A stretch of 64,000 nt of DNA from Sunxiuqinia indica (GTDB taxonomy: Bacteria > Bacteroidota > Bacteroidia > Bacteroidales > Prolixibacteraceae), in contig NZ_WVEM01000002.1 of assembly GCF_009847015.1 (NCBI RefSeq), forward strand, positions 404,325 to 468,324. The letters are read 5' to 3'. The notes beneath the pieces were generated by a model, which saw only the letters and a list, made by a program, of their open reading frames with translations, was not told where the DNA came from and did no database searches. Shown here piece after piece: positions 1-64,000 of this stretch. How positions within the stretch are numbered: position 1 is the first letter of the stretch; each line of letters starts with the position of its first letter. The position numbers and the translations under genes are program-made.

Positions 1-3000
1 TGCAACCACCACCAAAGGTAAACTGAGCGATCCATGCATCAAATACGTCCTGCAATGTCGAGTCCGTACGGCAAGCATCGACCGTTACCGGGTCAGGAGC
101 TGAAGCGGTGAGCGGATCCGGCGGAGTAACGGTGAATGTGGATGTTACCGGCAGTGTTTGGCAGGTATCCGATACGGTAAATGTTACGGATGCGGTACCA
201 CCAGCGCACAGGTCGGGAAGCGTCGCACCAGAGAATGCAGTATCCGGGTCGCAACCACCACCAAAGGTAAACTGAGCGATCCATGCATCAAATACGTCCT
301 GCAATGTCGAGTCCGTACGGCAAGCATCGACCGTTACCGGGTCAGGAGCTGAAGCGGTGAGCGGATCCGGCGCTATTTCAATCCTCTGCTCACAGTTCGT
401 CTCATTGCCACAGGAATCAGTAACGGTAAACGTTCGGGTAATGACAATGGGGCAAATTCCTGTGCTATCATCAATATAAGTTATTTCACCAATAGCACAA
501 TTATCAGATGCGGTTCCTCCAGCCGCTATTAATTGAGCATCAGTGATTGTTGTTATTGTTGTTGAAAAAGGCAAGGTGGTCAGACTCTCAATGCCGTCTG
601 TGTTACATGCTTCCATTGAATTATCAGGTGGGCATGTTAATGATGGAGGAGTGGTGTCGATAAGGTTTATGCTTTGGGTGCAGGTAGTAACATTTCCACA
701 GTTGTCGGAAACGGTAAATGTTCTGGTGATTGTTTCGGGACAATTTCCATTGTCGCTCACATCCTGATACGAGATTGTAAATACATTGCAATTATCAGTA
801 GCCGTACCTCCAATACCTTCGAATTCGGCGATTGTGATTGGTGATGGGGTCGTTGAATAAGGGAAGCTGGTTTGTGCATTAAATTCAGAGATGTCACAAA
901 CTTCGATATCAGCTAAAGGAGGACAGGAAACAATCGGACTAATTGTGTCAGCGACAGTAATGGTTTGAACCTGAATCGAATCATTTCCGCAATCATCAAC
1001 GAGTGTCCATGTGCGGGTAATAATAGTCTCGTCGACACAAGAGCCAGTGGATTCAACATCTGTAAATGTAGCATTTAGTATAGCGGTACAGTTATCTGTT
1101 TCATCGGTAACATCACCAGTTTCGTCGACAGTAACAATGTAGTTACAGGCATCATCTTTATAAACAGTGATGTCAGCAGGAACGGTAAATTCTGGAGGTG
1201 TATAATCATTTAAAGTAATCGTTTGGGCACAAGTCGTAATGTTTCCACAATCATCGGTTACGGTATATGTTCGAGTAATTGTTTCGGGGCAATTTCCATT
1301 GTCGCTTACGTCCTGATAGGAGATTGTAAATACATTACAATTATCACTAGCCGTTCCTCCCAGAGCTTCAAATTCGGCAACTGTTATAGGTTGTGTTGTT
1401 TCAGAATAAGGGAAGCTGGTCTGTGTATTGAATTCAGAGATATCACAAGCTTCAACATCATCTAAAAGAGGACAGGAAATTACTGGGCTGATTGTATCAG
1501 CTACGGTAATTGTTTGCAAATAGGTGATGTTATTTCCACAATCATCGGTTAGGCTCCAAGTTCGGGAAACAATAGTTTCTCCAGAGCAGGAGCCGGGTGT
1601 TTCGACATCAGAGTAGCTGGCATCCAGATTAATGGAGCAGTTATCACTTTCATCGGTTACATCGCCGGTGTTTGTTACTGAGGTGTCGTAATTACAGTTG
1701 TCATCTTTATAAATAGTTGTATCGACAGGAACGGTGAATGTTGGAGGAGTCGTATCTTGAACTGTTATGTATTGAGTGTGGCTGGTGATATGATTACAAT
1801 CATCTTCAACGGTCCAGGTTCTTTCGATGGTATAGGTGCACCCATTTCCACTTATTTCACTATAAACCGGAGTAACATCAGCACAATTATCGGTAGCGGT
1901 TACATTGGCCGGATCAGGAATTGAATCGCAATTTACTGTTGTATCGTTTGGAAGACCAACCAAAACCGGAGCTTCGAAATCGCCAACCGTAACTGTTTGC
2001 GTTGCAGAGGTTGAATTGCCGCAATCGTCGGTTGCTGTCCAGGTTCTAAACAACTGGTAGTTTCCTTCGCATTCTCCATCAACCCGTTGTTCGTCTATAT
2101 CCAATGATGCATTGCAATTATCGGTAACGTATGGAATTGCGGCTGGATCAAATAATGTTAATACAGTGATATCATCAATTAGATTGCCTTCCAATATCGT
2201 AGAAGGACTTCCTTGAACCGCTCTGAAAATAAATTTCGTTGAAGTTTGTCCGGCAGGAACGGGATATGAAATAGTATGATAAGTCCATGTTGACATTTGT
2301 GTTTGAGTAAATGGACCATATGTAGTGTAAGTGCTCTCAGGTTGTGTCGCATCACCGATAAGCACTTGCATTATATCGTCTGATGTATTATTTGATTTAC
2401 TTCTTTTAGCGTGGGCAAACCCAATTTGTAAGTACGTTGTAGGAACAGTACAAAATGTTTGAAATAGATCTGAATTTTGATGTGCGTTAAGCTCAGCGTG
2501 TTGATTTCCATCAGCCGAATTGATATTATCGAATCCAGAAGGATGTAGTTCAATTCTGCTGTCTGAAGCCTCTGTATCCCATCCTTCAACGCCGTTTTCG
2601 TGCCAGTAAATCCAACTGCCATATCCACCCCAGTCAATAAAACTAGCTTCAGAATTTGAACTTGTCGTTTGCACGGGATTTTCGAAACTTGAGTTTAAAA
2701 ATGACTGAACACAATCAGAGCATTCAAACTCAACATCTGCAGGAATGTCATGAAGCACTGGAGCTTCGGTGTCGTTAATTGTAAATGTTTGGGTGCAAGT
2801 AGCAATATTTTCACAGAGGTCGGCAATTTGATAGGTTCGGCTAACTATGATCGGGCATGAGCCAACACTGGTCGTTTCGTTTATCATGTTTAATGACAAC
2901 GCGTCGATGTTGCAATTATCAGTAAGTATACCTCCTGCAGCTTCAAACTCAGCAACAGTAGAATACGCTGCAGGAATAGATGTCAGACACTCGTAGTTTT

Positions 3001-6000
3001 GATTTGATGGACAACTTATTGTTGGGCCTTCGGTGTCGGTAAACTCTATTGTTTGGCTGCAAGTCGTGTCATTTCCACAGGAATCCGTGAATGTAAAGTA
3101 ACGTTCTATATTAATTGGGCAGTTCCCAGATTCCGAATCGCGATAAGTAATGTTTTGCACTCCGCAAGGGTCACTAATTAAGCCTCCAGCTGCAATAAAT
3201 TCAGCTCCTGTAATTGTGCTGATTGTGCTTGAATAAGGAAGGGAGGTAAGACTAGCCAGGTCCGATAGGCTGCAAGCCTCTTCTAAAATATCAATAGGAC
3301 AGGTGATGTCGGGTTTTGAAGTGTCGTTGATGAGTATTGTTTGAGTACACTGACTTTCGTTTCCACATAAATCAGAAACGGTGAGCGTTCTACGGATTGT
3401 TGTTGGGCAGGTGCCGGTGGTAACGTCCTGGTATGTAATAATTAAGTTGCAATTATCAGACGCATCGCCTCCTGCTGATCGTAATTGCTCTATACTAATT
3501 GTACTTGCATTTGTAGATAGAGGGAGTCCCGTAATTGATTCTACTTCAACATATGAACAGGCATCGATAGAAATATCTGTTGGACATATTAGTGAGGGCT
3601 GCTCCACGTCATTTAATGTGATAATAAGATCACAAGACTCGGCGTTCCCACAGTCATCAGTTATTTCGTAAGTATTTGTTATCGTTTCCGGACAACTATT
3701 ACCATCGGTAACAGACGCTAATAATTGAATGCTATTGTCGCTTACATTACACGGGTAGTCTACAATACCTCCGGCAGCAATAAATTCGCCGACAGTAGAA
3801 ATGGAAAAAGATCCATCCGGGCAAAGGGTCGTATCCCGGCATGCCAGACAAGCTTGTACATTTACAGTCCAGGTGTCGGTGGCGGTACACCCATATTCGG
3901 TAGTTGCGGTTACTGTATAAGTTGTTGTTCCAACAGTGTTAGCTAAAATAGTGAAATCGCCGGGGTTTGCACCTTGGATAACATCGGTTGATGGCGACCA
4001 CGTGTAGGTGTACTCGTCTGGTAAATCAATGGTTATGGAGCTTTCAGTACAGGCAGAGACATCAGCACCCAGGTCGAATACCGGCAGGGGATGAATGATC
4101 ATATCGAAGTTGGCTGTGTCTTCAGCACATTCAAGACCGGTAATCAATTCAACAACTTTTACAGAATACTGGTATGTGCCGGCCGAGTTTATCGATGGGG
4201 TGAAGGTTGATTGACTGACATTTGTGTCGGTGTAAACGGGAGTCCCAGCCGATCCATAACCTGAGTACCAGTATACATTGTATGTTCCGGTAGGTATCGG
4301 GGTGACGGTATATGTCGGGCTTGCAGGTTCACAAACTTCAGTTCCTTCAATATCGATGTCAACTTGTGGATATACTGTAATTGTGACTGTGTCGCACACT
4401 TCAACACCATCAATACAATTTTCAAGACCATCTTGTTTTGAGTTTGTGTACACGGCATCAATCGTTCCGCATACTTCATACTTTACAGTCGTGGGGGCGT
4501 TTTCACCCGGGGTAAATGTTGTTGTGAAACATCCTGAAGTACAGGACAAGTAACTTTCATAACCATTTCCTGATATATCAGTCCAGGTAATTGATGATTC
4601 GTCTAGATTACCTTCAACACTCACTTCGTAGTCACATCCTACTCTGGTACTCAAGTTTTCTGGAGTAATTACTCCAGAAATAGACCGGATCTCAATTTGT
4701 TGTTTTTCCTTTCCCGGTTTACAAACAGTAATAATATGTGGTCCCAGGCCATCAACACATATCCATTTACCAAAAACATCCTCCGGGCCACAATTTAGCT
4801 GGTATGTTTCACTTCCGTATGAGGGAGCCTGAACATCATTAATCTGAATGGCAACAGCATCTTCATGTAATAAGAGGTTAATTGATTGACATTCATGGTT
4901 TTTTTGGACGTCACAACAGTTTCCATCTCGTTCTAGCCATTCGCCAATCCATAAGGAGTCAGGGTTCGAACTTAAGTCTGCATATTGGTGAGGAACTGAG
5001 CTTTCGCAAGTGCTACAGCCACATTCACTCAAAACAGTGATAAAGAGTGTGTCTTGTACAAAGTTGCCACATTCATCAGTGGCTCGGTATACGGTCTGTA
5101 CTCCTGATGGGCAAAAGCCGGGTTGGCCATCTAACCCCAGAAAAGAGTCACTAATAATTTCTACTGTCGCTGTTCCGCAGTTGTCGGTGGCTGTTAAGGT
5201 TACTGTGTCTGGAATGGAATCCGGGCATGCAACTGAAAAGTCAGAAGGAAAACTATCCCAAGTTGGGGGAGTGTTGTCTTCAACGGTAATATATTGCTTC
5301 ACAGTAGATGAGTTTCCACAAGCATCAGTAACGGTAAAAGTGCGAATAATTGAAGCTTCGCTGGCGCATCCGAGATAGCTGACTTCATCTGAAACACTAA
5401 TGCTCGGATTGTTGTCGCAATTATCATTAATGGTAGGAGATCCTGTAAATGACGTGTCCTGACTGTCCGAACAATCAATTGTAATATTTGAAGGAGCGGT
5501 AACTGAAGGGGCTGTGATATCTTGTATGGTAATGTTTTGACTTGCTGATGACGAGTTTCCACAAGCATCTTCGGCAGTCCAGGTTCGTGTGAGTGTATAG
5601 CTGAAATCCGTGCAACTTCCATTGCTTGTTTGTGTGCTGCTTTCAACTAAGGTAATGGTAGGTGAGGAGTCGCAGTTATCGGTTGCCGTTGGTGTTGCGG
5701 CTGTTGGAATATTGTTGCAATTTGCGGTTGCGTTTGCCGGAATTCCTGTAAGTACAGGTGCGATTGTATCTTCAATTAATATATCCTGAGTAATGTCTGC
5801 TGAATTGCCACAATCGTCTGTAATACGATATGTTCGTGTTATTGTTCCAGTGCACTCAGGACCAGAAGTGTCACTAATGAAAGATGTTGTTACAATTCCG
5901 CCACAAGCGTCAGTTTTACCTTTAACTACTGTTGGACTTGGTGCCGGGACATCGTCATAACAAGCATATGGTCCGAGTGGTGTTGGTGTATCAGCGGTCG

Positions 6001-9000
6001 GAGGAGTTGTATCTTCAACAAGAATGTTTTGATCAATATCTGTGGAGTTACCATATTGATCAGTTAGTCGGTATGTTCTGATAACTGTGCCAGTACATCC
6101 TGGGTCGCCAGTGGTATTTAAGTGACTTACGCTAACCGTCCCGCAATTGTCAGCCTCATCTGTAATAACACTTATATCAGGTGTCGGAATATCAGAATAG
6201 CAACTATAAGGGCCTAAATTTTCAGGAGTGGAGGCTGTTGGGGATTCATTGTCTTGAACAATAATTGTTTGCGTGCAGGTGGAGGTGTTGCCTACAGCAT
6301 CTGTAACCATCCATACAATGTTGGTGCTTCCAATGGGATAGGTGCTTGAAGCATTGTCGGTATTGGTGTAGTCGTTTGTAATTGTTGTAGTTATGCAGTT
6401 GTCATTAACGGTTGGGGGGCCAATTGTAATCGTAGCTTCGCATGCGCCGGGATCAGTATCAACGGTGATATTCGCAGGGCAAGAGATTGTGGGATCAATA
6501 TTGTCAATTACATTAACATAAAAAGAACACGTTTTGGGGCCATTGCCTGCTGCGTCTGTGTATGAATAGGTAACTGTTGTTGTTCCGTGTGGAAAGATTT
6601 CGCCGGAAGCAAAGCCTTCGATTAAAGTACCGGTCAGTCCTGTTCCATCACAATTATCCTGAAATGTTGGTAGTGTGTAGTTAACAACAGCTTCGCAGGA
6701 GTCAATGCTGACATAAGCGTCTAAGTCTGCCGGACAGTTTTCGCTCGTCGGGTTTTCAATGTCATTAACGGTGATGTTAAAACTACAGGTACTGAAATTT
6801 CCAGAAACATCGGTTACAGTATAAGTGACCGTAGTTGTCCCAACAGGGAAAAAGTCGCCCGGATTGTTTGATCTGACAATGGTGAGGCTTGATGTTGGTG
6901 TGCAATTGTCAGAAAAGCTAGGTGGGAACCAGGATACGTTTGCACCACAGTTCCCAAGATCATTATTTGTACTGATGTCAGTGGGGCAGTTTGCTATGAC
7001 CGGATCTTCATTGTCATCAACAACAACGTCGAAGGAACAGGAGACTGGCCCATTCCCTGTATTGTCAGTGTATTGGTACGTGACTGTCGTTGTGCCAACA
7101 GGAAAGCTTGAGCCGGAGGCTAGTCCAGAGATCAAGGTTCCGGAAAGTCCGGTTCCATCGCAGTTATCATCGAATGTAGGAGTTGTGTAATTTACGGTAG
7201 TGGTGCATGATCCGGCATCGGCTGTTGCTGTTATCGGAGATGAAGGACAATTTGAAACAGTTGGAGCTTCCGAGTCTTCAACAGTAACTGTTGCCGTACC
7301 AGTTTGATTTTGACTACACCCGTTTGCATCTTCCACGCTAATTAAATTATAATTGAAAATGCCAGTAGCAGATGTTGGAGCCTGAAGTGTTACAGAATTG
7401 CCGGATGATGTTGTAATTGTTTGGTTTACCCCACTATTTATCGTGTAAGTGAATGTATAAGGTGTTGTGCCATCTGCTCCGGAAAAGGTGATTGTGGGTT
7501 GCGTGCCATTTGGACAAACTGCTGTTGTTCCGGAAATTGTTGCTGTTGGTAAAGGGTTAACATTGATGTCAGATGTTGCCGTGTTTGTAAATCCATTACC
7601 ATCTGTCACTGTTACAGTATAGGTGGTTGATGCGGAAGGATTTACATTTACAACTGCACTCGTTGATGTAAAACCCGGTGGTGATGAAGTCCAACTGTAG
7701 GTTAATATAGGGTCACCAGAAGCATTCGCAGTCAGTTCAGCGGTTTCTCCATTGCAAATGGCTGAATTATCAGCTGTGATATTTACCGTTGGAGGAGCAG
7801 CGGCTAAACCGGAAAATGAAATTGATTCGTCAGTTATTCCAGTGGCCGAAATTGTGTTGCTTGAGGTATTGATATTGCCTTTTGTCCAAGGTAAGCTCCC
7901 ACTGTAAATACCCATCGTTATTCCTGACTCAGTTCCATTGATATCATTATCAGAATAATTTGCAATAACATCATAAGTCAATCCGGTAATGTCCGATATG
8001 TCAATATCCCAATAGCGGTCAAGGTAGTTAGCTATATTAGCGTTATTTGGATGTTTACTTTCAGTTGTTGAGATACTGATGGCCGATGAAGAAGTTGAAC
8101 TTCCACTCGTTATCTGTAAGTCAAGTGGTATTAATGTGCCACTGCTACTAACAATCGGAAATGAGTAGGTTCCAAGAGAGGATGCGTGTATTTGGATGGT
8201 ATTGTCGTTGAGTTGTAATCGACTATTTGTTCCGAGTGTCAACTGATCTGAAATAATCACTGAATTAGATAATTCCAGATCGATATTCGCATACGTTTCA
8301 ATGGTGGGTATTGGTATCTCACTATTTATTACGAAAGAACTCAACGAAGTTGTTGAAGCGTTTCCAAACTGGAAAATACCATTGGTGATTATCTTTGTAC
8401 CGGAACCGCTAACGAATCCCAAATCTAGCGATGTTGCTGCTGTACTTGCATTTTCGAACACTATAATACCCCCTGTAAAGTTGAAATTACCATTCGCTGT
8501 TACATTTAAAGAACCTGTGTTGCTTAGTCCGTTGCCTGCAGTGCTCAAAGTAATATTCCCGCCAGAAATATTAATGCCGGATGCAATTCCAGGGGGAGTT
8601 AAAGTTCCTCCTGCGGTATTTTCAAGTCTTCCTGCAAAACTCACTGTTCCGTTAACGACATGAAATGCACCATCGATCTGTGTATGAACACTATTCCCTG
8701 AACTGGTTCCAAAAGTTGCCGTTCCAGAGATGATTCTGATGAGCCCCTCGTTGTAAATTGAGAAATTGCCTGTAGTTAGCGTTCCTCCATTTACTTCAAT
8801 TCCGGCAATTGAAGGAATATCCAGTTGATTGCTGTAGTCCAGTCTGAAGCTAGCACTGCTGTTTATCTGAATCAGTCCGCTGGTAGCTGTTAAGCTTCCA
8901 CCGCTTGAAACGGTTACATCTCCTGATATAGCTAACGTTGATGAAAGACTTCCTTTGTCAACAATCAATTCTTCAAAAGTTGTGGTTCCTCTGATGGCGG

Positions 9001-9739
9001 CGGGGGTAGAGCCCGAAAAGGAAACTGTTCCACTTGTGCCGGAATTGAAAGTTCCGCTGTTGTCCCAATCTCCGGTAACTGTTAGTGTTGTTGAGTTATT
9101 AACAACTAAAGACCCTCCGCCGTTAATTGTAATACTTTGGCAGGTTACATCGCTGTCAACTGTAATTGTAGTGCCGTTTGCAATTATTACATCATCACCT
9201 GCTCCGGGAACAACGCCACCCACCCAGCTGGTTGGGTCACTCCATAATCCACCGGTTGAGACAGATGTAATTGTGCCGGCAGCAGAAGTGTTTGTCGGGG
9301 AGTTGTTGTGATAGAATAAACTTGAAAAGGTAGAGTTGTTATCAGATATATTAGATTTTAAATTTGTAAAATGAATGTTTTTCTCAGTAGTGGCTAGAAG
9401 GACAGGCGGACTGTTATTTCTTGTTTGGTTAACCTCTTTTTTTAAAGATAAGTTTGAATCAATTGACCTGGAAGATAGTGAATACGGGGGGGGATTGTGT
9501 TGAAAATAAGTTGGATCGATAAGTGGAGGGTGTTTGAGTCTCGGGTCTAATACAAGGGGAGGTGAGGGCTTTTTTGCTTCAATGTTAGGTTCTGAAATAG
9601 AAATAGCTGTTTTAGTTAAGGTATTGATATACAATTCCTTATCCAGTGGATGAGATTCAGAGAATTTATTCTCCAATAATAAAAATATAATTACCGCCGC
9701 ACCCAATACACCCGAAAGAATCTTATTTTTTAGGACCAT
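1..9739 (-). CDS. Giant secreted HYR-repeat surface protein (3' end outside window)
   Basis: The reading frame is open from an ATG at 9739 to the window edge, giving at least 3,246 residues, so it is incomplete at its C-terminus. In order I read: a hydrophobic N-terminal signal or anchor (residues about 5-22); a Pro/Ser-rich linker to about 150; a beta-helix-like region with a G8-type opening (GLWSDPTSW, VPGAGDDVIIANG) at about 160-640; a PKD/Ig-like stretch at about 645-830; many HYR-like units of about 82 residues with NCP, DNC and TVTD signatures; a Cys-rich module at about 1570-1755; Ig/PKD-like units at about 1755-1950; more HYR units; a jelly-roll-like insert at about 2350-2530; and 83-residue near-identical repeats at the window edge. 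Such proteins in Bacteroidota are usually exported by the type IX system and act in adhesion. The sorting domain would lie outside the window. The role is inference; the fold calls are pattern recognition. Confidence 0.88.
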   Translation of the reverse strand, partial: MVLKNKILSGVLGAAVIIFLLLENKFSESHPLDKELYINTLTKTAISISEPNIEAKKPSPPLVLDPRLKHPPLIDPTYFQHNPPPYSLSSRSIDSNLSLKKEVNQTRNNSPPVLLATTEKNIHFTNLKSNISDNNSTFSSLFYHNNSPTNTSAAGTITSVSTGGLWSDPTSWVGGVVPGAGDDVIIANGTTITVDSDVTCQSITINGGGSLVVNNSTTLTVTGDWDNSGTFNSGTSGTVSFSGSTPAAIRGTTTFEELIVDKGSLSSTLAISGDVTVSSGGSLTATSGLIQINSSASFRLDYSNQLDIPSIAGIEVNGGTLTTGNFSIYNEGLIRIISGTATFGTSSGNSVHTQIDGAFHVVNGTVSFAGRLENTAGGTLTPPGIASGINISGGNITLSTAGNGLSNTGSLNVTANGNFNFTGGIIVFENASTAATSLDLGFVSGSGTKIITNGIFQFGNASTTSLSSFVINSEIPIPTIETYANIDLELSNSVIISDQLTLGTNSRLQLNDNTIQIHASSLGTYSFPIVSSSGTLIPLDLQITSGSSTSSSAISISTTESKHPNNANIANYLDRYWDIDISDITGLTYDVIANYSDNDINGTESGITMGIYSGSLPWTKGNINTSSNTISATGITDESISFSGLAAAPPTVNITADNSAICNGETAELTANASGDPILTYSWTSSPPGFTSTSAVVNVNPSASTTYTVTVTDGNGFTNTATSDINVNPLPTATISGTTAVCPNGTQPTITFSGADGTTPYTFTYTINSGVNQTITTSSGNSVTLQAPTSATGIFNYNLISVEDANGCSQNQTGTATVTVEDSEAPTVSNCPSSPITATADAGSCTTTVNYTTPTFDDNCDGTGLSGTLISGLASGSSFPVGTTTVTYQYTDNTGNGPVSCSFDVVVDDNEDPVIANCPTDISTNNDLGNCGANVSWFPPSFSDNCTPTSSLTIVRSNNPGDFFPVGTTTVTYTVTDVSGNFSTCSFNITVNDIENPTSENCPADLDAYVSIDSCEAVVNYTLPTFQDNCDGTGLTGTLIEGFASGEIFPHGTTTVTYSYTDAAGNGPKTCSFYVNVIDNIDPTISCPANITVDTDPGACEATITIGPPTVNDNCITTTITNDYTNTDNASSTYPIGSTNIVWMVTDAVGNTSTCTQTIIVQDNESPTASTPENLGPYSCYSDIPTPDISVITDEADNCGTVSVSHLNTTGDPGCTGTVIRTYRLTDQYGNSTDIDQNILVEDTTPPTADTPTPLGPYACYDDVPAPSPTVVKGKTDACGGIVTTSFISDTSGPECTGTITRTYRITDDCGNSADITQDILIEDTIAPVLTGIPANATANCNNIPTAATPTATDNCDSSPTITLVESSTQTSNGSCTDFSYTLTRTWTAEDACGNSSSASQNITIQDITAPSVTAPSNITIDCSDSQDTSFTGSPTINDNCDNNPSISVSDEVSYLGCASEASIIRTFTVTDACGNSSTVKQYITVEDNTPPTWDSFPSDFSVACPDSIPDTVTLTATDNCGTATVEIISDSFLGLDGQPGFCPSGVQTVYRATDECGNFVQDTLFITVLSECGCSTCESSVPHQYADLSSNPDSLWIGEWLERDGNCCDVQKNHECQSINLLLHEDAVAIQINDVQAPSYGSETYQLNCGPEDVFGKWICVDGLGPHIITVCKPGKEKQQIEIRSISGVITPENLSTRVGCDYEVSVEGNLDESSITWTDISGNGYESYLSCTSGCFTTTFTPGENAPTTVKYEVCGTIDAVYTNSKQDGLENCIDGVEVCDTVTITVYPQVDIDIEGTEVCEPASPTYTVTPIPTGTYNVYWYSGYGSAGTPVYTDTNVSQSTFTPSINSAGTYQYSVKVVELITGLECAEDTANFDMIIHPLPVFDLGADVSACTESSITIDLPDEYTYTWSPSTDVIQGANPGDFTILANTVGTTTYTVTATTEYGCTATDTWTVNVQACLACRDTTLCPDGSFSISTVGEFIAAGGIVDYPCNVSDNSIQLLASVTDGNSCPETITNTYEITDDCGNAESCDLIITLNDVEQPSLICPTDISIDACSYVEVESITGLPLSTNASTISIEQLRSAGGDASDNCNLIITYQDVTTGTCPTTIRRTLTVSDLCGNESQCTQTILINDTSKPDITCPIDILEEACSLSDLASLTSLPYSSTISTITGAEFIAAGGLISDPCGVQNITYRDSESGNCPINIERYFTFTDSCGNDTTCSQTIEFTDTEGPTISCPSNQNYECLTSIPAAYSTVAEFEAAGGILTDNCNIDALSLNMINETTSVGSCPIIVSRTYQIADLCENIATCTQTFTINDTEAPVLHDIPADVEFECSDCVQSFLNSSFENPVQTTSSNSEASFIDWGGYGSWIYWHENGVEGWDTEASDSRIELHPSGFDNINSADGNQHAELNAHQNSDLFQTFCTVPTTYLQIGFAHAKRSKSNNTSDDIMQVLIGDATQPESTYTTYGPFTQTQMSTWTYHTISYPVPAGQTSTKFIFRAVQGSPSTILEGNLIDDITVLTLFDPAAIPYVTDNCNASLDIDEQRVDGECEGNYQLFRTWTATDDCGNSTSATQTVTVGDFEAPVLVGLPNDTTVNCDSIPDPANVTATDNCADVTPVYSEISGNGCTYTIERTWTVEDDCNHITSHTQYITVQDTTPPTFTVPVDTTIYKDDNCNYDTSVTNTGDVTDESDNCSINLDASYSDVETPGSCSGETIVSRTWSLTDDCGNNITYLQTITVADTISPVISCPLLDDVEACDISEFNTQTSFPYSETTQPITVAEFEALGGTASDNCNVFTISYQDVSDNGNCPETITRTYTVTDDCGNITTCAQTITLNDYTPPEFTVPADITVYKDDACNYIVTVDETGDVTDETDNCTAILNATFTDVESTGSCVDETIITRTWTLVDDCGNDSIQVQTITVADTISPIVSCPPLADIEVCDISEFNAQTSFPYSTTPSPITIAEFEGIGGTATDNCNVFTISYQDVSDNGNCPETITRTFTVSDNCGNVTTCTQSINLIDTTPPSLTCPPDNSMEACNTDGIESLTTLPFSTTITTITDAQLIAAGGTASDNCAIGEITYIDDSTGICPIVITRTFTVTDSCGNETNCEQRIEIAPDPLTASAPDPVTVDACRTDSTLQDVFDAWIAQFTFGGGCDPDTAFSGATLPDLCAGGTASVTFTVSDTCQTLPVTSTFTVTPPDPLTASAPDPVTVDACRTDSTLQDVFDAWIAQFTFGGGC
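2..372 (-). repeat. Near-identical 249-bp tandem coding repeat
   Basis: Bases 2-123 and 251-372 are identical over 122 bp at a spacing of 249 bp, exactly 83 codons of the HYR protein. Units on the higher-coordinate side have diverged, so this is the edge of a recently homogenised array that continues to the left of the window. Confidence 0.9.
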
Positions 9740-10594
9740 TTAAAAATTGATTCTTACACCATATCCAACATTCACGCGTTACCGACACCTCAAAAATACA
9801 AAAAAAATACGCTAATTCCCTCTATTGTTGTAATTTAGTTGTTGTTGTTTTCTCGTTATAAAAAGGAAAGTAAAGCTATTTAAAATCGCATACTAATACC
9901 GTTATTTAGTTGACGTTTATTGTAATTTAAAGTTCTGTTGTATAGTTCTTTATCGTTGAAATAGTGAAAATATTGAATTTGAATCTATTTTAGATTTTTT
10001 GACTTGAGATGATATTAATATGCTTAATAGCATGTGTTTCCCCCGTCATTTCAACTGTTTATTCTATTTTTCACTGATTAGTAACCCCTTTCTTTCAGCC
10101 TTTAGATCAAATGTCCAATAGTTTTTTTTGAGGTGTAAATCTTGAAATCACTTACAGACTAAATGACAAATAATTGTTGCCAGGAAAATTGACCGACTTT
10201 TATAATGCGGTAGAAAGTGTTTTTCGAATCGGCTTTTCTCTTAGAGTTTAGCAAGAAAAGCGTCAAGGTGTTTTTTTTCTATAGGGTTTTGCTGGGGTGT
10301 TTCGTAGTTGTTTGCCGATCATGAAAACTCAAGTTAAGTCATTTTTCTTCTTGTGCCATCAACGGTGTATTGACAACCGAGAGAAAAATTAGTGATCCTT
10401 AAAGGTCTGATGTAGAGACTGATTTAATCATTTAGCCGAGGTGTCGTGATTTTCAAATTGGATACATTCAGGGATCTCAGTCAGTACAAGACAACAATGA
10501 AGGATGCAGTATTTGCTTTTGAAAATCAGACTGATAAGCGGTATTCCAACAATATTGGACGTAAACTGTTGTTTTTCATTAAGTACATTCGTTC
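9740..10594. other. Intergenic region with possible promoter for the HYR gene
   Basis: This 855-bp AT-rich region lies between divergently transcribed genes. On the minus strand a TATTTTTG element (9791-9798) about 50 bp before the giant gene fits the Bacteroidota -7 motif TAnnTTTG, but I see no clear -33 element at the expected distance. I see no RNA gene and no convincing ORF. Confidence 0.3.
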
Positions 10595-10615
10595 ATGAAT
10601 TTAAAATTTAATCAA

Positions 10616-10948
10616 ATGAAAAAAATTGTGTTTTTTGTATTTCTACTGATCTTTGCTTTTAGTACAACATCATTATTGGCCAATGATTCGAAAGAAAATT
10701 CGGCTTCCGAAAGTGATGCGACAAAAGCAGAAACGGAGAACAAACTATCAGAGGAAGAGATCAATAAGTTAGTAGATCGTGTTGAAGAGATCCGTGAGAT
10801 GGATAAATCGGAAATGACTTCGAAGGAAAAACGTGTCTTGCGCAAAGAGGTGAAGGAGATCAAGAAGAACGTAAAGAAGCATGACGGAACCATATACATT
10901 GGTGGAAGTACACTTCTGATTATTATTCTTTTGATCATTCTTTTGTAG
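10616..10948 (+). CDS. Small membrane-associated protein with signal peptide and C-terminal helix
   Basis: The protein has 110 residues if it starts at the ATG at 10616 (MKKIVFFVF), which puts the signal peptide at the N-terminus; an ATG at 10595 would add seven residues. After the signal peptide (to about LLAN) comes a highly charged coiled-coil stretch rich in E and K, and then a hydrophobic tail, GGSTLLIIILLIILL. This layout recurs in small uncharacterised Bacteroidota proteins. No catalytic motif is visible. It precedes the peptidase gene by 180 bp on the same strand, but there is no sign that the two act together. Function unknown. Confidence 0.7.
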   Translation: MKKIVFFVFLLIFAFSTTSLLANDSKENSASESDATKAETENKLSEEEINKLVDRVEEIREMDKSEMTSKEKRVLRKEVKEIKKNVKKHDGTIYIGGSTLLIIILLIILL

Positions 10949-11127
10949 TCGATTCTGAATTGATTTCAGTTTACACATTGAGTCTGATTGCGCTAAATTC
11001 ATGGTGCTTTTTGAATTTCAATGGTGAGTTGGAAAGTCATTGAAGCAGCTTGGCTTCTAAGTTGAAACAAAATCATTCTGTCAAAATTAAATTCGAGTCC
11101 TGGGGGTTGGATTTTCAAACTCAAGAA

Positions 11128-14100
11128 ATGAAACAAAAATACAGGGCTATTTGCGAGTCAGGGATCAGTTGGAATACATTCAGAATAGGAAGTCTCTCTT
11201 TGCTTTTACTCAGCGTGATTTATTGCGGCAAGGCTACTGCGCAAAACTATTTTCAGCAGGAAGTCAATTTTGAAATAAAAGTCACACTCGACGATCAAAA
11301 TCACCTACTTCGGGGCAACGAGGTTTTTGAGTATATTAATCACTCGCCCGACACCCTCCATTTCCTTTATGTTCATCTCTGGCCAAATGCCTATTCTAAC
11401 AACGAAACAGCTTTAGCCAAACAACTGGTTCAATTATATGGCAAAGAAAAACTGTTCAATGATCCGTTGCTGGCGGGATCGATTGACTCTTTAGACTTCA
11501 GGGACAATAGTCAAAAACTTCACTGGCATTTTTTGAAGGATCAAGAGGATATCTGTCAGGTTCATTTGAATGAGCCGCTGAAGCCGGGCGATACAACTTA
11601 TATTAGCACTCCGTTTAGGGTTCAAGTTCCACAAGGCGAAATCTCAAGATTAGGCTCTAGTGGTAAATCGTTTCAAATTTCACAATGGTATCCAAAGCCA
11701 GCTGTTTACGACAAAGACGGCTGGCATCCCATGTCCTATCTGGATCAAGGCGAGTTTTATTCTGAATTCGGAACCTATGATGTATCGATTACGCTGCCCG
11801 AAAACTATACCGTAGCCGCAACCGGTGAGCTAAAAACCAGCCACGAATTACAACGGTTAGACCGTATCGCCAACGACACCATCCAATTTGACACGCTTGC
11901 AGAAGAAAAGGTTAGTGATTTGCCCGGTTCAGTAAAATTCAAAACACTTCGGTATACCAGTCAGAATATGCACGATTTTGCCTGGTTTGCTGACCCTGAT
12001 TTTCACCTCACAACACAGACGATATTATTGCCTGAATCTGACAGAAAAGTGACCATTTATGCTCTGTCTACGGATCATCAGGCAGAGCTCTGGGAGAACG
12101 CCTCATCTTATGCTTCCGATGCCTTGCTTGCTTTTTCCAAATGGATTGGCGACTATCCCTACTCCAGTTTCACAGTTGTTCAATCCAAACTTAAATCCGG
12201 GCTCGGAATGGAGTATCCGAGCTTGGCAGTTATTGGAGAGGCGAACGACGCCTACAGCCTCGATGAGGTCATTACCCACGAAATTTGTCACAACTGGTTT
12301 TACAGCTCGCTGGCGTCGAATGAGCGGTTGTACCCCTATCTTGACGAGTCGCTTACCAGTGCTTATACCGCACGACACATGTTGGAAAAGTATCCGGACT
12401 CTAAACTTTGGGAGATCTATATAAAAAACGAAACGCTGGCAAAATTCTTGAATCTTGATCAACAACATGTGCTGCAGGCAGAAGAATATTATTGGCTAAG
12501 CCAGGCTCGAAATAATCTTGAGCAACCAATTAACCTTGCTGCTACTGAGTTGAATGCCATCAACTATAGCCTGATTTTATACTACAAAGGAGCCCGGGGA
12601 ATAAACTATCTACGTGCGTATTTAGGTGATTCTCTTTTTGATTCGGCCATGAATGAGTATTATAACCGCTGGAAATTCAAACATCCGCAGCCCGCTGATT
12701 TCCGGCTTGCAATAGAATCGCACACGGGTAAGGACCTCGATTGGTTTTTTGAAGATTTTCTGGGCACAACCAAACGGCTTGATTACAAACTGGAACGCTT
12801 GCAAGACCAAAAACTTCTAATCAAGAATAAGGGAGAGTTGGTTTCGCCTTTGGTTATTGCCGGAATGAAAGATGATTCTGTTTATTTTGAAAAGTGGATT
12901 GATGGCTTTGACGGTCAACGATGGATTCAGCTTCCTGCTGGCAATTATACTGAAGTCAAAATCGACCCAAATCATGTGATGCCAGAGATCTTCCGAAAAA
13001 ATAATAACATCAGGGATCATGGTGTTTTTCGGAAGGCTGATCCGATTCAGCCTCAACTTTACTTTTCGATCGAAGATCAGGAAAAAAATAACCTCATGTT
13101 TTTTCCATCTTTCAGCTGGACCAGAGAAAATGGGGTAATGGCCGGAATGGCTTTGCACAATGGTTTTGTCATTCCGAAGCCATTAGAATACTTTATCATG
13201 CCTTTCTATGGTTTCAAACATTCCAAATTGGCTGGTTACGCAAGGATGTTCTATACCGTTACTCCGTTTCAAAAACTGGTTCGTAAGGCTACCTTTTCGC
13301 TTGAAGGAACCCAGTTTGGAGCTCCTGGCAATCAAAACTACCAAACCTTAAAAACCGGGGTGGAGCTTTTTTTTAGATCAAGTCAACAAAAACCATTTGT
13401 CCAAAGTATTTACGGGAATTACATTCTGGCATCCGACCTCTCTCAGTTAAACAGAGAAGAAAAGCCCGAACAAAACTCTTTCGTCCAAGTCGGATATCAT
13501 CTAAAAAAACGAAGCAGGATCAATCCGTTTATTTTACATAGTGCTGTTGAATATGCACAGGTTTATCAAAAAATAACAGCAGAATTGAATTACCGACTAA
13601 GTTACTATGGAGAAGGCCGGGGGCTGGACTTTAGATTGTATTCCGGTGCCATGCTGAACGAAGTTTCTGCGGCTTCGTTATACGGACTGGCTCCGGCCGG
13701 ACGAAGTGGTCGCGAATTATATCTTTATCAGGGTTTTTACCCCGATCGTTTTAGTGCGTTTCCATCAACATTCTGGTCGCGACAAATGACGCTGAACGAA
13801 GGAGGATTGGTTTCACCAGTCAACAAGAGTCTTGGCTATAGTGACTGGCTGTTTTCCTTGACCTTGACAAGCAGCTTGCCTCGCAAAATAGAAAAACTCC
13901 CCATCAAACCATTTTTAACTGTTTTACTTAATGATACCGGTGGTGAACACCACGATAATCCGAACGTTTTCTTCGAAGCTGGCGTTAAAACTGGATTCTG
14001 GAATCTAATTGAATTTTACATTCCTTTGTTTATCAGTAACAATATCAAATCAGAAATTGGGCCATTTAAAGATCGAATTCGACTGGTTTTTACACTAGAT

Positions 14101-14142
14101 TCATTCACTCAAATTAATTTAAATCAACGATCAGTATTCTAG
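11128..14142 (+). CDS. Secreted M1-family (aminopeptidase N-like) metallopeptidase
   Basis: I take the ATG at 11128 as start (1,004 residues) because a signal peptide ending near KATAQ follows; an upstream TTG at 11050 would bury it. The zinc site is complete: HEICH at about residue 384, then 18 residues to the Glu of YLDES, matching HEXXH-X18-E. The substrate-binding GxMEN-type motif appears as GLGMEY near residue 358, with Tyr in place of Asn. The first ~580 residues are the M1 core; the remaining ~400 are beta-rich with repeated aromatic strands and have the look of a membrane-associated C-terminal module. The protein probably trims peptides in the periplasm or at the surface. The fold assignment is strong; substrate unknown. 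Confidence 0.88.
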   Translation: MKQKYRAICESGISWNTFRIGSLSLLLLSVIYCGKATAQNYFQQEVNFEIKVTLDDQNHLLRGNEVFEYINHSPDTLHFLYVHLWPNAYSNNETALAKQLVQLYGKEKLFNDPLLAGSIDSLDFRDNSQKLHWHFLKDQEDICQVHLNEPLKPGDTTYISTPFRVQVPQGEISRLGSSGKSFQISQWYPKPAVYDKDGWHPMSYLDQGEFYSEFGTYDVSITLPENYTVAATGELKTSHELQRLDRIANDTIQFDTLAEEKVSDLPGSVKFKTLRYTSQNMHDFAWFADPDFHLTTQTILLPESDRKVTIYALSTDHQAELWENASSYASDALLAFSKWIGDYPYSSFTVVQSKLKSGLGMEYPSLAVIGEANDAYSLDEVITHEICHNWFYSSLASNERLYPYLDESLTSAYTARHMLEKYPDSKLWEIYIKNETLAKFLNLDQQHVLQAEEYYWLSQARNNLEQPINLAATELNAINYSLILYYKGARGINYLRAYLGDSLFDSAMNEYYNRWKFKHPQPADFRLAIESHTGKDLDWFFEDFLGTTKRLDYKLERLQDQKLLIKNKGELVSPLVIAGMKDDSVYFEKWIDGFDGQRWIQLPAGNYTEVKIDPNHVMPEIFRKNNNIRDHGVFRKADPIQPQLYFSIEDQEKNNLMFFPSFSWTRENGVMAGMALHNGFVIPKPLEYFIMPFYGFKHSKLAGYARMFYTVTPFQKLVRKATFSLEGTQFGAPGNQNYQTLKTGVELFFRSSQQKPFVQSIYGNYILASDLSQLNREEKPEQNSFVQVGYHLKKRSRINPFILHSAVEYAQVYQKITAELNYRLSYYGEGRGLDFRLYSGAMLNEVSAASLYGLAPAGRSGRELYLYQGFYPDRFSAFPSTFWSRQMTLNEGGLVSPVNKSLGYSDWLFSLTLTSSLPRKIEKLPIKPFLTVLLNDTGGEHHDNPNVFFEAGVKTGFWNLIEFYIPLFISNNIKSEIGPFKDRIRLVFTLDSFTQINLNQRSVF

Positions 14143-14296
14143 AACTTCTTCTGTTGAACTGATCGATTTTAAGACTTTGTTGAAATAGTCGTATTGTTAA
14201 AATAAACTACGTTGTGGTTGTCTGAAAGATTGGTCCGCTGTTGTGTAGATTTTTGTTTGGAATTAATTAACCGAGCGGTCTTGTATAAATAAAATA

Positions 14297-14330
14297 ATGA
14301 GAAGCTTTCAATTTGTGGAAAGCTTCTCAT
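14297..14330 (-). terminator. Hairpin after the ancestral tRNA 3' end
   Basis: A perfect 13-bp stem (14297-14309 with 14318-14330) with an 8-nt loop. Read on the minus strand it lies directly after the tRNA 3' fragment and is followed by a T-rich run, so it was probably the original terminator of the tRNA before the element inserted. Confidence 0.75.
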
Positions 14331-14334
14331 TTTC

Positions 14335-14379
14335 AGTAGCGAGAGGCGGGCTTGAACCGCCGACCTCATGATTATGAAT
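14335..14379 (-). repeat. Attachment-site repeat: 3' half of tRNA-Met left behind (left end)
   Basis: These 45 bp match 56785-56829, the 3' half of the intact tRNA-Met gene from the anticodon loop to just past the discriminator base, with two mismatches (14352 and 14356). The 5' half is absent here. For integration into a tRNA 3' end this is the displaced original end of the host gene. Confidence 0.9.
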
Positions 14380-14504
14380 TAAATAAAATCTGTTTTCTTC
14401 TATTTTTATCGTTTTGTATTTTATTGCTAATATCCAGTGTGGTAGGTATTTGTGTGGTGCTGTTAGTGATTTTTTATTTGCTTCATTTTGACGGATAGAC
14501 TAAT

Positions 14505-14528
14505 TTTGTGTGCAAATTGTGTGCAAAT
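14505..14528 (+). repeat. Left arm-type site: tandem TTGTGTGCAAA
   Basis: Two adjacent copies of the 11-bp unit TTGTGTGCAAA (14506-14516 and 14517-14527) lie just upstream of the integrase gene. The same 24 bp recur in the same orientation at 56717-56740, near the other end. Tandem short sites at both ends of an element are typical of integrase arm-binding sites; this role is inferred. Confidence 0.65.
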
Positions 14529-14558
14529 TTTTGTCGCACACAGAATAATTAGAAGGCC

Positions 14559-15788
14559 ATGTTTACATATGCAAATAATGGAATCACAATCGCTTCAATT
14601 CTTGATCAACGAAAAGAAATGAAAGGCGAGATATTCCCCGTAAAGATACGTGTAACTTTTAACAGAGTAAGAAAATACTATGCTACAGGAAAGAAGATGA
14701 GTATAGATGACTGGGAGAAATTGCCGGAAACAAGAAGTCGGAATAAGATCTCAGTTCGTAGTGATATTCAGTATTCGTTCGATAAAGTAAAAGACGCTGT
14801 CATAAAATTGGAACGGGAAGACGGTTTTTCTCTGACTGCGTTGAATAGTTACCTTGGAAAGAACTCGGGTGATACGTTAAATCAAGCTTTTCAATTAAAA
14901 ATCGAGACCCTATTAGAGAATGAACAGATTAATAGTAGTGAATATTATAGCTATACATTGAAGAGTATTGAGGAATTTGCGGGCAAGAATATTGGGTTCG
15001 ATTCTGTTACTCCGGATTGGTTACGCAAATTTGAGAAACATCTCCTGAAGGAAGGCAAGTCATACACTACGGTAGGAATGAGATGTCGCGCAATTCGGGC
15101 TGTAATGAATAGTGCCAAAGAAGCCCATATTGTTAAGGAAAGTCAATATCCTTTTGGCAGAGGGAAATATGAGATCCCAACTGGTCAGGGAAGGAAATTG
15201 GCATTAACGCTGCATCAGATTAAAAAATTGGTGACTTATACCGACGGGAGTGAAGCGATTGAGCACGCAAGGGACATGTGGTTTTTCTCGTATCTCTGTA
15301 ACGGAATAAACTTTGCCGATATACTGACACTCAAACGTTCTAATATTAAGAATGGAGAGATATCATTTATTCGGGCAAAGACAAAAACGACGGCAAAAGT
15401 AAAAAAGGAAATTAAAGCGATCGTGACGCCGGAAATGGAGGGGATCATGAAACGTTGGGGAAATAAGGATAAAAGTCAGGATAGTTACATCTTTGATTTC
15501 CTGAACGGTGATGAATCTCCAGCGAGAATAAAAGCGAGAACCAGGGATGTTATAAGTAATTGTAACCGTCGGCTTCGAAAAATTGGTAAAGCTATCGGCG
15601 TAGAGGGGCTGAGTACGTATTCTGCAAGACACTCTTTTGCAACTGTTTTGAAGAGATCCGGTTCAAACATTGCCTATATTTCAGAAAGTCTTGGTCATAA
15701 TGATCTCAAAACAACTGAGAATTACCTGGCTTCATTTGAAAAAGAGGAGCGGATTAAGAATGCAAGCTTCCTGACTAATTTTGACTAA
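14559..15788 (+). CDS. Tyrosine recombinase/integrase (Bacteroidota type)
   Basis: The 409 residues fit the family: an N-terminal arm-binding domain (about 1-90), a SAM-like core-binding domain (about 105-200) and a catalytic domain (about 215-400). Visible catalytic residues are Arg357 and His358 (SARHSFAT), His380 in LGHND and the nucleophile Tyr389 in ENYL. The first catalytic Arg is not where expected: the box reads YLCNGINFADI, with Asn in its place, a substitution seen in some Bacteroidota integrases. The gene lies 180 bp inside the left attachment repeat and next to the tandem arm-type site, so it most likely catalyses integration into tRNA-Met. Confidence 0.92.
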   Translation: MFTYANNGITIASILDQRKEMKGEIFPVKIRVTFNRVRKYYATGKKMSIDDWEKLPETRSRNKISVRSDIQYSFDKVKDAVIKLEREDGFSLTALNSYLGKNSGDTLNQAFQLKIETLLENEQINSSEYYSYTLKSIEEFAGKNIGFDSVTPDWLRKFEKHLLKEGKSYTTVGMRCRAIRAVMNSAKEAHIVKESQYPFGRGKYEIPTGQGRKLALTLHQIKKLVTYTDGSEAIEHARDMWFFSYLCNGINFADILTLKRSNIKNGEISFIRAKTKTTAKVKKEIKAIVTPEMEGIMKRWGNKDKSQDSYIFDFLNGDESPARIKARTRDVISNCNRRLRKIGKAIGVEGLSTYSARHSFATVLKRSGSNIAYISESLGHNDLKTTENYLASFEKEERIKNASFLTNFD

Positions 15789-15901
15789 AAGGCATTGGAG
15801 CTATCTCGTCCTAATATTTATTTATCCATAATTTATTGTTAGTCCGTTGGTGTTTATCAAAAGAATATTGGAAATTAGAGAACAATATAGAAAAATGAAA
15901 A

Positions 15902-16324
15902 ATGGCCCGTCGGAAAGTCCATAAAATCCTTGCTCGAGATACCGCTATCTTCAATGAGATTGTTGATGAGCTTCGAAAGCGATCTGATTTCGAGGAATAC
16001 GACATGGAAACCATTGAAATATCAGTGAAAAAGAAGATTGTCCCTCGAATCCGAAACATTGAGCACGCGATAGATAACCTGAAGAGATACATCGCAATAA
16101 ACAGTGCTTTCATAAAAACGGTTGAAGGGGAGCCGGTAACATCCAAAAAAGAAATTGTAAGAATGTTAAGGATTTCCAGACCGACGTTGGATAAGTGGAT
16201 TTCAGATGGTTTTATTACCCCAATCCGGGCTGGTGTATGTCCTAGTAAAGAAGTTTTTCCGCCCGAAGAGATACTGAAACAGCTACAAGATCAAAAGGAA
16301 AATCAAACAATAAAAAAGAAATAA
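15902..16324 (+). CDS. Helix-turn-helix DNA-binding protein of the replication module
   Basis: A 140-residue basic protein. The C-terminal third holds a MerR/excisionase-like HTH (KKEIVRMLRISRPTLDKWIS, about residues 82-102) followed by a short wing and the charged tail EEILKQLQDQKEN. The N-terminal half is helical with no known motif. It precedes a second HTH gene and a helicase gene on the same strand. A decayed relative stands in the equivalent place of the second module (39300-39494). Genes at this position usually act in excision or in control of replication; which applies here is not shown. Confidence 0.7.
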   Translation: MARRKVHKILARDTAIFNEIVDELRKRSDFEEYDMETIEISVKKKIVPRIRNIEHAIDNLKRYIAINSAFIKTVEGEPVTSKKEIVRMLRISRPTLDKWISDGFITPIRAGVCPSKEVFPPEEILKQLQDQKENQTIKKK

Positions 16325-16537
16325 ATCAACTTTACATCACGGGTATAGCTCCGTAATTTGCATGGAAAATGTAAATGTTAGGTGGAAGAATTAAACTTTA
16401 CTTGCTTCTTTTGGGTGGATAAAATACTTGATTGAAGATCGTGTATAGCTATTTGGAGTGTTGATAATGAGTTTCTTGTGTTTTTATTTTGCTTTTAAGT
16501 TCAATAAAAAAGAAGTAGAAATAAAAACGTGAAAGCA

Positions 16538-16876
16538 ATGTCAAACATTATTGTAACAACCCCTGAGGAATTGAAGGAAATCATTACCGATGTTATTTCC
16601 AAAGTTTTACCCAAACAAGCGGCCATTCAAGAGACAATCGATTCCATTACTTTAAATGATGCAGTGGAAGTGTTGAGAGAGAACGGATATCCAACTTCAA
16701 AAGCGAAGATCTACAAACTTACTTCAACCGGGAAGATTCCGGTAAAAGTTTACGGGAACAAGCTCGTGTTTTCTCGCAAAGAGATTCTGCAGTGGGCCGA
16801 AAATCAGTCAAAACCAAAGCATGACTATAGCCAGGCTTGTAGTACGATCGCGAGGAGTGCGAGACGGAAAAAGTGA
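16538..16876 (+). CDS. Excisionase-like HTH protein, module 1
   Basis: 112 residues from the ATG at 16538 (MSNIIVTTPEEL); the in-frame GTG at 16529 is less likely because the paralogue at 39716 starts the same way. The core is an HTH_17-type DNA-binding domain (GYPTSKAKIYKLTSTGKIPV, then FSRKEILQWAEN). It is very similar to the product of 39716-40054. Both genes directly precede a helicase-like gene, so the protein is probably a control or loading factor of the replication module. Confidence 0.8.
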   Translation: MSNIIVTTPEELKEIITDVISKVLPKQAAIQETIDSITLNDAVEVLRENGYPTSKAKIYKLTSTGKIPVKVYGNKLVFSRKEILQWAENQSKPKHDYSQACSTIARSARRKK

Positions 16877-16953
16877 ATACTCCATGGATCCAACTGGCTG
16901 TTGGTATCCAGTTGTCAAGTTTCTATTCACGTAATTCACAAGTTCCATCTATC

Positions 16954-18147
16954 ATGAAAAGAAATGGTAAAGTTGTCCCATTCAAGCAGCAGGAGCAAGA
17001 TCGTGGTTTGAGGGATTTGAAAGAATTTTTAAGGGCAAATTACGATATTCGTTTTAATAGCGTTACTGAAAAGAGCGAGTTTAAACGTAATGGGGAGCGT
17101 TGCTTCATATCTCTGGAAGACTATTATTTAAATTCTATTTTTTTCAATATAAAATCTAACGGAATAAAAGTTTCAATTGACAATTTACGACGTTTGTTGG
17201 AGTCTGATTTTGCGGAAAGAGAGAATCCGATTAAAAGTTATATCGAGGATTTACCTCAATGTATCGGAATTACAAATATTGAGAAGATCATTAATACTGT
17301 TGATTTCGAAACCGTGGAGGACCATCATTTTTTCAAGAAGGTTTTCCCCAAATGGTTTGTGGCTCTGGTTGCCAATGTTTTTGATGAGGATCGGTGTACG
17401 AATCATACTTGCTTAGTCTTTACCGGAGCCCAAGGGAAGAGAAAGACAACCTGGTTCAATCAAATCATTCCACCTGAGTTGGATCCGTATAAATTCAATG
17501 GAAAGATTGATCCGAACAGTAAGGATACGCTGGCTTTGATTCACAGTAAACTCCTGATTATTATCGATGATCAATTAAAACAGATCAACAAGAAGGATGA
17601 AAATGATATCAAGGAGTTGATAACCAAAGATAAAGTCACTTATCGAAAGCCATTTGCAGTTTTTGATATGACACGCCCGCATTTAGCTTCGTTTGCTGCA
17701 ACTGTTAATGGAGATGACTTTCTTACCGATGCGACTGGCTCAAGGAGGTTTCTGTCATTTTGCGTTCAAAACTGTAATGTTGAAAAACTCAAAGAAGTGG
17801 ATTTGGCCAAGGCATACGCTGAGGCGTATCATCTTTATTTATCCGGATTTCGGTATTGGTTTAATGATGAGGAGGTGGCAGAGATTAATCAGAAGAATGA
17901 GGAATTTACTTCTGTTTCAATTGAGATGGAGTTAATTGACAAATACTTTGATGTCGATGGTTTAGAAAAAGAGTTTTATTCAGCTGGTGAAATCAAGCTG
18001 TACTTGGAAGCCTTCACGAAAAATTATATTTCAACTAAAAGAATAGGAGAGGCGCTGTCAAAACTGGGTGTAAAGCGCATATCGGTTAGAGATGATCAGG
18101 GCAGAATCAGGAAGAAATATCCAATTAAAAGGCGGACAATATGCTAA
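16954..18147 (+). CDS. VapE/VirE-type P-loop ATPase (replication helicase-like), module 1
   Basis: 397 residues from the ATG at 16954. A GTG at 16873 overlaps the stop of the previous gene and would add 27 residues, so translational coupling there is possible. The Walker A motif GAQGKRKTT and the Walker B motif LLIIIDD are clear, followed by a sensor region (HLASFAATVNGDDFL, GSRRFLSF) typical of the virulence-associated E family of SF3-like helicases in mobile elements. It very likely unwinds the element's origin. An iteron-like cluster follows at once. Confidence 0.85.
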   Translation: MKRNGKVVPFKQQEQDRGLRDLKEFLRANYDIRFNSVTEKSEFKRNGERCFISLEDYYLNSIFFNIKSNGIKVSIDNLRRLLESDFAERENPIKSYIEDLPQCIGITNIEKIINTVDFETVEDHHFFKKVFPKWFVALVANVFDEDRCTNHTCLVFTGAQGKRKTTWFNQIIPPELDPYKFNGKIDPNSKDTLALIHSKLLIIIDDQLKQINKKDENDIKELITKDKVTYRKPFAVFDMTRPHLASFAATVNGDDFLTDATGSRRFLSFCVQNCNVEKLKEVDLAKAYAEAYHLYLSGFRYWFNDEEVAEINQKNEEFTSVSIEMELIDKYFDVDGLEKEFYSAGEIKLYLEAFTKNYISTKRIGEALSKLGVKRISVRDDQGRIRKKYPIKRRTIC

Positions 18148-18164
18148 TTCGAAAAATAAGTGAC

Positions 18165-18368
18165 TAAACTGACTACATCTTCAAAATACTAGTATTTATG
18201 GGCAAAACAGCCACTAATCAAATGACTACATAACTGACTACAACGTGACTACATGACTACAAATAATCAAGAAGTTGTAGTCAGTTATGTAGACAGATGA
18301 TAAACTAGGTCGGTACGTGTTTAAAGTTCAGTATATCAGTGCTTAAAAGATGTGTAGTCACTGTAGTC
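18165..18368. repeat. Iteron-like cluster after the module 1 helicase gene
   Basis: The 7-mer GACTACA occurs five times forward (18171, 18224, 18236, 18247, 18255) and three times inverted as TGTAGTC (18276, 18353, 18362). Inside lies a perfect 19-bp inverted repeat (18226-18244 with 18274-18292, loop 29 nt). Such a cluster beside a helicase gene is what a replication origin or an autoregulatory operator would look like. Which of the two it is cannot be told from sequence alone. Confidence 0.65.
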
Positions 18369-19164
18369 AGGAAAACTTGGCATCCTTGTATCTTCTTTTT
18401 TTGTTGTTTTATTAGTTATATGTATCACGAAATTTATTGAATCGGTTGTTATTCAATTTGTTGAAGGTGTCTGGAACTCGGATTTCTTTAAAGTGCGTTT
18501 TTTGCCAGGCAAGATGTGTTTTCGTACGGACAAGAACCTCGTGCCAACAAGTTGGGGGAGGGGCGCAACTTGGGGAAAAAGGTTTAGTATTCTAAAGGGA
18601 GATGGAGAAGGCGGTTTTACGAGAAATGGATGCTGCCCTTTTCACAAACCAAAGTCATCTCTATTGCTTCGGTTTATCAATTCTCGTTATTGTGTTCGCT
18701 TGTTATGCTGTTTTAGTGTTTCGATGTTAGTGTGTTCGCTTGTCCGGATTATATATAATTTTTTGGGAGCGGTTTTCTTTCGTTGCAGTTGAAATTATCA
18801 GTGTGTCGATGGAGCACCAGAATCTAGCAGTCACGTAATCCTAGCTAAAATAAAAGAGTTGGATGGTTATCTTATTGATGAGGGATGAAGGTTTTGCGTT
18901 AAATACTGTGTTAATATTCTGTGGTGTTGTTTATTTCCATCGGAATACACTTTTTTGTTGAAAATAACCATCAATGTAATATCTGAAAAGTAAATGTGGA
19001 AAATCATAGATTGAAAAGAAGAGGAGAACGCATCAAACAAAGGAGGTTGCAGAGCACGCTGAAAATGAACATTGAATGCTATATTGTTCCGTGAAATTGT
19101 CTCACAATAACATTCAATTTGCAGAATAACAATTGCAGTGTTATTGTGCAGATTATACGTTAGT
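18369..19164. other. Gene-poor stretch with a possible origin of transfer
   Basis: There is no convincing gene. Around 18541-18575 there is a GC-rich patch with a small inverted repeat, CAAGTTG (18548-18554) and CAACTTG (18566-18572), separated by a G-rich loop and followed by GGGG. It stands out from the AT-rich surroundings and could be a nick-region hairpin or a relic of one. A 99-residue frame crosses it (18493-18792), but nothing in its composition suggests a real protein. Confidence 0.3.
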
Positions 19165-19956
19165 TTATTGTTTTTCAGTTCTATTTCTATCTATCTCAAA
19201 ATAAGCCTCACTGCTATATCTAGCATGTTCGTTCCGATCAATATAGCCCAATTGGTTTGTTAATATTTGCGTCTTTCCGATTTTAAAAGCCGGAATATTG
19301 ACATGATGATGACCAAAAATCCAGGCGTAGGGCCCAAATTTTTCGATCAGTGGTGAAAGCTCTGTTGCAAAAGCTTCATTCAGACTATCACCTTTGTACT
19401 GCTCCGGATAATTCATGAATGTGGGGACATGGTGCGAACATACTACAACCGGGCAACCGTTCAGTTTTTCGAGTTCTTCTCGTATAAAAGCCCGGCTTTT
19501 GCGGTGCAACAAGTTTGCGCCAACAGATGAAAAACGTGATCGACCGGTTTTAATGACATGAAAATCATTCATGCAGCGTTCAATCATCCAAGCGTTTTGA
19601 ATACTAATTTTAGACCATAGGGTTGCCGCAATAAAGTTCACTCCTTCGTAATTAATTGTGGTATCATTGACCAATGCGATGTTGTTTCGAATTTCCCGAT
19701 GTAGCGGATGTTCGTACGTGTCGAGATTTTCCCTGTAATACTCATGATTGCCAGGTACCCAAATCACTTGCTCGAACTCGTTGGCAAGTCTATCGAAGAA
19801 CCAGTTGAAACGCGAGATGGAACCCAAGGGGACAATGTCTCCCGCCAGAACAAGGATTGGCGCGACCGGATGAATCGGATTTGCTCGAATGAATTGTTCA
19901 TTCTTCGGAAATTCCAAGTGTAAGTCGGAGCAATATTGGATGGTTAAATGACTCAT
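19165..19956 (-). CDS. Calcineurin-like metallophosphoesterase
   Basis: 263 residues with the full set of metal-binding motifs in order: SDLHLE (D-x-H) at residue 10, AGDI, GNHE near residue 70, SHH near residue 175 and GHHH near 217. The family cleaves phosphoester bonds with two metal ions; its members act on nucleotides, nucleic acids or phosphoproteins, and the substrate here is unknown. The protein is cytosolic, with no signal peptide. A decayed copy of its 3' end lies 3.2 kb away (22331-22616), so the gene was once duplicated in this element. Confidence 0.85.
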   Translation of the reverse strand: MSHLTIQYCSDLHLEFPKNEQFIRANPIHPVAPILVLAGDIVPLGSISRFNWFFDRLANEFEQVIWVPGNHEYYRENLDTYEHPLHREIRNNIALVNDTTINYEGVNFIAATLWSKISIQNAWMIERCMNDFHVIKTGRSRFSSVGANLLHRKSRAFIREELEKLNGCPVVVCSHHVPTFMNYPEQYKGDSLNEAFATELSPLIEKFGPYAWIFGHHHVNIPAFKIGKTQILTNQLGYIDRNEHARYSSEAYFEIDRNRTEKQ

Positions 19957-20196
19957 CGAATTCTAATTCTGCTATGTATTTGGTGCTTTCGCAACAACGC
20001 TAATTTCTATTATGAATCTAGTTTGTTCAAATTTCAGTCTTCTTTTTTTTGTAGAAAATCCGAGAACAGGCCCGCAGGCACGTGTTCCCGGGTGCATTCT
20101 TAACTATAAATCCAAGGCTAAAATACGATTTCTTATCAGAGGATGATATAATCCTTATTTTCAAAAGAGGAAAAAACGGAAGAAGAAGAATTAGAT

Positions 20197-21117
20197 TTAG
20201 AATAGAATACCCTTTAGGTTTTCGATAATCTGTTTGTGTTTATTGGGATTGTCCTTCTTTAACTTCTGTAAATTAAGTAGTTTCCATTTGATTGCTGGTA
20301 GGTCCTTTAAAACAGGGTGCGGAAACAACTTCCAGTCTGGCTCTCCCATTTCGAAGCTTAATAAAAATCGCTTTTCATCTTCAGTAAGTCTTTGTTGGAT
20401 GGTTTCAATTAACGTTGTTCTGGTTTTTTCGTAATCATCATACGAAAATTCAACAGAAGTCATCCCTGCGAATTGGTTGTCAAATGCAGACTTTTGGTCT
20501 TTTAGGAGGGGAGATAATAATTCACTTATTGGCTTGTAATGGCTAATCAATCCAATTTTTACGCCATCCCATATTCCATCGGTTAATCCTTTATTTTCCA
20601 ATAGTAGCTTAACATCAAATATATCACGAGGATGTTGCCTGTCGATTGCAGCGCAAATTTTACCACCGTATAATTCTGCTAACGATACTACGTTGATCGC
20701 TGCAAACTTGTCAAATTCATCCTGAACAGAATCAACAACCTGCATCAGTTCAGTTGGAAATACATTACCTCTGGTAATGGTGTTAACTTCAATTTTAATT
20801 TGAGCATTTTTCCCCTGGACATTTAATTTCACATCGGTTCCTCCATTTAATGGCACGGTATGAACTTTTACGTCAGGTACATTTTTTTCGATATCAGCTT
20901 TTATACGTGTTAATCCATCCTGAATATTATTCAAAGCATCTTCTCTTGAATCTAATGGTAGATAAGTAAGGTCGATATCCACAGATAAACGAGGCATATT
21001 TCTTACAAATAGGTTAATGGCTGTTCCACCTTTTAGGGCAAAATTCTTCTCTTTTGCTACAAAAGGCAAAACCTGTAATAATAAATCTACCTGAGCTTTA
21101 TATGTCGTAGAAATCAT
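20197..21117 (-). CDS. AbiEii/AbiGii-type nucleotidyltransferase toxin
   Basis: 306 residues with the DUF1814/AbiEii nucleotidyltransferase signature: KGGTAINLF near residue 28 and LSVDIDLTY near residue 44, supplying the catalytic Asp pair, then the later AELYGGKICAAIDRQHPRDI block. Family members add nucleotides to target RNA (shown for tRNA in related MenT toxins) and halt growth, for example upon phage infection. It overlaps the upstream gene by 4 bp (ATGA), so the two are co-translated as a type IV-like toxin-antitoxin pair. Confidence 0.85.
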   Translation of the reverse strand: MISTTYKAQVDLLLQVLPFVAKEKNFALKGGTAINLFVRNMPRLSVDIDLTYLPLDSREDALNNIQDGLTRIKADIEKNVPDVKVHTVPLNGGTDVKLNVQGKNAQIKIEVNTITRGNVFPTELMQVVDSVQDEFDKFAAINVVSLAELYGGKICAAIDRQHPRDIFDVKLLLENKGLTDGIWDGVKIGLISHYKPISELLSPLLKDQKSAFDNQFAGMTSVEFSYDDYEKTRTTLIETIQQRLTEDEKRFLLSFEMGEPDWKLFPHPVLKDLPAIKWKLLNLQKLKKDNPNKHKQIIENLKGILF

Positions 21118-21881
21118 AAATCTGCTAATTCTTTAGGGATTGAGAGTAAATATTTAGGAACGTGTACGCCTTTTTCTGCAAGCATTCGGTTCCCGGTTCC
21201 AATATCTATTTTATCTGTTTTTAAAAACGTTAACCATTGATGATTGGCCTTTTCTGTCATATAAAGAAATAAACGCTTAACTTTTACCGAATTGCACTGG
21301 GTTAGAAGTTCATTAACCAGTTTAGGCTTTAAATTTACCAGGCCTTCAAATATGTGAAAGCATTCGACCAAATCCATTTTTTGAGGAGCCAAGTATAAAC
21401 ATTCCATGATGGCTCTTTCGGGCGTAGAAACATTTATTTGTATTTGACCTTGCTCTAATACTTTTATACCTAAGTCCGATGGCAAAAATGAACTCAAGTG
21501 ATGTTGTAAATCTAACCCCCAATTGTAGTCGGTAAACCACTTTGGTAGCTTAGTCTTTAAAGGAGAGAATAATTGCAAGGATTCATTGTTCATGCGAAAG
21601 TAATGACTATAACCTTGCAGTGCCAATGCAGATAATCCACCGACATGAACATTGGTTGCAGTTTGTTTCTGTATGGCATTTAAGGCACCTTGCCATTCTA
21701 TTTTATCCCCCGGTTTCTTATAAGCACTTCGCCCAATTGATTCGAGCCAGCCACTTTTAAGATAGTATTTTTGTAAATCTCTGGATATGCCATAAGCTTC
21801 CAACCAGTCGACAGTAACCACACAGCCGGGTTGTAATATCTTGAATAGTCTTTTTAAATATGTCTTGTTTTGGGTAGTCAT
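21114..21881 (-). CDS. AbiEi-like antitoxin/transcriptional regulator
   Basis: 255 residues with an N-terminal winged-helix region (about 1-90) and a C-terminal AbiEi-like domain, including the recognisable STPERAIMECLYLAP block. In AbiE systems this protein represses the operon and neutralises the nucleotidyltransferase. It lies directly upstream of the toxin gene and overlaps it by 4 bp, the usual order antitoxin then toxin. Confidence 0.82.
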   Translation of the reverse strand: MTTQNKTYLKRLFKILQPGCVVTVDWLEAYGISRDLQKYYLKSGWLESIGRSAYKKPGDKIEWQGALNAIQKQTATNVHVGGLSALALQGYSHYFRMNNESLQLFSPLKTKLPKWFTDYNWGLDLQHHLSSFLPSDLGIKVLEQGQIQINVSTPERAIMECLYLAPQKMDLVECFHIFEGLVNLKPKLVNELLTQCNSVKVKRLFLYMTEKANHQWLTFLKTDKIDIGTGNRMLAEKGVHVPKYLLSIPKELADL

Positions 21882-22330
21882 GCTACACGTTTTGAGACAA
21901 AAATAAAAAATAAAACCTGAATTCGCTTGAGTGTTGTTTTATATTTATTCACATTGGGGTAGGTTTACTACCCTTTTTGAGATAAAATTAAAAAAAAAAG
22001 GCATGTTGATTATTACAGCATGCTATGGATTATGTTGATATATTTTCTTATGAATATTTAAAAGTGGAACATGGATAAACTATTGATTCTTTCTCCAATA
22101 GCTAATTTGCTTTTTTATTTTTATCGTATTAATTCTGAATCGAGCCATATCTTCACTTGCTTGAAAGAATTCGAAAATTTACTGATACCTCAATTTTTTA
22201 TTCGGTGCGCATAGAATCGGCCGATAAGCGTGTTTTTCCCTGATTTGAAACGATAGCCCAATATCCTTTGTCGGGTATTTACTTCGATCTTTCATTGTAA
22301 TATCAGTTTTGCATGGTAACAGACATGATG
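21882..22330. other. Intergenic AT-rich region
   Basis: Upstream region of the abi pair, before the phosphoesterase remnant. I see no gene, no RNA and no clear promoter. Confidence 0.3.
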
Positions 22331-22616
22331 TTATTGTGCAGACTATTTGTTGGTTTGTTGTTTTTCAGTTTTGTTTTTATCTATTTTAAAATAAGCCATA
22401 CCGTTATAACTGGTATGTTCGTTCCGATCGACATACCCCAATTGATTAGTTAACATTTGCGTCTTTCCAATTGTAAAAGCCGGAATATTGGCATGACGAG
22501 GACCAAAAATCTAGGCTTCTGGGTTAAATTCTTTGTTATGGGGGAATGATCAATGGCAATGCCTTGATTCAAACTATCTCCACTATATTGTTCCGGATAA
22601 TTCAGGAATGTAGTGT
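22331..22616 (-). pseudogene. 3' remnant of a second metallophosphoesterase gene
   Basis: This stretch aligns over about 285 bp with 19139-19430, the end of the intact phosphoesterase gene. It has lost the stop codon, carries an in-frame TAG in place of the Trp of AWIFG, and has lost the metal-binding histidines (GHHH reads as GPRH). The first two-thirds of the gene are missing. It is the relic of a tandem or transposed duplication. Confidence 0.85.
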
Positions 22617-22707
22617 ACAATCCAGATAGTAATAATCATTAACACAAATTGAGAGATCTTATATTAGCTCTCAGTTTGAGCCAATTTTCTGATTACATGA
22701 GACTATT

Positions 22708-23805
22708 TCAGGTATGATTAGGGATCGCAACAAAAAAGGTACTGCCAAATCCAACTTTGCTTTCAGCCCAGATTTTTCCTCCAAGTTTTTCTGCCAGCAT
22801 CTTACATATCGTTAAGCCAACTCCACTCCCTTGTTCTCTCGATGTTCCCGTTGTTGATTTGCATTGGTCGTTTTCAAGGACGGATGCCAATTCGTTTGCA
22901 GGAATGCCATTTCCGTTGTCCTTTACAGATATTGTGATTTGATGATTTTGAAGAAACGATTTAACTTCAATGACACCTTTTTCGTTCGTAAATTTTAAGG
23001 CGTTGGTAAGTAGATTCCTAATAATTGTTTGGAGTATGTCTTTGTCAGTATGAACATCAAGTTGATCATCAATGAGATTTGTAATATCAATCTGCTTTTT
23101 TTGAGATATAGGTTCTAGTAGGTCAATCGAGTGTTGGCAAGTCTTTTTTAAGTTGAGTATTTCAGGAGCAAATAATATTCGTCCCGAATGAGAACAAGAC
23201 CAGGTTAATACCTCTTGTAAGAGTTTGTATGCATCTGTTGAAGCTCGATTAATTAGCTCTATTTTCTTTTTGATCGTCGCTCTGTCGTACGTTTCAAACT
23301 CGCTTGTAAGTAATCCTAAATAACCTAATATTACATTAAATGGGTTGATCAGATCATGAGCTAGTATTTTAATGAAGTGCGCTTCATCCTCATTTATCCC
23401 GTTCTTTTTTGCTATGCCATTCTTCTCTAATAACTCCGGTTTTTTCACTTCAGAGCTATCGTGTGAAGGGGATTGGGAGGTTCCATTCGGCGTCTTTTGT
23501 AGCTTCATCTCGACAGTAGTCTTGCTCCGATCAGATTGATTCATTTTTCGTTCGCAAATAAATATTTGTTTACTTTTGACCAGGTTGAATCGGTAGGGAG
23601 CCTGTTCTACACTTTCTTCAGATAAAAGTAAATCAGCAAAACTCATTGAGAGCAAGGTTTCTTTGTCCATTTTCATCATCGAACAGAATAACGAGTTTAC
23701 GTCAATTATATTGCCGTCTTTTGATAAAGTCACAGTTCCACCACTTTCGAGTTCAATTAGGTTCCTGTGTTTCATTTTATCACCAGTTAAACGCTTTTCT
23801 TCCAT
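22708..23805 (-). CDS. PAS-domain sensor histidine kinase
   Basis: 365 residues, without membrane segments. A PAS-like domain occupies about 15-100, a linker about 100-140, HisKA about 142-205 with the phospho-accepting His150 in LAHDLINPF, and the ATPase domain about 245-360 with N (RNLLTNALKF), G1 (DNGNGI) and G2 (GSGVGLTICK) boxes. It is an orphan: no response regulator is adjacent. The His-Asp-Leu motif in the dimerisation box is common in Bacteroidota kinases that act on free-standing regulators. The signal is unknown. The first Met is used; Met11 is an alternative. Confidence 0.9.
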   Translation of the reverse strand: MEEKRLTGDKMKHRNLIELESGGTVTLSKDGNIIDVNSLFCSMMKMDKETLLSMSFADLLLSEESVEQAPYRFNLVKSKQIFICERKMNQSDRSKTTVEMKLQKTPNGTSQSPSHDSSEVKKPELLEKNGIAKKNGINEDEAHFIKILAHDLINPFNVILGYLGLLTSEFETYDRATIKKKIELINRASTDAYKLLQEVLTWSCSHSGRILFAPEILNLKKTCQHSIDLLEPISQKKQIDITNLIDDQLDVHTDKDILQTIIRNLLTNALKFTNEKGVIEVKSFLQNHQITISVKDNGNGIPANELASVLENDQCKSTTGTSREQGSGVGLTICKMLAEKLGGKIWAESKVGFGSTFFVAIPNHT

Positions 23806-24199
23806 ATCTACTGCTCTTCATTAAGATTTTCTAGACCTACGTAATTTTACATAGTTGGTTCCAAAGAGTAAATCAAGTTGACCATAAAACAGGAACCCCC
23901 GTTTCCGGAGATTCCTGGTCGAGGAGAGAGAAGTTGTGTGTTTTACTAAAACCGTCTTTACTGTTTGAGAAGCAAAAAGAAAATCATGTACTATAGATTC
24001 ACAACTATCAAACTTACTCCTACTGGATTGCTAACCAACAGAAAACCACCTAAAGAGAAATTCACTATAAGAAATTATTGATCGAAAAATTAGAGTTGCA
24101 CACAATAACTCCGCATAGTCTAACCTTTATTCCCTTGCAACCAGTTTACGGAATTATTCATCGGGAGTTGTATGCTGTCTAACAGTATTGAAAAGAAAA

Positions 24200-24221
24200 A
24201 ACCCTCAAAATTGAGGGTTTG
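24200..24221 (-). terminator. Terminator-like hairpin 1 of a small-unit array
   Basis: A 10-bp stem (24200-24209 with 24212-24221) followed on the minus strand by a T-rich run. It is the lowest-coordinate of four such hairpins spaced about 150-240 bp apart. Confidence 0.6.
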
Positions 24222-24317
24222 ATGTTCTCAGATCTGAATTACCAATTCTAGTATGAAAACTCTGTTGCATTCGTTTATAGAAAATTTCTAAACATTACTT
24301 TTTTGCGAAATGAGAAC

Positions 24318-24497
24318 TTATTTGTGCCTGTTTTTTTCAAAAACCCCTTCCGCTGAAGGGGTAAAGACAAGAGCGCTGTTTCTTGTCATGTGAATGAATT
24401 TGGCTAATGCGACTTTTGTTCCTCTGAGAAAAGTTGAATCGCCGTAGCGTTGAGAGTTTACGTTTTCCTTTTTGAAGGGTTTAATGTTTTGAAACAT
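24318..24497 (-). CDS. Possible 59-residue protein in a small-unit array
   Basis: An ATG at 24497 opens a 59-codon frame (MFQNIKPFKKENVNSQRYGD at the start) that runs through hairpin 2 into its end, KNRHK then TAA. I do not recognise the family. The C-terminal part, NSALVFTPSAEG, has a partial counterpart in the frame through hairpin 4 (TLVSYTPSGRG), so the two units are related at least at DNA level. Because the frame runs through a terminator-like hairpin, it may equally be a small RNA unit with no product. Confidence 0.35.
   Translation of the reverse strand: MFQNIKPFKKENVNSQRYGDSTFLRGTKVALAKFIHMTRNSALVFTPSAEGVFEKNRHK
24343..24387 (-). terminator. Double hairpin 2 of the array
   Basis: Two stems in a row: ACCCCTTC/GAAGGGGT (24343-24350, 24355-24362) and GACAAG/CTTGTC (24366-24371, 24382-24387). 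On the minus strand the GC-rich stem comes last and is followed by a T-rich run. The same pair of stems recurs at 24749-24791. Confidence 0.6.
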
Positions 24498-24582
24498 TTG
24501 TAGGGTAATTGAAGAGTAATAGTGGGCAATGTAAGTTTACATTGTTTTTGATAACGCAAGGTTGGTTGATTTTGAAGAAAAA

Positions 24583-24604
24583 AAACCTCCGCTCTCGGAG
24601 GTTT
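24583..24604 (-). terminator. Hairpin 3 of the array
   Basis: A perfect 9-bp stem (AAACCTCCG, 24583-24591, with 24596-24604) and a 4-nt loop, followed on the minus strand by eight T residues: a textbook intrinsic terminator. Confidence 0.7.
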
Positions 24605-24748
24605 CCTATAGTAAGGCTTGGGAAATGTTGTGAATCGGTTTTAACCCTGTTTGTCGTTCGAGAAGAACAGAATAATAAATTATGTGTGCTCTTGTGTACT
24701 ATTCACAACTCAAAAAGCTATTTCGTTTCAAAATTTTAACCAGCTTAA

Positions 24749-24791
24749 ACCCCCTTCCCGAGGGGGTATAACTGACAAGAGTCTTCTTGTC
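24749..24791 (-). terminator. Double hairpin 4 of the array
   Basis: ACCCCC/GGGGGT stem (24749-24767) beside a GACAAG/CTTGTC stem (24774-24779, 24786-24791). It has the same two-stem arrangement as hairpin 2, which points to a duplicated unit. Confidence 0.6.
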
Positions 24792-25101
24792 TGTATCTAA
24801 TTTAGAATCGCATTTCAAAAAACTCTCGTCTAGTCTAAACAACAATCTATTGCTTTTTCATACTTCAATATACGATATTAACCGTTCTCATTTCTATGTT
24901 TTTAAGCATTTTGTTAACAGCTTGAACTCTTTAAATCCCAGTTGATTGAGGACGAATACTCGCATAACAGCTTTGTCACGCATTGGTGATTTGGGGTGAA
25001 TAGCGGTTGGCATTGTCGTTGTCTTATATTAACGATTCGAGTGATTTTCAATTTTTGAGTCCATTCATTTGGCGTTACAAAATAGCAAACACCTGACGCA
25101 C

Positions 25102-26142
25102 TCAGCTTCGGTTTTGTTTTCGCACGATTTTAACAATCCGGTTATAGACAATCTCTCCCAGGTTCCAGGTGTAGCCGTCAAAATTGGTTGTATTCACAAA
25201 CTGGATCACAATCGTGTCAATATCCTTGTGATATTCGGCAATGCTCTGGTAGCCCGGAATCAGTCCCGTGTGATTGTATTTGTAAATCGACGAATAGATT
25301 TCCTGCTCTTTCGGCGTGAGCAAAGAGCCATCGTTTAGTGCCCGAAGGAATATGCCGACATCTTCGGCCGTTGCGACCATTGAGCCGTAATCGGTCGTTT
25401 TAATATCTTCTTCAACGCCCACATAATAACCGCTTGTCAACCGGTTCATATCCACATCGTGAATCGAGCCGAAGGTGTTTTTTAGTCCGAGCGGATTCAA
25501 AATTGCTTTTGTAATGTATTCGAAATTACTTGTACCAGTCACTTTTTCTACGAGCATGGAAATTAGCAAATAGTTGGTGTTCGAGTATTCGTAGCCTTCG
25601 CCGGGGGCAAAACTGGCCGGCAAATCCAAAACGCGTTCAAGTGTTTCCTGTCTGCTTTTAGGCGGATTGGTCCAGAAGTTTGGGGTATTGGTAAAACTGG
25701 GAATACCACTTCTGTGTTGCACCATCATTCTTGTGGTAATTTTTTCGGCATTTTCAATCCTCCCGACAAGCTCTGGGAAGTAATCAGCCAGCGTTTGATC
25801 CAGCGATAATCGCCCGTTTGCAACCAATTTGGTTATTGCAACGGCTTGGTACAACTTACCGATACTGGCAATTTTGAACAAAGCATGAGGATCGGCCGGT
25901 ATTTTGTCCGCCCTGTTTTTCCAGCCGGCGACGTAGAAAGCAGGTTGATGGCCAGCCTGATCCACGTAGACTATCATACCGTCGAAGCCATATTCAACCC
26001 CCTTATTGAGTTGCTCTTCCACTGTATCCGGCAGAGGCATGATCCAGGCTCTCACCAAAATCCAGGGTACAAAAAACAGCGAGATGATTGTTCCTGCAAA
26101 CAGGATGATCCGGAGAATTAACTTTGTTCGTGTCTTTTTCAT
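25102..26142 (-). CDS. Membrane-anchored serine hydrolase (class C beta-lactamase/PBP4* type)
   Basis: 346 residues. An N-terminal hydrophobic helix (about 8-32) anchors or exports the protein. The catalytic set is visible: SIGK (SxxK) near residue 93, YSN near residue 187 and an HTG-type third motif near 293. Family members include D-aminopeptidases, esterases and PBP-like enzymes; few are real beta-lactamases. It is downstream of the acyltransferase gene on the same strand (73-bp gap), which may mean co-expression. A 70-bp fragment of a related gene survives at 48612-48690. Confidence 0.85.
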   Translation of the reverse strand: MKKTRTKLILRIILFAGTIISLFFVPWILVRAWIMPLPDTVEEQLNKGVEYGFDGMIVYVDQAGHQPAFYVAGWKNRADKIPADPHALFKIASIGKLYQAVAITKLVANGRLSLDQTLADYFPELVGRIENAEKITTRMMVQHRSGIPSFTNTPNFWTNPPKSRQETLERVLDLPASFAPGEGYEYSNTNYLLISMLVEKVTGTSNFEYITKAILNPLGLKNTFGSIHDVDMNRLTSGYYVGVEEDIKTTDYGSMVATAEDVGIFLRALNDGSLLTPKEQEIYSSIYKYNHTGLIPGYQSIAEYHKDIDTIVIQFVNTTNFDGYTWNLGEIVYNRIVKIVRKQNRS

Positions 26143-26215
26143 AATCGGTTGGTGTTCAGATTGACTTAATTTCGTGTTTTAGGCATAACAGACTCTCTTC
26201 AAATTTGTTGAACTT

Positions 26216-27259
26216 TTACTTCAGCCCGAATAAAGGTCTGATGAAACGAATTCGGCGGATAATAAACTCGTAAATGAGGTAGCAGATCGCAAAGGTAAAG
26301 AGGCTTATAACCGCGAACTTCATCATCGGGGGCATTGGCAGCGGCAGAATAATCAGAGAACCGGCATACAAGGCAAACATGTGAATAATGTATACCGGAT
26401 AAGCTGCCGGACTCAAATAGCTAAGCGACTTGCTCGGCTTATTGAGGTATTGGTATCCGAGACCGAAAACGCCGAATATCCAGCAATTGGATTCGATAGC
26501 CATGAGGTAACCCGGAGCATTTGTTTCAAAAATCAGCATTCTAGTAGTAAATAAAATGGTGGCCGCCCCAATGTACAACCACTTCCATTTTGCAACCGTT
26601 TGCCAAAACGTCGGACCGCTGAAGACAAACAGGTAGCCAAAGAAAAAGGCTAGCAGTCCCAGTAAAAAACCGTGCCATGTTTGGGCATACAAGGTGAATA
26701 ACTGAGGTTTTACAATGACGGCCTCCAGTACAAAGAAAACTGTTATGGACAGTGGGCCCAGCGGATTTTTCATCAAAGCCAGTAAGCCTCGTTTAAATTT
26801 TCCATCTTGTTTTCTCTGCAGGTATTGAAAAAGAGGTGTCAACAGCAATACATAGAGAAAGATATTTCCGAGAAACCATAGGTGTCCGGCATGCGGATAA
26901 TAGCTTAAAGGCATGCGATAGTATTTCTGGAAAATCAGGAAGTGTAACGGGGCTATAGCCACGATTCCAAATATAAAAGGGATCAGAATTCGCCGGGTTC
27001 GTTCCCCCAATAGCTGGGCAAGATTGCGTTTTTGCATGGCAAAGTACAAGCCCATACCCGAAACATAAAACAAAAGTGGAATTCGCCACACATTCAACAA
27101 GCTCATGGGTGTCCAAAGTGCGCCGATTGATTCATCGCTTCGGATGAAGCCAACAAACATGGCCCATGGTTGAAAAACAATCGCAATGTGATAGATTAAC
27201 AGTAGCCCAATGGCAACTACGCGCAACCAATCAATATCGTGTCTTCTTTCTGTTGTCAT
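26216..27259 (-). CDS. Acyltransferase 3 family membrane protein
   Basis: 347 residues with about ten membrane helices. The N-terminal RRHDIDWLRVVAIGLLLIYH carries the conserved Arg and His of the AT3 family. Members O-acylate sugars of surface polysaccharides or other small molecules at the inner membrane. It is 20 bp downstream of the ankyrin gene stop and precedes the serine hydrolase. Substrate unknown. Confidence 0.85.
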   Translation of the reverse strand: MTTERRHDIDWLRVVAIGLLLIYHIAIVFQPWAMFVGFIRSDESIGALWTPMSLLNVWRIPLLFYVSGMGLYFAMQKRNLAQLLGERTRRILIPFIFGIVAIAPLHFLIFQKYYRMPLSYYPHAGHLWFLGNIFLYVLLLTPLFQYLQRKQDGKFKRGLLALMKNPLGPLSITVFFVLEAVIVKPQLFTLYAQTWHGFLLGLLAFFFGYLFVFSGPTFWQTVAKWKWLYIGAATILFTTRMLIFETNAPGYLMAIESNCWIFGVFGLGYQYLNKPSKSLSYLSPAAYPVYIIHMFALYAGSLIILPLPMPPMMKFAVISLFTFAICYLIYEFIIRRIRFIRPLFGLK

Positions 27260-27278
27260 TTTCTATTTTTTAGGAGAA

Positions 27279-27878
27279 TTACTGTAACATCATCGCAATA
27301 ACAGGGCGTGTTTTTTCCACTTCCTTTAAATCGAGTTTTAAGCCGAATGGCGCTAATTGTTGCCCGATCATTTCGTAAATGGGTTTCATATCGGCAAAGG
27401 GAGCGGTGACCGATTCGCGGGGAGTTGCGCCAAAGTTGTTTTTGACTGTCTTGTCGGCTTTGGCATCCAGAAGCATCTGCGTAATTTCAACGCGGCAAAA
27501 GAAGGCTGCAGCATGCAACGCGGTCGATCCGTCATTGTTTTTTAGGTTCAGCTGTGCATCGGCATCTATCAGCGCTTTGGCAATCGCTGTTTTATCGAAA
27601 GTCACCGCTGTGATCAATGGCGTTGATCCCGTCATTTGATCTTTTAAATTGATATCAGTTCCGGCTTCAATATGTTGTCTGACGGCTTCGAGATTGTCGG
27701 AAAGGATGGCTGTTTGCAGATCAATGGTCGGTTTGTCGGCGAGGGCCTTTGCTTTCGTTTCTTTGCCTGTCTCCGTGCTACTACTGCTGCCCGATTGCAC
27801 GCAGGCATTCATGAATAATAGGATTGCAATGAAAAAACTGAATACGGTTTTAAAGGAATAAACAGGATGTGTTCTCAT
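27279..27878 (-). CDS. Ankyrin-repeat lipoprotein
   Basis: 199 residues from the ATG at 27878; a start at 28016 would add 46 residues and bury the signal peptide. The lipobox FMNAC gives a lipid-anchored N-terminus. Three or four ankyrin repeats follow, with GSTPLITAV, GSTALHAAAF and GATPRESV marking them. Ankyrin repeats mediate protein binding. First gene of the minus-strand group 27878-25102 and divergent from the AraC-TPR regulator, which is a likely controller of the group. Confidence 0.82.
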   Translation of the reverse strand: MRTHPVYSFKTVFSFFIAILLFMNACVQSGSSSSTETGKETKAKALADKPTIDLQTAILSDNLEAVRQHIEAGTDINLKDQMTGSTPLITAVTFDKTAIAKALIDADAQLNLKNNDGSTALHAAAFFCRVEITQMLLDAKADKTVKNNFGATPRESVTAPFADMKPIYEMIGQQLAPFGLKLDLKEVEKTRPVIAMMLQ

Positions 27879-28113
27879 GATTTTAAATTTTGAAATTAGA
27901 CTTTGAAAAAATTGTTTTACAAAGTTGAAATAATCGGAAACGCGTAGCCTATAAGCTATGCAGCTAATTGTATTAAGTTTGGTTTGGGCATAAAAACTAT
28001 GCGGCACAAATAACACATATGCGGCAAAAGTGCTATTTGGGCTGTTTCAACTTTAGACTTGAAGGGCAATACTTTTCATAAATTTTCCTACTTTAGTTTG
28101 ACCAAAATAAAGC

Positions 28114-30168
28114 ATGACGGAACCCGCAATTCATAAATCAGATTTCATTGAAAAAGCCGAGTCGTTGATTTTGGAGAATATAAGGAACGAGCAATTCGGT
28201 GTTTCTGAACTGGCCGAGTTGATGCATATCAGTCGTTCCGGTTTGCTTAGGAAAATCAAAACAAAGACGCAGCTTTCAGCGAGCCAGTTTATCCGTCAGG
28301 TTCGCCTCGAAAAAGCGATGGACATGCTCCGGAAAACCAGCCTTACGGTAGCCGAGATTTCGTACGAAGTTGGGTTTGGAAACACCTCTTACTTCATCAA
28401 ATGCTTTCGCGAACAATACGGTTATTCGCCCGGTGAAGTGCGGAAAAGAACAGTTGCGGATGAAGATGAATCCACTCCACCAAGTTCTTTAAAGCAATAC
28501 AGGATATACCTGGCCGCAGCAGGGATGTTGGTTATTGCATTACTGGTAGTTTTCCTATTAAGCAAAAGAAGTTCTGTTTCGGCACCCATCGAGAAGTCGA
28601 TTGCAGTGTTACCATTCGTTAATGAAAGCAGTGACTCGCTAAACCTGTACTTCGTTAACGGGTTAATGGAATCGACACTGAACAACTTGCAAAAGATTCG
28701 CGACTTGCGGGTTGTTAGCCGGACTTCGGTTGCCCGGTACCGCGATACCGAGCTGGGAATTCCGGAAATTGCGGAACAGCTTAATGTGAATTACCTGGTA
28801 GAGGGGAGCGGGCAGCGGGTTGGCGACCAGGTCTTGCTCAATATTCAGTTGATTGAAGCGGCGGGCGACCACCCGATCTGGAGTGAGCAGTACAGTCGGG
28901 AAGTAGGCGATGTTTTTGCCCTTCAAAATGAAATAGCCCGTAAAATTGCAGATGCGATTCAGGCTGTTGTTACCACAGCTGAATTGCGACAGATCGAGAA
29001 AAAGCCAACAGAGAATTTAGTGGCCTACGATTATTATCTGCGAGCTCTCGAGCCGTATTATTCCCGAACTAGGGAAGGTTTGGAAAAGGCAATTCCGCTA
29101 TTCGAAAAGGCAATTGAGAACGATGACGAATTTGCCCTGGCTTATGCTGACATTGCCATCTCGTATTACTTTTTGGATGTGTACCAGAAGCAAAAGCAAT
29201 ATACCGAGCGCATCAACAATTTCGCAGATAAAGCACTGCTTTACGATCCAAAATCGGCTGAGAGTCTTATTGCAAAGGCACTTTACTACATACAAACGGA
29301 AGAATATCAATTGGCTGTTCCGCATTTGGAAAAAGCGCTGGAGTACAATCCGAATTCACCGGCAGTGGTTCAGATGCTCGGAGACCTTTATGCCCGAGTC
29401 ATTCCCAATACGGCCAAATACCTGGAGTACGCCTTGAAAGGTATTCAGCTTGACATTGCCGCCAACGACTCGGTCACACAAAGTTATATCTATTTGCACC
29501 TCAGTAATGCCCTTATTCAGTCGGGTTTTGTGAGTGAAGCGGTGACTTATATTAATAAGGCACTGGACTACAATCCGGATAACTATTATGCTCCTTTGCT
29601 CAATGCTTTTATCCCGTATGCGCAGGATGGCGATGGCGAACGAACCAAAAGTCTTCTGATTCATGAATGGAATAAGGACACGACCCGACTGGACATTCTG
29701 CAAGAGGTGGGCAAAGTTTATTATTATCAGGAAGATTACGACAGCGCCTTTTATTATTTTGAAAAGTTTGTCAATGCCCGGGAACGAAAAGGCTTGGATA
29801 TTTATCAGCAGGAAGACATTAAAATTAGCTTGGTCTATAAGAAGAAAGGGTATGAAGAGCAGGCTCGGAGGTTCCTAAATTCATATGCCGAATATTGCGA
29901 AAAGGATCAGTCGATTTACAAAAGTGCCAGCACGGCCGTTTTGTATGCCTATCAGGGGAGGAACAAGGACGCGATTGAGCAACTGAAAATTTTCGCCTCG
30001 CAAGATAATTACCAATACTGGATTTTATTGTTCCTGGACAAAGACCCAATTCTCAAGCCATTGAACAATGATCCGGAGTTTGGCAGGGTCATTCAAAAAA
30101 TCAATGACCGGTTCTGGCGAAAACAGGAAAATTTGAGAGAATTGTTAGAGAGCAAAGGTCTGCTGTAG
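28114..30168 (+). CDS. AraC-type regulator fused to a membrane helix and TPR sensor domain
   Basis: 684 residues: an AraC DNA-binding domain at the N-terminus (about 10-112; ISYEVGFGNTSYFIKCFR is the second HTH), one membrane helix (about 130-150), a FlgO/adenylate-cyclase-type region starting KSIAVLPF (about 165-295), then a long TPR array to the end. In Bacteroidota such one-component proteins keep the DNA-binding part inside and the TPR part in the periplasm. The divergent lipoprotein-acyltransferase-hydrolase group is its probable target (inference from position). Confidence 0.88.
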   Translation: MTEPAIHKSDFIEKAESLILENIRNEQFGVSELAELMHISRSGLLRKIKTKTQLSASQFIRQVRLEKAMDMLRKTSLTVAEISYEVGFGNTSYFIKCFREQYGYSPGEVRKRTVADEDESTPPSSLKQYRIYLAAAGMLVIALLVVFLLSKRSSVSAPIEKSIAVLPFVNESSDSLNLYFVNGLMESTLNNLQKIRDLRVVSRTSVARYRDTELGIPEIAEQLNVNYLVEGSGQRVGDQVLLNIQLIEAAGDHPIWSEQYSREVGDVFALQNEIARKIADAIQAVVTTAELRQIEKKPTENLVAYDYYLRALEPYYSRTREGLEKAIPLFEKAIENDDEFALAYADIAISYYFLDVYQKQKQYTERINNFADKALLYDPKSAESLIAKALYYIQTEEYQLAVPHLEKALEYNPNSPAVVQMLGDLYARVIPNTAKYLEYALKGIQLDIAANDSVTQSYIYLHLSNALIQSGFVSEAVTYINKALDYNPDNYYAPLLNAFIPYAQDGDGERTKSLLIHEWNKDTTRLDILQEVGKVYYYQEDYDSAFYYFEKFVNARERKGLDIYQQEDIKISLVYKKKGYEEQARRFLNSYAEYCEKDQSIYKSASTAVLYAYQGRNKDAIEQLKIFASQDNYQYWILLFLDKDPILKPLNNDPEFGRVIQKINDRFWRKQENLRELLESKGLL

Positions 30169-30522
30169 GCAAGACTCATGTACTTTAAATCCGAAAATTA
30201 AGGGTTTTAACTCATTTGGTTGATGGCTAAATGACTATTCTGGTGTGCGTTATATAGCTCGTCATTCATGTTCTAGTACAGGTTGACCTCATCCTTAATC
30301 GGCAATTTTTCGATCTTAATTTATGAGTCTGTTGATTGATACAATGAAAAGAAAAGTAATAAATGGATTCTTAAGAACAACTGAGCTAAATGCATATGAG
30401 GGCTTAGGACTGTTCTTTTTAAACAACCTGTTATTTCTGCTGATTGATTAGGGGTAAGCTACAGTTCCGGGAAGTTGATCTCAAGGTGGAGAAAGTTTAT
30501 GATGTGAGAAAAAAGAAAATGG
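30169..30522. other. Intergenic region between convergent genes
   Basis: 354 bp between the AraC-TPR and XRE genes, which converge. I see nothing recognisable in it. Confidence 0.3.
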
Positions 30523-30939
30523 CTACTTGCCTTTCAAAAGTTTCTCTAGGCGTTCCATCATCTCATCTTTTTCCTTCAGCATGCGTTCGTAGAGGGCAAT
30601 TTTCTCTTCGTGCAATCTGATGATTTGGTCGACTGGATTGACAGTTGGATAGTAGCTAAACAATGAATTTCCTGTAGCGTGGTCGTGATTGTTCACGATG
30701 TTGGAAATAATATTTATAGCTTTTTCTTCGTCAAAATTCTGAAAGGCTTCTACTGGGATCTTCAACGTGCTGGAGATCTGTTGCAAAAGAGGCAATTCAA
30801 TGGTTTCTTTCTGTTCCAAGAGCGAGATCTTCTTTTGATTCCACCCTTCACCTAGTTCATAAGCTAGCGCGTCTTGTTTGATTCCCAGCATCTCACGAAA
30901 CCGTTTCACATTGCGACCTTCATGTACTTTACTTTCCAT
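30523..30939 (-). CDS. XRE-family transcriptional regulator
   Basis: 138 residues. The Cro/C1-type HTH lies at about 10-65 (NVKRFREMLGIKQDALAYEL; WNQKKISLLEQ), followed by a helical C-terminal part (HEEKIALYERMLKEKDEM) likely to dimerise. It is divergent from the large NTase/HEPN-like gene at 31208, with a 268-bp shared upstream region, and probably controls it. Confidence 0.85.
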   Translation of the reverse strand: MESKVHEGRNVKRFREMLGIKQDALAYELGEGWNQKKISLLEQKETIELPLLQQISSTLKIPVEAFQNFDEEKAINIISNIVNNHDHATGNSLFSYYPTVNPVDQIIRLHEEKIALYERMLKEKDEMMERLEKLLKGK

Positions 30940-31207
30940 ATTACCTTGGTATTTTCAACTATCTCAAAGATAAAACAATTTTGGTTAACTAAAAGATGGA
31001 GGCGACTAATAGGATAGGTAAAATATACCTGACTTCAGATTGATTTGATTCGCTCCTGATTCCAGGATTCTAAGCAATTCTTGGGTGAATTCAGATTCAT
31101 AATCTGCATAGGTTCTGTCGTTGGATGAGATATTTTATCCTCATGCAGAATTGATTATGCTCATATTCTATCTGAAATTAGTGTTGTACCCTTAAAATGA
31201 TCGACAC

Positions 31208-32809
31208 ATGAGAACAATATTAAGTTCGGATATCCCGAAACTGGAGAACAAAGCTATCAGTGAAAAACTGCAGCAGTTAACCCGTGAATTTCAGATTTCT
31301 TATATCTTCTATCATCAGAAAAACAAGCTAATACCAGAACATTTTATCATTGTAACATCAGAACATAAGGACGTTCAAACAATAAGATCCCGAAAATGGA
31401 TTCGAAACAGCCGAGAGAATAGTAATCTTCTGTTTCATGTTATTTTCAGAGGGAAAATGGAATTCGAATACCAAATGGGTAATCCTTTTGTTGCTTCCTA
31501 TTGCCATAGATTCGCTGTTATTTACCGGTCTCAACCGATAGAAGAATGTCCGAATGCGGATTGGTCATCATATAAAAAGAAATTCAAGCGAAACCTGGAA
31601 ACCTATTATCACGATCGCGATACGTTGCTTACTGAAGCTAATCGCTTCCGTCGGCATGATTCATTAACCGGAGTATTTCTAACTTACTTGTCACTCTATG
31701 AGCATTCAATTCGTTACCTGGAGATGCTTTACGCAGGATCTAATTTTGAAACAGCGGACCTACACGAGAGGATAAAGCAGTTAGCTGACTATATCCCGGA
31801 AATAGACGGCATGTTTGTCAAAAAGAATGGGAGAGAGTACTACCTTGTTTCAGAGCTGGAGCGAGCAAAAGAAACAGGAGCGGATGGTGATGAAACAAGG
31901 CTTAATGAGAATCTTCATGAAAGTATTTTAGAGACTGAGCTAGCAATGAACGAGTTGGTAGCAGTTCGATTTGCGACACTTAAAAAGAGACTCAAAGCCT
32001 TTGGAAAAGTGAAGACCGACAACAAAGAGAGTTGCGCTTCACCAATCGAGCGAGAGCTTTCAGAGATTGTAGCAACAATTAGAAAGACAAAGGAAGTCGA
32101 AGAAATCTATTTGTTTGACCGGGAGCAGAGTTATCGACGGGCAACTTACTTCTTCCTGCTAATTGGGGAAGGGCTTGGCACGGAAACCCTGGGGCGGTTG
32201 CAACAAGCCGCGACCGCAAAGATGGAGGATCAGTTTGAACTGGTTTTGATCGGTCATAGTCGTATTTGGATTCAAGTAAATCTGTTTGCCTATCAATCCT
32301 TCTTTCAGAAAATAATGCGACCGGAGAACCTTTTATTTTCATCACATCCTAACTTCCCGGCTCTTCATTGGGAACACCCGCACCCGCCTGAATACCCGGA
32401 CCTGGAATATTACTACAGTTCGGGCGTAAAAATGGCTTCCCAGTATTTTAAGCTTAGACACAATTCGGAAAAGGACAACATAGAAGGGCTAGAAGACCTG
32501 TTTAGTCGTTCAATACTGAGAATTCTCCGGACTTTTGTTTTTGCAAGAATTAGCTATCTCCCCAACTACGTACCGCCTTGTACGCTTTGGCGACTATGTG
32601 TGCACGCAGACCCCAAACTAGGGCGGTTGGATTTCCTTTTTGAAAAACTAAATGGAGAGAAGTTCTTTCAATTATTATCGCACAACAACCGGTTTCATCA
32701 TGATATTTCCCGATTGACAGAAGAGAAATTGGAGTTGATGGACGAGATTCTGAACTTGCTGCAGCAGGAATTGGAGGTTGTTTGTAGTCAGCTCAAATGT
32801 ATCCGTTAA
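31208..32809 (+). CDS. Large protein resembling tandem nucleotidyltransferase-like/HEPN-like units
   Basis: 533 residues, no signal peptide. I see two broadly similar halves: each opens with a strand-rich region after an IYLFDRE- or IFYHQKN-like start and continues into a helical bundle. The second half (about 275-510) is the better conserved and resembles MNT-HEPN proteins of Bacteroidota islands. I cannot find a complete Rx4-6H HEPN motif or a clear GSx10DxD pair, so either half may be inactive. A 3'-terminal remnant of a relative lies at 38761-38849, which shows this family is a normal part of these elements. Function unknown; a toxin or defence role is possible. Confidence 0.55.
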   Translation: MRTILSSDIPKLENKAISEKLQQLTREFQISYIFYHQKNKLIPEHFIIVTSEHKDVQTIRSRKWIRNSRENSNLLFHVIFRGKMEFEYQMGNPFVASYCHRFAVIYRSQPIEECPNADWSSYKKKFKRNLETYYHDRDTLLTEANRFRRHDSLTGVFLTYLSLYEHSIRYLEMLYAGSNFETADLHERIKQLADYIPEIDGMFVKKNGREYYLVSELERAKETGADGDETRLNENLHESILETELAMNELVAVRFATLKKRLKAFGKVKTDNKESCASPIERELSEIVATIRKTKEVEEIYLFDREQSYRRATYFFLLIGEGLGTETLGRLQQAATAKMEDQFELVLIGHSRIWIQVNLFAYQSFFQKIMRPENLLFSSHPNFPALHWEHPHPPEYPDLEYYYSSGVKMASQYFKLRHNSEKDNIEGLEDLFSRSILRILRTFVFARISYLPNYVPPCTLWRLCVHADPKLGRLDFLFEKLNGEKFFQLLSHNNRFHHDISRLTEEKLELMDEILNLLQQELEVVCSQLKCIR

Positions 32810-33444
32810 GACCTTGTCGGAGATGAATTGCTTTTATAATTGAAAACTGTCAAATGACCAACCCTTTCACAAATATAGAGGAAGTTCCGGCTTTGTCAAG
32901 GCTAAACCAAGTGTCTGGCGTTGACAGGTGCAGCCAGTCTTGACAAAGTCTCTGTCTCCAATTCTGAAGAGTGTTTAACGGTTGGAAAAAGAAGGAATTG
33001 CGTCCGCGAATTACATTTTCAGTGGAAGCCTTAGGCGTAAAAACAAAAAAAACGAAAGTCCGCCTTTTGGTCGTACTCCCGGTTGCAATAAATCTATAAT
33101 TCCGACTTAAAGATGCGACTTTTTTAGGGGAACCACAAGTTGGATCAAGGAGCGGAACGGATTTCTGTGGCTTGTAGCTTTATTAGCTTCGAAGTAGACC
33201 AGCGGGATGGATTCCATGGATTTTAAGGGAATTAGATATTATCTTTCGATATACCAAGATCATGAATTTATTGCCACATTAATTTTATTGAAATGGCAAG
33301 TCCAAAATTTATTTTACTTGGATATAAGGTAACCTCGTTTACAAATAAATGTGGTTATGCACAATCTATTTAACAACACATAGGATTTATTGAGCATATA
33401 TATTATGTTTGTGTTATAGATAGGACTACTTGCTAATCAATAAT
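32810..33444. other. Intergenic region upstream of the lipoprotein operon
   Basis: 635 bp without a gene. It presumably holds the promoter for the lipoprotein operon, but I see no unambiguous -33/-7 pair. Confidence 0.3.
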
Positions 33445-35397
33445 ATGCTACGCCAAAATCAACGATATTATCGACAGTATCTGTTATGGGGGCTGTTAAT
33501 GATAGCCAGTTTAGGCACACTCAACGGATGCATGAATACAAATACAAGTACTGCAACTGTATTAGACCTAACCGCTTCACGAAAAACAATAACCTTTGCG
33601 CCACCCGATTCCGTTTTGCTGCTTTCTCAAAGACTCAACAATCTTAGGTCCCAAGTTGGAAAAACTGTCTATTCCGAGCTCTTACGACAAGCAGATTCGC
33701 TTTACTCCGCGATGAAGATCATGCCATTTCGCTTTCAACAAATAGAAGACTCAACTTATCTTGATTCTTCCTTTTTCAGCAATAACAAGACATTGGCCCA
33801 ACAAGCCTTAGCTGGTTCTCCATGGCGAGAGGAGATTAGCAAAAAAGACTTTGAGGAATATATTCTCCCCTACAAAATAGATGATGAGCTGGCAGACAGA
33901 TGGCGGGAAAAATTATACGGTGAAAATCGGAAATTACTAGGAACAAATCCGCAGCTGAATAATGCTGATAGTCTCTACGCCTATCATATGAAGAAGACTT
34001 ATTACGCACTAAACTCGTCCGGTGATTTTGATCGTTTCTATCCGACGCAACCCAATTATTCATGGCTCAGCTTTGCCCACGAAGGCGATTGTGCCGATCG
34101 CTGCCGATATGTTATATACCACTTGCGAGCAGCCGGTCTGCCTGCAACTTACGACTATCTCCCTGATTGGGGAAACCGCCCCAAAGCCCAGCATGCTTTT
34201 GTTGGATTAGCAAACAAAAAGCGACAACTTGAAAAATTATTAGAAAACAGTAATGATACATCTAATCTCATCGATGATTTTAATGCAGCCATGACTTCAA
34301 AATACAGGCCTGTTTTTTCGGAGGGAGATGTTCCGTCGAGTTTAACGGTCCAATATGAAAAGACCATCCCAAAGGTCTACCGGCAAACATGGAGAAAACA
34401 GCCCTTGATGGAGGATCTGGTATCATCTGTTCCAGAAAATCAGCTCTATCAAAAGCTGATGCATACAAATATGCTGGATGTTATTGATCAATATCTGAAA
34501 ACTGCAGACGCGTCGGTTTGGCAACGCCCGTTCGGCAAATGGGACATGGCTTATCTCGCAACATTCGATATCGGCGGGTGGACTCCCGTAGCCTTTGCCC
34601 GATATAGTTGGTGGGGACAAGCCAGGTTCAAAGCTATGGGTAAAAATATTCTCTACTTACCTATGGGCTGCAAAAACCAGAAATTATTACCAGTCGATGT
34701 TCCTTTTATTCTTGATGCAAATGGTGATAAAAATGATTTAGCCTGCAATTACCAAAAGAGGATTAATATGAAACTTATCCGTAAGTTTCCTCTCTTTTCC
34801 TACACGGCAGCGCATGTTGTCGATTTAAAAGGTTGCGTTGTCTATGGCTCTAACGATTATCGGTTTGGTGAAAGAGAAAAGCTTGCAGAGATTGATCATT
34901 ATCCTTTTTTCATGGAACGAATTGAGGTTAACAACTCGAGGAAGTTTCGTTATATAGGGATAAAATCATCAACGCTAGAGAAAATTCGTTTAGCGCATCT
35001 TTCCTGTATCGCAGACAGTTGCGATTTACATATCGCACAAAGCGATGTTCGCTACAAAAAAGGAGAATTAACTGGACAGCAGAAAAATCTCTTTGATAAT
35101 GATCTGAATAGTTTTACCGTAGACACGATGCTTGTAATGGATTTAGGATATCCTAAGGAAGTTATTGAAGTGGAGGTTTGTCCCCGGAGTGATACCAACT
35201 ACATTATTCCCGGTAATCAGTACGAGCTGTTTTACTGGGACAACCGATGGCATTCGGCTGGAAAACAAACAGCGACCGATTATTCGCTGGAGTACAGCAA
35301 CGTTCCGTCCGGTACCATCTACTGGTTGCGCTGTCTGAGTGGGGGCCGAGAAGAACGCATATTTACCTACAAAAATAGCAAACAAGAATGGTGGTAA
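33445..35397 (+). CDS. Transglutaminase-like lipoprotein
   Basis: 650 residues from the ATG at 33445 (a TTG at 33430 is the alternative). Lipobox TLNGC puts the lipid-bearing Cys at residue 29. A transglutaminase-like core follows: GDCADRC with the candidate nucleophile Cys near residue 213, then AQHAFVGL with the His about 35 residues later. The C-terminal ~200 residues are beta-rich and end YWLRCLSGGREERIFTY, a tail common to such Bacteroidota lipoproteins. It probably acts in the periplasm on peptides or proteins, as protease, amidase or cross-linker. First gene of the operon that continues to 38551. Confidence 0.8.
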   Translation: MLRQNQRYYRQYLLWGLLMIASLGTLNGCMNTNTSTATVLDLTASRKTITFAPPDSVLLLSQRLNNLRSQVGKTVYSELLRQADSLYSAMKIMPFRFQQIEDSTYLDSSFFSNNKTLAQQALAGSPWREEISKKDFEEYILPYKIDDELADRWREKLYGENRKLLGTNPQLNNADSLYAYHMKKTYYALNSSGDFDRFYPTQPNYSWLSFAHEGDCADRCRYVIYHLRAAGLPATYDYLPDWGNRPKAQHAFVGLANKKRQLEKLLENSNDTSNLIDDFNAAMTSKYRPVFSEGDVPSSLTVQYEKTIPKVYRQTWRKQPLMEDLVSSVPENQLYQKLMHTNMLDVIDQYLKTADASVWQRPFGKWDMAYLATFDIGGWTPVAFARYSWWGQARFKAMGKNILYLPMGCKNQKLLPVDVPFILDANGDKNDLACNYQKRINMKLIRKFPLFSYTAAHVVDLKGCVVYGSNDYRFGEREKLAEIDHYPFFMERIEVNNSRKFRYIGIKSSTLEKIRLAHLSCIADSCDLHIAQSDVRYKKGELTGQQKNLFDNDLNSFTVDTMLVMDLGYPKEVIEVEVCPRSDTNYIIPGNQYELFYWDNRWHSAGKQTATDYSLEYSNVPSGTIYWLRCLSGGREERIFTYKNSKQEWW

Positions 35398-35470
35398 TCC
35401 ACCAACCAATGAAAACCAAACAATATGAATACTTCCTAATCAAAACTAAAACTAGACAACAACCGAAGAG

Positions 35471-35563
35471 ATGCTGGTTGCCGGTCACGGGCATGGGAAA
35501 AACAAAAAGAAGCCTCCAACTCCCGAACGCCGAAGCAGTTCAAATAGCGGAGACTTCAAGTAG
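35471..35563 (+). other. Possible 30-residue peptide frame between two lipoprotein genes
   Basis: The 230-bp gap between two lipoprotein genes encodes, in a frame different from the downstream gene, MLVAGHGHGKNKKKPPTPER and a short Ser-rich tail. The preceding in-frame codons read TTTEE, so the context EEMLVAGHG resembles the end of a Gly-Gly-type leader peptide. There is no upstream ATG in this frame. It may be a broken or frameshifted precursor, or chance. Confidence 0.2.
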
Positions 35564-35624
35564 TTTTAATAACGAAGGAGAAGATTCTAGCACAATCACT
35601 CCTTCAACTAAAAAAAACAAAAAT

Positions 35625-36575
35625 ATGAAATTTAATAAATTAACCCTAAAAAGCTGTTCTATACTACTTGTAGCTTTAGGGTTTGTACTTTTCTTTTCAA
35701 CTTTACAAAGTTGCTCTGATGAATATCTACCCATCGAAGATACACTCACTAAAACCGAGTATGAGCAGATGCTAAAGGAGAAGGTTGCGTCTACAATTTA
35801 TAAGCAAGAAGAAATGAAAACAAGTTTTGCTGTTACGCAAGGTATCCCTTTATGGAATAAGTTATATTGGTCGGAAAATGGTAACACCAAGATGGTAATC
35901 GTACCAATGGTTTCGGCTTCCGGATCAAAAAAGCACTTGGTTGGTGTTGTCCAGAATAATAATATCAAGGTATTGGTGACTGAGCTTTCAGGTAATGATA
36001 ACGCGACTTTCAAAGTTTATTCAACAAATCATCAACTATTGTACGATAGCAAAAATCCGTCTGTAGGGCTAAGGCTCAAAAGTGGCACAATAGAACAATT
36101 TGAAGATATTCTGTCGAATGGCGGATCTGCAGAGGATTTGTATAACTCAGTCTGGGGGGAAGGCAGCACATATAATGAAGACGAACCTTTGGGAACTATG
36201 AGAATATGTACAAATGAGGTTGCCGGTAGCAGTGCTGGTACCGATATCGGCGGTCATGCGTGGATTGAGATTCAAATAGGCGATGACGTTGTTTCATTCT
36301 CGTTATGGAATGGGGAAGAAGGCAATGAATATCATGTTAACTACGAACAGAATAATGGATATTCAGCAGCTGCATCCATGGAGACAGAGTTGTCTTGGTG
36401 CGGGTTACAAACAATACTTGATTACAACTCAGACCCGGATAATACAGACTGGAGTGCAACAAATACATGTGCAGGCTATTCTACCGATATTTGGAATGCA
36501 GTCACAGGGCAAGATCTGGATTTTGGGATAGTAACGACACCTGCAGAACTTTATGAATATATGAATGGAGATTAA
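35625..36575 (+). CDS. Lipoprotein with papain-like (NCxxF/HxWIE-type) C-terminal domain
   Basis: 316 residues from the ATG at 35625; the frame is open further upstream to 35388, but that part would hide the signal peptide with lipobox TLQSC (Cys30). The C-terminal ~120 residues read IGGHAWIEIQIGDD and later NTCAGYSTDIWNAVTG. This order, His strand first and Cys helix later, suggests a circularly permuted papain-like fold, as in some amidases, peptidases and acyltransferases. This is pattern-based and needs a structure prediction. The gene follows the transglutaminase-like lipoprotein by 227 bp and is directly followed by another lipoprotein gene. Confidence 0.6.
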   Translation: MKFNKLTLKSCSILLVALGFVLFFSTLQSCSDEYLPIEDTLTKTEYEQMLKEKVASTIYKQEEMKTSFAVTQGIPLWNKLYWSENGNTKMVIVPMVSASGSKKHLVGVVQNNNIKVLVTELSGNDNATFKVYSTNHQLLYDSKNPSVGLRLKSGTIEQFEDILSNGGSAEDLYNSVWGEGSTYNEDEPLGTMRICTNEVAGSSAGTDIGGHAWIEIQIGDDVVSFSLWNGEEGNEYHVNYEQNNGYSAAASMETELSWCGLQTILDYNSDPDNTDWSATNTCAGYSTDIWNAVTGQDLDFGIVTTPAELYEYMNGD

Positions 36576-36576
36576 T

Positions 36577-36948
36577 ATGAACAGGAAATTAGCAATTGTT
36601 ATCATGATGTGCATTTTGGGATTAGCAGGATGTGCAAGCAAAAATCACACTAGTGTAATTTTAAAATACGACTCAGAAAACAATAAGCTTAAAGTTTCTC
36701 GGACTGAATCAGCTAGAAATTTATCGAAGCTAAAAGCAAAAGCACATGGAGACACCTTGGAATTGTTCGTATATGATAAACCTTTTTTTCTAACATTTTC
36801 GAAAGAAAAAAAGAAATTGTTTGAATTTGAGCTTATCATCCCCGATTCAATTAGGGTTATTAAATATGGCATAAGTGCTTTCAGCCTAGAGGAGCTTCAA
36901 TCGCTACATGGTGAATATGTATACCCAAATAAAAGGGAAACGCCCTAA
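36577..36948 (+). CDS. Small lipoprotein of unknown function
   Basis: 123 residues from the ATG at 36577, one base after the previous stop codon; an in-frame ATG at 36565 would overlap that gene. Signal peptide with lipobox GLAGC (Cys19), then a beta-rich charged domain of about 100 residues without known motifs. Its end overlaps the next gene by 41 bp. It is clearly part of the operon; a partner of the preceding lipoprotein is plausible. Confidence 0.7.
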   Translation: MNRKLAIVIMMCILGLAGCASKNHTSVILKYDSENNKLKVSRTESARNLSKLKAKAHGDTLELFVYDKPFFLTFSKEKKKLFEFELIIPDSIRVIKYGISAFSLEELQSLHGEYVYPNKRETP

Positions 36949-38551
36949 TATTGGGCTTGTCCTATACATTAGCATCTTTACCGGAAGTGTATTTCTCACT
37001 TCCGGTAAATTTGTGAACACAACAAATAGCCCCAAGTTCTACTTCTCAATATTGGCTTTACTTGCTGCAGTTATCCTTTTTGCCGGGGTTGGGCGGCAGC
37101 TAAAACTAAACAGCCTGAACAGCCAATTCACACTTGAGCTTGTTTATGCCGTTTGTTTGCTACAAGTTATTTATGGGTTGGTTCAGTTTGTAGGTTGGGT
37201 GCCATCGAATCACAGTTATTTTGCATTAACCGGTAGCTTCGACAACCCCGCTGGCTTTGCTGCCGTACTTACGGCAGGTTTTCCGCTGGGCTTGTATATT
37301 GTGAGCAAATTACAACGCTGGAAGCGATATGGGATAATTGTTTGCCAGCTACTCACTTTATTTGCTGTAATCCTAGCCCGTTCTAGAGCAGGAATATTGG
37401 CTATTGTTTTTTCACTAATTGTCTTTGCGGTCACTTCCCGCGGAGAAGGTTGGCTCAACTGGATTTTTTTGCGCAAGTGGATTTTGTTTCCCGTAGTGAT
37501 AGTCATACTTGGGGGGGCTTTTTTGCTTTACCAACAAAAGAAGGAGTCGGCTGACGGGCGTTTATTAATTTGGCAGGTTTCGTGGCAAATGATCAAAGAC
37601 AAACCACTGCTGGGGCATGGCTACGGTTCTTTTCAAGCCAAATACATGGATTACCAAGCTGCTTATTTCAAAGAACACCCAAACTCAGAACTGGCTATGC
37701 TGGCCGATAATGTGAAGCATCCGTTTAACGAGTTTCTGAAAGTTGTGGTCGAATTTGGCATTGCAGGTTTACTACTTGTTTTGGCGTTTTTTGTAGGGAT
37801 TCTTTATACAGGCATTAAAATGAACGTTGATTCTAATGCCTTGGCATTTAGCGGACTTTCGGGTTTATTTGTACTGGCCTGTTTTTCGTACCCTTTTCAA
37901 TATCCATCAAGTTGGTTGACGCTCGCCTTTTATCTATCGCTCTTACTTCCTGAAAAAAAAATCATGATCGGCTATTCAAAAGTTAATGTAGGCTTGCGTG
38001 GAGTGTTGGCAATCGTTTCAGTACTGGGAATCGTTTACGTATTTCTGCAAGTGCAGGCAGAAATGAAATGGAAGGAAATAGCTCTAAAATCGCTAAACGG
38101 GGAAACAGAGGAAATGCTCCCCGAATACGAAAAACTATACCGGAATTCGCCGCTAATGGAGGACCCCTTCTTTCTGTATAACTACGGGGCTGAACTGAAC
38201 TATGCGGGACAGTATGCCCGAAGCACTGCAATACTGGTTGAATGCAAAAGAAAGTTTAATGATTATGACTTGCAAATGCTACTGGCCGACAATCTTGAAC
38301 AAACAGGCGAAACAGAATTGGCAATACAACAGTTTGACCGCGCAGCGAATATGATCCCTTGCCGCTTTCTGCCTCTATATCGCATTTATTTATGTCATAG
38401 GAAAAGTGGAAACTTATCCAAAGCACTGAAATACGCTAGCTTGATTGTAGCCAAACAGGTGAAAGTTAACTCTCCCAGTGTAAAATTAATAAAGAAAGAA
38501 GCTAGGGAATTTTTAAAAGAGAATTTACAAGGGCTGAAAGAAGTTTCGTAA
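36908..38551 (+). CDS. O-antigen ligase/Wzy-family membrane protein with TPR domain
   Basis: 547 residues. About eleven membrane helices occupy residues 15-395, with a large periplasmic loop that contains the Wzy_C-type block (DGRLLIWQVSWQMIKDKPLL, GHGYGSF). A TPR-like helical part follows (about 400-530). Family members transfer lipid-linked glycans to lipid A, to protein or to other polymers; TPR-fused forms in Bacteroidota are often suspected protein O-glycosyltransferases. Its position after three lipoproteins suggests that the acceptor could be one of them. Met at 36917 is an alternative start. Confidence 0.8.
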   Translation: MVNMYTQIKGKRPNIGLVLYISIFTGSVFLTSGKFVNTTNSPKFYFSILALLAAVILFAGVGRQLKLNSLNSQFTLELVYAVCLLQVIYGLVQFVGWVPSNHSYFALTGSFDNPAGFAAVLTAGFPLGLYIVSKLQRWKRYGIIVCQLLTLFAVILARSRAGILAIVFSLIVFAVTSRGEGWLNWIFLRKWILFPVVIVILGGAFLLYQQKKESADGRLLIWQVSWQMIKDKPLLGHGYGSFQAKYMDYQAAYFKEHPNSELAMLADNVKHPFNEFLKVVVEFGIAGLLLVLAFFVGILYTGIKMNVDSNALAFSGLSGLFVLACFSYPFQYPSSWLTLAFYLSLLLPEKKIMIGYSKVNVGLRGVLAIVSVLGIVYVFLQVQAEMKWKEIALKSLNGETEEMLPEYEKLYRNSPLMEDPFFLYNYGAELNYAGQYARSTAILVECKRKFNDYDLQMLLADNLEQTGETELAIQQFDRAANMIPCRFLPLYRIYLCHRKSGNLSKALKYASLIVAKQVKVNSPSVKLIKKEAREFLKENLQGLKEVS

Positions 38552-38760
38552 CCTGCCTACCAAGACGATCCTAAGTGTTCCTTAGTGAAAATGAAATCAA
38601 GTGCTACTGTAACGCCGGTTAATAAGCAAGGAAAGGTTGCGAGAGGACGGAGGGGTTTACCATGTATTCTTTCTGTTTATTTTATTTATAGTCGACAGTC
38701 TATGTTGATCGCTTTAGCGATAATCGAGCGGAATAGATACTGATTGTTTAATTTGCGTCC

Positions 38761-38849
38761 TGCAGGAACTGCAAACGATGGACGAGATTCTAAATTGCTT
38801 GCAAGGGGAGCTTAGGACGGACTTTTCTCGGATAAGGCGTTCTGTCTAA
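38761..38849 (+). pseudogene. 3' remnant of an NTase/HEPN-like gene
   Basis: The last codons read MDEILNCLQGELRTDFSRIR and a stop, against MDEILNLLQQELEVVCSQLK at the end of the intact gene 31208-32809. Everything upstream is lost. The relic shows that a second member of that gene family once lay beside the second replication module. Confidence 0.75.
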
Positions 38850-39125
38850 TTCAAGGTGATATCGTTTGACAGAGCTATCTAAGAATGAACCAGCAAAAGA
38901 AAGCAGAGCCAGAATTGCCAGAACAAGAAACGCTACAAAGTAGAGTTGCCACTCTGGGATGATGGTTTTTGAGCAGTTGAACTGTTGATACTTTAAATGA
39001 TAATTCCACTGATAAAAGCAGTATTGTTGTATTGGTGAGCGTATTGATGGATAGTCTGTAGAGAGTGTGTAGATAGAAGATGATAAAGGTGGTGCGGTAA
39101 GATATACTAGAAATAATACAGTCAC
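38790..39125 (-). CDS. Doubtful small membrane protein
   Basis: A 111-residue frame starting at GTG, with a hydrophobic N-terminus (TVLFLVYLTAPP) and a second hydrophobic segment (YFVAFLVLAILALLSFAG). Its C-terminus is antisense to the gene relic 38761-38849, which argues against it. The second helix and basic tail keep it from being dismissed outright. Confidence 0.3.
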   Translation of the reverse strand: MTVLFLVYLTAPPLSSSIYTLSTDYPSIRSPIQQYCFYQWNYHLKYQQFNCSKTIIPEWQLYFVAFLVLAILALLSFAGSFLDSSVKRYHLELDRTPYPRKVRPKLPLQAI

Positions 39126-39299
39126 AAATACTAAAAATCATACGGGCGTTTTCTGTTCAATGTCATGCTGGCGTCGGGCGGTTATTCCTGGACGGTTTTC
39201 CTGTAGAGAAAAGGGATGCCGATATGGCAGCCTTGGGAAAGGCTAGTGTTGATGGAGATATCCGCGATTTTGCAGGAATCCTGGAGAGATTGATTGATA

Positions 39300-39494
39300 A
39301 GGGGTAAATGCGTCGGATTTATTTTAGAAAAGGATATTGCCAAGATTCTAAATGTTTCTCTCTCATCTCTTAATAAATGGATTGAGGACGGATTTATAAG
39401 CTTTGTAAAATGAAGAGTGCTGAACAATACAGAGATCTTCCCCCTGATCTGATCTGATCTGAAACAACTTCAAACACAAAAGAAAAAAATGTAA
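39300..39494 (+). pseudogene. Decayed HTH gene of the second module
   Basis: One frame reads KDIAKILNVSLSSLNKWIED and then breaks; another frame continues LKQLQTQKKKM and stops. Both match the HTH and tail of the intact 15902-16324 product (KKEIVRMLRISRPTLDKWIS; LKQLQDQKEN). A frameshift and a stop after GFIS kill the gene. The order relic, HTH gene, helicase gene mirrors module 1. Confidence 0.8.
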
Positions 39495-39715
39495 AAATAG
39501 TTTTCAGCTTTACACGGATTTTGTTTGTATCGTTTTATTCCCAATTGTAAATTGATAAGTGTAATCCGAGGATTTATCCCTCATTTTTTGCCACTTTTTA
39601 CTTCGTTTTGTGCTTTTGAGTAATGCGGATTATCCGTTTGATTACCAGTTGTATTCATTTTTATTTTGCTCTTGAGTTTAATTAAAATTTAGGTGTAAAT
39701 ATAAAATTGAATATT

Positions 39716-40054
39716 ATGTCGGACATTATTGTAACAACGCCCGAAGAACTACGGGCAATCGTAAGCGAAGCCGTATCCCGGGCACTCCCCAAACAGGCTT
39801 CGCCCCAGCCAATCATTGATACGATGACCTTGGACGATACTTTGAAATTGTTAAAGGAACACGGCTATCCAACCTCAAAGGCAAAAATCTACAAGCTAAC
39901 CTCTACCGGAAAAATTCCTTGCAAGACGTATGGCAATAAACTGGTCTTTTCGAGGAAAGAAATACTGTTGTGGGCAGAGAATCAGACCAAAGCAAAGCAT
40001 GATTCTTCCAAAGTATGTTTGCCCATCGTGCGAAGTGCCAGACGTAAAATGTAA
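39716..40054 (+). CDS. Excisionase-like HTH protein, module 2
   Basis: 112 residues from the ATG at 39716 (MSDIIVTTPEELR), close paralogue of the 16538-16876 product through the HTH (GYPTSKAKIYKLTSTGKIP) to the basic end SARRKM. It is six bases upstream of the module 2 helicase gene. Codon use is more GC-rich than in the module 1 copy, which suggests separate histories. Likely role: control or loading at the module's origin, or excision. Confidence 0.8.
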   Translation: MSDIIVTTPEELRAIVSEAVSRALPKQASPQPIIDTMTLDDTLKLLKEHGYPTSKAKIYKLTSTGKIPCKTYGNKLVFSRKEILLWAENQTKAKHDSSKVCLPIVRSARRKM

Positions 40055-40059
40055 GTGCT

Positions 40060-41271
40060 ATGACTGATAAGACACAAGAAAAAAAGCAGAAGGGTCAATA
40101 CGTTCGTGTTGGAACGACCTTGTATAAGATCGTGCAGCGACCGCTTATCAGTGGTGATTTTGTTGAAGAGAAAATCCCCTGGAGTTATGAAACGCTTCGG
40201 CAGGATTACGGAAAAAACAGCCTCCCGGAAATCGATAAATACGATGGTTTCTGCATCATCCCGGATCACATTCATTATAAGCAGATCCATGGTACCTATC
40301 TCAATAAATACGAATCATTGAATTATGTGCCTGTACCTGGAGAATTCCCAAATATCCGAATGTTTCTGGACCATATTTTCAGAGATCAAATTGAGCTGGG
40401 GCTGGACTACATCCAACTCCTTTACACCAAGCCGACACAAATACTGCCTATTTTGTTGCTGGTCTCCAAAGAAAGTAATACAGGCAAAACAACTTTTCTG
40501 CGATTCCTGAAAATGATCTTTGGTAAAAACTCGACCTTCAACAACAACGAAGATTTCCGCAGTCAGTTTAACGCAGATTGGGCAAACCGTCTGCTGATCC
40601 TGGTCGATGAGTTGTTGTTGAACAAAATGGAGGATACTGAGAAGATAAAAAATCTTGCAACTGCTATTGATTATAAGATGGAGGCGAAAGGCAAAGACCG
40701 GAAAGAAATTGAATTCTTCGCAAAATTTGTGCTTTGCTCCAATAAAGAACACAATCCTATTATTATCTCGAGAGAAGAAATCCGTTTTTGGGTGCGAAAA
40801 GTGCATACAATAGAAAAGGACGATGTTTACCTGAAGGAAAAAATGGCTAAAGAGATTCCTTTTTTCCTGCACTTTCTCCTTCATCGGAAACTTTCAACAG
40901 AGGATCAGTCACGCATGTGGTTTAGCCCTGCAGCAATAGAAACTCCGGCTTTAAGAAAAGTGAAAAGGTATAATGTCAATAAAGTAGAAATTGAACTGGC
41001 TACCTATTGCTACGACGTTATGGATGGTTTAGCGCTGGATAAAATGTGGTTCTGCCCGAAAGATCTTGCAGAAGTAATACGTGAAACCGGCTTACGCGCA
41101 GACATTGGGATGGTTCGGAATATACTCAAGGACAACTGGGGGCTAAGCTCACATAAGAACAGTGAGTACAGTTTTTATCATATTGACGCAAATGGAGAAA
41201 TTGTTCCGGTGAAAAGAAAAGGGCGTTACATGGAAATCACACTTGATCAGGTCAATAAAATCCTGTTGTAA
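40060..41271 (+). CDS. Primase-helicase-like P-loop ATPase (DUF5906 type), module 2
   Basis: 403 residues. Walker A is SKESNTGKTTF near residue 145, Walker B is LLILVDELL near residue 180, and a sensor-like block KFVLCSNKEHNP follows. It belongs to the DUF5906/SF3-like helicases of phages and mobile elements. It replaces the VapE-type protein in the equivalent position of module 1; the two share layout more than sequence. An iteron-like cluster of other sequence follows directly. Confidence 0.82.
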   Translation: MTDKTQEKKQKGQYVRVGTTLYKIVQRPLISGDFVEEKIPWSYETLRQDYGKNSLPEIDKYDGFCIIPDHIHYKQIHGTYLNKYESLNYVPVPGEFPNIRMFLDHIFRDQIELGLDYIQLLYTKPTQILPILLLVSKESNTGKTTFLRFLKMIFGKNSTFNNNEDFRSQFNADWANRLLILVDELLLNKMEDTEKIKNLATAIDYKMEAKGKDRKEIEFFAKFVLCSNKEHNPIIISREEIRFWVRKVHTIEKDDVYLKEKMAKEIPFFLHFLLHRKLSTEDQSRMWFSPAAIETPALRKVKRYNVNKVEIELATYCYDVMDGLALDKMWFCPKDLAEVIRETGLRADIGMVRNILKDNWGLSSHKNSEYSFYHIDANGEIVPVKRKGRYMEITLDQVNKILL

Positions 41272-41460
41272 TGTTGTGTATTGCTCTTTAATATGTTGAA
41301 ATATAGAAAGTAATATGTAACAACAACACTACAACAACGACACAACAGAATCTGCTTTGTTGCACGCAGATTGCAACATTTAAATTGTTTGTTGTGTGAT
41401 TGTTGGATTTGTAAGTAATTGAAATATAATTGTTTAATCTTGTCTTGCAACAAAGCAACA
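41272..41460. repeat. Iteron-like cluster after the module 2 helicase gene
   Basis: Within 190 bp the hexamer ACAACA or its complement TGTTGT, and the variants GCAACA/TGTTGC, recur about ten times (for example GTAACAACAACACTACAACA and TTTGTTGTGTG). A small inverted repeat TCTGC...GCAGA lies in the middle. Position and structure match the cluster after the module 1 helicase, but the repeated word differs. Probable origin or operator region. Confidence 0.55.
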
Positions 41461-41474
41461 GAAAATCAGAACGA

Positions 41475-42362
41475 ATGGCGCTATCCGAAATAAAACAACT
41501 AAGCATCAGGGATTATCTCCATCTGAAAGGGATACGACCAAAAAAAGATTTTAATAACTACGGTATGTATTTATCTCCATTCCGGGAGGATAACAATCCC
41601 AGTTTTAAAGTGGATTATCAGAAAAATATCTGGTATGATTTCGGGAGCAACGAAGGTGGCTCAATTATCGACCTGGTAATGAAAATGGATAACTGCTCAT
41701 TTCATGACGCAGTAACAAGCTTGGAAAATGATATTACTGGACCTGTGCGGAATTCTTTTTCTTTTCACCGGGAAGAACTTAGTCCGATTAACAAAGAATC
41801 AGCGATTACGATTCGTGATATTAGGCCGATATCGCACCCCAAGCTGATCGATTGGGTAAAAACAAGGAAGATTGATTTGTCGTTGGCAAATTTGTATTGC
41901 CGTGAAGTCCACTACCAAAACAGTGGTCGGATTTACTACTCAATTGGATTTGGTAATGACAAAGGAGGTTATGAGCTGAGTAGCCCTGTCGGTTTTAAAG
42001 GCTGTGTTCCTCCGAAGGAAATTTCTACGATAAAAAACGCGAATTATGTCTGCCTGGTATTTGAAGGATTTTGGGATTTTCTGTCCTATCTGACTTTGCA
42101 AAGAACTGATAAAACACAATACGATGTTGTGGTTTTAAATTCTGTGGCGAATATCCAGAAGGCTCTTCCCTTTCTGAAAAAGCATACCAATATTTTTGCT
42201 TACCTGGATAATGATGAAGGCGGGCGAAAAGCATTTGACAAGATAAAGTCTTGCTGTCCCCAAGCTCAGGATATGTCTAAGCGATATGCCATTTATAAAG
42301 ATCTCAATGAATACCTCTGTTCTCGGATGCGGATAAAAAAGGACAGGGGGATTGAGCGATAG
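41475..42362 (+). CDS. Toprim primase with a degenerate CHC2-type N-terminal domain
   Basis: 295 residues from the ATG at 41475 (a start at 41430 lies inside the iteron cluster). The N-terminal part follows the CHC2 primase layout (SPFREDNNPSF, NIWYDFGSNEGGSIIDLVM), but the zinc-binding Cys/His residues are absent. The Toprim part has LVFEGFWDFLSYL, with the catalytic Glu, and FAYLDNDEGG, with the Asp pair. It should make primers for the element's replication after transfer or at its origin. Module 1 has no counterpart. Confidence 0.85.
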   Translation: MALSEIKQLSIRDYLHLKGIRPKKDFNNYGMYLSPFREDNNPSFKVDYQKNIWYDFGSNEGGSIIDLVMKMDNCSFHDAVTSLENDITGPVRNSFSFHREELSPINKESAITIRDIRPISHPKLIDWVKTRKIDLSLANLYCREVHYQNSGRIYYSIGFGNDKGGYELSSPVGFKGCVPPKEISTIKNANYVCLVFEGFWDFLSYLTLQRTDKTQYDVVVLNSVANIQKALPFLKKHTNIFAYLDNDEGGRKAFDKIKSCCPQAQDMSKRYAIYKDLNEYLCSRMRIKKDRGIER

Positions 42363-42433
42363 GATAGGGCCTTTTTTCAATGGAGTATACTATAAATAAA
42401 AGCAAATTTTGGAAGTTTTTTGTGCAAATGAAT

Positions 42434-42502
42434 GCCAGAGAAGATGGAGTTGCTCTGGCGATGAGGTTGCCTTGCAAGATGTCAGTTTGTATATACAAAC
42501 TG
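42434..42502. promoter_or_regulatory. Inverted repeats upstream of the mobilisation genes
   Basis: Two structures lie 50-115 bp before the MobC-like gene: GCCAGAG/CTCTGGC (42434-42440, 42453-42459) and a perfect 20-bp palindrome CAGTTTGTATATACAAACTG (42483-42502). The palindrome would suit a dimeric repressor such as the ribbon-helix-helix MobC itself; the first could form part of an origin of transfer. Both roles are inferred from position. Confidence 0.5.
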
Positions 42503-42549
42503 TTCTTTCCCCGCTTCCGCTAATTGATTAAAAAGAAAACAGCAAAACA

Positions 42550-42852
42550 ATGAACAAGACAGAAAATATACTTCTCCGATGCAGCATCGGGGAGAAGAAA
42601 ATCATCAGTGAGTTAGCAAAGAAATGTGGTCTTACTCTTTCTGAGTATTGCCGGGGACAAGCTCTCCATGGAGAGATCAAAGCAATACCTCCTTTATCGC
42701 AGGAAGAGATTGAATATTTTCATCTGCTAAAGACCTATTGTACTCACTTTAACCGGATATCCAGCCTGATACGAAAGAGAGATCCCGGCTTGGTTGAAGA
42801 GATAAGACAATTGGTTGATAAGCTGACCCGGCTTCAGAGACGGATTGTTTGA
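42550..42852 (+). CDS. MobC/BfmC-like relaxosome accessory protein
   Basis: 100 residues with a ribbon-helix-helix start (NILLRCSIGEKKIISELAKK) and the SEYCR motif typical of MobC/BfmC proteins, then a helical C-terminus. These proteins bind the origin of transfer and help the relaxase to nick. It is directly upstream of the relaxase gene. Confidence 0.8.
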   Translation: MNKTENILLRCSIGEKKIISELAKKCGLTLSEYCRGQALHGEIKAIPPLSQEEIEYFHLLKTYCTHFNRISSLIRKRDPGLVEEIRQLVDKLTRLQRRIV

Positions 42853-42898
42853 TTTTAGGCCAAGGATGGACTGAAAATTTAGTGAAAGGGTACAGCTG

Positions 42899-43837
42899 AT
42901 GATCGCTAAAGCCAAAGCCATAGAACACGGTAGCAGGGCCATCGAATATGCTCTGCGGGAATCCAAGAAAGGAGTCCTGGTCATGTCTCACCTGGTACAA
43001 AACGAAACGGCAGACACTATTCACAAGGAGTTTTTGGAGCTTCAGGCCTGCAATACCCGGTGTAAGAATAAGTTTATCCGTATCGAGATAGGCATTGCCC
43101 CAGGAGATGAGAGCAAGCTTAAACACAACGATCTTGAGCGGATATGCTCCGAGTTCAGTAAACGTTTTGGTTTTGAGAACCACCAGTGGATTGCCTGCAC
43201 ACACCGGGATACCGATCATTTGCATATGCACATGATTGTGAACCGGATCGGGTTGGATCACAGTGTATATGATACCAGTTTTATCAGTAAACGAGCCGGA
43301 AAGATTGCGGAAGAGATAAGCCGGGAAATGGGATTAACGATTGCGAACGAGGTAAAACGGCAAAGCAAATACCGACCAGAGGTGAGCAGTTTTGAACGGA
43401 TACTGGCCAGAACAAGGATCGTTAAAATAGCAGGCGAAGTATTAACCGGCCATCCTCAGTCTTTAGCTGAATTTTCCAAAGAAATGAGACAGAAGGGAGT
43501 TGATGTCCAGGAAGCGGTTAACAAAAAAGGCAACACTTATGGATTGCGCTTCAGTGGTTACGGCCAGACTTTTAAGGCCTCCCAGATCGGCAAGGAGTTC
43601 GGATACCGCACATTGTTGAACACCTTCTCAGTAAACAAGCAAGCGGTCACGCAGGATATGCAGGTAAAGGATCAGAAACAGTCGCAGGGCAGATCTGTCG
43701 GTGGATCACTACTGGCTGGTTTAGGTGCTGTAATCAACCCAGGTGGGTCCATGCGGGGAAGTGAAGCGCAGGAAAGAGAAGAGGAAAGACGGCGTAAACT
43801 AAAAAAGAAAGGACGAAAAAATGGGCGGAAATTATAA
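42899..43837 (+). CDS. MOBP-type relaxase/mobilisation nuclease
   Basis: 312 residues, a relaxase domain (Pfam mobilisation nuclease type) at about 1-180 with the metal-binding histidine motif HRDTDHLHMHMIVNRI near residue 102, and a basic C-terminal tail ending in KKKGRKNGRKL. The catalytic Tyr candidate is in the N-terminal region (Tyr19 in AIEYALRE). It would nick the element at its origin of transfer and lead the strand into a recipient using another element's secretion machine. Confidence 0.88.
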   Translation: MIAKAKAIEHGSRAIEYALRESKKGVLVMSHLVQNETADTIHKEFLELQACNTRCKNKFIRIEIGIAPGDESKLKHNDLERICSEFSKRFGFENHQWIACTHRDTDHLHMHMIVNRIGLDHSVYDTSFISKRAGKIAEEISREMGLTIANEVKRQSKYRPEVSSFERILARTRIVKIAGEVLTGHPQSLAEFSKEMRQKGVDVQEAVNKKGNTYGLRFSGYGQTFKASQIGKEFGYRTLLNTFSVNKQAVTQDMQVKDQKQSQGRSVGGSLLAGLGAVINPGGSMRGSEAQEREEERRRKLKKKGRKNGRKL

Positions 43838-44255
43838 TCCACGGGTGCAATCGGTCAAGGACGCGATGCTGGCGGAACTTATTGTAACGGAACTATCAAA
43901 ATTTACGACTTCGCATCAGCAGATTCTGGAGAGTAGCGAAAAGATACTGAGTCGGTATACTGATATCGGGCTGGTGATCGAAAGAATGGACAAACGGGAT
44001 CTGATGCTTGCTCAAAGCCTGAAAGATCTCCAGCTATCGACAGAGCAATACAGGCATCTGACACAGTTATCCATGTCGCTTTCGCGGGAAGTGAAAGAGA
44101 TTGATCGACATGGAATCAAGATCGAACCCGGAGCGTTGGAGAAAGTGATTAAGGCCGTAGAACAAGGCAATAGGCCCCTTCAGAAACAACTTCGGTGGAT
44201 TACCTATGGAATGCTCATTGCCTATGTGAGTTTGCTACTGATGATCCTGCTTTGA
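43821..44255 (+). CDS. Mobilisation-associated coiled-coil membrane protein
   Basis: 144 residues: a long helical, coiled-coil-like body and one C-terminal membrane helix (YGMLIAYVSLLLMILL). It overlaps the relaxase gene by 17 bp, so it is expressed with it. Genes of this type often follow relaxase genes in Bacteroidota elements; the role is unknown but could be to link the relaxosome to the membrane. Confidence 0.65.
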   Translation: MGGNYNPRVQSVKDAMLAELIVTELSKFTTSHQQILESSEKILSRYTDIGLVIERMDKRDLMLAQSLKDLQLSTEQYRHLTQLSMSLSREVKEIDRHGIKIEPGALEKVIKAVEQGNRPLQKQLRWITYGMLIAYVSLLLMILL

Positions 44256-44280
44256 CTGTTTAAGAAGGCCTTGTCGCTCG

Positions 44281-44380
44281 TTATATGGTATTACATATAA
44301 AATATAAATTTTTATTGTCGTTATATCCATTTGCATATAATTTTATATATTTGTTTGAAGTTATATTTAAAGGCATATAA
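44281..44380. promoter_or_regulatory. Three operator copies TTATAT-N8-ATATAA at exact 40-bp spacing
   Basis: Inverted repeats TTATAT-N8-ATATAA lie at 44281-44300, 44321-44340 and 44361-44380; each starts exactly 40 bp after the previous one, and the last touches the start codon of the hipB-like gene. E. coli HipB binds TATCC-N8-GGATA boxes of the same geometry. These are therefore very probably the operators through which the HipB-like protein represses its own operon. The sequence is direct observation; the function is inference. Confidence 0.75.
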
Positions 44381-44589
44381 TGAAACAGTTGGCGGAGTTT
44401 GTAAAAGAGAGACGTAAGGAAGTGAATCTTACTCAAGAAGAGTTTGCTGAACGTGCGGGTGTTGCACTGACGGTAATTCGGAAAATTGAACAAGGGAAGA
44501 CAAATCTGAATATGGATAAGGTCAACTTGGTATTGAGGATGTTTGGTCATGAGTTGGCCCCGGTTAATAGTAAAGAATTGAACGGATGA
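44380..44589 (+). CDS. hipB: HipB-like XRE antitoxin/repressor
   Basis: 69 residues, almost only a Cro/C1-type HTH (LAEFVKERRKEVNLTQEEFA; GVALTVIRKIEQGKTNLNMD). It is shorter than E. coli HipB. The start codon overlaps the third operator, and its end overlaps the next gene by 4 bp (ATGA). It should repress the operon and, with HipS, hold the kinase in check. Confidence 0.85.
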   Translation: MKQLAEFVKERRKEVNLTQEEFAERAGVALTVIRKIEQGKTNLNMDKVNLVLRMFGHELAPVNSKELNG

Positions 44590-44921
44590 GAAAAGGGAAC
44601 GTTTTTTATAGGGATTATTTCGCTGGAACAATCACAGAAACGGATGATGGGGAATATGTTTTTCAGTACGATTCGGCGTATGTGAGTGAGCATCCGGAAT
44701 TGTTTCTCTCGTTTACGATGCCAGTTACAGATAAGCCATACTCCGATAAGCGGTTGTTCCCATTTTTTGAAGGGCTTATTCCTGAGGGATGGTTACTTGA
44801 AATAGCGTCAGAGAACTGGCGGATCAACCAAAATGATCGTATGGGATTACTTTTGGCATGTTGTCAAAATTGTATCGGAGCAGTAAGTGTTGTACCAATT
44901 GAGGAGGGAGATGATGCGTAA
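44586..44921 (+). CDS. hipS: HipS-like protein (free-standing HipA N-subdomain 1)
   Basis: 111 residues covering only the small N-terminal subdomain of HipA: GTITETDDGEYVFQY, then FEGLIPEGWLLEIA and a C-terminal NCIGAVSVVP. In the HipBST system of enteropathogenic E. coli this part is a separate protein, HipS, that works as the antitoxin. Gene order (B, S, T), size and overlaps here are the same. It is therefore not a broken hipA gene. Confidence 0.8.
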   Translation: MRKGNVFYRDYFAGTITETDDGEYVFQYDSAYVSEHPELFLSFTMPVTDKPYSDKRLFPFFEGLIPEGWLLEIASENWRINQNDRMGLLLACCQNCIGAVSVVPIEEGDDA

Positions 44922-45852
44922 ATGTTTGTATTGCTACCAGCCAATAGATGAAGACTTGGATTTTCATCCAAAGTGTTCGTCAGCGATTTTTGGTACTGCA
45001 ACGCCACCTGTAATTGAGTATACGTTGAGTCAGATGGATGAGTTGGCGAAGTCTGTCGTGGAGAGAAGCGTGACTGTTCCTGGTGTACAGCCGAAACTTT
45101 CGATGACATTAGTTAAAGCAGCCAAAGAAAAAGCGGATACTCGTTTGACTGTAGTCGGAGCCTTGGGGGGGCAGTATATTTTTAAGCCGCCTTCCGATCG
45201 ATTTCAGGAAATGCCGGAGAACGAACATGTGACCATGCGTATCGCTGAAGCATTTGGAATAAGAGTAGTGCCTTCTTCTCTAATCCGTTTGGCCTCTGGA
45301 GAGTTGGCCTACATCACAAAACGGATAGATCGAACAGAGAGCGGTGAAAAAATCCACATGTTGGATATGTATCAAATAACCGAGGCTTTCGATAAGTATA
45401 AAGGTTCTATGGAAAAAGTTGGAAAAGCTCTGGATACCTATTCCACAAATACATTGCTTGATAAAATCTTTTTCTTTGAATTGGCTCTTTTCTCTTTTCT
45501 AACGGGCAATAACGATATGCATTTGAAGAACTTCTCCATGATTGAGCAAGCCTCAGGTTGGGGACTGGCTCCGGCCTATGATTTGTTGAATGTGGCTATT
45601 GTTCTTCCTGAAGATGATGAGGAATTGGCATTGACACTGTGCGGCAAAAAGAAAAAGCTTAAACGGGAACACTTTGTGCAATTAGGTGAAGGCATGGGGT
45701 TAACCTCGAGGCAAATAGAGGGGAGTTTTAAACGGATGGTGAAAAATCGAGCGAAAGTTGCGGCTTGGATTGAAAAATCATTTTTGTCTGAGGAGATGAA
45801 ACAAGAGTATCTGCATTTAATGAATGTTCGATTTACAATCCTTAGAGAATAG
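44911..45852 (+). CDS. hipT: HipT-like serine/threonine kinase toxin
   Basis: 313 residues from the ATG at 44911. It begins with a small Cys cluster (CLYCYQPIDE...HPKC), which may bind zinc. The kinase follows: VPGVQPKLSM in the Gly-rich/autophosphorylation region near residue 52, GGQYIFKPP with the ATP-binding Lys, NNDMHLKNFS with the catalytic Asp and Asn near residue 205, and LAPAYDLLN as metal-binding segment. HipT of E. coli phosphorylates tryptophanyl-tRNA synthetase and stops translation; the target here is unknown. It overlaps hipS by 11 bp. Confidence 0.85.
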   Translation: MMRKCLYCYQPIDEDLDFHPKCSSAIFGTATPPVIEYTLSQMDELAKSVVERSVTVPGVQPKLSMTLVKAAKEKADTRLTVVGALGGQYIFKPPSDRFQEMPENEHVTMRIAEAFGIRVVPSSLIRLASGELAYITKRIDRTESGEKIHMLDMYQITEAFDKYKGSMEKVGKALDTYSTNTLLDKIFFFELALFSFLTGNNDMHLKNFSMIEQASGWGLAPAYDLLNVAIVLPEDDEELALTLCGKKKKLKREHFVQLGEGMGLTSRQIEGSFKRMVKNRAKVAAWIEKSFLSEEMKQEYLHLMNVRFTILRE

Positions 45853-46018
45853 ATTTTTCTAATTTTAAATTTTTGCAGTCCGTTGTAGCAACACTTGGAA
45901 TGATATTAAGCCTGAAATTTGGAAATCATTTACGCAAATGCTTAAGTTTGCTGCAACATGCTTACCCCGCTTCCCGTTGGATCAGCGCGCTCAGGGTAGG
46001 CTTTTTATTTTTATCCCT
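45853..46018. other. Intergenic region after the hip operon
   Basis: There is no gene. A short GC-rich patch around 45960-46010 (CCCCGCTTCCCGTTGG) resembles the one at 42507-42520 upstream of the mobilisation genes (CCCCGCTTCCG). The meaning is unknown. Confidence 0.25.
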
Positions 46019-46308
46019 ATGAGTAAGTGCCTTATAATAAACCTGCACTTACCTATGCCGATCAGCTTCAATAAGCAAAATCCAGAGGTCTAATTATTGC
46101 ATCTGAAGGCGAATTTCTGCGTCTTCTTGAGTTAAAAAACTATTACCGTTATAGCGGTTATTGGTATCCCTTGTTAGCCGATAAACAGGATCATGTGTTC
46201 AAACCAGGCGCTACTTTTGAAACGGCTTGGCAAATGTATATGTTCGATCGGGATATACGCCAGTTGGTAGTTAATGAAATGGAGGAAGTCGAAGTGGGGG
46301 AAGATTGA
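46019..46308 (+). pseudogene. Broken and truncated Abi_2 (AbiD/AbiF-type) gene
   Basis: After a start-like ATG the frame shifts; then KPALTYADQLQ is followed by a TAA, and beyond it RGLIIASEGEFLRLLELKNY and YRYSGYWYP, FKPGATFETAWQMYMFDRDI read as the N-terminal third of an Abi_2 abortive-infection protein. The remaining two-thirds are missing. There is thus a frameshift, a nonsense codon and a large truncation. It adds to the defence content of the element. Confidence 0.8.
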
Positions 46309-46327
46309 CAGTTGGATAGAAGCTAAA

Positions 46328-46358
46328 TAGGAGGAAAAACTATTTTATTTTCCTCCTA
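46328..46358 (-). terminator. Terminator of the PerR-ferritin-peroxiredoxin operon
   Basis: A perfect 11-bp stem (TAGGAGGAAAA, 46328-46338, with 46348-46358) and a 9-nt loop, 42 bp after the peroxiredoxin stop codon. The stem ends in A/T runs on both sides, so it may work in both directions. Confidence 0.65.
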
Positions 46359-46400
46359 CTCAATTGTCTAGTATTAAGATATATTGTGAATTCGTTTTCC

Positions 46401-47132
46401 CTATTCTACAGATTGAGTTTCTTTTTTCAGAATCTTATCCAAGACGACATCTTTATCCAGTTTTTTGGTGCAGAAGAACCAGTCTTTGCAGTCAAGTTCT
46501 TCGTCTTCCATTCGTCCTTTAGCTGCTCCGCAGGAACCGGCAGGACTAATAATTACATCATCACCAGGACGCCAGTCAGCAGGAGTGGCAATCTTGAATT
46601 CGTCAGCTGCTTGCAAGGCTACAACCACCCGGTATAATTCGTCAAAGTTTCTTCCCAAACTTAACGGGTAGTAAATGATCGTTCTTATAATCCCCTTCGG
46701 ATCAATAAAGAAAACTGCTCTGACCGCTTTTGTTGAATCTTCATTGGGTTGGATCATCCCGTATTTTTTGGCAACATCCATTTTAATGTCTTCAATCAGC
46801 GGGAAGTTCACTTCAACGTCCTTCATACCTTTATATTCAATTTTTTCCTTGATGGTTCTCAACCATGCAATATGGCTGTACAAACCATCAATTGAAAGCC
46901 CGACAAGTTTACAGTTTGCTTTTGCAAATTGATCTTCCATCGTCGCGAAAGTCATGAACTCAGACGTACACACCGGAGTGAAATCGGCAGGGTGGCTAAA
47001 AAGGATAACCCATTCACCTTTGTAGTCAGATGGGAAATTGATTTCGCCCTGAGTTGTTATGGCCGTAAACTCGGGAGCAGCGTCGCCAATTCTTGGCATG
47101 CTTACTACTTGTTGTTCTTGATTATTTTCCAT
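46401..47132 (-). CDS. Peroxiredoxin of the Prx6/archaeal thioredoxin-peroxidase type
   Basis: 243 residues from the ATG at 47132; the frame is open to 47195, but that would overlap the ferritin gene. The peroxidatic Cys is in HPADFTPVCTSEF (near residue 56). The resolving region GSCGAAKG...LDCKDWFFCTKKL carries further Cys residues, as in archaeal Prx. It reduces hydrogen peroxide and organic peroxides in the cytosol. Third gene of the operon perR-ferritin-prx (gaps 24 and 19 bp). Confidence 0.92.
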   Translation of the reverse strand: MENNQEQQVVSMPRIGDAAPEFTAITTQGEINFPSDYKGEWVILFSHPADFTPVCTSEFMTFATMEDQFAKANCKLVGLSIDGLYSHIAWLRTIKEKIEYKGMKDVEVNFPLIEDIKMDVAKKYGMIQPNEDSTKAVRAVFFIDPKGIIRTIIYYPLSLGRNFDELYRVVVALQAADEFKIATPADWRPGDDVIISPAGSCGAAKGRMEDEELDCKDWFFCTKKLDKDVVLDKILKKETQSVE

Positions 47133-47151
47133 TTTGAAAATTTTAAGTTTA

Positions 47152-47649
47152 TTATTCCGTCGGTCGCCCTGAAGCGATGTTTTTACTTCTTTCAATCGAT
47201 TGCAGTGCCAGATAGTTATCTCCGAACTTTCGGAGGTTTTCCATTTCTACGTCGAAATGGTCTCCATGTCTTTCTTCATCTTCGACCAGCGATTCGAAAA
47301 TCTTCTTGGACACAGAATCGGCATTGAGGGAGCACTCGTTTGCCCAAAGATTGTAGTCGCGTGCACTCGATTCCTCCATGGAAGTGGCCATTGCTAGCAT
47401 TTCTTTTACTTCATGAATTTTCTTGACTTTCTCGGAAGCCACCATTTCAACTTCTCCTTTTAAAAACAGAATTCGCTCGGCTAGTCGTTCAATATGCATC
47501 ATTTCCTCAATGGCCGTCTTTTTGAACAAGCCTGCAAGCAGGTCGTAGCCTTGGTCGTCGCAAAGGAAATGGAAGTACATGTATTGATGTACTGCAGAAA
47601 GCTCATCAGAAATGGCCTTGTTTAATAATTCGATACTTTTTTCTTTCAT
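47152..47649 (-). CDS. Ferritin-like/bacterioferritin-type diiron protein
   Basis: 165 residues forming a four-helix bundle. The di-iron ligands are visible: DELSAVHQYMYFH near residue 15, EEMMHIERLAER near 48, SSARDYNLWAN and EDEERHGDHF near 128. It oxidises and stores iron, or removes peroxide together with iron. It stands in one operon with a Fur/PerR regulator and a peroxiredoxin, a typical oxidative-stress unit of anaerobes. Confidence 0.88.
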   Translation of the reverse strand: MKEKSIELLNKAISDELSAVHQYMYFHFLCDDQGYDLLAGLFKKTAIEEMMHIERLAERILFLKGEVEMVASEKVKKIHEVKEMLAMATSMEESSARDYNLWANECSLNADSVSKKIFESLVEDEERHGDHFDVEMENLRKFGDNYLALQSIERSKNIASGRPTE

Positions 47650-47673
47650 TTTAATTGGTGCTATAATTTATTT

Positions 47674-48099
47674 TTAACATTTATCAAACGTTCCTTTTAT
47701 CTGAAGTACAAACTCTTTGATATGGAATCCTTTAATTTCCCTGTTCTTGAAATATTCTCTTAGAACTGTATCCAATTCTTCGTCGATATAATCTTCAATT
47801 AAGTCACATTCGGTACAATACAAATGATGGTGTTTACCCATAACGCCGTCGTAACGCATTACATCCCGATCGGTTGTGACCCGTCTTATAAGTTTGTTTT
47901 CAATCAAGGTGTCAAGTACTTTGTAGACAGTGCCGGAGGCAATATTCGGGTTGTTCTTTCGAATATGCTCGATTATGTTGTCGGCCGTTGGATGTCCGCC
48001 AACGCCGTAAACAGCTTCAAGAATTGCAATTCTTTGAGGTGTGACTTTTAGTCCCTTATCTGAGAGTTGATTTCTTATATTTTCTATTGTCGTTTTCAT
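47674..48099 (-). CDS. perR: Fur-family regulator, PerR-like
   Basis: 141 residues. A winged helix at about 15-85 (KVTPQRIAILEAV; ASGTVYKVLDTLIE) and a metal-sensing dimer domain with HHHLYCTECDLIED near residue 90, which carries His and Cys ligands. A second Cys pair of the structural zinc site is not obvious; only a terminal Cys is seen. The operon context of ferritin and peroxiredoxin supports peroxide sensing (PerR) over iron sensing. First gene of the operon and probably autoregulated. Confidence 0.82.
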   Translation of the reverse strand: MKTTIENIRNQLSDKGLKVTPQRIAILEAVYGVGGHPTADNIIEHIRKNNPNIASGTVYKVLDTLIENKLIRRVTTDRDVMRYDGVMGKHHHLYCTECDLIEDYIDEELDTVLREYFKNREIKGFHIKEFVLQIKGTFDKC

Positions 48100-48611
48100 T
48101 CAATCTTATTGCTTGAAGATGAATAGCTGTCAACCATTGTTTGTAAATCAATAATTTGATCTATAGTTCTAAATATTTCGTGTTTTATTTGTCGGTTTTG
48201 TATGGCCATTTTAATGAATAGGATGCTTAAATATAGAATTTTACGTTGTCTTTTTAAATTTGATCCTAAATGAGATTTATTATCTTTTAAGAGCTATTAA
48301 AATTATAAAACGTCCACTTTAAAAACAAGCATTTCAATGAATAAAGTGATCAAATGTTCGTTTTGTCGTGGTTTGGAATTATTTGTGTGTTGTTGATTCA
48401 AGCCGTGTGTAGACTAAGAAAAAGAAAAGTTTACAGGAGGTCTTCATGGGATTGACATTTCAGGAATCTTTGTCCTTCAAAGGACATTTGAAGGACGGAA
48501 TCTCGAAAAAAGTCGCTTTAAAATTTCTCGTCAATTCTCTTTTTTGTTTTGTAGGTTTAATTACTCAGGAGTGGTTGTTCAGCTAACATCTTTTCAATAG
48601 CCATTCGTGAA
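48100..48611. other. Intergenic region upstream of perR
   Basis: About 510 bp with no gene. One clear hairpin lies at 48472-48496 (GTCCTTCAAA/TTTGAAGGAC, 10-bp stem, 5-nt loop), without a T run. The perR promoter should lie near 48110-48180, but I see no certain motif. Confidence 0.3.
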
Positions 48612-48690
48612 CCAAATCGTGAATCGATCCGAAGGTGTTTTCTCAGTTCATAGGGTCTAGAATCGCCTTTTTAATATACACAAAGATCAT
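48612..48690 (-). pseudogene. Short fragment of a serine-hydrolase gene
   Basis: About 70 bp (ATCGTGAATCGATCCGAAGG onward) align with 25456-25520 inside the intact serine hydrolase gene, the region encoding LNPLGLKNTFGSIHD. Nothing else of the gene remains. It marks a deletion or rearrangement between the defence part and the redox part of the element. Confidence 0.65.
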
Positions 48691-48770
48691 TAGCTGGGGC
48701 GTCAAAAGCAAGAGAATTCAAAAGGATTGATAGAAGCTTAAGGGGAATTATAAGCAAGGAATACACACTA

Positions 48771-49565
48771 TTAAAGAAAAAACTGTGGTTCCTTTCTCTG
48801 CCCACAATTATCAAAAAGTCGTTCGCGAATTGTTTGAATAATTTCCACATCGAACGTGCGCGCTTGTTCCGGACATTGCTTAACGCAGGCACAGCACCAA
48901 ATGCATCTCTCAGCGTCGGTAAAAACGTTGCAGTTCACCGTTATGGCACCTGGCGGGCAACTTTCGGCGCAGGCTCCGCATAAGTTGCAGTTGGAGCTAT
49001 TGGTTTCGGGTGCAAGGGCTGGTCGTTGTTTACGCTCTACAAAAGGTTGATTACCTGGTAACTGCTCGAGTGCGAATAGGTGATCACGATTAGGGGTTTC
49101 CAATTTTACTTTGATCTGGCTCGAGAATGCGTGAATTTGCAGCAGATCATTAGCATCAGGCCGATTGGCTGCAATCGGCTTTTGAGCAGTAGAGTACGAG
49201 TGTTCTCCGATAAAAGCAGCCGCAGCAATAACCTGAAAATTTGCTTTTTGTACAAGCTCTGCCAATTCAAGCAAAGCGTCGTCGAACTCCCGGTTCCCGT
49301 AAACAACAAGCACGATTGCTTTTGAGCCTTTTCCATCGATATTCAGAAAACGAACGACTGCATCGAGCGGCAAGCGGCCCGAATAGACGGGCATGCCTAT
49401 AATCGAGATCGAATCTGCGTTAAAATGATCTGTGTTGATCTCAAAATCCGGCTTTGTCAGGTTAATCTGATTGACAAGGTTTGAACAGAGATCGTTAGCC
49501 AGCGTGTTTGCTATCGTTTTTGTGGTGTGAGTTGGCGAAAAGTAGATGCTGTTTATTGATTCCAT
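48771..49565 (-). CDS. EFR1-type flavodoxin-ferredoxin fusion
   Basis: 264 residues. The N-terminal flavodoxin-like part (about 1-150) opens with IYFSPTHTTKTIANTLA, the FMN phosphate loop. The C-terminal part has two [4Fe-4S] motifs, CNLCGACAESCP and CIWCCACVKQCP. Proteins of this kind move electrons in anaerobes. It sits 88 bp downstream of the CoA-disulfide-reductase gene on the same strand, so it may be a redox partner there. Confidence 0.85.
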   Translation of the reverse strand: MESINSIYFSPTHTTKTIANTLANDLCSNLVNQINLTKPDFEINTDHFNADSISIIGMPVYSGRLPLDAVVRFLNIDGKGSKAIVLVVYGNREFDDALLELAELVQKANFQVIAAAAFIGEHSYSTAQKPIAANRPDANDLLQIHAFSSQIKVKLETPNRDHLFALEQLPGNQPFVERKQRPALAPETNSSNCNLCGACAESCPPGAITVNCNVFTDAERCIWCCACVKQCPEQARTFDVEIIQTIRERLFDNCGQRKEPQFFL

Positions 49566-49653
49566 AGCATTTGAAAATTAAATCCGGCAGCCTTCAAAAT
49601 TATAAAAATGAATTTGAGACTGCCGGAGTTTCTCCCCAATAATCATTTGTTGA

Positions 49654-51348
49654 CTATTTTTCTTTTTCGAATGGCCAGCCGGCAATTCCACCTTCCATCA
49701 CTTTCACGTTGGTGTAGCCATGTGCCTTTATCAGCATGGCCGCTTCGTAGCCACGCAGCGATATTTTACAATAGGTGACAATCGTTTTGTTTTTGTCGGC
49801 GGGAAGTTCGTTGATGCGTTTCCTGAGAACGCCCAGTGGAATCAGTGTTTCACCAACGCCAAGACGGGTTTGTTCGTATTCATCGGCTCCACGAACGTCA
49901 AGAATATACAGGTCTTCGCCGCTATCGAGCATTGTTTTCAGATCGAGCGCCGAGATGCCATCAAACAGACCGTGCATCTTATTTTGAAGGATATGAGCCG
50001 TTGCGATACTGTGGTCGATAGCCAGTGAGAAGGGAGGCGCGTACGGAAGATCGGCATTCACCATGTCGTCAACCGTTAATTTCCCTTTGATTGCTGTTGC
50101 CCAAATAGCCAGTTGTTTGCTGACGTCGCCCGGACCGAGGCATTGCGCACCCAGAATTCGCCCGGTTTTCCTTTCTGCAACCAGTTTGGTGAACAGTAGT
50201 TTACCATCCATAAAACCCGGTTTGTCGGGGCTGGCATTGACCGCTTTTACATAGTCAATGTCAGCATCAATCGCTTTGGCTTCCGATAAGCCGGTGATTC
50301 CTACGCCGTAATCAAATATTTTACAAACTCCGGTCTGAATCGTTCCCGGAAAGGTCGCTACATTTCCTTTGATGATGTTTTCGCCGGCTGCACGACCTTC
50401 AAGATTTGCCAGGTCGCCGTAAGGGGCTAAGACATTTTTGCCGGTAATCAGGTTGGGAATTTCGCAGCAGTCGCCGGCAGCGTATATATCAGGGTCGCTG
50501 GTTTGCATGTACTCGTTGGCAATGATGCCTCCAAGCTTGCCAATTTCCAGCCCGGCGGCTTTCGCTAAATCAACGCGGGGACGTATGCCGATGGCTACAA
50601 CCGCCAGTTCGCAGGGGATTTCCGTACCATTCTGCAATTTAACACCGATTAGTTTGCCATTTTCTCCAATGAATTCGGCAACACCATTTTTAGTCACCAC
50701 ATTGGCTTTCGATTTCAGGTAATTTTCAACCAGCTTCGCCATTTTCCAGTCGAGGAAGGTGAGGAGTTGTGGCAGAAGTTCAATCATTGTCAGTTCAATC
50801 CCAGCCAGGTGAAGGGCTTCCAGGGTTTCGATACCGATTAAGCCGCCACCGATCACAACTGCTTTCTGTATTTTCTTTTCGTCCCTGATTTTACGCAGGT
50901 AGTCAGCATCCTGCATCGATTGCAGTGTTGTGATGCCATCAAGGTTGATTCCCGGAATTGGTGGCATATTCGCCGTTGCTCCGGTCGCAATTACCAGCTT
51001 GTCGTACTCCTGCGTGCCGGTTTCTCCGGTCAGCAAATCTTTGTATTCAATCAGCTTTTTAGCCCGATCTATTTTCGTTACCTCGGTGTTAATTTTGCAA
51101 ACAATACCCTTGGCATTCCAGTAAAAATTAGGGTCGCGAACCACGCCGGTCGGAGTACAAAGCAATTTATTGCGATCGTCGAAAAATCCGCCCACGTAAT
51201 ACGGAAAACCACAGGAAGCCATCGACAGGTCGGGGCCTTTCTGAAACATGGTTATTTCGGCAAATTCGTCCATGCGTCGTGCGCGGGCAGCAGCTTTCGG
51301 ACCTGCAGCTGAGCCGCCAATAACGATTATTTTCTTGCGTGTAGTCAT
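49654..51348 (-). CDS. CoA-disulfide reductase-like flavoenzyme fused to rhodanese
   Basis: 564 residues. The FAD-binding motif IIVIGGSAAGPKAAARAR is at the N-terminus, followed by the single active Cys in SMASCGFPYY (near residue 46), the NAD(P)H motif VVIGGGLIGIE near 168 and a dimerisation domain to about 450. A rhodanese domain (about 460-560) carries its own Cys in VTYCKISLRG. The layout matches CoADR-RHD enzymes, which reduce CoA disulfide, persulfides or polysulfide using NAD(P)H. A role in sulfur or persulfide metabolism for the neighbouring Fe-S machinery is likely. Confidence 0.9.
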   Translation of the reverse strand: MTTRKKIIVIGGSAAGPKAAARARRMDEFAEITMFQKGPDLSMASCGFPYYVGGFFDDRNKLLCTPTGVVRDPNFYWNAKGIVCKINTEVTKIDRAKKLIEYKDLLTGETGTQEYDKLVIATGATANMPPIPGINLDGITTLQSMQDADYLRKIRDEKKIQKAVVIGGGLIGIETLEALHLAGIELTMIELLPQLLTFLDWKMAKLVENYLKSKANVVTKNGVAEFIGENGKLIGVKLQNGTEIPCELAVVAIGIRPRVDLAKAAGLEIGKLGGIIANEYMQTSDPDIYAAGDCCEIPNLITGKNVLAPYGDLANLEGRAAGENIIKGNVATFPGTIQTGVCKIFDYGVGITGLSEAKAIDADIDYVKAVNASPDKPGFMDGKLLFTKLVAERKTGRILGAQCLGPGDVSKQLAIWATAIKGKLTVDDMVNADLPYAPPFSLAIDHSIATAHILQNKMHGLFDGISALDLKTMLDSGEDLYILDVRGADEYEQTRLGVGETLIPLGVLRKRINELPADKNKTIVTYCKISLRGYEAAMLIKAHGYTNVKVMEGGIAGWPFEKEK

Positions 51349-51366
51349 TTCAAATTCGATTTAAGG

Positions 51367-52149
51367 TTAGAATTGATGTGTTTGCCCGGTCTTGACGAAC
51401 GGGTTCGAAAACTGGTTTTGAAAGGCAGCCAATGCCGGTAAGTCAGTGCAATGTGAAGGGAGTATCGTTTCAACTTTTTCCCGCATGAAATAGTTGATGG
51501 TTTCCTTCGTTTGAAGGTTATTTTGTTTCAGATGGAAGCCGCCAATCACGGTTTTGATGTGGTCGACTCCGGTAATCTTTTTGGCGTATTCGCAGATGTT
51601 GCAGATGCCGGAATGGCTGCAACCGGTCACGATGATCAAGGCCTCGTTTTCGATGAAAGCCAGAGCCGAATCATCGGGAACAAAATCTTCGTTCCCGTTT
51701 TCGTCAACAAAAGCAATCGTTTGCGCCTCGAAATTGTTTGCTCTTGGAATCTCAGCCAGGAAAAAGATGTGTTTGGAAATTTGAACAGGAGTGGCTGAAA
51801 CCTGCAGATCAAACTGTTTTTCAACTTCCTGGCGGCTCATGCGCAAGCCTAAATTTGTCTGATCGTGTTTCCGAAAACGCTTCATAAATGATTTTGGATG
51901 CGTCAGCAACGGCTTATTTTGAATGTATCTCAAGCCGTCCCCGTGATCCCAATGTCCGTGACTAAGAACGATTTGGTCAACTTGCTCATTCAAATTGATG
52001 CCCAAACGACTGGCATTTTTCAGGAAGACATCACTGTGCCCTGTATCCAATAGAATTGTTTTTTCATCATGCTCAATCAGGTACGACAGTCCGTGTTCCG
52101 CATAAAAGCTGCCTCCGGCAACGTTTTCAGTTAATACCGTTAGTTTCAT
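51367..52149 (-). CDS. Metallo-beta-lactamase-fold hydrolase
   Basis: 260 residues with the signature LSHGHWDHGDGL (H-x-H-x-D-H) near residue 63, then TGCSHSGICN with a further ligand and GGFHL. It resembles the group related to 7,8-dihydropterin-6-methyl-4-(beta-D-ribofuranosyl)aminobenzene-phosphate synthase-type MBL proteins often found beside NifX/MinD genes in anaerobes. Substrate unknown. It overlaps the thioesterase gene by 4 bp, so it is in the same operon. Confidence 0.85.
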   Translation of the reverse strand: MKLTVLTENVAGGSFYAEHGLSYLIEHDEKTILLDTGHSDVFLKNASRLGINLNEQVDQIVLSHGHWDHGDGLRYIQNKPLLTHPKSFMKRFRKHDQTNLGLRMSRQEVEKQFDLQVSATPVQISKHIFFLAEIPRANNFEAQTIAFVDENGNEDFVPDDSALAFIENEALIIVTGCSHSGICNICEYAKKITGVDHIKTVIGGFHLKQNNLQTKETINYFMREKVETILPSHCTDLPALAAFQNQFSNPFVKTGQTHQF

Positions 52150-52592
52150 ACCATTTTTATTGCAAAGAGTTGATCGAATTTTTCTTTTACAAATTCCGGA
52201 ATTCGCATAGGCTTCCGGGTCTTGCTGTCGACAAAAACAACCGTCGAGTTAGCCGAACACACCAACTGGTTTTGCTCGTTCCGTGCTTCAAACTGAAAAT
52301 TCAACCGAGTGATGGGCTCTTCAGCAATAATGGTGTGAATTGTCAGCAGTTCGTCGTAACCGGCAGGTCGATGATATTGCAAATTCATACTGATGACCGG
52401 CATCATAACTTGTTGTGCCTCCAGTTTACTGTCTTCAATTCTCATTTCGCGCATCAATTCGGTGCGAGCCTGGTGAAAGTAATTGACGTAGTTACCATGG
52501 TACACGTAACCCATTTGGTCGACTTCACCGTAACGGGGGCGCAGGGTTATTTCTCCTTTAATCATTCCTTGTGTTTCAATTTTGTTTGACAT
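52146..52592 (-). CDS. Hotdog-fold acyl-CoA thioesterase (4HBT/YbgC type)
   Basis: 148 residues from the ATG at 52592; the frame is open to 52661, inside the preceding gene. RYGEVDQMGYVYHGNYVNYF carries the catalytic Asp of the YbgC/4HBT hotdog family. It hydrolyses acyl-CoA thioesters. Here it is wedged between an MBL-fold protein and an Mrp ATPase, with overlaps on both sides, an unusual partner set for which I have no explanation. Confidence 0.88.
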   Translation of the reverse strand: MSNKIETQGMIKGEITLRPRYGEVDQMGYVYHGNYVNYFHQARTELMREMRIEDSKLEAQQVMMPVISMNLQYHRPAGYDELLTIHTIIAEEPITRLNFQFEARNEQNQLVCSANSTVVFVDSKTRKPMRIPEFVKEKFDQLFAIKMV

Positions 52593-53412
52593 ATTTGAAG
52601 CCCCAGGCTTTATCCGACACCGATTTTTGAATCGATTCGGCCAGGGCTCTGAATTTTTCAACCATAATCGGGTTCTTGCTTATTTTGAAGGTTTCGGGCG
52701 AATTCACTTCATTTTCACAAATTAGCGGCAGTTGAGCCAACAGTGGAACATTGAGTTGGTTCGCCAGCAGCTGGCCGCCCCCGTTCCCGAATACAAAATA
52801 GCGCTCGTCGGGGTGTTGTGCCGGTATAAAATAGGCCATGTTTTCGACCACGCCCAAAAGTGGCACATGGAGGTGCTCATTTTCGAACATATCAGCAGCT
52901 TTCTCCGCGTCTGCCAGCGACAATTGCTGGGGTGTAGTCACAATTAGTGCTCCTGAAATCGTTAGTTTCTGAATGGCGGTTAGCTGAATGTCGCCTGTCC
53001 CCGGAGGAAAATCCAGGATCAAGAAATCTGTTTCGCCCCACTCGGTCGACGATAATAGTTGCGTCAGTACGCCGGATGCAGCTGGTCCGCGCCAGATCAA
53101 TGATTTTTTCTTGGTAACAAAGAACCCAACGGAAATGAGTTTGACGCCATATTTTTGAACAGGCATATATTTTTCACCTTCCGGATATTTAAAAACCTGT
53201 GGCTTTTCATCCTGAACATCAAAAAGAATCGGGCTTGAAGGTCCATACAGGTCGGCGTCGAACAACGCTGTTTTATAGCCTTCAGACGCCAAGGCGACTG
53301 CAAGATTGGCAGCCACAGTTGATTTGCCGACGCCGCCTTTCCCGGATGCTACAACGATGATGTTTTTTACACCGGGGAGTTTTATTTTTTCGATTGTTGC
53401 TTGCTTATTCAT
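52576..53412 (-). CDS. Mrp/NBP35-type Fe-S carrier P-loop ATPase
   Basis: 278 residues from the ATG at 53412. The deviant Walker A motif GKGGVGKST is near residue 27, DADLYGPSSP near 57 and DFPPGTGD near 136. The C-terminal CxxC expected of a full Fe-S carrier is not seen, so it may act more as ATPase partner. Members carry or insert Fe-S clusters. Overlaps the next MinD-like gene by 8 bp. Confidence 0.88.
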   Translation of the reverse strand: MNKQATIEKIKLPGVKNIIVVASGKGGVGKSTVAANLAVALASEGYKTALFDADLYGPSSPILFDVQDEKPQVFKYPEGEKYMPVQKYGVKLISVGFFVTKKKSLIWRGPAASGVLTQLLSSTEWGETDFLILDFPPGTGDIQLTAIQKLTISGALIVTTPQQLSLADAEKAADMFENEHLHVPLLGVVENMAYFIPAQHPDERYFVFGNGGGQLLANQLNVPLLAQLPLICENEVNSPETFKISKNPIMVEKFRALAESIQKSVSDKAWGFKYVKQN

Positions 53413-54274
53413 TATCAATTAATTTTTTCCAAATAGCTCTGATTTGATCACTTAATTCTGATTCAGGTGCCCAGTCGACAATGCTTTTACAGTTGATCAT
53501 GGCTTCTACCCAAACCTGCGAGAATGGTATTTTACTGATTACCGGAATTTGCTTTCCGACAGCCCATTTTTCGATTTCCTCCGTCATTTCCGGGTTGATG
53601 TCGCATTTGTTGATGACCAGGAATACTTCCAGTTTGTATTGACTGACCAACTCGGTGATGCGTTTCAGATCGTGCATACCTGATACAGTCGGCTCTGTTA
53701 CTAACAATACCTTATTGATACTACTCAACGTTGAAATTACCGGGCAGCCGATTCCCGGGGGACCATCGATTAAAATGAGGTCAGACTGAATATCGTGCGC
53801 TTCTTTGCGCGCATGGTCGCGAACGAGATTGACTAATTTTCCCGAATTATCTTCGCCTGGTGCCAAACGAGCGTGTACCATTTTTCCGTTCCGAATAGCA
53901 CCGGCAAACCAGCGGCTTTCGTTTTGATCAATCATCGTGATGGCGCCAGTTGGGCAAACGCGCGCGCATAATTTGCAACCATCACAAGCTGTTTCGACAA
54001 CCGAATATTCGCCGTTTGCTAATTTGATGGCGTCAAAACGGCAGTAGTCCATGCATTTGCCGCAGCTCGTGCATTTTTCGACGGCGATATGAGCCTTTTG
54101 GCCGGAGGTATAAACCTTTTCGAGGTAGTTACGCGGTTCTAGAATGAGGTGTAAGTTCGCGGCATCAACGTCGCAGTCGGCAACAACTACTTTGGGGGCT
54201 AAAGTGGCCAGAGCTGCGCTGATCCCGGATTTGCCGGTGCCTCCTTTCCCGCTTAAAATTGCGATTTCTGTCAT
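53405..54274 (-). CDS. MinD-superfamily ATPase with inserted ferredoxin domain (1)
   Basis: 289 residues. Deviant Walker A SGKGGTGKSG at the N-terminus and IDGPPGIGCP near residue 170. An inserted ferredoxin domain (about 65-115) carries CTSCGKCMDYC and CDGCKLCARVC, two [4Fe-4S] clusters. Pairs of such ATPases are encoded with NifX-like proteins in many anaerobes; in Desulfovibrio they belong to the orange-protein (ORP) complex. Overlaps the second copy by 4 bp. Confidence 0.9.
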   Translation of the reverse strand: MTEIAILSGKGGTGKSGISAALATLAPKVVVADCDVDAANLHLILEPRNYLEKVYTSGQKAHIAVEKCTSCGKCMDYCRFDAIKLANGEYSVVETACDGCKLCARVCPTGAITMIDQNESRWFAGAIRNGKMVHARLAPGEDNSGKLVNLVRDHARKEAHDIQSDLILIDGPPGIGCPVISTLSSINKVLLVTEPTVSGMHDLKRITELVSQYKLEVFLVINKCDINPEMTEEIEKWAVGKQIPVISKIPFSQVWVEAMINCKSIVDWAPESELSDQIRAIWKKLIDNE

Positions 54275-55128
54275 CTCTGTAGTTGTTTCGTAATGTTCTG
54301 ATGTAATTTCTTGAACAATTCGCTGTACTGTAGGTATTTATCTGTAATAAGGTCGCCTTTAGCATAAGTCTCTGCGATTCGCTTGTCGAATGGAATATGA
54401 CCTAAAACGGCGATTTCTTCCTTATTTAAATAGTCTTCAATCAGTTCTTTTCCAATTCCGTACCGGTTAATCACGACACCAAATTCTTTTTTCAGTTTGC
54501 GGAGTGTTTCAACCGACAGCTTTAAGTCGTTTAACCCAAATGGAGTTGGTTCGGTCACCAGGACAACGTAATCCGCCCGTTCAACAGTTGCAATAAACGG
54601 ACACGAGGTTCCCGGAGGTGAATCCAAGAAGGTCAATGTATCTGCTTCGGCCATGTTAATCGTTTGCCCGATAATCGGGACTGGCGAGTAAATGCCTATT
54701 TCCGTCTGACTTTCTAGCACATCTGCATTGGCGCTGATGGAATATTGTGTAATACTACCGGTAACTTTTTCTTTTTCGGTAATGGCGTCGTATTGGCAGG
54801 CGTAAACACAAGCCCCGCAGTCGTGGCACAAATCCTCAATCACCCGGATTGTTTTGATTGTAGGAAGCATGATGATGGCGTTATAACTGCAATATTCCTG
54901 GCAATTGCCGCAGAAGGTACATTTATGCGAGTCGATTACCGGAATGTGCGTCATTGTGAGCGTTTCCTCTTCAACATTTCCCCGAATAAATTCACAAACA
55001 TTGGGTTCTTCGGCGTCGCAATCGATTAGCCTTACTTTTTGTCCTTGCCGGCTAATCACATTGAAGAGGTTTGTCGAAACCAGCGTCTTGCCGGTCCCAC
55101 CTTTGCCGCTGGCAATAGCTATTTTCAT
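54271..55128 (-). CDS. MinD-superfamily ATPase with inserted ferredoxin domain (2)
   Basis: 285 residues, a paralogue of the next gene. ASGKGGTGKT at the N-terminus, DSPPGTSCP near residue 169, and a ferredoxin insert with CTFCGNCQEYC and CHDCGACVYAC (about 70-115). First of the two overlapping ATPase genes, following the NifX-like genes upstream after a gap of about 200 bp. The pair probably forms a heterodimer, as in ORP-type complexes. Confidence 0.9.
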   Translation of the reverse strand: MKIAIASGKGGTGKTLVSTNLFNVISRQGQKVRLIDCDAEEPNVCEFIRGNVEEETLTMTHIPVIDSHKCTFCGNCQEYCSYNAIIMLPTIKTIRVIEDLCHDCGACVYACQYDAITEKEKVTGSITQYSISANADVLESQTEIGIYSPVPIIGQTINMAEADTLTFLDSPPGTSCPFIATVERADYVVLVTEPTPFGLNDLKLSVETLRKLKKEFGVVINRYGIGKELIEDYLNKEEIAVLGHIPFDKRIAETYAKGDLITDKYLQYSELFKKLHQNITKQLQR

Positions 55129-55335
55129 TGATTTATAGGATTGTCATTTTACGAAAAACGGGTGTTTGCCCGGTGCTTTGTAGAAATACAAGCTTCATGT
55201 AGCAATCTGATCAATTTCTTAGCAATACAAATCGGGCAGGGTAGAAGGAGCTTCACCCGTTTGATTTGTGCGGAATAAGCCCTTCCTCCTGCCGATTTTG
55301 CTTCAGTTATGGTAAGATCTCTACAAAGCTTGAAT

Positions 55336-55671
55336 TTAATGATCACAAGCGTTAGTTCCTGTCATCAGCCTGTTATCAATTAAATCACGAACCAACTCAT
55401 TTGCCGGCTTATTTGGAGCTCCGGCATGGATGATAATATTATTGGATTTGAATAGGTTAACTGCTTTTTGTCCGATACCGCCTGATATAATTTCGGTAAC
55501 GCCTCTTTCTGCCAACCACTTTGGCAGTAACCCGGGCTCGTGAGGTGGTGCTTCAACGACGGTTTCGTTACCGATAGAATCGTTCTTTACTTCGATTAAA
55601 GTAAAATGCTTACAATGTCCGAAATGTGTACTTAAAACACCATTTTCGGTTGGGATAGCTATTTTTCTCAT
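55336..55671 (-). CDS. NifX/NifB-C-like (dinitrogenase cofactor biosynthesis fold) protein
   Basis: 111 residues starting KIAIPTENGVLSTHFGHCKH, with the HEPGLLPKWLAERGVTEII block and SGGIGQKAV. The fold binds metal-sulfur clusters; in ORP it holds a Mo-Cu cluster. No nif structural genes are nearby, so nitrogen fixation is not implied. It shares the operon with a second NifX-like gene. Confidence 0.88.
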   Translation of the reverse strand: MRKIAIPTENGVLSTHFGHCKHFTLIEVKNDSIGNETVVEAPPHEPGLLPKWLAERGVTEIISGGIGQKAVNLFKSNNIIIHAGAPNKPANELVRDLIDNRLMTGTNACDH

Positions 55672-55685
55672 TGTTAGTTTTTTAT

Positions 55686-55922
55686 TTATCTGCCTCTTCT
55701 TCTTCCACCACCAAATCCACCTCCGTTAGATTGGCAGCGTTGTTTTCCACGGCCTCTGTTCCTGAACATTGGTCTCATTTCCATTTGTTCCAGATTGTTT
55801 TCTGTTGGTGTCATTGTGTTCTCTTCTCCAAAAATCCGGTTTGTTTTGTTTCCGCATTTTCCCATCGAACGACCTGTCATCGGTCCTTCACTTTTGGGTC
55901 CTTGTCTGTTAAGTCCTGGCAT
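55686..55922 (-). CDS. DUF5320-like small Gly/Arg-rich protein
   Basis: 78 residues: MPGLNRQGPKSEGPMTGRSM at the start, the N-terminal sequence typical of DUF5320 proteins, and an Arg/Gly-rich tail (GGGFGGGRRRGR). It lies between the two NifX-like genes. DUF5320 proteins accompany NifX/MinD genes in many anaerobes; their role is not known. Confidence 0.85.
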   Translation of the reverse strand: MPGLNRQGPKSEGPMTGRSMGKCGNKTNRIFGEENTMTPTENNLEQMEMRPMFRNRGRGKQRCQSNGGGFGGGRRRGR

Positions 55923-55933
55923 GGCTTCTGTTT

Positions 55934-56254
55934 TTAATTTTGACTAATTTGATTCAATATTTCTTCGATGGTAATGTTAGTTTTACCATGAATAATCATC
56001 TGGATATTCAATCCACTAAGTATATCTTTTACCTTACCTCCAAATTCTCCCGATATAATTCGGGTTACCCCTTGCGATACAATAAATTGAACGGATGCAG
56101 GACCAGCTCCCTCGTTGCTGGCTTGCCCCGGGTTTGAGAGGAACTCTGTTTGTTTCCGCTCCGTGTCGTAAATGGCAAAGAAAGAGCATCTTCCAAATCG
56201 ATTATCCATTTTTGATTTTATGGTGTGACCAGTTGCTGTTATTGCTATTTTCAT
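55934..56254 (-). CDS. NifX-like metal-cluster-binding protein (2)
   Basis: 106 residues: KIAITATGHTIKSKMDNRFG, then CSFFAIYD and GVTRIISGEFGGKVKDIL, the usual NifX/ORP-fold layout. It is the first gene of the minus-strand block that runs to 48771. The promoter should lie just above 56254, but the region shows no clear motif. Confidence 0.87.
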   Translation of the reverse strand: MKIAITATGHTIKSKMDNRFGRCSFFAIYDTERKQTEFLSNPGQASNEGAGPASVQFIVSQGVTRIISGEFGGKVKDILSGLNIQMIIHGKTNITIEEILNQISQN

Positions 56255-56716
56255 CTATATATTTGATTTTATTAGATTGTAAATGATGCTTCTAGATGTA
56301 TCTAAAAAGAACAAATGTTCATTGCAAATATAGCGAAGATATGATTACGAGGAACAATAGAACCATTAAATTTTTGACGAATTAAAAGTATTGGTATTTA
56401 ATTCTTTGATTTAGAATAGGATGATCTTAAGAGGAAGAAGGTTTTGTTTATCTATTCTGCTGTCTCAAAATTCATAATGTTCTTAAAGAAATTTAGAATT
56501 TGTAATGACTTTCAAAGATTTTAGTTACCCATAAGAATATCTAGAATAGATCCGCATAATGCATTGATTCCAGGGACGGAATTCTTCGGCAAGCCTGGTA
56601 GCATCAATTTCAGAATACTGGATATTGAAGATGTATATTCCTTTTATTCGGAATTATTTTAAAAGTTTATTTGTGTTTGGATATGGGGTAAAATCGGAGT
56701 TGAAGCTGCCTGTTGA
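56255..56716. other. Right-end intergenic region of the element
   Basis: About 460 bp of AT-rich DNA between the last cargo gene and the right arm-type site. I see no gene or relic that I can name. Confidence 0.3.
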
Positions 56717-56740
56717 TTTGTGTGCAAATTGTGTGCAAAT
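56717..56740 (+). repeat. Right arm-type site, copy of 14505-14528
   Basis: The same 24 bp as at the left end, in the same orientation: two adjacent TTGTGTGCAAA units. It lies 44 bp inside the right attachment repeat. The presence of the same tandem at both ends binds the two ends to one integrase. Confidence 0.7.
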
Positions 56741-56743
56741 AAA

Positions 56744-56777
56744 AAGAGGTTATAAGTTTTTAATCTTATAACCTCTT
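56744..56777 (-). terminator. Terminator of the reconstituted tRNA, supplied by the element
   Basis: A perfect 13-bp stem (56744-56756 with 56765-56777) with an 8-nt loop, just after the tRNA 3' end on the minus strand and followed by a T-rich run. It replaces the host terminator now stranded at 14297-14330. Confidence 0.75.
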
Positions 56778-56784
56778 GATTTTA

Positions 56785-56829
56785 AGTAGCGAGAGGCGGG
56801 CATGATCCGCCGACCTCATGATTATGAAT
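56785..56829 (-). repeat. Attachment-site repeat within tRNA-Met (right end)
   Basis: Copy of 14335-14379 with two differences, both in the T-loop. It spans the tRNA from the anticodon loop to the 3' end. In this geometry the tRNA 3' half at this end was brought in by the element. Confidence 0.9.
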
Positions 56830-56860
56830 CATGCGCTCTAACCAGCTGAGCTACCTCGCC
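56787..56860 (-). tRNA. tRNA-Met (anticodon CAT)
   Basis: 74 nt that fold as a cloverleaf: acceptor stem of 7 bp including two G-U pairs, D-arm GCTC/GAGC, anticodon stem CATGA/TCATG with loop TTCATAA, T-stem GGCGG/CCGCC. CAT in the anticodon gives Met, or Ile if the C is modified to lysidine. CCA is not encoded. The T-loop is ATCATGC: position 54 is A and 58 is T, the reverse of the near-universal T54/A58, while the displaced fragment at the left end has the normal TTCAAGC. Confidence 0.93.
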
Positions 56861-57087
56861 GTATTATTTTTGAGGTTGCAAATATAGTATTTATTTTTTG
56901 TTGGCATAAGGGGAGAGCGAAAAAATAACTTAACTTTTTGAATGAGTATTCTTGTTGTGTTAGCCTATTCTGTTAAGAATTCATTTTGGGTGGTGTTAAG
57001 TAGATGATGGTCAGAATGAAAGATTCCATTCGACAGTTATTCCCAGTAGCTAGAGTTTTTTCTACGGTTGAATTGTTTTGGAATAAA

Positions 57088-57113
57088 AAGAGGAGGGGAA
57101 TTCCCCTCCTCTT
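57088..57113 (-). terminator. Terminator of the Gly/His-rich peptide gene
   Basis: A perfect 26-bp palindrome (AAGAGGAGGGGAA and its complement) 12 bp after the peptide stop codon, with T/A-rich flanks on both sides. Confidence 0.7.
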
Positions 57114-57125
57114 AGTTTTTCTATA

Positions 57126-57425
57126 TTAATAACAAGGTGACGCTTTATGTCCGCCTCCATGATGTCCGCCTCCGTGATGTCCACCTCCGTGATGGTTTCC
57201 ATTATTATTGTTGTTATTATGTCCCCAGAAGTTCTTCCCACCTTCATTATCGTCTCCACCTCCAGAAAAGCCTCCGCCAGCTTTTGCTTCGTTATTTAAT
57301 AGGAGCATCATAGTTGTCGCAGAAAGTGCTGCGAGCCCTGTTTTCTTTAATGCTTCCTTTCGGGTGATTTTTTTCTCAAGTAAATTGAGTTCGTGAGGTC
57401 TTTGTTTGTTCTCCGCCGTTTTCAT
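57126..57425 (-). CDS. Secreted Gly/His-repeat peptide, possible modified-peptide precursor
   Basis: 99 residues. The N-terminal 30 are charged; then a Tat-like or Sec-like signal (KITRKEALKKTGLAALSATT, MMLLL) ends near EAKA. The rest is Gly/Asn/His-rich with GGGHHGGGHHGGGHH-type repeats encoded by a roughly 15-bp DNA repeat, ending HKASPCY. The His-rich part could bind metal. It is divergent from a kinase-nucleotidyltransferase pair of the sort found in peptide-modification loci, so it is a candidate substrate, with Ser or Cys near its end as possible target. This pairing is inference from position. Confidence 0.7.
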   Translation of the reverse strand: MKTAENKQRPHELNLLEKKITRKEALKKTGLAALSATTMMLLLNNEAKAGGGFSGGGDDNEGGKNFWGHNNNNNNGNHHGGGHHGGGHHGGGHKASPCY

Positions 57426-57766
57426 CTCTATTATTTTTAGTTGTTATTAAATTTTTCCCCATTTCTAATCTACATCATAAATATGTGATCAGTTAACGTA
57501 ATCTGCAATGCGTAATTTCCCGTATTTTTATGTTGAGAATATTTTTAAGTTTATTGCTTGTTTCACTTTCCGGATTTTGAGAGATTTTTCGCGGTTTCTG
57601 AAGAGGGTTTGATATAAGGGAAGATATAGTTGGACTCTTTATCTGCATATCGGAAACTTTTGTTTCGCTTTTAAAGCTTAATTTAGATAAATGAGAGCGA
57701 ACGGAGAGAGGTGGTTTTTCTTAAAATCTGAATAATGTTATGCAATTTAAGTGTCAGTAAATAATG

Positions 57767-57796
57767 TTGATATTTGACTAAATGTAAATAGCTTTG
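57767..57796 (+). promoter_or_regulatory. Promoter of the kinase-nucleotidyltransferase operon
   Basis: TTG (57767-57769), a 19-nt spacer and TAGCTTTG (57789-57796) match the Bacteroidota sigma-A consensus TTTG-N19-TAnnTTTG; the start codon is 20 bp further on. The rest of the 57426-57816 gap shows no other feature. Confidence 0.5.
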
Positions 57797-57816
57797 TTGT
57801 CACTAATTTTAAAAGG

Positions 57817-58950
57817 ATGTCAATTTCGTATGTGAAAAGAAAAATAGGTCAATCCTATCTGGTATGGTTGCAAAACTCGAATTTGTATTTTTTGCTTGAA
57901 GAACCAGCGTGGTATGTGTTTAGCCGAGTAGCCAAACGATACAAAACGGAGACAATCGCGAGAGATTTTTCTCATCGTTATTCCGTTGATTTAGCTGAAA
58001 GTTTAACTTTTGTGCGAGATATAAGAGCACGAACGGAAAAGATGAACCAAATGAAAGCTTGGGTTGAGGGAGATTTTCAATCCAGTTCCGAGATTTCGAA
58101 TTTTCGTAATCCGTGTTTTTCGTCGGCTTATTATATCCTCGGCACCAAGGTGATTAGGTTCACGTATGGGAATGAATTATTAGAGAGGTACATTCGACCT
58201 TTGATTCGTCATTTGGAAATCACCGCGAACGACGCTGTGGCTCATTTCGAATTGTTCGAGTATGAGGATGAGGTTGTTTTTCGATTGAACAATGAGATTG
58301 TAGATGTATGGACAAAGCAAGAGAGCCATTTGGTGAAAGGGCGTGTTTTCATCGAGCTTGTTAATATTCTGCATAATAAGACCAATGAAGATTGGCTAAT
58401 GACAGTGCATGCCGCAGCGGTCACGAACGAGAAGAAGACGATCCTGTTTTCAGCTTCGCCAGGTAGCGGAAAATCTACATTTTCGGCATTGCTCCAATCT
58501 CGGGGCTTTCACCTTATTTCAGACGATTTTGTACCTTTTGCTAAAGACTCGCTAAACGCTTACCCTTTCCCGGGTGCCATGTCGGTAAAAGAAGGCGCGA
58601 TGGGATTGTTGAAAAACTATTACCCGGAGTTGGAAGGTCAGCCCCTTACACAAGTCACTCCGGAAAAGAAAGTTAGGCATATTCCTATCGCCAATGAAAA
58701 GATGGATTTATTATTTCCAGTTTCCGAAATTGTATTTATCAAGTATGATCAGGCTGTTGAGTTTGAATTGGAGGAGCTGGATTTTACCCAGGGGTTGAGG
58801 TTGTTGTTACAACAAATCTGGGTTCCGCCAAAGCCGGAGAATGTTGAGATCTTATTCGATAAACTTGAACAACTTTCCTTTTTACAGCTAACCTATTCGG
58901 ACACTGACAGAGCTTTGGAAACCATTGAAGATATATTTGCTCATGAATAA
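57817..58950 (+). CDS. PqqD-like domain fused to HPr-kinase-like kinase
   Basis: 377 residues. The first ~80 resemble a PqqD-type peptide-binding domain (LVWLQNSNLYFLLEEPAWYV, later SHRYSVDLAESLTFVRD). The C-terminal half is an HPr-kinase-like ATPase: Walker A SASPGSGKST near residue 219 and LISDDFVPF near 237. Kinases of this fold phosphorylate peptide substrates in lasso-peptide and HPr-rel-A-type systems. No HPr or PTS genes are near. Fused recognition and kinase domains point to a peptide substrate; the Gly/His-rich peptide next door is the obvious candidate. Confidence 0.75.
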   Translation: MSISYVKRKIGQSYLVWLQNSNLYFLLEEPAWYVFSRVAKRYKTETIARDFSHRYSVDLAESLTFVRDIRARTEKMNQMKAWVEGDFQSSSEISNFRNPCFSSAYYILGTKVIRFTYGNELLERYIRPLIRHLEITANDAVAHFELFEYEDEVVFRLNNEIVDVWTKQESHLVKGRVFIELVNILHNKTNEDWLMTVHAAAVTNEKKTILFSASPGSGKSTFSALLQSRGFHLISDDFVPFAKDSLNAYPFPGAMSVKEGAMGLLKNYYPELEGQPLTQVTPEKKVRHIPIANEKMDLLFPVSEIVFIKYDQAVEFELEELDFTQGLRLLLQQIWVPPKPENVEILFDKLEQLSFLQLTYSDTDRALETIEDIFAHE

Positions 58951-60061
58951 AAAGGAGCTTTTTTATTTTGTCGGTAAATGTTTGACAATTCAAAAGCACT
59001 CTGACTTCAGGGACGAGTTGATTCGAAAGGTTGATCAGGTCGATTGGTATGACTTTGTATCCTTGTGCAGTGATCATCTTGTAATGCCTGCAATTTACGT
59101 CCGGTTCGATAAAGCTAATGTCTTAGGATATCTCCCTGATGAGTTGGTCGATCATCTGCGCCAGATTTATGAGATGAACACCGGAAGGAATCGCAAAATT
59201 CTGACACAGGTTTCGGAGATTACAGCGTTATTGAATAAGGAAAACATCAAGCCCACCTTCCTAAAGGGCGTTGCCTACATTTTAGACGATGTTTATTCAG
59301 ACGTTGGTGAGCGTATGATGAATGATATCGACTTTTTGGTTGATGAAAGGGATTATCTCAAGTGTGCAGGATTGCTGAAATCAAAAGGATATCAGCAAGA
59401 GGAAGAAACGCCGGGATACATTGATGTGGCTGATTCGAAGCATTATCCTCGACTTTTTCATCCGGAGTGGGGTGCCGCAGTGGAAATTCATCGCATCCCT
59501 GTGGATCAGGCATATTTGAATCAGTTTAATTCGTCGCTAATCGATCGGGAAAAAGTATTCGCAAAGAAATTATTGGGATGCTATGTTCCATCTGATAAGC
59601 ATAAGCTGGTGCATTCATTTATACATAGTCAGCTTTCGAATGAAGGGCATTTGTACGGAATGATATCATTGCGCGGTTTGTGCGATTTGAGCAAACTTGC
59701 TGAACGTTATTCGTTAAACGAGGCGTTGTCATTCATAAAGCCGAAGCACAAAGCGATTGCCTATTTTGCTTTAGCTGATAGAATATTAGGAGAAGAACGA
59801 GCGTTCTTCGAGCACCGAAATATATCCTATTCTATTTTGAAGACGAAACATATATTGGGTATTCGATTTAAAATCTTCCGAACTATTTTTCGAAGCCTTA
59901 TTTTCTTTTCGCAGCGTATTATTGGCGGATATATTTTGCTGCCAATATCAGCCATTTTCATTAAAAGAAAGAGAGAGTATCTAATGCGTAGGCTTCGTGA
60001 TGACAGTTGGCTTAAGAACCATCGTCAGATCTGGGGGCAATTCTTTAATCGACGATTGTAA
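58943..60061 (+). CDS. Nucleotidyltransferase family protein (NTP_transf_5 type)
   Basis: 372 residues from the ATG at 58943, overlapping the kinase stop by 8 bp; a TTG at 58925 is less likely. The nucleotidyltransferase core is visible: TFLKGVAYILDDVYSDVGER and NDIDFLVDE with the Asp pair (near residue 135), then EIHRIPVD. Such proteins accompany HPr-kinase-like enzymes in peptide-modification loci and may extend or cap the phosphate. Two hydrophobic segments near the C-terminus (IFRSLIFFSQ; GGYILLPISAIF) suggest membrane contact. Confidence 0.82.
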   Translation: MNKKELFYFVGKCLTIQKHSDFRDELIRKVDQVDWYDFVSLCSDHLVMPAIYVRFDKANVLGYLPDELVDHLRQIYEMNTGRNRKILTQVSEITALLNKENIKPTFLKGVAYILDDVYSDVGERMMNDIDFLVDERDYLKCAGLLKSKGYQQEEETPGYIDVADSKHYPRLFHPEWGAAVEIHRIPVDQAYLNQFNSSLIDREKVFAKKLLGCYVPSDKHKLVHSFIHSQLSNEGHLYGMISLRGLCDLSKLAERYSLNEALSFIKPKHKAIAYFALADRILGEERAFFEHRNISYSILKTKHILGIRFKIFRTIFRSLIFFSQRIIGGYILLPISAIFIKRKREYLMRRLRDDSWLKNHRQIWGQFFNRRL

Positions 60062-60108
60062 CTTGTAGCTTCGATGAAAATAAAGCGAGGCTATTTTAGT
60101 TTTTCGCT

Positions 60109-60360
60109 CTATTGTTTATTTTTCTTTAATGGAAAATACTTTCTTCCGACTAATTGTCCACCAAAAAATGCCCCTACAAGAATTGGGTAAGTATATAGAG
60201 CAAACCCGATGTCGCTATAGATGCGAAGCAGAATAACAATCGGTACGGGGATGTGGATATAAATCCACCACATGAGGCTGAACTTTTTGTGCTTGGAGCG
60301 AAGTGCCCCAAACGGAATATTAACTAGAAAAACGATCAGTGCGACGAGAAGTATCTTCAT
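60109..60360 (-). CDS. Small conserved membrane protein
   Basis: 83 residues with three hydrophobic segments: ILLVALIVFLVNIPFG, WWIYIHIPVPIVILLR and YPILVGAFFGGQLVG, then a basic end. No motif of known function. It converges on the nucleotidyltransferase gene and is probably unrelated to it. Confidence 0.65.
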   Translation of the reverse strand: MKILLVALIVFLVNIPFGALRSKHKKFSLMWWIYIHIPVPIVILLRIYSDIGFALYTYPILVGAFFGGQLVGRKYFPLKKNKQ

Positions 60361-60624
60361 TAACCTATATTTGAGGTGTAAATCTAATAATTATTTACAC
60401 GCAAAAAACTGTCGTTCAAAGTGTGTTCATTTGCCCGGATTTGCTGCTATATTCTTACTTTTTATATCCGCTTAATTTTCGATTCATTAACATCAAGTTT
60501 ACATGCGATGGGCATCAATATAATATGTTGAAAATAAAACTACCTTTGCAGCTCAATTTTTGGCATCGATGGCATAGGGGTGTAGTTAAATGTATTTTTT
60601 ATTGTCATCAGTGCTTATTGGGTA

Positions 60625-60647
60625 CGAAGAACATGTTGTTCTTCGAT
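60625..60647 (+). promoter_or_regulatory. Hairpin in the helicase leader
   Basis: CGAAGAACATGTTGTTCTTCG forms a stem of about 8 bp some 15 bp before the DEAD-box start codon. A leader hairpin could make expression temperature- or helicase-dependent, as known for some cold-shock helicases; this is a guess. The rest of 60361-60659 holds nothing recognisable. Confidence 0.3.
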
Positions 60648-60659
60648 TAAATAAATACA

Positions 60660-62378
60660 ATGATGACATTTGAACAGACGGGTATTAAACCCGAACTGCT
60701 TAGCGCCATTTCAGAAATGGGCTTTGAGCAACCGACTCCTATTCAGGAGAAAACCATTCCACATCTTATCAATAATAAAAACGACTTGATTGCACTGGCG
60801 CAAACGGGTACAGGTAAAACTGCGGCCTTTGGCTTGCCTATTTTGCATAATTGCGATGTAAACAAAAAGGATATTCAGGCTTTAATTTTGTGTCCGACCC
60901 GCGAGTTGTGTTTGCAAATTAGTCGCGACTTGGATGCTTTTTCCAAGAATCTGAAAGGATTTAAAAATATTCCGGTATACGGCGGTGCTGATATCGGCAA
61001 GCAAATGCGTGAATTGCGAAATGGCGGGCAGGTTGTTGTAGGAACGCCTGGGCGTGTTCATGACCTGATTCGTAGAAAGGTATTAAATGTGAGCCAAATT
61101 CGTTGGATGGTTTTAGACGAGGCTGACGAAATGTTGAACATGGGTTTCAAAGAGGAGCTTGATGCTATCTTAGCACAAACTCCTGCGATTAAGCAGACCT
61201 TGCTTTTTTCGGCAACCATGCCGAAAGAGATTGCCAACATGACTAAAAAATATTTGAATTCGCCGGATGAAATCGCTGTTGGGCGTAAAAACGAAGGTGC
61301 TGCAAATGTGGAGCATCATTACTATGTTGTGCATGCAAAAGATAAATATGCTACCTTGAAACGAGTGGCTGACAATTATCCAAATTGTTATGCGATTGTT
61401 TTTTGCCGTACCCGCATGGAAACCCGTGATGTGGCTGAGAAATTGATGGCTGATGGTTACAATGCTGATGCTTTGCATGGCGATTTGTCGCAGGCTCAAC
61501 GTGATTATGTGATGAGCCGTTTCAGAACAGGACAGTTGCAGATGTTGGTTGCCACCGATGTGGCCGCTCGTGGATTAGATGTTAACAGTCTGAGCCACGT
61601 GATCAATTATAGTTTGCCGGATGATCCTGAAGCATATATCCACCGTAGTGGGCGTACCGGTAGAGCGGGGAAAAGCGGAATTGCGGTTTCGATTTTGCAT
61701 ATGCGCGAAACCGGAAAACTGAAACAAATTGAACGGATCTCAAATAAAAGGTTCGAACGCAAAGAAGTGCCCGGAGGAGAGGAAATTTGTAAGGTTCAAT
61801 TGATGCACCTTGTTGATAAAGTTGCTGAAATTGAGGTGAACGATTCGAAGATCGATCCTTACATGGTTGAAATCATGGATAAGTTTGCAGGCTTGAGTGC
61901 CGAAGAAATCTTAAAGCGATTTGTTTCGGTAGAGTTCAATCGTTTCCTGGATTATTACAAGAATGCTCCGGATTTGAATGTTCGTGGACAGGAACGGAAA
62001 ACTGTTGACAAGCGTGGAGGACGACGTGGCGAATCGGGAGGAGACAGCATGAATTTTAGCCGTTTATTCGTTAATGCGGGTAAAAAACAAAATCTGAATG
62101 CATCTCGCCTTTTAGGTTTGATCAATGATCACTCTACACGAAAAAATATAGAGATTGGTAAGATTGATATTCAGCGTAAATTTTCTTTCTTCGAAATCGA
62201 CAGCCGATTCGAAAAGGAACTGATTCAATCCATGAACCAGTCATCAATTGATGGACATCAGCTTGAAGTTGATCGGGTGACAGGTGAGGAGCGGGTGTCA
62301 CATCCGAAAATAAAAGCGAAAAAGAAAAATCAATTTGAAGGCAAGCGGCCTGCAAAGCGAAAAAGAACCAGACGATAA
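60660..62378 (+). CDS. DEAD-box ATP-dependent RNA helicase with DbpA-type RNA-binding domain
   Basis: 572 residues with all helicase motifs in order: Q motif (FEQPTPIQ), AQTGTGKTAAF, PTRELCLQ, GTPGRV, DEADEML, SATMP, then in the second lobe ARGLD and HRSGRTGRAGKSG. A DbpA/CsdA-type RNA-binding domain is at about 465-540 (FSRLFVNAGKKQNLNASRLL), followed by a Lys/Arg-rich tail. It remodels structured RNA in ribosome assembly and mRNA decay, mainly in the cold. Two Met codons start it; either may be used. Confidence 0.93.
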   Translation: MMTFEQTGIKPELLSAISEMGFEQPTPIQEKTIPHLINNKNDLIALAQTGTGKTAAFGLPILHNCDVNKKDIQALILCPTRELCLQISRDLDAFSKNLKGFKNIPVYGGADIGKQMRELRNGGQVVVGTPGRVHDLIRRKVLNVSQIRWMVLDEADEMLNMGFKEELDAILAQTPAIKQTLLFSATMPKEIANMTKKYLNSPDEIAVGRKNEGAANVEHHYYVVHAKDKYATLKRVADNYPNCYAIVFCRTRMETRDVAEKLMADGYNADALHGDLSQAQRDYVMSRFRTGQLQMLVATDVAARGLDVNSLSHVINYSLPDDPEAYIHRSGRTGRAGKSGIAVSILHMRETGKLKQIERISNKRFERKEVPGGEEICKVQLMHLVDKVAEIEVNDSKIDPYMVEIMDKFAGLSAEEILKRFVSVEFNRFLDYYKNAPDLNVRGQERKTVDKRGGRRGESGGDSMNFSRLFVNAGKKQNLNASRLLGLINDHSTRKNIEIGKIDIQRKFSFFEIDSRFEKELIQSMNQSSIDGHQLEVDRVTGEERVSHPKIKAKKKNQFEGKRPAKRKRTRR

Positions 62379-62390
62379 TAAATCAAAAAA

Positions 62391-62422
62391 GAACAGGCTT
62401 CACATTAATGTGGAGCCTGTTC
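62391..62422. terminator. Bidirectional terminator between convergent genes
   Basis: A 14-bp stem with one mismatch (GAACAGGCTTCACA with TGTGGAGCCTGTTC), TTAA loop, followed by TTTT on the plus strand and preceded by A residues. It serves the helicase gene and probably the convergent 62446-62700 gene. Confidence 0.8.
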
Positions 62423-62445
62423 TTTTATTTATAAGTTTCGTTTTT

Positions 62446-62700
62446 TTAGTGGACTTCGTCAGCCAGTAATTCTTTGGCCCGCTCTAATATTTTTGAATCA
62501 TCGATTAATACAACTCCTCCATTGGGACCTGGCTCGATATGGAGACCTACTGATTTACCACGGTCGTAATTTGCGCCTCCAAAATAATTCCTGACGGTTT
62601 CTACTTCAATGTCAAACTCGTGCGCAAGTTGGCGGATTGAACCGTCAGGCAAACTGTCTTTAATTTTACGCAATTCATTAAAAGTGATTTTTTTATCCAT
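62446..62700 (-). CDS. Small HTH DNA-binding protein
   Basis: 84 residues. The N-terminal half has a helix-turn-helix-like stretch (GSIRQLAHEFDIEVETVRNY, about 20-40). The second half contains GLHIEPGPNGGVVLIDD and an acidic end. Close relatives are common in Bacteroidota as single-copy small proteins, though without assigned function. It converges on the helicase gene. Confidence 0.75.
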   Translation of the reverse strand: MDKKITFNELRKIKDSLPDGSIRQLAHEFDIEVETVRNYFGGANYDRGKSVGLHIEPGPNGGVVLIDDSKILERAKELLADEVH

Positions 62701-63013
62701 GGCAGTAAAATTTTATGGGTTATACAACTATTCGTTACTAATAACTCCCTTAAAGTTAAAATTAATAAATTAATAACGTATAGATGTAACTGAAGACCGA
62801 TATAAAATTTGTATGTTTTTTAAAAGGTTTGCTAAATCAAATCGTTTTTAATCATTTTGGAAGCTTTAAATAATGGGCGTTTGGTGAAATGTGTCTTGAT
62901 ATATAGGGGGTTAGATGTTAAAAAACATTTAACGTTTTTTAGCAAATGATTTTTACAATGACTTTGTTTACGAGCCCAAAAATTTCAACTTCTGTAAAGG
63001 TTGATCTTGATTC
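62701..63013. other. Intergenic AT-rich region
   Basis: 313 bp between two minus-strand genes. The part near 62701-62780 should hold the promoter of the HTH gene, but no clear -33/-7 pair is visible. Nothing else is seen. Confidence 0.3.
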
Positions 63014-64000
63014 TTATTTCAAACTATCGTAAAGCACTTGATGTAGAGCCGGTCTAATGTTTAAATCGAAAAGTCCGGAGTTTTCACGTGTCGGATAAAC
63101 CCGATTGGAAAAGAAGATAAATAATAGATCGTTTTCCGGGTCAGCCCAGGCAAAGGTTCCGGTGTAGCCGCTATGCCCAAAGCTTTCAGGACTTGCACTT
63201 ACAGCCGGATACGCATCTTTTAGTTTATTTTCCCGATTGTCGATATAGGGTTTGTCAAACCCTAGTCCCCGGCGATTTTCATTTTCAGGGTATTGAATAC
63301 GAGTGAACTCACGGACACTGGCCGAATCGAGTAATTGCTGGTTAGCGTATTTTCCATACTGCAAGTACATCTGCATAATTTTAGCCAAGTCAGTTGCTGT
63401 TCCAAACAGCCCTGCGTTTCCCGAAACACCGCCCATCATAGAAGCTCCTTCATCGTGAACGAAACCTTGCAACAACTCTTTTCTGAAAACATTGTCTTGC
63501 TCTGTAGGCACAATTACTTGCTGAGGAAAATATCTATACGCATTGTATGTCACCGAGCTTGCTCCCAGCGGAAGATAAAACTCTTTTTTGAGGTAATTCT
63601 CGTAATTCTCGCCTGTTAAATCCTCAATCACTCTAGGGAATAGATAGAAACCCAATCCGGAATAAGTATATTTTTTTCGCGGAAGTAACCTGGAATCTCT
63701 TATTTCCGAGTAAATTTCATCGACATAGTGGTTGTTCATATATAGATGAGAGGACACCCTTAAATTAAAAGTTGTCGTTGGATGATCTCTGAAAACAGAA
63801 CTCTTTAGTTGGCCGTTTTTTCGAACCGTTTTTTCGTAGTAATTGATCCAGGGAAGGAGGCCGGCTTGATGAGCCAAAATCTCACGACTGGTTATTTTGT
63901 CCTTGTTGGAGTTCCGAAAATCGGGCCAATAAAAAGAAAATGGCAGGTCAAGATCGATTTTTTTTTCGCTGTGAAGTTTGATCAAAGCCGGCAGTGGGCC
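63014..64000 (-). CDS. Serine hydrolase, beta-lactamase fold (5' end outside window)
   Basis: The frame is open to the window edge; at least 328 C-terminal residues are present. LPALIKLHSEKKIDLDLP and ILAHQAGLLPW mark the fold, YSGLGFYLF the second catalytic motif and GHSGYTGT the third; the SxxK motif must lie upstream, outside the window. The end, FFSNRVYPTRENSGLFDLNI, resembles that of Bacteroidota proteins in which a GH3 (NagZ-like) domain precedes a beta-lactamase-like domain. Such a fusion would act in peptidoglycan recycling. Whether the GH3 part is present cannot be seen here. Confidence 0.82.
   Translation of the reverse strand, partial: GPLPALIKLHSEKKIDLDLPFSFYWPDFRNSNKDKITSREILAHQAGLLPWINYYEKTVRKNGQLKSSVFRDHPTTTFNLRVSSHLYMNNHYVDEIYSEIRDSRLLPRKKYTYSGLGFYLFPRVIEDLTGENYENYLKKEFYLPLGASSVTYNAYRYFPQQVIVPTEQDNVFRKELLQGFVHDEGASMMGGVSGNAGLFGTATDLAKIMQMYLQYGKYANQQLLDSASVREFTRIQYPENENRRGLGFDKPYIDNRENKLKDAYPAVSASPESFGHSGYTGTFAWADPENDLLFIFFSNRVYPTRENSGLFDLNIRPALHQVLYDSLK

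Follow-up and report, generated by a model that had tools for sequence, protein, structure and literature searches.

A 42-kb mobile-type element in a tRNA-Met gene of a Bacteroidota bacterium, with redox cargo that resembles the 'orange protein' cluster

The stretch of DNA analysed here, 64,000 nucleotides in all (the window), holds a 42-kb mobile-type element at positions 14335-56829, which lies inside a tRNA-Met gene of a Bacteroidota bacterium; we refer to the genome that carries it as G000, and to the relatives compared with it as G001-G147. The right end of the element is formed by an intact tRNA and the left end by a tRNA fragment together with an integrase gene, the latter having been placed there by an earlier note on this DNA and now recognised by Pfam. 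From left to right, the features are:

14335-14379, minus strand: left att copy, the detached 3' half of a tRNA-Met, with T-loop allele CTTGAACC
14505-14528, plus strand: left tandem site, probably an arm-type site for the integrase
14559-15788, plus strand: tyrosine integrase of 409 aa (Pfam PF13102, PF00589, PF17293), relatives of which adjoin tRNA fragments
15902-16324, plus strand: 140-aa protein of the first backbone, with a weak helix-turn-helix match (below cut-off) and a counterpart in the G004 element at 63% identity
16529-16876, plus strand: HTH_17 protein (Pfam), first backbone
16873-18147, plus strand: VapE-like protein (Pfam), first backbone
19165-38551, unstranded: middle cargo, comprising a metallophosphoesterase, an AbiEii/AbiEi pair (20197-21881), a histidine kinase, a PF00144 family protein, an acyltransferase, an ankyrin protein, an AraC-TPR protein, an O-antigen-ligase-like protein and several family-less proteins
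39328-42362, plus strand: second backbone, lacking an integrase of its own, with a remnant, HTH_17 (39707), a DUF5906/P4-primase-type protein (40060) and a DnaG-like primase (41430-42362)
42550-42852, plus strand: NikA-like mobilization protein (PF21983)
42899-43837, plus strand: relaxase of MobA/VirD2 type (PF03432; NCBIfam MobP/MbpB matches below cut-off)
44586-45852, plus strand: HipA N-terminal and C-terminal domains, as separate ORFs
46401-48099, minus strand: peroxide-defence genes, for a peroxiredoxin (46401-47195), a ferritin-like protein (47152-47649) and a Fur/PerR-type regulator (47674-48099)
48771-56254, minus strand: ORP-like cluster, with a Fer4 protein, a CoA-disulfide-reductase-like rhodanese protein, a metallo-hydrolase, a thioesterase, an Mrp/ApbC protein, two MinD-ferredoxin ATPases and two PF02579 proteins
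56581-56784, unstranded: right end of the element, including a hairpin that belongs to the element; G147 and G020 match at 94-95% over 56581/2-56860
56717-56740, plus strand: right tandem site
56785-56829, minus strand: right att copy, the 3' half of the intact tRNA, with T-loop allele CATGATCC
56786-56860, minus strand: intact, chimeric tRNA-Met(CAU) (ARAGORN)

Both pairs of terminal repeats described in the earlier note were recovered: the 45-bp copies of the tRNA 3' half differ at just two positions, 14352 and 14356, and the 24-bp tandem site (TTTGTGTGCAAATTGTGTGCAAAT) is identical in its two copies, one inside each end. With up to three mismatches allowed, the window contains two occurrences of the 35-bp att core pattern, where 0.00 would be expected from 100 shuffles, and likewise two of the 21-bp core of the tandem site (0.00 expected); ARAGORN finds a single tRNA in the window, tRNA-Met(cat), on the minus strand. 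An arrangement of two intact elements in tandem was also considered and set aside; the window holds no inner att copies or tandem pairs, and the one 10-bp motif found, itself with one mismatch, is no more than chance would give.

The same tRNA is a site for other elements in relatives. The close relative G004 has a different element there, which is 20 kb long and bears a tandem motif of its own at each end; G002, G097, G107 and G092 also contain elements whose two att copies lie on a single contig. In G147 (Sunxiuqinia sp. SZUA-417) the integrase protein is identical, the right end is 94.6% identical to that of G000, and contig G147:C365 matches 14332-18774 at 96% DNA identity; only the two ends of the element are seen there, on separate contigs of a MAG that is 85% complete. 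All of these share with the G000 element the tRNA and the layout, with integrases 37-100% identical; their cargo differs, the tandem motif varies by element, and the compared stretches contain no ORP block. Judged by this comparison of sequences, 14335-56829 is a real integrated element.

An empty site had been expected to join 14296 to 56861, for which we now substitute 14334, one 45-bp copy and 56830. In G006, of the same genus, the tRNA is present with one att copy and, over the 60 kb examined, no second one, and at E 1e-80 that genome gives no match to the integrase; a clean joined site was not recovered, the left flank being rearranged relative to G004. Right-side homology between G000 and G004 starts at 56723, with other DNA adjoining the tRNA in G004. 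On the left, the M1-peptidase flank of G000 is on another contig in G004, and the sequence to the left of the G004 element (the tRNA-Ala side) is ~348 kb away in G000, such that no flank-to-flank empty site is to be expected in G004.

The two mismatches between the att copies fall in the T-loop. The detached left copy has the allele of six same-genus relatives and the intact tRNA that of G145, G146 and G147, and integration therefore replaced the 3' end of the tRNA. The allele now in the tRNA is not, however, universal in the presumed donor genus, that of G145 and G147: G020, another member, carries CTTGAACC. The changed positions should be those of the T54-A58 pair, both members of which have changed to give A54-T58. 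No T-loop variant is evidently tied to elements, each allele being present in 15 of 30 tRNA loci, a set that is biased in that it was made up of best matches to the G000 tRNA-Met.

As to class, the element has its own integrase and an att-flanked integrated state, and its relaxase and mobilization genes both score over the Pfam cut-off. Pfam was run on 38 of the 51 element ORFs that reach 100 aa, the remaining 13 overlapping those 38 in other frames, and among the 38 there are no type IV secretion or coupling proteins, in keeping with an earlier reading of relaxase and primase genes without a transfer apparatus. Elsewhere in G000, four TraG-family genes score over cut-off. By gene content, then, this is an element of the integrative and mobilizable (IME) type, with integrase, relaxase, NikA-like protein and primase and no transfer apparatus found. 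The notion of a single att-flanked element in tRNA-Met stands, with the refinement that two related elements seem to have fused to form it; in G097, the backbone next to the integrase shares 82.6% identity with the second backbone of G000.

The redox block, in which peroxide-defence genes adjoin the larger cluster, resembles on sequence the 'orange protein' (ORP) cluster. It encodes an ORP-type PF02579 protein (with a match to PDB 2wfb) and two MinD-type ATPases with [4Fe-4S] ferredoxin motifs; the Mrp protein scores 226 against NF041136, where the cut-off is 450, and matches its first part only. Positions 48773-56424 are 94.6% identical at the DNA level to a chromosomal block, G145:C1:307062-314715, in a genome from a different genus, the one to which Sunxiuqinia sp. 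SZUA-417 belongs, whereas the helicase, the one core gene used for this contrast, is only 76% identical between G000 and G145. The trees disagree in the same manner, the MinD pair grouping G000 with G145 and the helicase grouping it with G004 (both 100/98). The earlier note took the block for cargo, and these data support cargo of foreign origin; as the block matches another genus, transfer appears to be the source of genes that might pass for core genome.

G000 has no second full ORP cluster, and the block that G147 has of its own is eroded. In four of the six same-genus genomes (G001, G004, G005 and G006) the block lies elsewhere than at this site, and no full-length MinD match is found in G002 or in G003 (the latter only 71% complete); the five genomes of the genus with the cluster hold it at four sites, of which one is within the tRNA-Met element and another has tRNA-Val repeats at its boundaries. 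The latter copy, in G004, follows a tRNA-Val at a place where G000 has ~97 bp, and as no integrase was recognised in this tRNA-Val island it is a relic at most. In 170 kb of G004 there are four copies of its 15-bp boundary repeat, and tRNA-Val genes account for three; loss of the block from G000 by recombination between such repeats is unlikely, because the tRNA-Val genes there are whole (G000 has two and G004 three) and a terminator is retained, though precise excision could still have occurred. Candidate att-type repeats beside the block in G006 (tRNA-Cys) and G001 (tRNA-Gln) were rejected, being 10-11 bp matches with E of at least 0.59.

Synthesising these observations, we propose an account that we regard as probable, if by no means secure: one IME in tRNA-Met(CAU), arising from a fusion of two elements and bearing ORP-like cargo from the Sunxiuqinia genus group. 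The tyrosine integrase would join a circular form to the tRNA at its anticodon-loop end (the circle and the exact crossover being our surmise). The incoming element would supply a terminator and a fresh 3' half, keeping the tRNA whole, while the resident 3' half would be pushed to the far end. Two related elements would have fused, in an order that we can only suggest, the second losing its integrase and left end. Besides the peroxide-defence genes, the element carries the iron-sulfur cluster, which would have originated on a chromosome in the Sunxiuqinia genus group and then entered the genus of G000, presumably carried in by the element itself and conceivably to the benefit of the host; transfer would need a helper conjugation system to mobilise it.

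Other readings must be set against this. The two backbones with a single integrase, the degraded sequence at 38.5-39.7 kb, the partial duplication 19139-19422/22329-22611 and the stacked elements present in G147 would all suit a decayed composite island, in which the outer att copies enclose a stack of two elements, along with other pieces, that has lost the ability to move as a unit; with an open integrase of 409 aa, identical outer tandem sites and no inner att copy, we consider this unlikely, albeit the most serious competitor. We give still less weight to an element that was resident first and received the ORP block later from another genus by homologous or illegitimate recombination, and not as a passenger. 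The homology to G145 does stop at 48773 and 56424, within the element and short of its ends, and block and G000-type element are seen together in no genome besides G000, but the ORP block and the element ends indicate the same donor genus.

A phage satellite is a very improbable substitute for the IME: VapE-like and P4-type primase genes, HTH_17 regulators and the AbiE pair are in its favour, yet a relaxase and a NikA-like protein are present and no capsid, terminase or packaging family is found among the 38 Pfam-scanned proteins. Least credible of all is an element that stops near 46 kb, leaving the redox block as resident chromosome between element and tRNA. Block genes are common, given MinD homologues (E < 1e-60) in 30 of the 61 relatives searched, but an att copy and a tandem site lie beyond the block, other DNA lies beside the tRNA in G004, and the block is foreign and lies elsewhere in same-genus relatives. 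The arrangement that the earlier note had set against its own reading, with the block at this place and no integrase end, was sought in the six same-genus genomes, and in none does the block stand beside tRNA-Met without the element.

Returning to the single fused IME, we speculate, rather tentatively, that elements of this family carry an ORP cluster of anaerobe type from genus to genus, furnishing it to a lineage without its own, and rewrite the tRNA-Met of the host; within the genus the cluster would be an itinerant module. Were this so, a conserved-looking iron-sulfur/redox cluster could travel between genera as mobile cargo, which would bear on whether such genes are taken to be core or to signal an anaerobic lifestyle. 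The difference of two bases also allows the direction of integration and the partial replacement of a host tRNA to be read from one genome, and the element-specific tandem sites offer a set for studying the joint evolution of Bacteroidota integrases and their sites. In the open-licence literature we found no report of an ORP cluster as cargo of tRNA-Met or Prolixibacteraceae mobile elements.

Among known systems, NBU1 and NBU2, which a review describes as residing in tRNA-Leu and tRNA-Ser, respectively, both being MobP elements mobilised by ICEs (PMC5704250), are of a similar type: in the terms of that description, and not by sequence, the G000 element shares with them a tyrosine integrase, a tRNA 3'-end site, a MobP-like relaxase, a primase and the lack of a transfer apparatus. 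It differs in its tRNA (CAU), its fused double backbone, its ORP-like cargo and its length of 42 kb, the same account giving mostly 5-15 kb for IMEs, with the longest hardly over 50 kb (PMC5704250). The Desulfovibrio ORP complex, as outlined in the work cited, unites in one cluster an Mrp/NBP35 protein, a protein of the ORP family and a pair of MinD-like ATPases that bear ferredoxin motifs (PMC6345978), and all of these have counterparts in G000. Whereas the Desulfovibrio genes are described as two divergent operons with a sigma-54 promoter and an MrpORP fusion (Mrp with a PF02579 domain), those of G000 form one run on one strand, with separate Mrp and PF02579 proteins, and are joined by thioesterase, metallo-hydrolase and CoA-disulfide-reductase-like genes, the whole being carried on a mobile element.

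The segment 14335-56829 is a genuine integrated element, and the claim of the earlier note, that of an element in tRNA-Met with two repeats at its ends, is thus borne out: bases 14335-14379 repeat the 3' half of the tRNA (45 bp, with just two mismatches, at 14352 and 14356), two exact copies of a 24-bp tandem site lie inside the two ends, at 14505-14528 and 56717-56740, and neither the tRNA 3'-half pattern nor the tandem-site pattern arose in shuffled sequences. The window is placed at G000:C22:404325-468324 in the source genome (G000), and its relevant features are:

14559-15788, integrase, adjoining the detached tRNA fragment; the intact tRNA lies at the opposite end
15902-18147, first backbone
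48771-56254, cluster like that of the 'orange protein' (ORP): two PF02579 proteins, two MinD-ferredoxin ATPases, Mrp/ApbC, a thioesterase, a metallo-hydrolase, a CoA-disulfide-reductase-like rhodanese protein and a Fer4 protein
56786-56860, minus strand, tRNA-Met(cat), the sole tRNA in the window

No genome was found with both flanks joined as an empty site for this strain, because the left flank is rearranged relative to the close relative G004; the chromosomal rearrangement (14201-14334) abuts the left att copy, with its partner sequence ~348 kb away in G000. The right flank aligns with G004 at 92% from 56723 outward. The same tRNA in G004 holds a different element of ~20.4 kb, whose integrase is 63-64% identical; the same tRNA fragment lies at its far end, and a tandem motif peculiar to it stands at both ends, exactly or almost exactly repeated. 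Both att copies sit on a single contig, with an element, in G002, G097, G107 and G092 also; in G160 two copies share one contig, with no integrase seen there, and the tRNA of the same-genus G006, a genome with no integrase match at E 1e-80, has a single copy within the 60 kb read, followed by a hairpin of its own. The tandem motif varies among the elements compared, yet each element has its own motif at both ends in exact or near-exact copies, a pattern that would fit integrase arm sites.

Across 140 family genomes there were 26 integrase matches (E 1e-80 or better), ten with a fragment of the present tRNA-Met upstream and nine with one from a second type of tRNA, which in G061 is called tRNA-Met. 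All of these fragments end at the anticodon loop in TGATTATGA(A/G)T. The other seven matches have neither, one of them with just 121 upstream bases. Among 29 named-genome loci the fragment is shown in three, all repeats of family members, and in the remainder (Dysgonomonas, Tannerella, Bacteroides acidifaciens and others) it is absent or there was no strong match. By motif, every row of the integrase alignment (48 rows, some duplicates) has N and Y at what we take to be the first catalytic Arg and box II His positions of tyrosine recombinases.

The detached copy carries the T-loop CTTGAACC, as do all six same-genus relatives, whereas the tRNA-Met of G000 carries CATGATCC, as in G145, G146 and G147 of another genus; the 3' half was therefore supplied by the element, and strand exchange would have lain between 14357 and 14379. 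The two changed bases are presumably T-loop positions 54 and 58. G020, of that same other genus, has CTTGAACC, so that genus is not uniform for CATGATCC. At one further locus (L109, in G126) the CATGATCC variant is likewise present, in a fragment of the second CAU tRNA type.

G147 (Sunxiuqinia sp. isolate SZUA-417, family Prolixibacteraceae; a MAG, 85% complete) encodes an identical integrase protein and matches 14332-18774 at 96.2% DNA identity, up to its contig end; the right end (56582-56860) is found there at 94.6%, beside tRNA-Met on a separate contig from the integrase end, and in G020 at 93.6%. The sequence left of the G147 att copy (L120, G147:C365, 4443-6897) bears the right-end signature of a further element, which means that elements stack at this tRNA-Met; an open frame in that sequence resembles, by eye, a glycoside hydrolase. 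Within our element, the integrase-proximal backbone of G097 matches 39328-42350 at 82.6% identity and that of G114 matches 39328-42385 at 82.2%; no inner att copy was found. With the backbone doubled but the integrase single, this suggests a fusion of two stacked elements.

The element encodes a MobA/VirD2 relaxase, a NikA-like protein and a DnaG-like primase, with no match to a transfer apparatus among the 38 of 51 ORFs scanned. Four TraG-family genes above the family cut-off lie elsewhere in G000, with none in G004, G145 or G147; among the control genomes for that family there were weak matches (5 of 14), none over the cut-off. Transfer of the element is putative.

Several further features were seen. 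A portion of 30511-32379 is also present in an element of G070, and proteins at 31208, 33430, 35388 and 36565 (within 18200-38700) had no Pfam match over cut-off. A partial duplication (19139-19422 and 22329-22611; 82% and 75%) overlaps a metallophosphoesterase gene, and separate ORFs for the HipA N- and C-terminal domains (44586-45852) are arranged, we presume, as in three-part Hip toxin-antitoxin systems. Short dispersed repeats pair 25452-25481 with 48612-48641 (93%), just outside the left edge of the ORP match, and 30636-30660 with 46303-46327 (96%), just outside that of the peroxiredoxin gene. Outside the element, a repetitive minus-strand open frame (2-9739, at least 3246 aa) contains a perfect 122-bp repeat (2-123 and 251-372).

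The redox block had been claimed as cargo, and for the ORP block this holds: 48773-56424 matches G145:C1:307062-314715 at 94.6%, its nine proteins being 92-98% identical, whereas the G145 helicase is just 76% identical and that of G004 99% at the protein level. The trees (16 rows each) are discordant, G000 grouping with G145 for the MinD pair and with G004 for the helicase (support 100/98 in both). Identity to the genomes of the same genus is 49-66% for the ORP-type, Mrp, thioesterase and metallo-hydrolase proteins, the exceptions being AhpC (79-84%) and the reductases of G005 (81%) and of G001 and G004 (29-31%). The block has common neighbours on either side in G145 and G020, and remnants between the same neighbours in G147; that site is therefore its resident place in their genus. 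Peroxiredoxin, ferritin-like and Fur/PerR-type genes adjoin the cluster, outside the G145 match.

G000 has one full copy of the block. It occupies one place in both G001 and G005, a different one in G006 and yet another in G004, where it directly follows a tRNA-Val array (L074, G004:C4, 7875-19229), bounded by a 15-bp tRNA-Val repeat; the matching site in G000 has tRNA-Val, a terminator and ~97 bp where G004 has ~11.35 kb. No full-length MinD match was found in G002, nor in the incomplete G003, and in a wider set the protein occurs in 30 of 61 genomes (E below 1e-60).

One PF02579 protein matches the ORP structure 2wfb, and the gene content of 48771-56254 resembles the ORP cluster of PMC6345978, but differs from the cluster described there in having neither an Mrp-ORP fusion nor divergent operons. 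Integrative and mobilizable elements in tRNA 3' ends are already known in Bacteroidota (PMC5704250); the new part, as far as literature searches on the subject show, is that the cargo is an ORP cluster and that it comes from another genus.

Follow-up and report, generated by a model that had tools for sequence, protein, structure and literature searches.

What is the function of a dense cluster of short repeated words that follows a vapE gene in an island of Sunxiuqinia? In the window (the whole stretch of DNA that was analysed, 64 kb in length), the 7-mer GACTACA occurs eight times within 18171-18368, and a recount bore out the five forward and three inverted copies given in the first-pass annotation. 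The conserved unit is longer than this 7-mer, namely the 8-mer TGACTACA. Exact copies lie at 18170, 18223, 18235, 18246, and 18254 on the (+) strand and at 18276, 18353, and 18362 on the (-) strand, and copies with one mismatch at 18161 (+) and 18288 (-). The cluster lies directly 3' of the VapE-A stop codon and has the following parts:

18161..18369, no strand assigned: origin candidate A, ten TGACTACA words (eight exact and two with one mismatch) in 209 bp
18161..18177, + strand: outer doublet, two forward words 9 bp apart
18223..18261, + strand: central group, four forward words with spacings of 12, 11, and 8 bp
18276..18295, - strand: inverted word pair, two words 12 bp apart, which together with 18223-18242 gives a 19-bp inverted repeat
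18353..18369, - strand: outer inverted doublet, two words 9 bp apart

Chance does not account for this density, as had been claimed before and as both shuffles and Markov sequences confirmed. The whole 64 kb contain 21 copies of GACTACA vs 4.4 expected from shuffles. A 205-bp stretch holds eight copies inside the cluster and never more than one elsewhere; among the 7-mers of 30 Markov sequences, each 64 kb long, none exceeded four copies per 205 bp. The 13 copies outside 18161-18369 are also more than the 4.4 that shuffles predict for the entire window.

The cluster belongs to the left end of a 42.5-kb island bounded by two att copies. This end consists of an integrase, a 140-aa HTH protein, a 115-aa HTH_17 protein, VapE-A, and the cluster (module A):

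14335..14379, - strand: attachment-site copy, a 45-bp duplicate of the tRNA-Met 3' end (43 of 45 bases identical to 56785-56829)
14505..14528, no strand assigned: candidate integrase arm-type site TTTGTGTGCAAATTGTGTGCAAAT, a 24-mer repeated without change at 56717-56740, close to the second att copy
14559..15788, + strand: tyrosine integrase, 409 aa (Pfam Phage_integrase 1.9e-14, Phage_int_SAM_5 4.1e-15)
15902..16324, + strand: 140-aa HTH protein (weak HTH_17 match under the Pfam cut-off; relatives adjoin VapE-B in other elements)
16529..16876, + strand: 115-aa HTH_17 protein, excisionase-like (PF12728 5.4e-8; weak PHROG excisionase match, 0.00083)
16873..18147, + strand: VapE-A, predicted AAA+ initiator helicase (PF05272 1.9e-34)
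56786..56860, - strand: intact tRNA-Met (CAT), the insertion target, with the att copy at 56785-56829

Two features that characterize integrative mobilizable elements are present: a site-specific integrase with att repeats, and the element's own relaxase at 42899-43837, which lies within the att-bounded island by a second module (module B) and not by module A. No phage-packaging gene was found among 40 window proteins scanned with Pfam. Other genes of the island include an AbiEi/AbiEii toxin-antitoxin pair (20197-21881) and a HipA-like kinase (44586-45852) that is split into overlapping ORFs for an N-terminal domain of 111 aa and a C-terminal domain of 321 aa. The cargo at 46401-55671 comprises genes for a peroxiredoxin, a ferritin-like protein, Fur, a metallo-hydrolase, a thioesterase, a NUBPL/Fe-S ATPase, and a pyridine nucleotide-disulphide oxidoreductase with rhodanese, and resembles an iron-sulfur or redox-stress set.

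VapE-A models as an AAA+ initiator helicase with PriRep1 as its closest counterpart. PriRep1 bound to dsDNA (7pds) was matched by sequence (1.6e-11), profile (5.3e-30), and fold (7.8e-17), so that VapE-A is homologous to the initiator helicases of the SaPI Rep/PriRep type, and the SaPI5 primase-helicase (7ola) was matched by fold only (1.4e-6). Among fold matches, PriRep1 was best, the C-terminal region of NrS-1 was also found, and the SaPI5 primase-helicase and D5 ranked lower. The AF2 model (pLDDT 85.9) ends in a C-terminal strand-helix-helix-strand-strand unit, and residues ~367-420 can be read as a winged helix. In VapE-A and its nearest relatives the second Walker-A glycine is absent, with RKT or FKT for GKT (residues 185-192), and Walker B has DDQ in place of DE (residues 232-234). 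Both deviations occur together in 13 of 32 aligned rows, and since both motifs deviate, helicase activity of VapE-A is not assured.

The two arms, at 18226-18244 and 18274-18292, match exactly as reverse complements, and with 89% identity they can be lengthened to 28 bp. One explanation of the locus is therefore a hairpin device, in which the 19-bp inverted repeat acts as a terminator, oriT, or single-strand origin; the strong predicted single-strand fold of the cluster (z -4.74) speaks in its favour. A close relative allows the words and the arms to be considered separately. Locus L003, a contig of a Sunxiuqinia MAG (Prolixibacteraceae), is 96% identical to the window over 14332-18774 and has a different left flank. 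It is the same record as a contig of G107, so the two were counted as one relative. Selection on the adjoining proteins is apparent in this comparison, with seven synonymous and no non-synonymous differences in the integrase and a pN/pS of 0.10 for VapE-A. Of the 12 differences found in the 209 bp of the cluster, none touches any of the 80 bases that make up the words (hypergeometric P 0.0025); the words are selectively conserved relative to the surrounding bases. The longest inverted arms found in L003 are 20 nt at 80%. Because the repeat is degraded in a 96%-identical relative that keeps all 80 word bases, we consider it incidental: the first-pass annotation was right that the repeat is exact, and its role as a functional unit was rejected. 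Moreover, no terminator-like site was found in 18100-18800, an Rfam RNA search of 14000-20000 gave no match, and the only relaxase among the scanned proteins is 24.5 kb away, in module B. A hairpin device is accordingly a most improbable explanation.

To see whether such clusters recur, 163 loci with a VapE relative were gathered, of which 113 were non-redundant after removal of short, identical, and 80%-similar loci. A cluster was scored when no more than one of 200 shuffles, which preserve dinucleotide content only, equalled the clustering of a 7-mer within 350 bp past the end of VapE. By this test a cluster directly follows VapE at 54 of the 113 loci, compared with 3/108 upstream of VapE, 1/111 within VapE coding DNA, and 8/109 at +700 to +1050. 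Iterons immediately 3' of the rep gene, as in SaPI/PICI modules, are found in the window and at these 54 loci. The first-pass annotation had read the position after VapE as a sign of an origin and had proposed a search behind homologous VapE genes, where absence of a cluster would speak against its reading. The search was run, and the presence of clusters in L003 and at 54/113 loci supports that assignment. The 59 loci missed by the strict exact-7-mer test include some with degenerate words (module B among these), some with distant words, and some with nothing that could be seen. At L004, scored as a miss, words lie ~770-970 bp past the VapE stop, behind an apparent small gene pair. The length of VapE explains little, since clusters follow 22 of 52 proteins of at least 560 aa and 32 of 61 shorter ones.

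The association extends to phages and plasmids. Twenty such records were examined, nine of which (L084-L092) are also among the 163 VapE loci; the stretch tested was 600 bp in one set (226 bp for FPSV-S8) and 350 bp in the other (450 bp for p2-NIES88). The 7-mer test was passed by seven of them: the Flavobacterium phages lotta8-2, FPSV-S8, and FPSV-S1 (the last two closely related), the plasmids pGO128 (4.3 kb), pPSEST02, and p2-NIES88 (3.1 kb), and L182, an unverified gut scaffold with four copies that may be a coding repeat. Phage phi17:1 passes with 8-mers only. The remaining 12 (phi38:2, pTM2, the Prevotella element L090, pAL20115c, pCACC737_3, five gut scaffolds, Mica, and P12024S) did not pass. 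In p2-NIES88 (L191), a cyanobacterial plasmid of 3117 bp, nine AGGTAGG words lie between convergent 3' ends, where no promoter would be expected. Its entry in the PLSDB table, which is incomplete, lists two genes, for VapE and an 89-aa protein. VapE is the obvious initiator candidate, and this plasmid is a possible minimal model replicon.

This arrangement also bears on an operator array, in which the words would serve as binding sites for an HTH_17 regulator, or for VapE repressing its own expression, and govern transcription of vapE or of later genes. Short-word arrays can be operators, and two HTH genes lie directly upstream of VapE-A. In addition, a primase gene follows the cluster in several relatives, namely L007 (whose word is TTACTACA), L008, and L013 (all three by eye from sequence), as well as L090 and module B. 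Against such control stand the position of the cluster in p2-NIES88 as annotated and the orientation of the next Pfam-supported gene past cluster A (19165-19956), which is on the opposite strand. Between the two lies an ORF of 99 aa (18493-18792) that has no Pfam match; if it is not a gene, cluster A also lies between convergent 3' ends. A promoter scan of 18100-18800 gave one site vs 2.0 expected. Furthermore, three phages with the cluster have no annotated HTH gene in the stretch shown, where many genes are hypothetical. With the divergence of words between modules A and B described below, an operator array appears unlikely.

Module B lies in the right part of the island:

39707..40054, + strand: HTH_17 protein, 68% identical to the 115-aa HTH_17 protein of module A
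40060..41271, + strand: VapE-B, DUF5906 family (PF19263 1.6e-20)
41321..41463, no strand assigned: origin candidate B, degenerate CAACAAAA words, weak within the window alone
41430..42362, + strand: CHC2/Toprim primase (PF01807 2.5e-14, PF13155 3.2e-13)
42899..43837, + strand: MobA/VirD2-type relaxase (PF03432 9.3e-27)

The model of VapE-B (pLDDT 79.4) is nearest in fold to the C-terminal region of NrS-1 (1.9e-12), followed by the SaPI5 primase-helicase (3.8e-5). No exact copy of CAACAAAA occurs in the window; six of its seven one-mismatch copies are in 41321..41463, and the 7-mer test of this module was matched by 58 of 200 shuffles. The positions and signs of the words are common to the relatives L055-L059 and L062, which are 73-92% identical, and ancestry alone could suffice to explain this. 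The listed primase start at 41430 is mechanical and a later ATG near 41476 is likelier, so the overlap of the primase with the origin B words is probably not real. Upstream of the module, 39327-39479 is a remnant of a relative of the 140-aa HTH protein (43% over 51 aa), and its sequence suggests a truncated older element.

Which protein reads the words? Modules A and B have HTH_17 proteins that are 68% identical, VapE proteins without a meaningful BLAST alignment, and different words. Given such similar HTH_17 proteins beside differing words, HTH_17 is probably not the word binder. Of the two HTH proteins of 140 and 112 residues proposed earlier as binders, this comparison disfavours the second (115 aa in the list above). 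In a wider comparison of HTH proteins and words, a recognizable HTH relative was found within 1.5 kb upstream at 15 of 157 loci, each of which is a copy of module A or B or closely related to one of them. Across 54 loci, word similarity correlated with VapE C-terminal identity when the ATPase domain was allowed for (partial r 0.23, p 0.001), and with the ATPase domain when the C-terminal region was allowed for (partial r 0.13, p 0.025); three of these VapE sequences had an in-frame stop dropped. Comparison of the sequences suggests that the word tracks the C-terminal region of VapE, with a modest effect.

Single linkage sorted the cluster words into 21 groups, the largest of which covers 28 loci whose words all have TAC on one strand. 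Among the same-strand neighbour spacings listed, 177 of 244 are 8-11 bp, in a count that excludes copies <7 bp apart by construction. A recurrent plan reads, 5' to 3', outer doublet, inverted word ~44 bp on, central triplet, inverted words, and outer inverted doublet. The single inverted word that relatives carry ~44 bp past the first doublet is not recognizable in cluster A of the window. At L039, L042, L026, and L047 the first six positions agree within four bases, and the words are ATTGTAA, ATGTAAG, GTAGTAA, and GTAGTCA. For pairs of loci with dissimilar words (52 loci), the signed layout was better than all 40 position shuffles in 167 of 1096 pairs, compared with 27 expected. The plan is common to subsets of loci and not to all, because the other 929 pairs do not beat every shuffle and the pairs are not independent. 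Related elements thus often appear to keep the word spacing and change the word, each VapE having its own word.

Elements of G130, G043, and G061 have integrases that are 71-72% identical to that of the window, lie beside a tRNA-Met-type att sequence, and carry HTH genes, VapE-B, and its words where the window carries VapE-A and its words. Judged from these sequences, VapE plus its words may be an exchangeable unit between homologous elements. The simplest reading of the window island is a composite, in which a younger left end of A type would have joined the right-hand portion of an older element of B type. Three words are present in this genome, those of modules A and B and that of L081 on contig C36. 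In a further element, of G131 (L176 16304-17576), with an integrase 63% identical to that of the window, an HTH_17 match is followed within ~85 bp by a match to the primase; neither VapE nor words are present, and by eye there is an apparent short VapE-B tail only.

These elements are also informative on a recombination or excision site, in which the words would be arm-type or enhancer sites for the integrase or excisionase. NBU1-type excision requires several genes and sites besides the integrase, which counts for such a site. Nevertheless, the words differ in the three elements with 71-72% identical integrases, and a separate 24-bp arm-type repeat is found near both att copies. Phages and small plasmids with no annotated tyrosine integrase adjoining the cluster likewise have it behind VapE, and two of the plasmids have another recombinase gene. 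We regard a recombination site as very unlikely.

The cluster is very probably the replication origin of the integrative element, and its TGACTACA words would be iterons bound by the C-terminal winged helix of the VapE encoded just upstream. The tyrosine integrase would first excise the element. VapE-A oligomers would then assemble on the doublets and the central group, melt the DNA, and load themselves as helicase, after which a primase, encoded by the following gene in several relatives, would start synthesis. For module A, the primase may be that of module B, 23 kb away, or DnaG of the host. Of this model, we infer the binding, the unwinding, the replication, and the primase supply.

The nearest known system is the replication module of SaPIs and PICIs. 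According to passages of PMC7581432, the C-terminus of SaPI Rep recognizes an iteron origin directly downstream of the rep gene. Shared features are a homologous initiator of the AAA+ type (sequence match to 7pds, fold match to 7ola), iterons in opposed sets directly after the initiator gene (as described in parts of PMC7581432 and PMC6092414), and a C-terminal unit that, in the model of VapE-A, could bind DNA. On the other hand, the window element is a Bacteroidota island with a MobA-type relaxase and no packaging gene among the scanned proteins. An AT-rich gap separating the iteron sets was looked for at 52 loci and did not appear (longest gap 0.70 vs 0.69 for other spacers, p 0.40). A primase adjacent to or fused with rep is a mark of the SaPI/PICI module, and none was found in the window beside module A; in VapE relatives the primase, where seen, comes after rep rather than before it or fused to it. 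VapE clusters also occur in phages and tiny plasmids. The comparison with SaPIs, many of which carry toxin genes, is based on structures and on descriptions in papers. The origin would work like that of a SaPI or PICI, and the element is not called a PICI because it has no AT-richer gap, no module-A primase, and is a relaxase-bearing island.

Other systems share single features. In SCCmec, according to PMC7581432, the C-terminus of the initiator helicase Cch2 binds short repeats (AAGTG) directly after its gene; there are three such 5-nt iterons, in contrast to the ten 8-mers of the window. It is another element with another recombinase, likened here by description. VapE-B weakly matches the P4-family primase-helicase model TIGR01613 (26.9 bits vs a cut-off of 108.7) and VapE-A does not match it; unlike in that family, primase and helicase are separate genes in the window element. 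The gene order of Bacteroides NBU1-type mobilizable elements is integrase, small HTH genes, a larger gene, primase, and mob, and the order in the window matches it. PMC7145576 describes a satellite whose initiator belongs to another family, RepA_N. No paper linking VapE to iterons, or describing such an origin, was among the matches listed in the open-licence literature.

On balance, we favour the view that the VapE family, which takes its name from virulence, is made up in large part of replication initiators that load themselves and are each paired with a short origin word of their own. The geometry of the origin would stay constant, and the word would drift or be exchanged along with its vapE gene between otherwise homologous elements; several replicons could thus coexist in one genome or island without interfering with one another. 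If this is true, it would provide Bacteroidota mobilizable elements with a replication system, and an origin plan like that of PICIs would extend beyond them. For these elements there would be an origin and an initiator that can be tested; a 2017 review of IMEs (PMC5704250) states that replication of the excised forms had never been studied. The many natural pairs of VapE and word could be used to read a recognition code. VapE, regarded in PMC7981956, for example, as a virulence factor, would gain a concrete molecular role.
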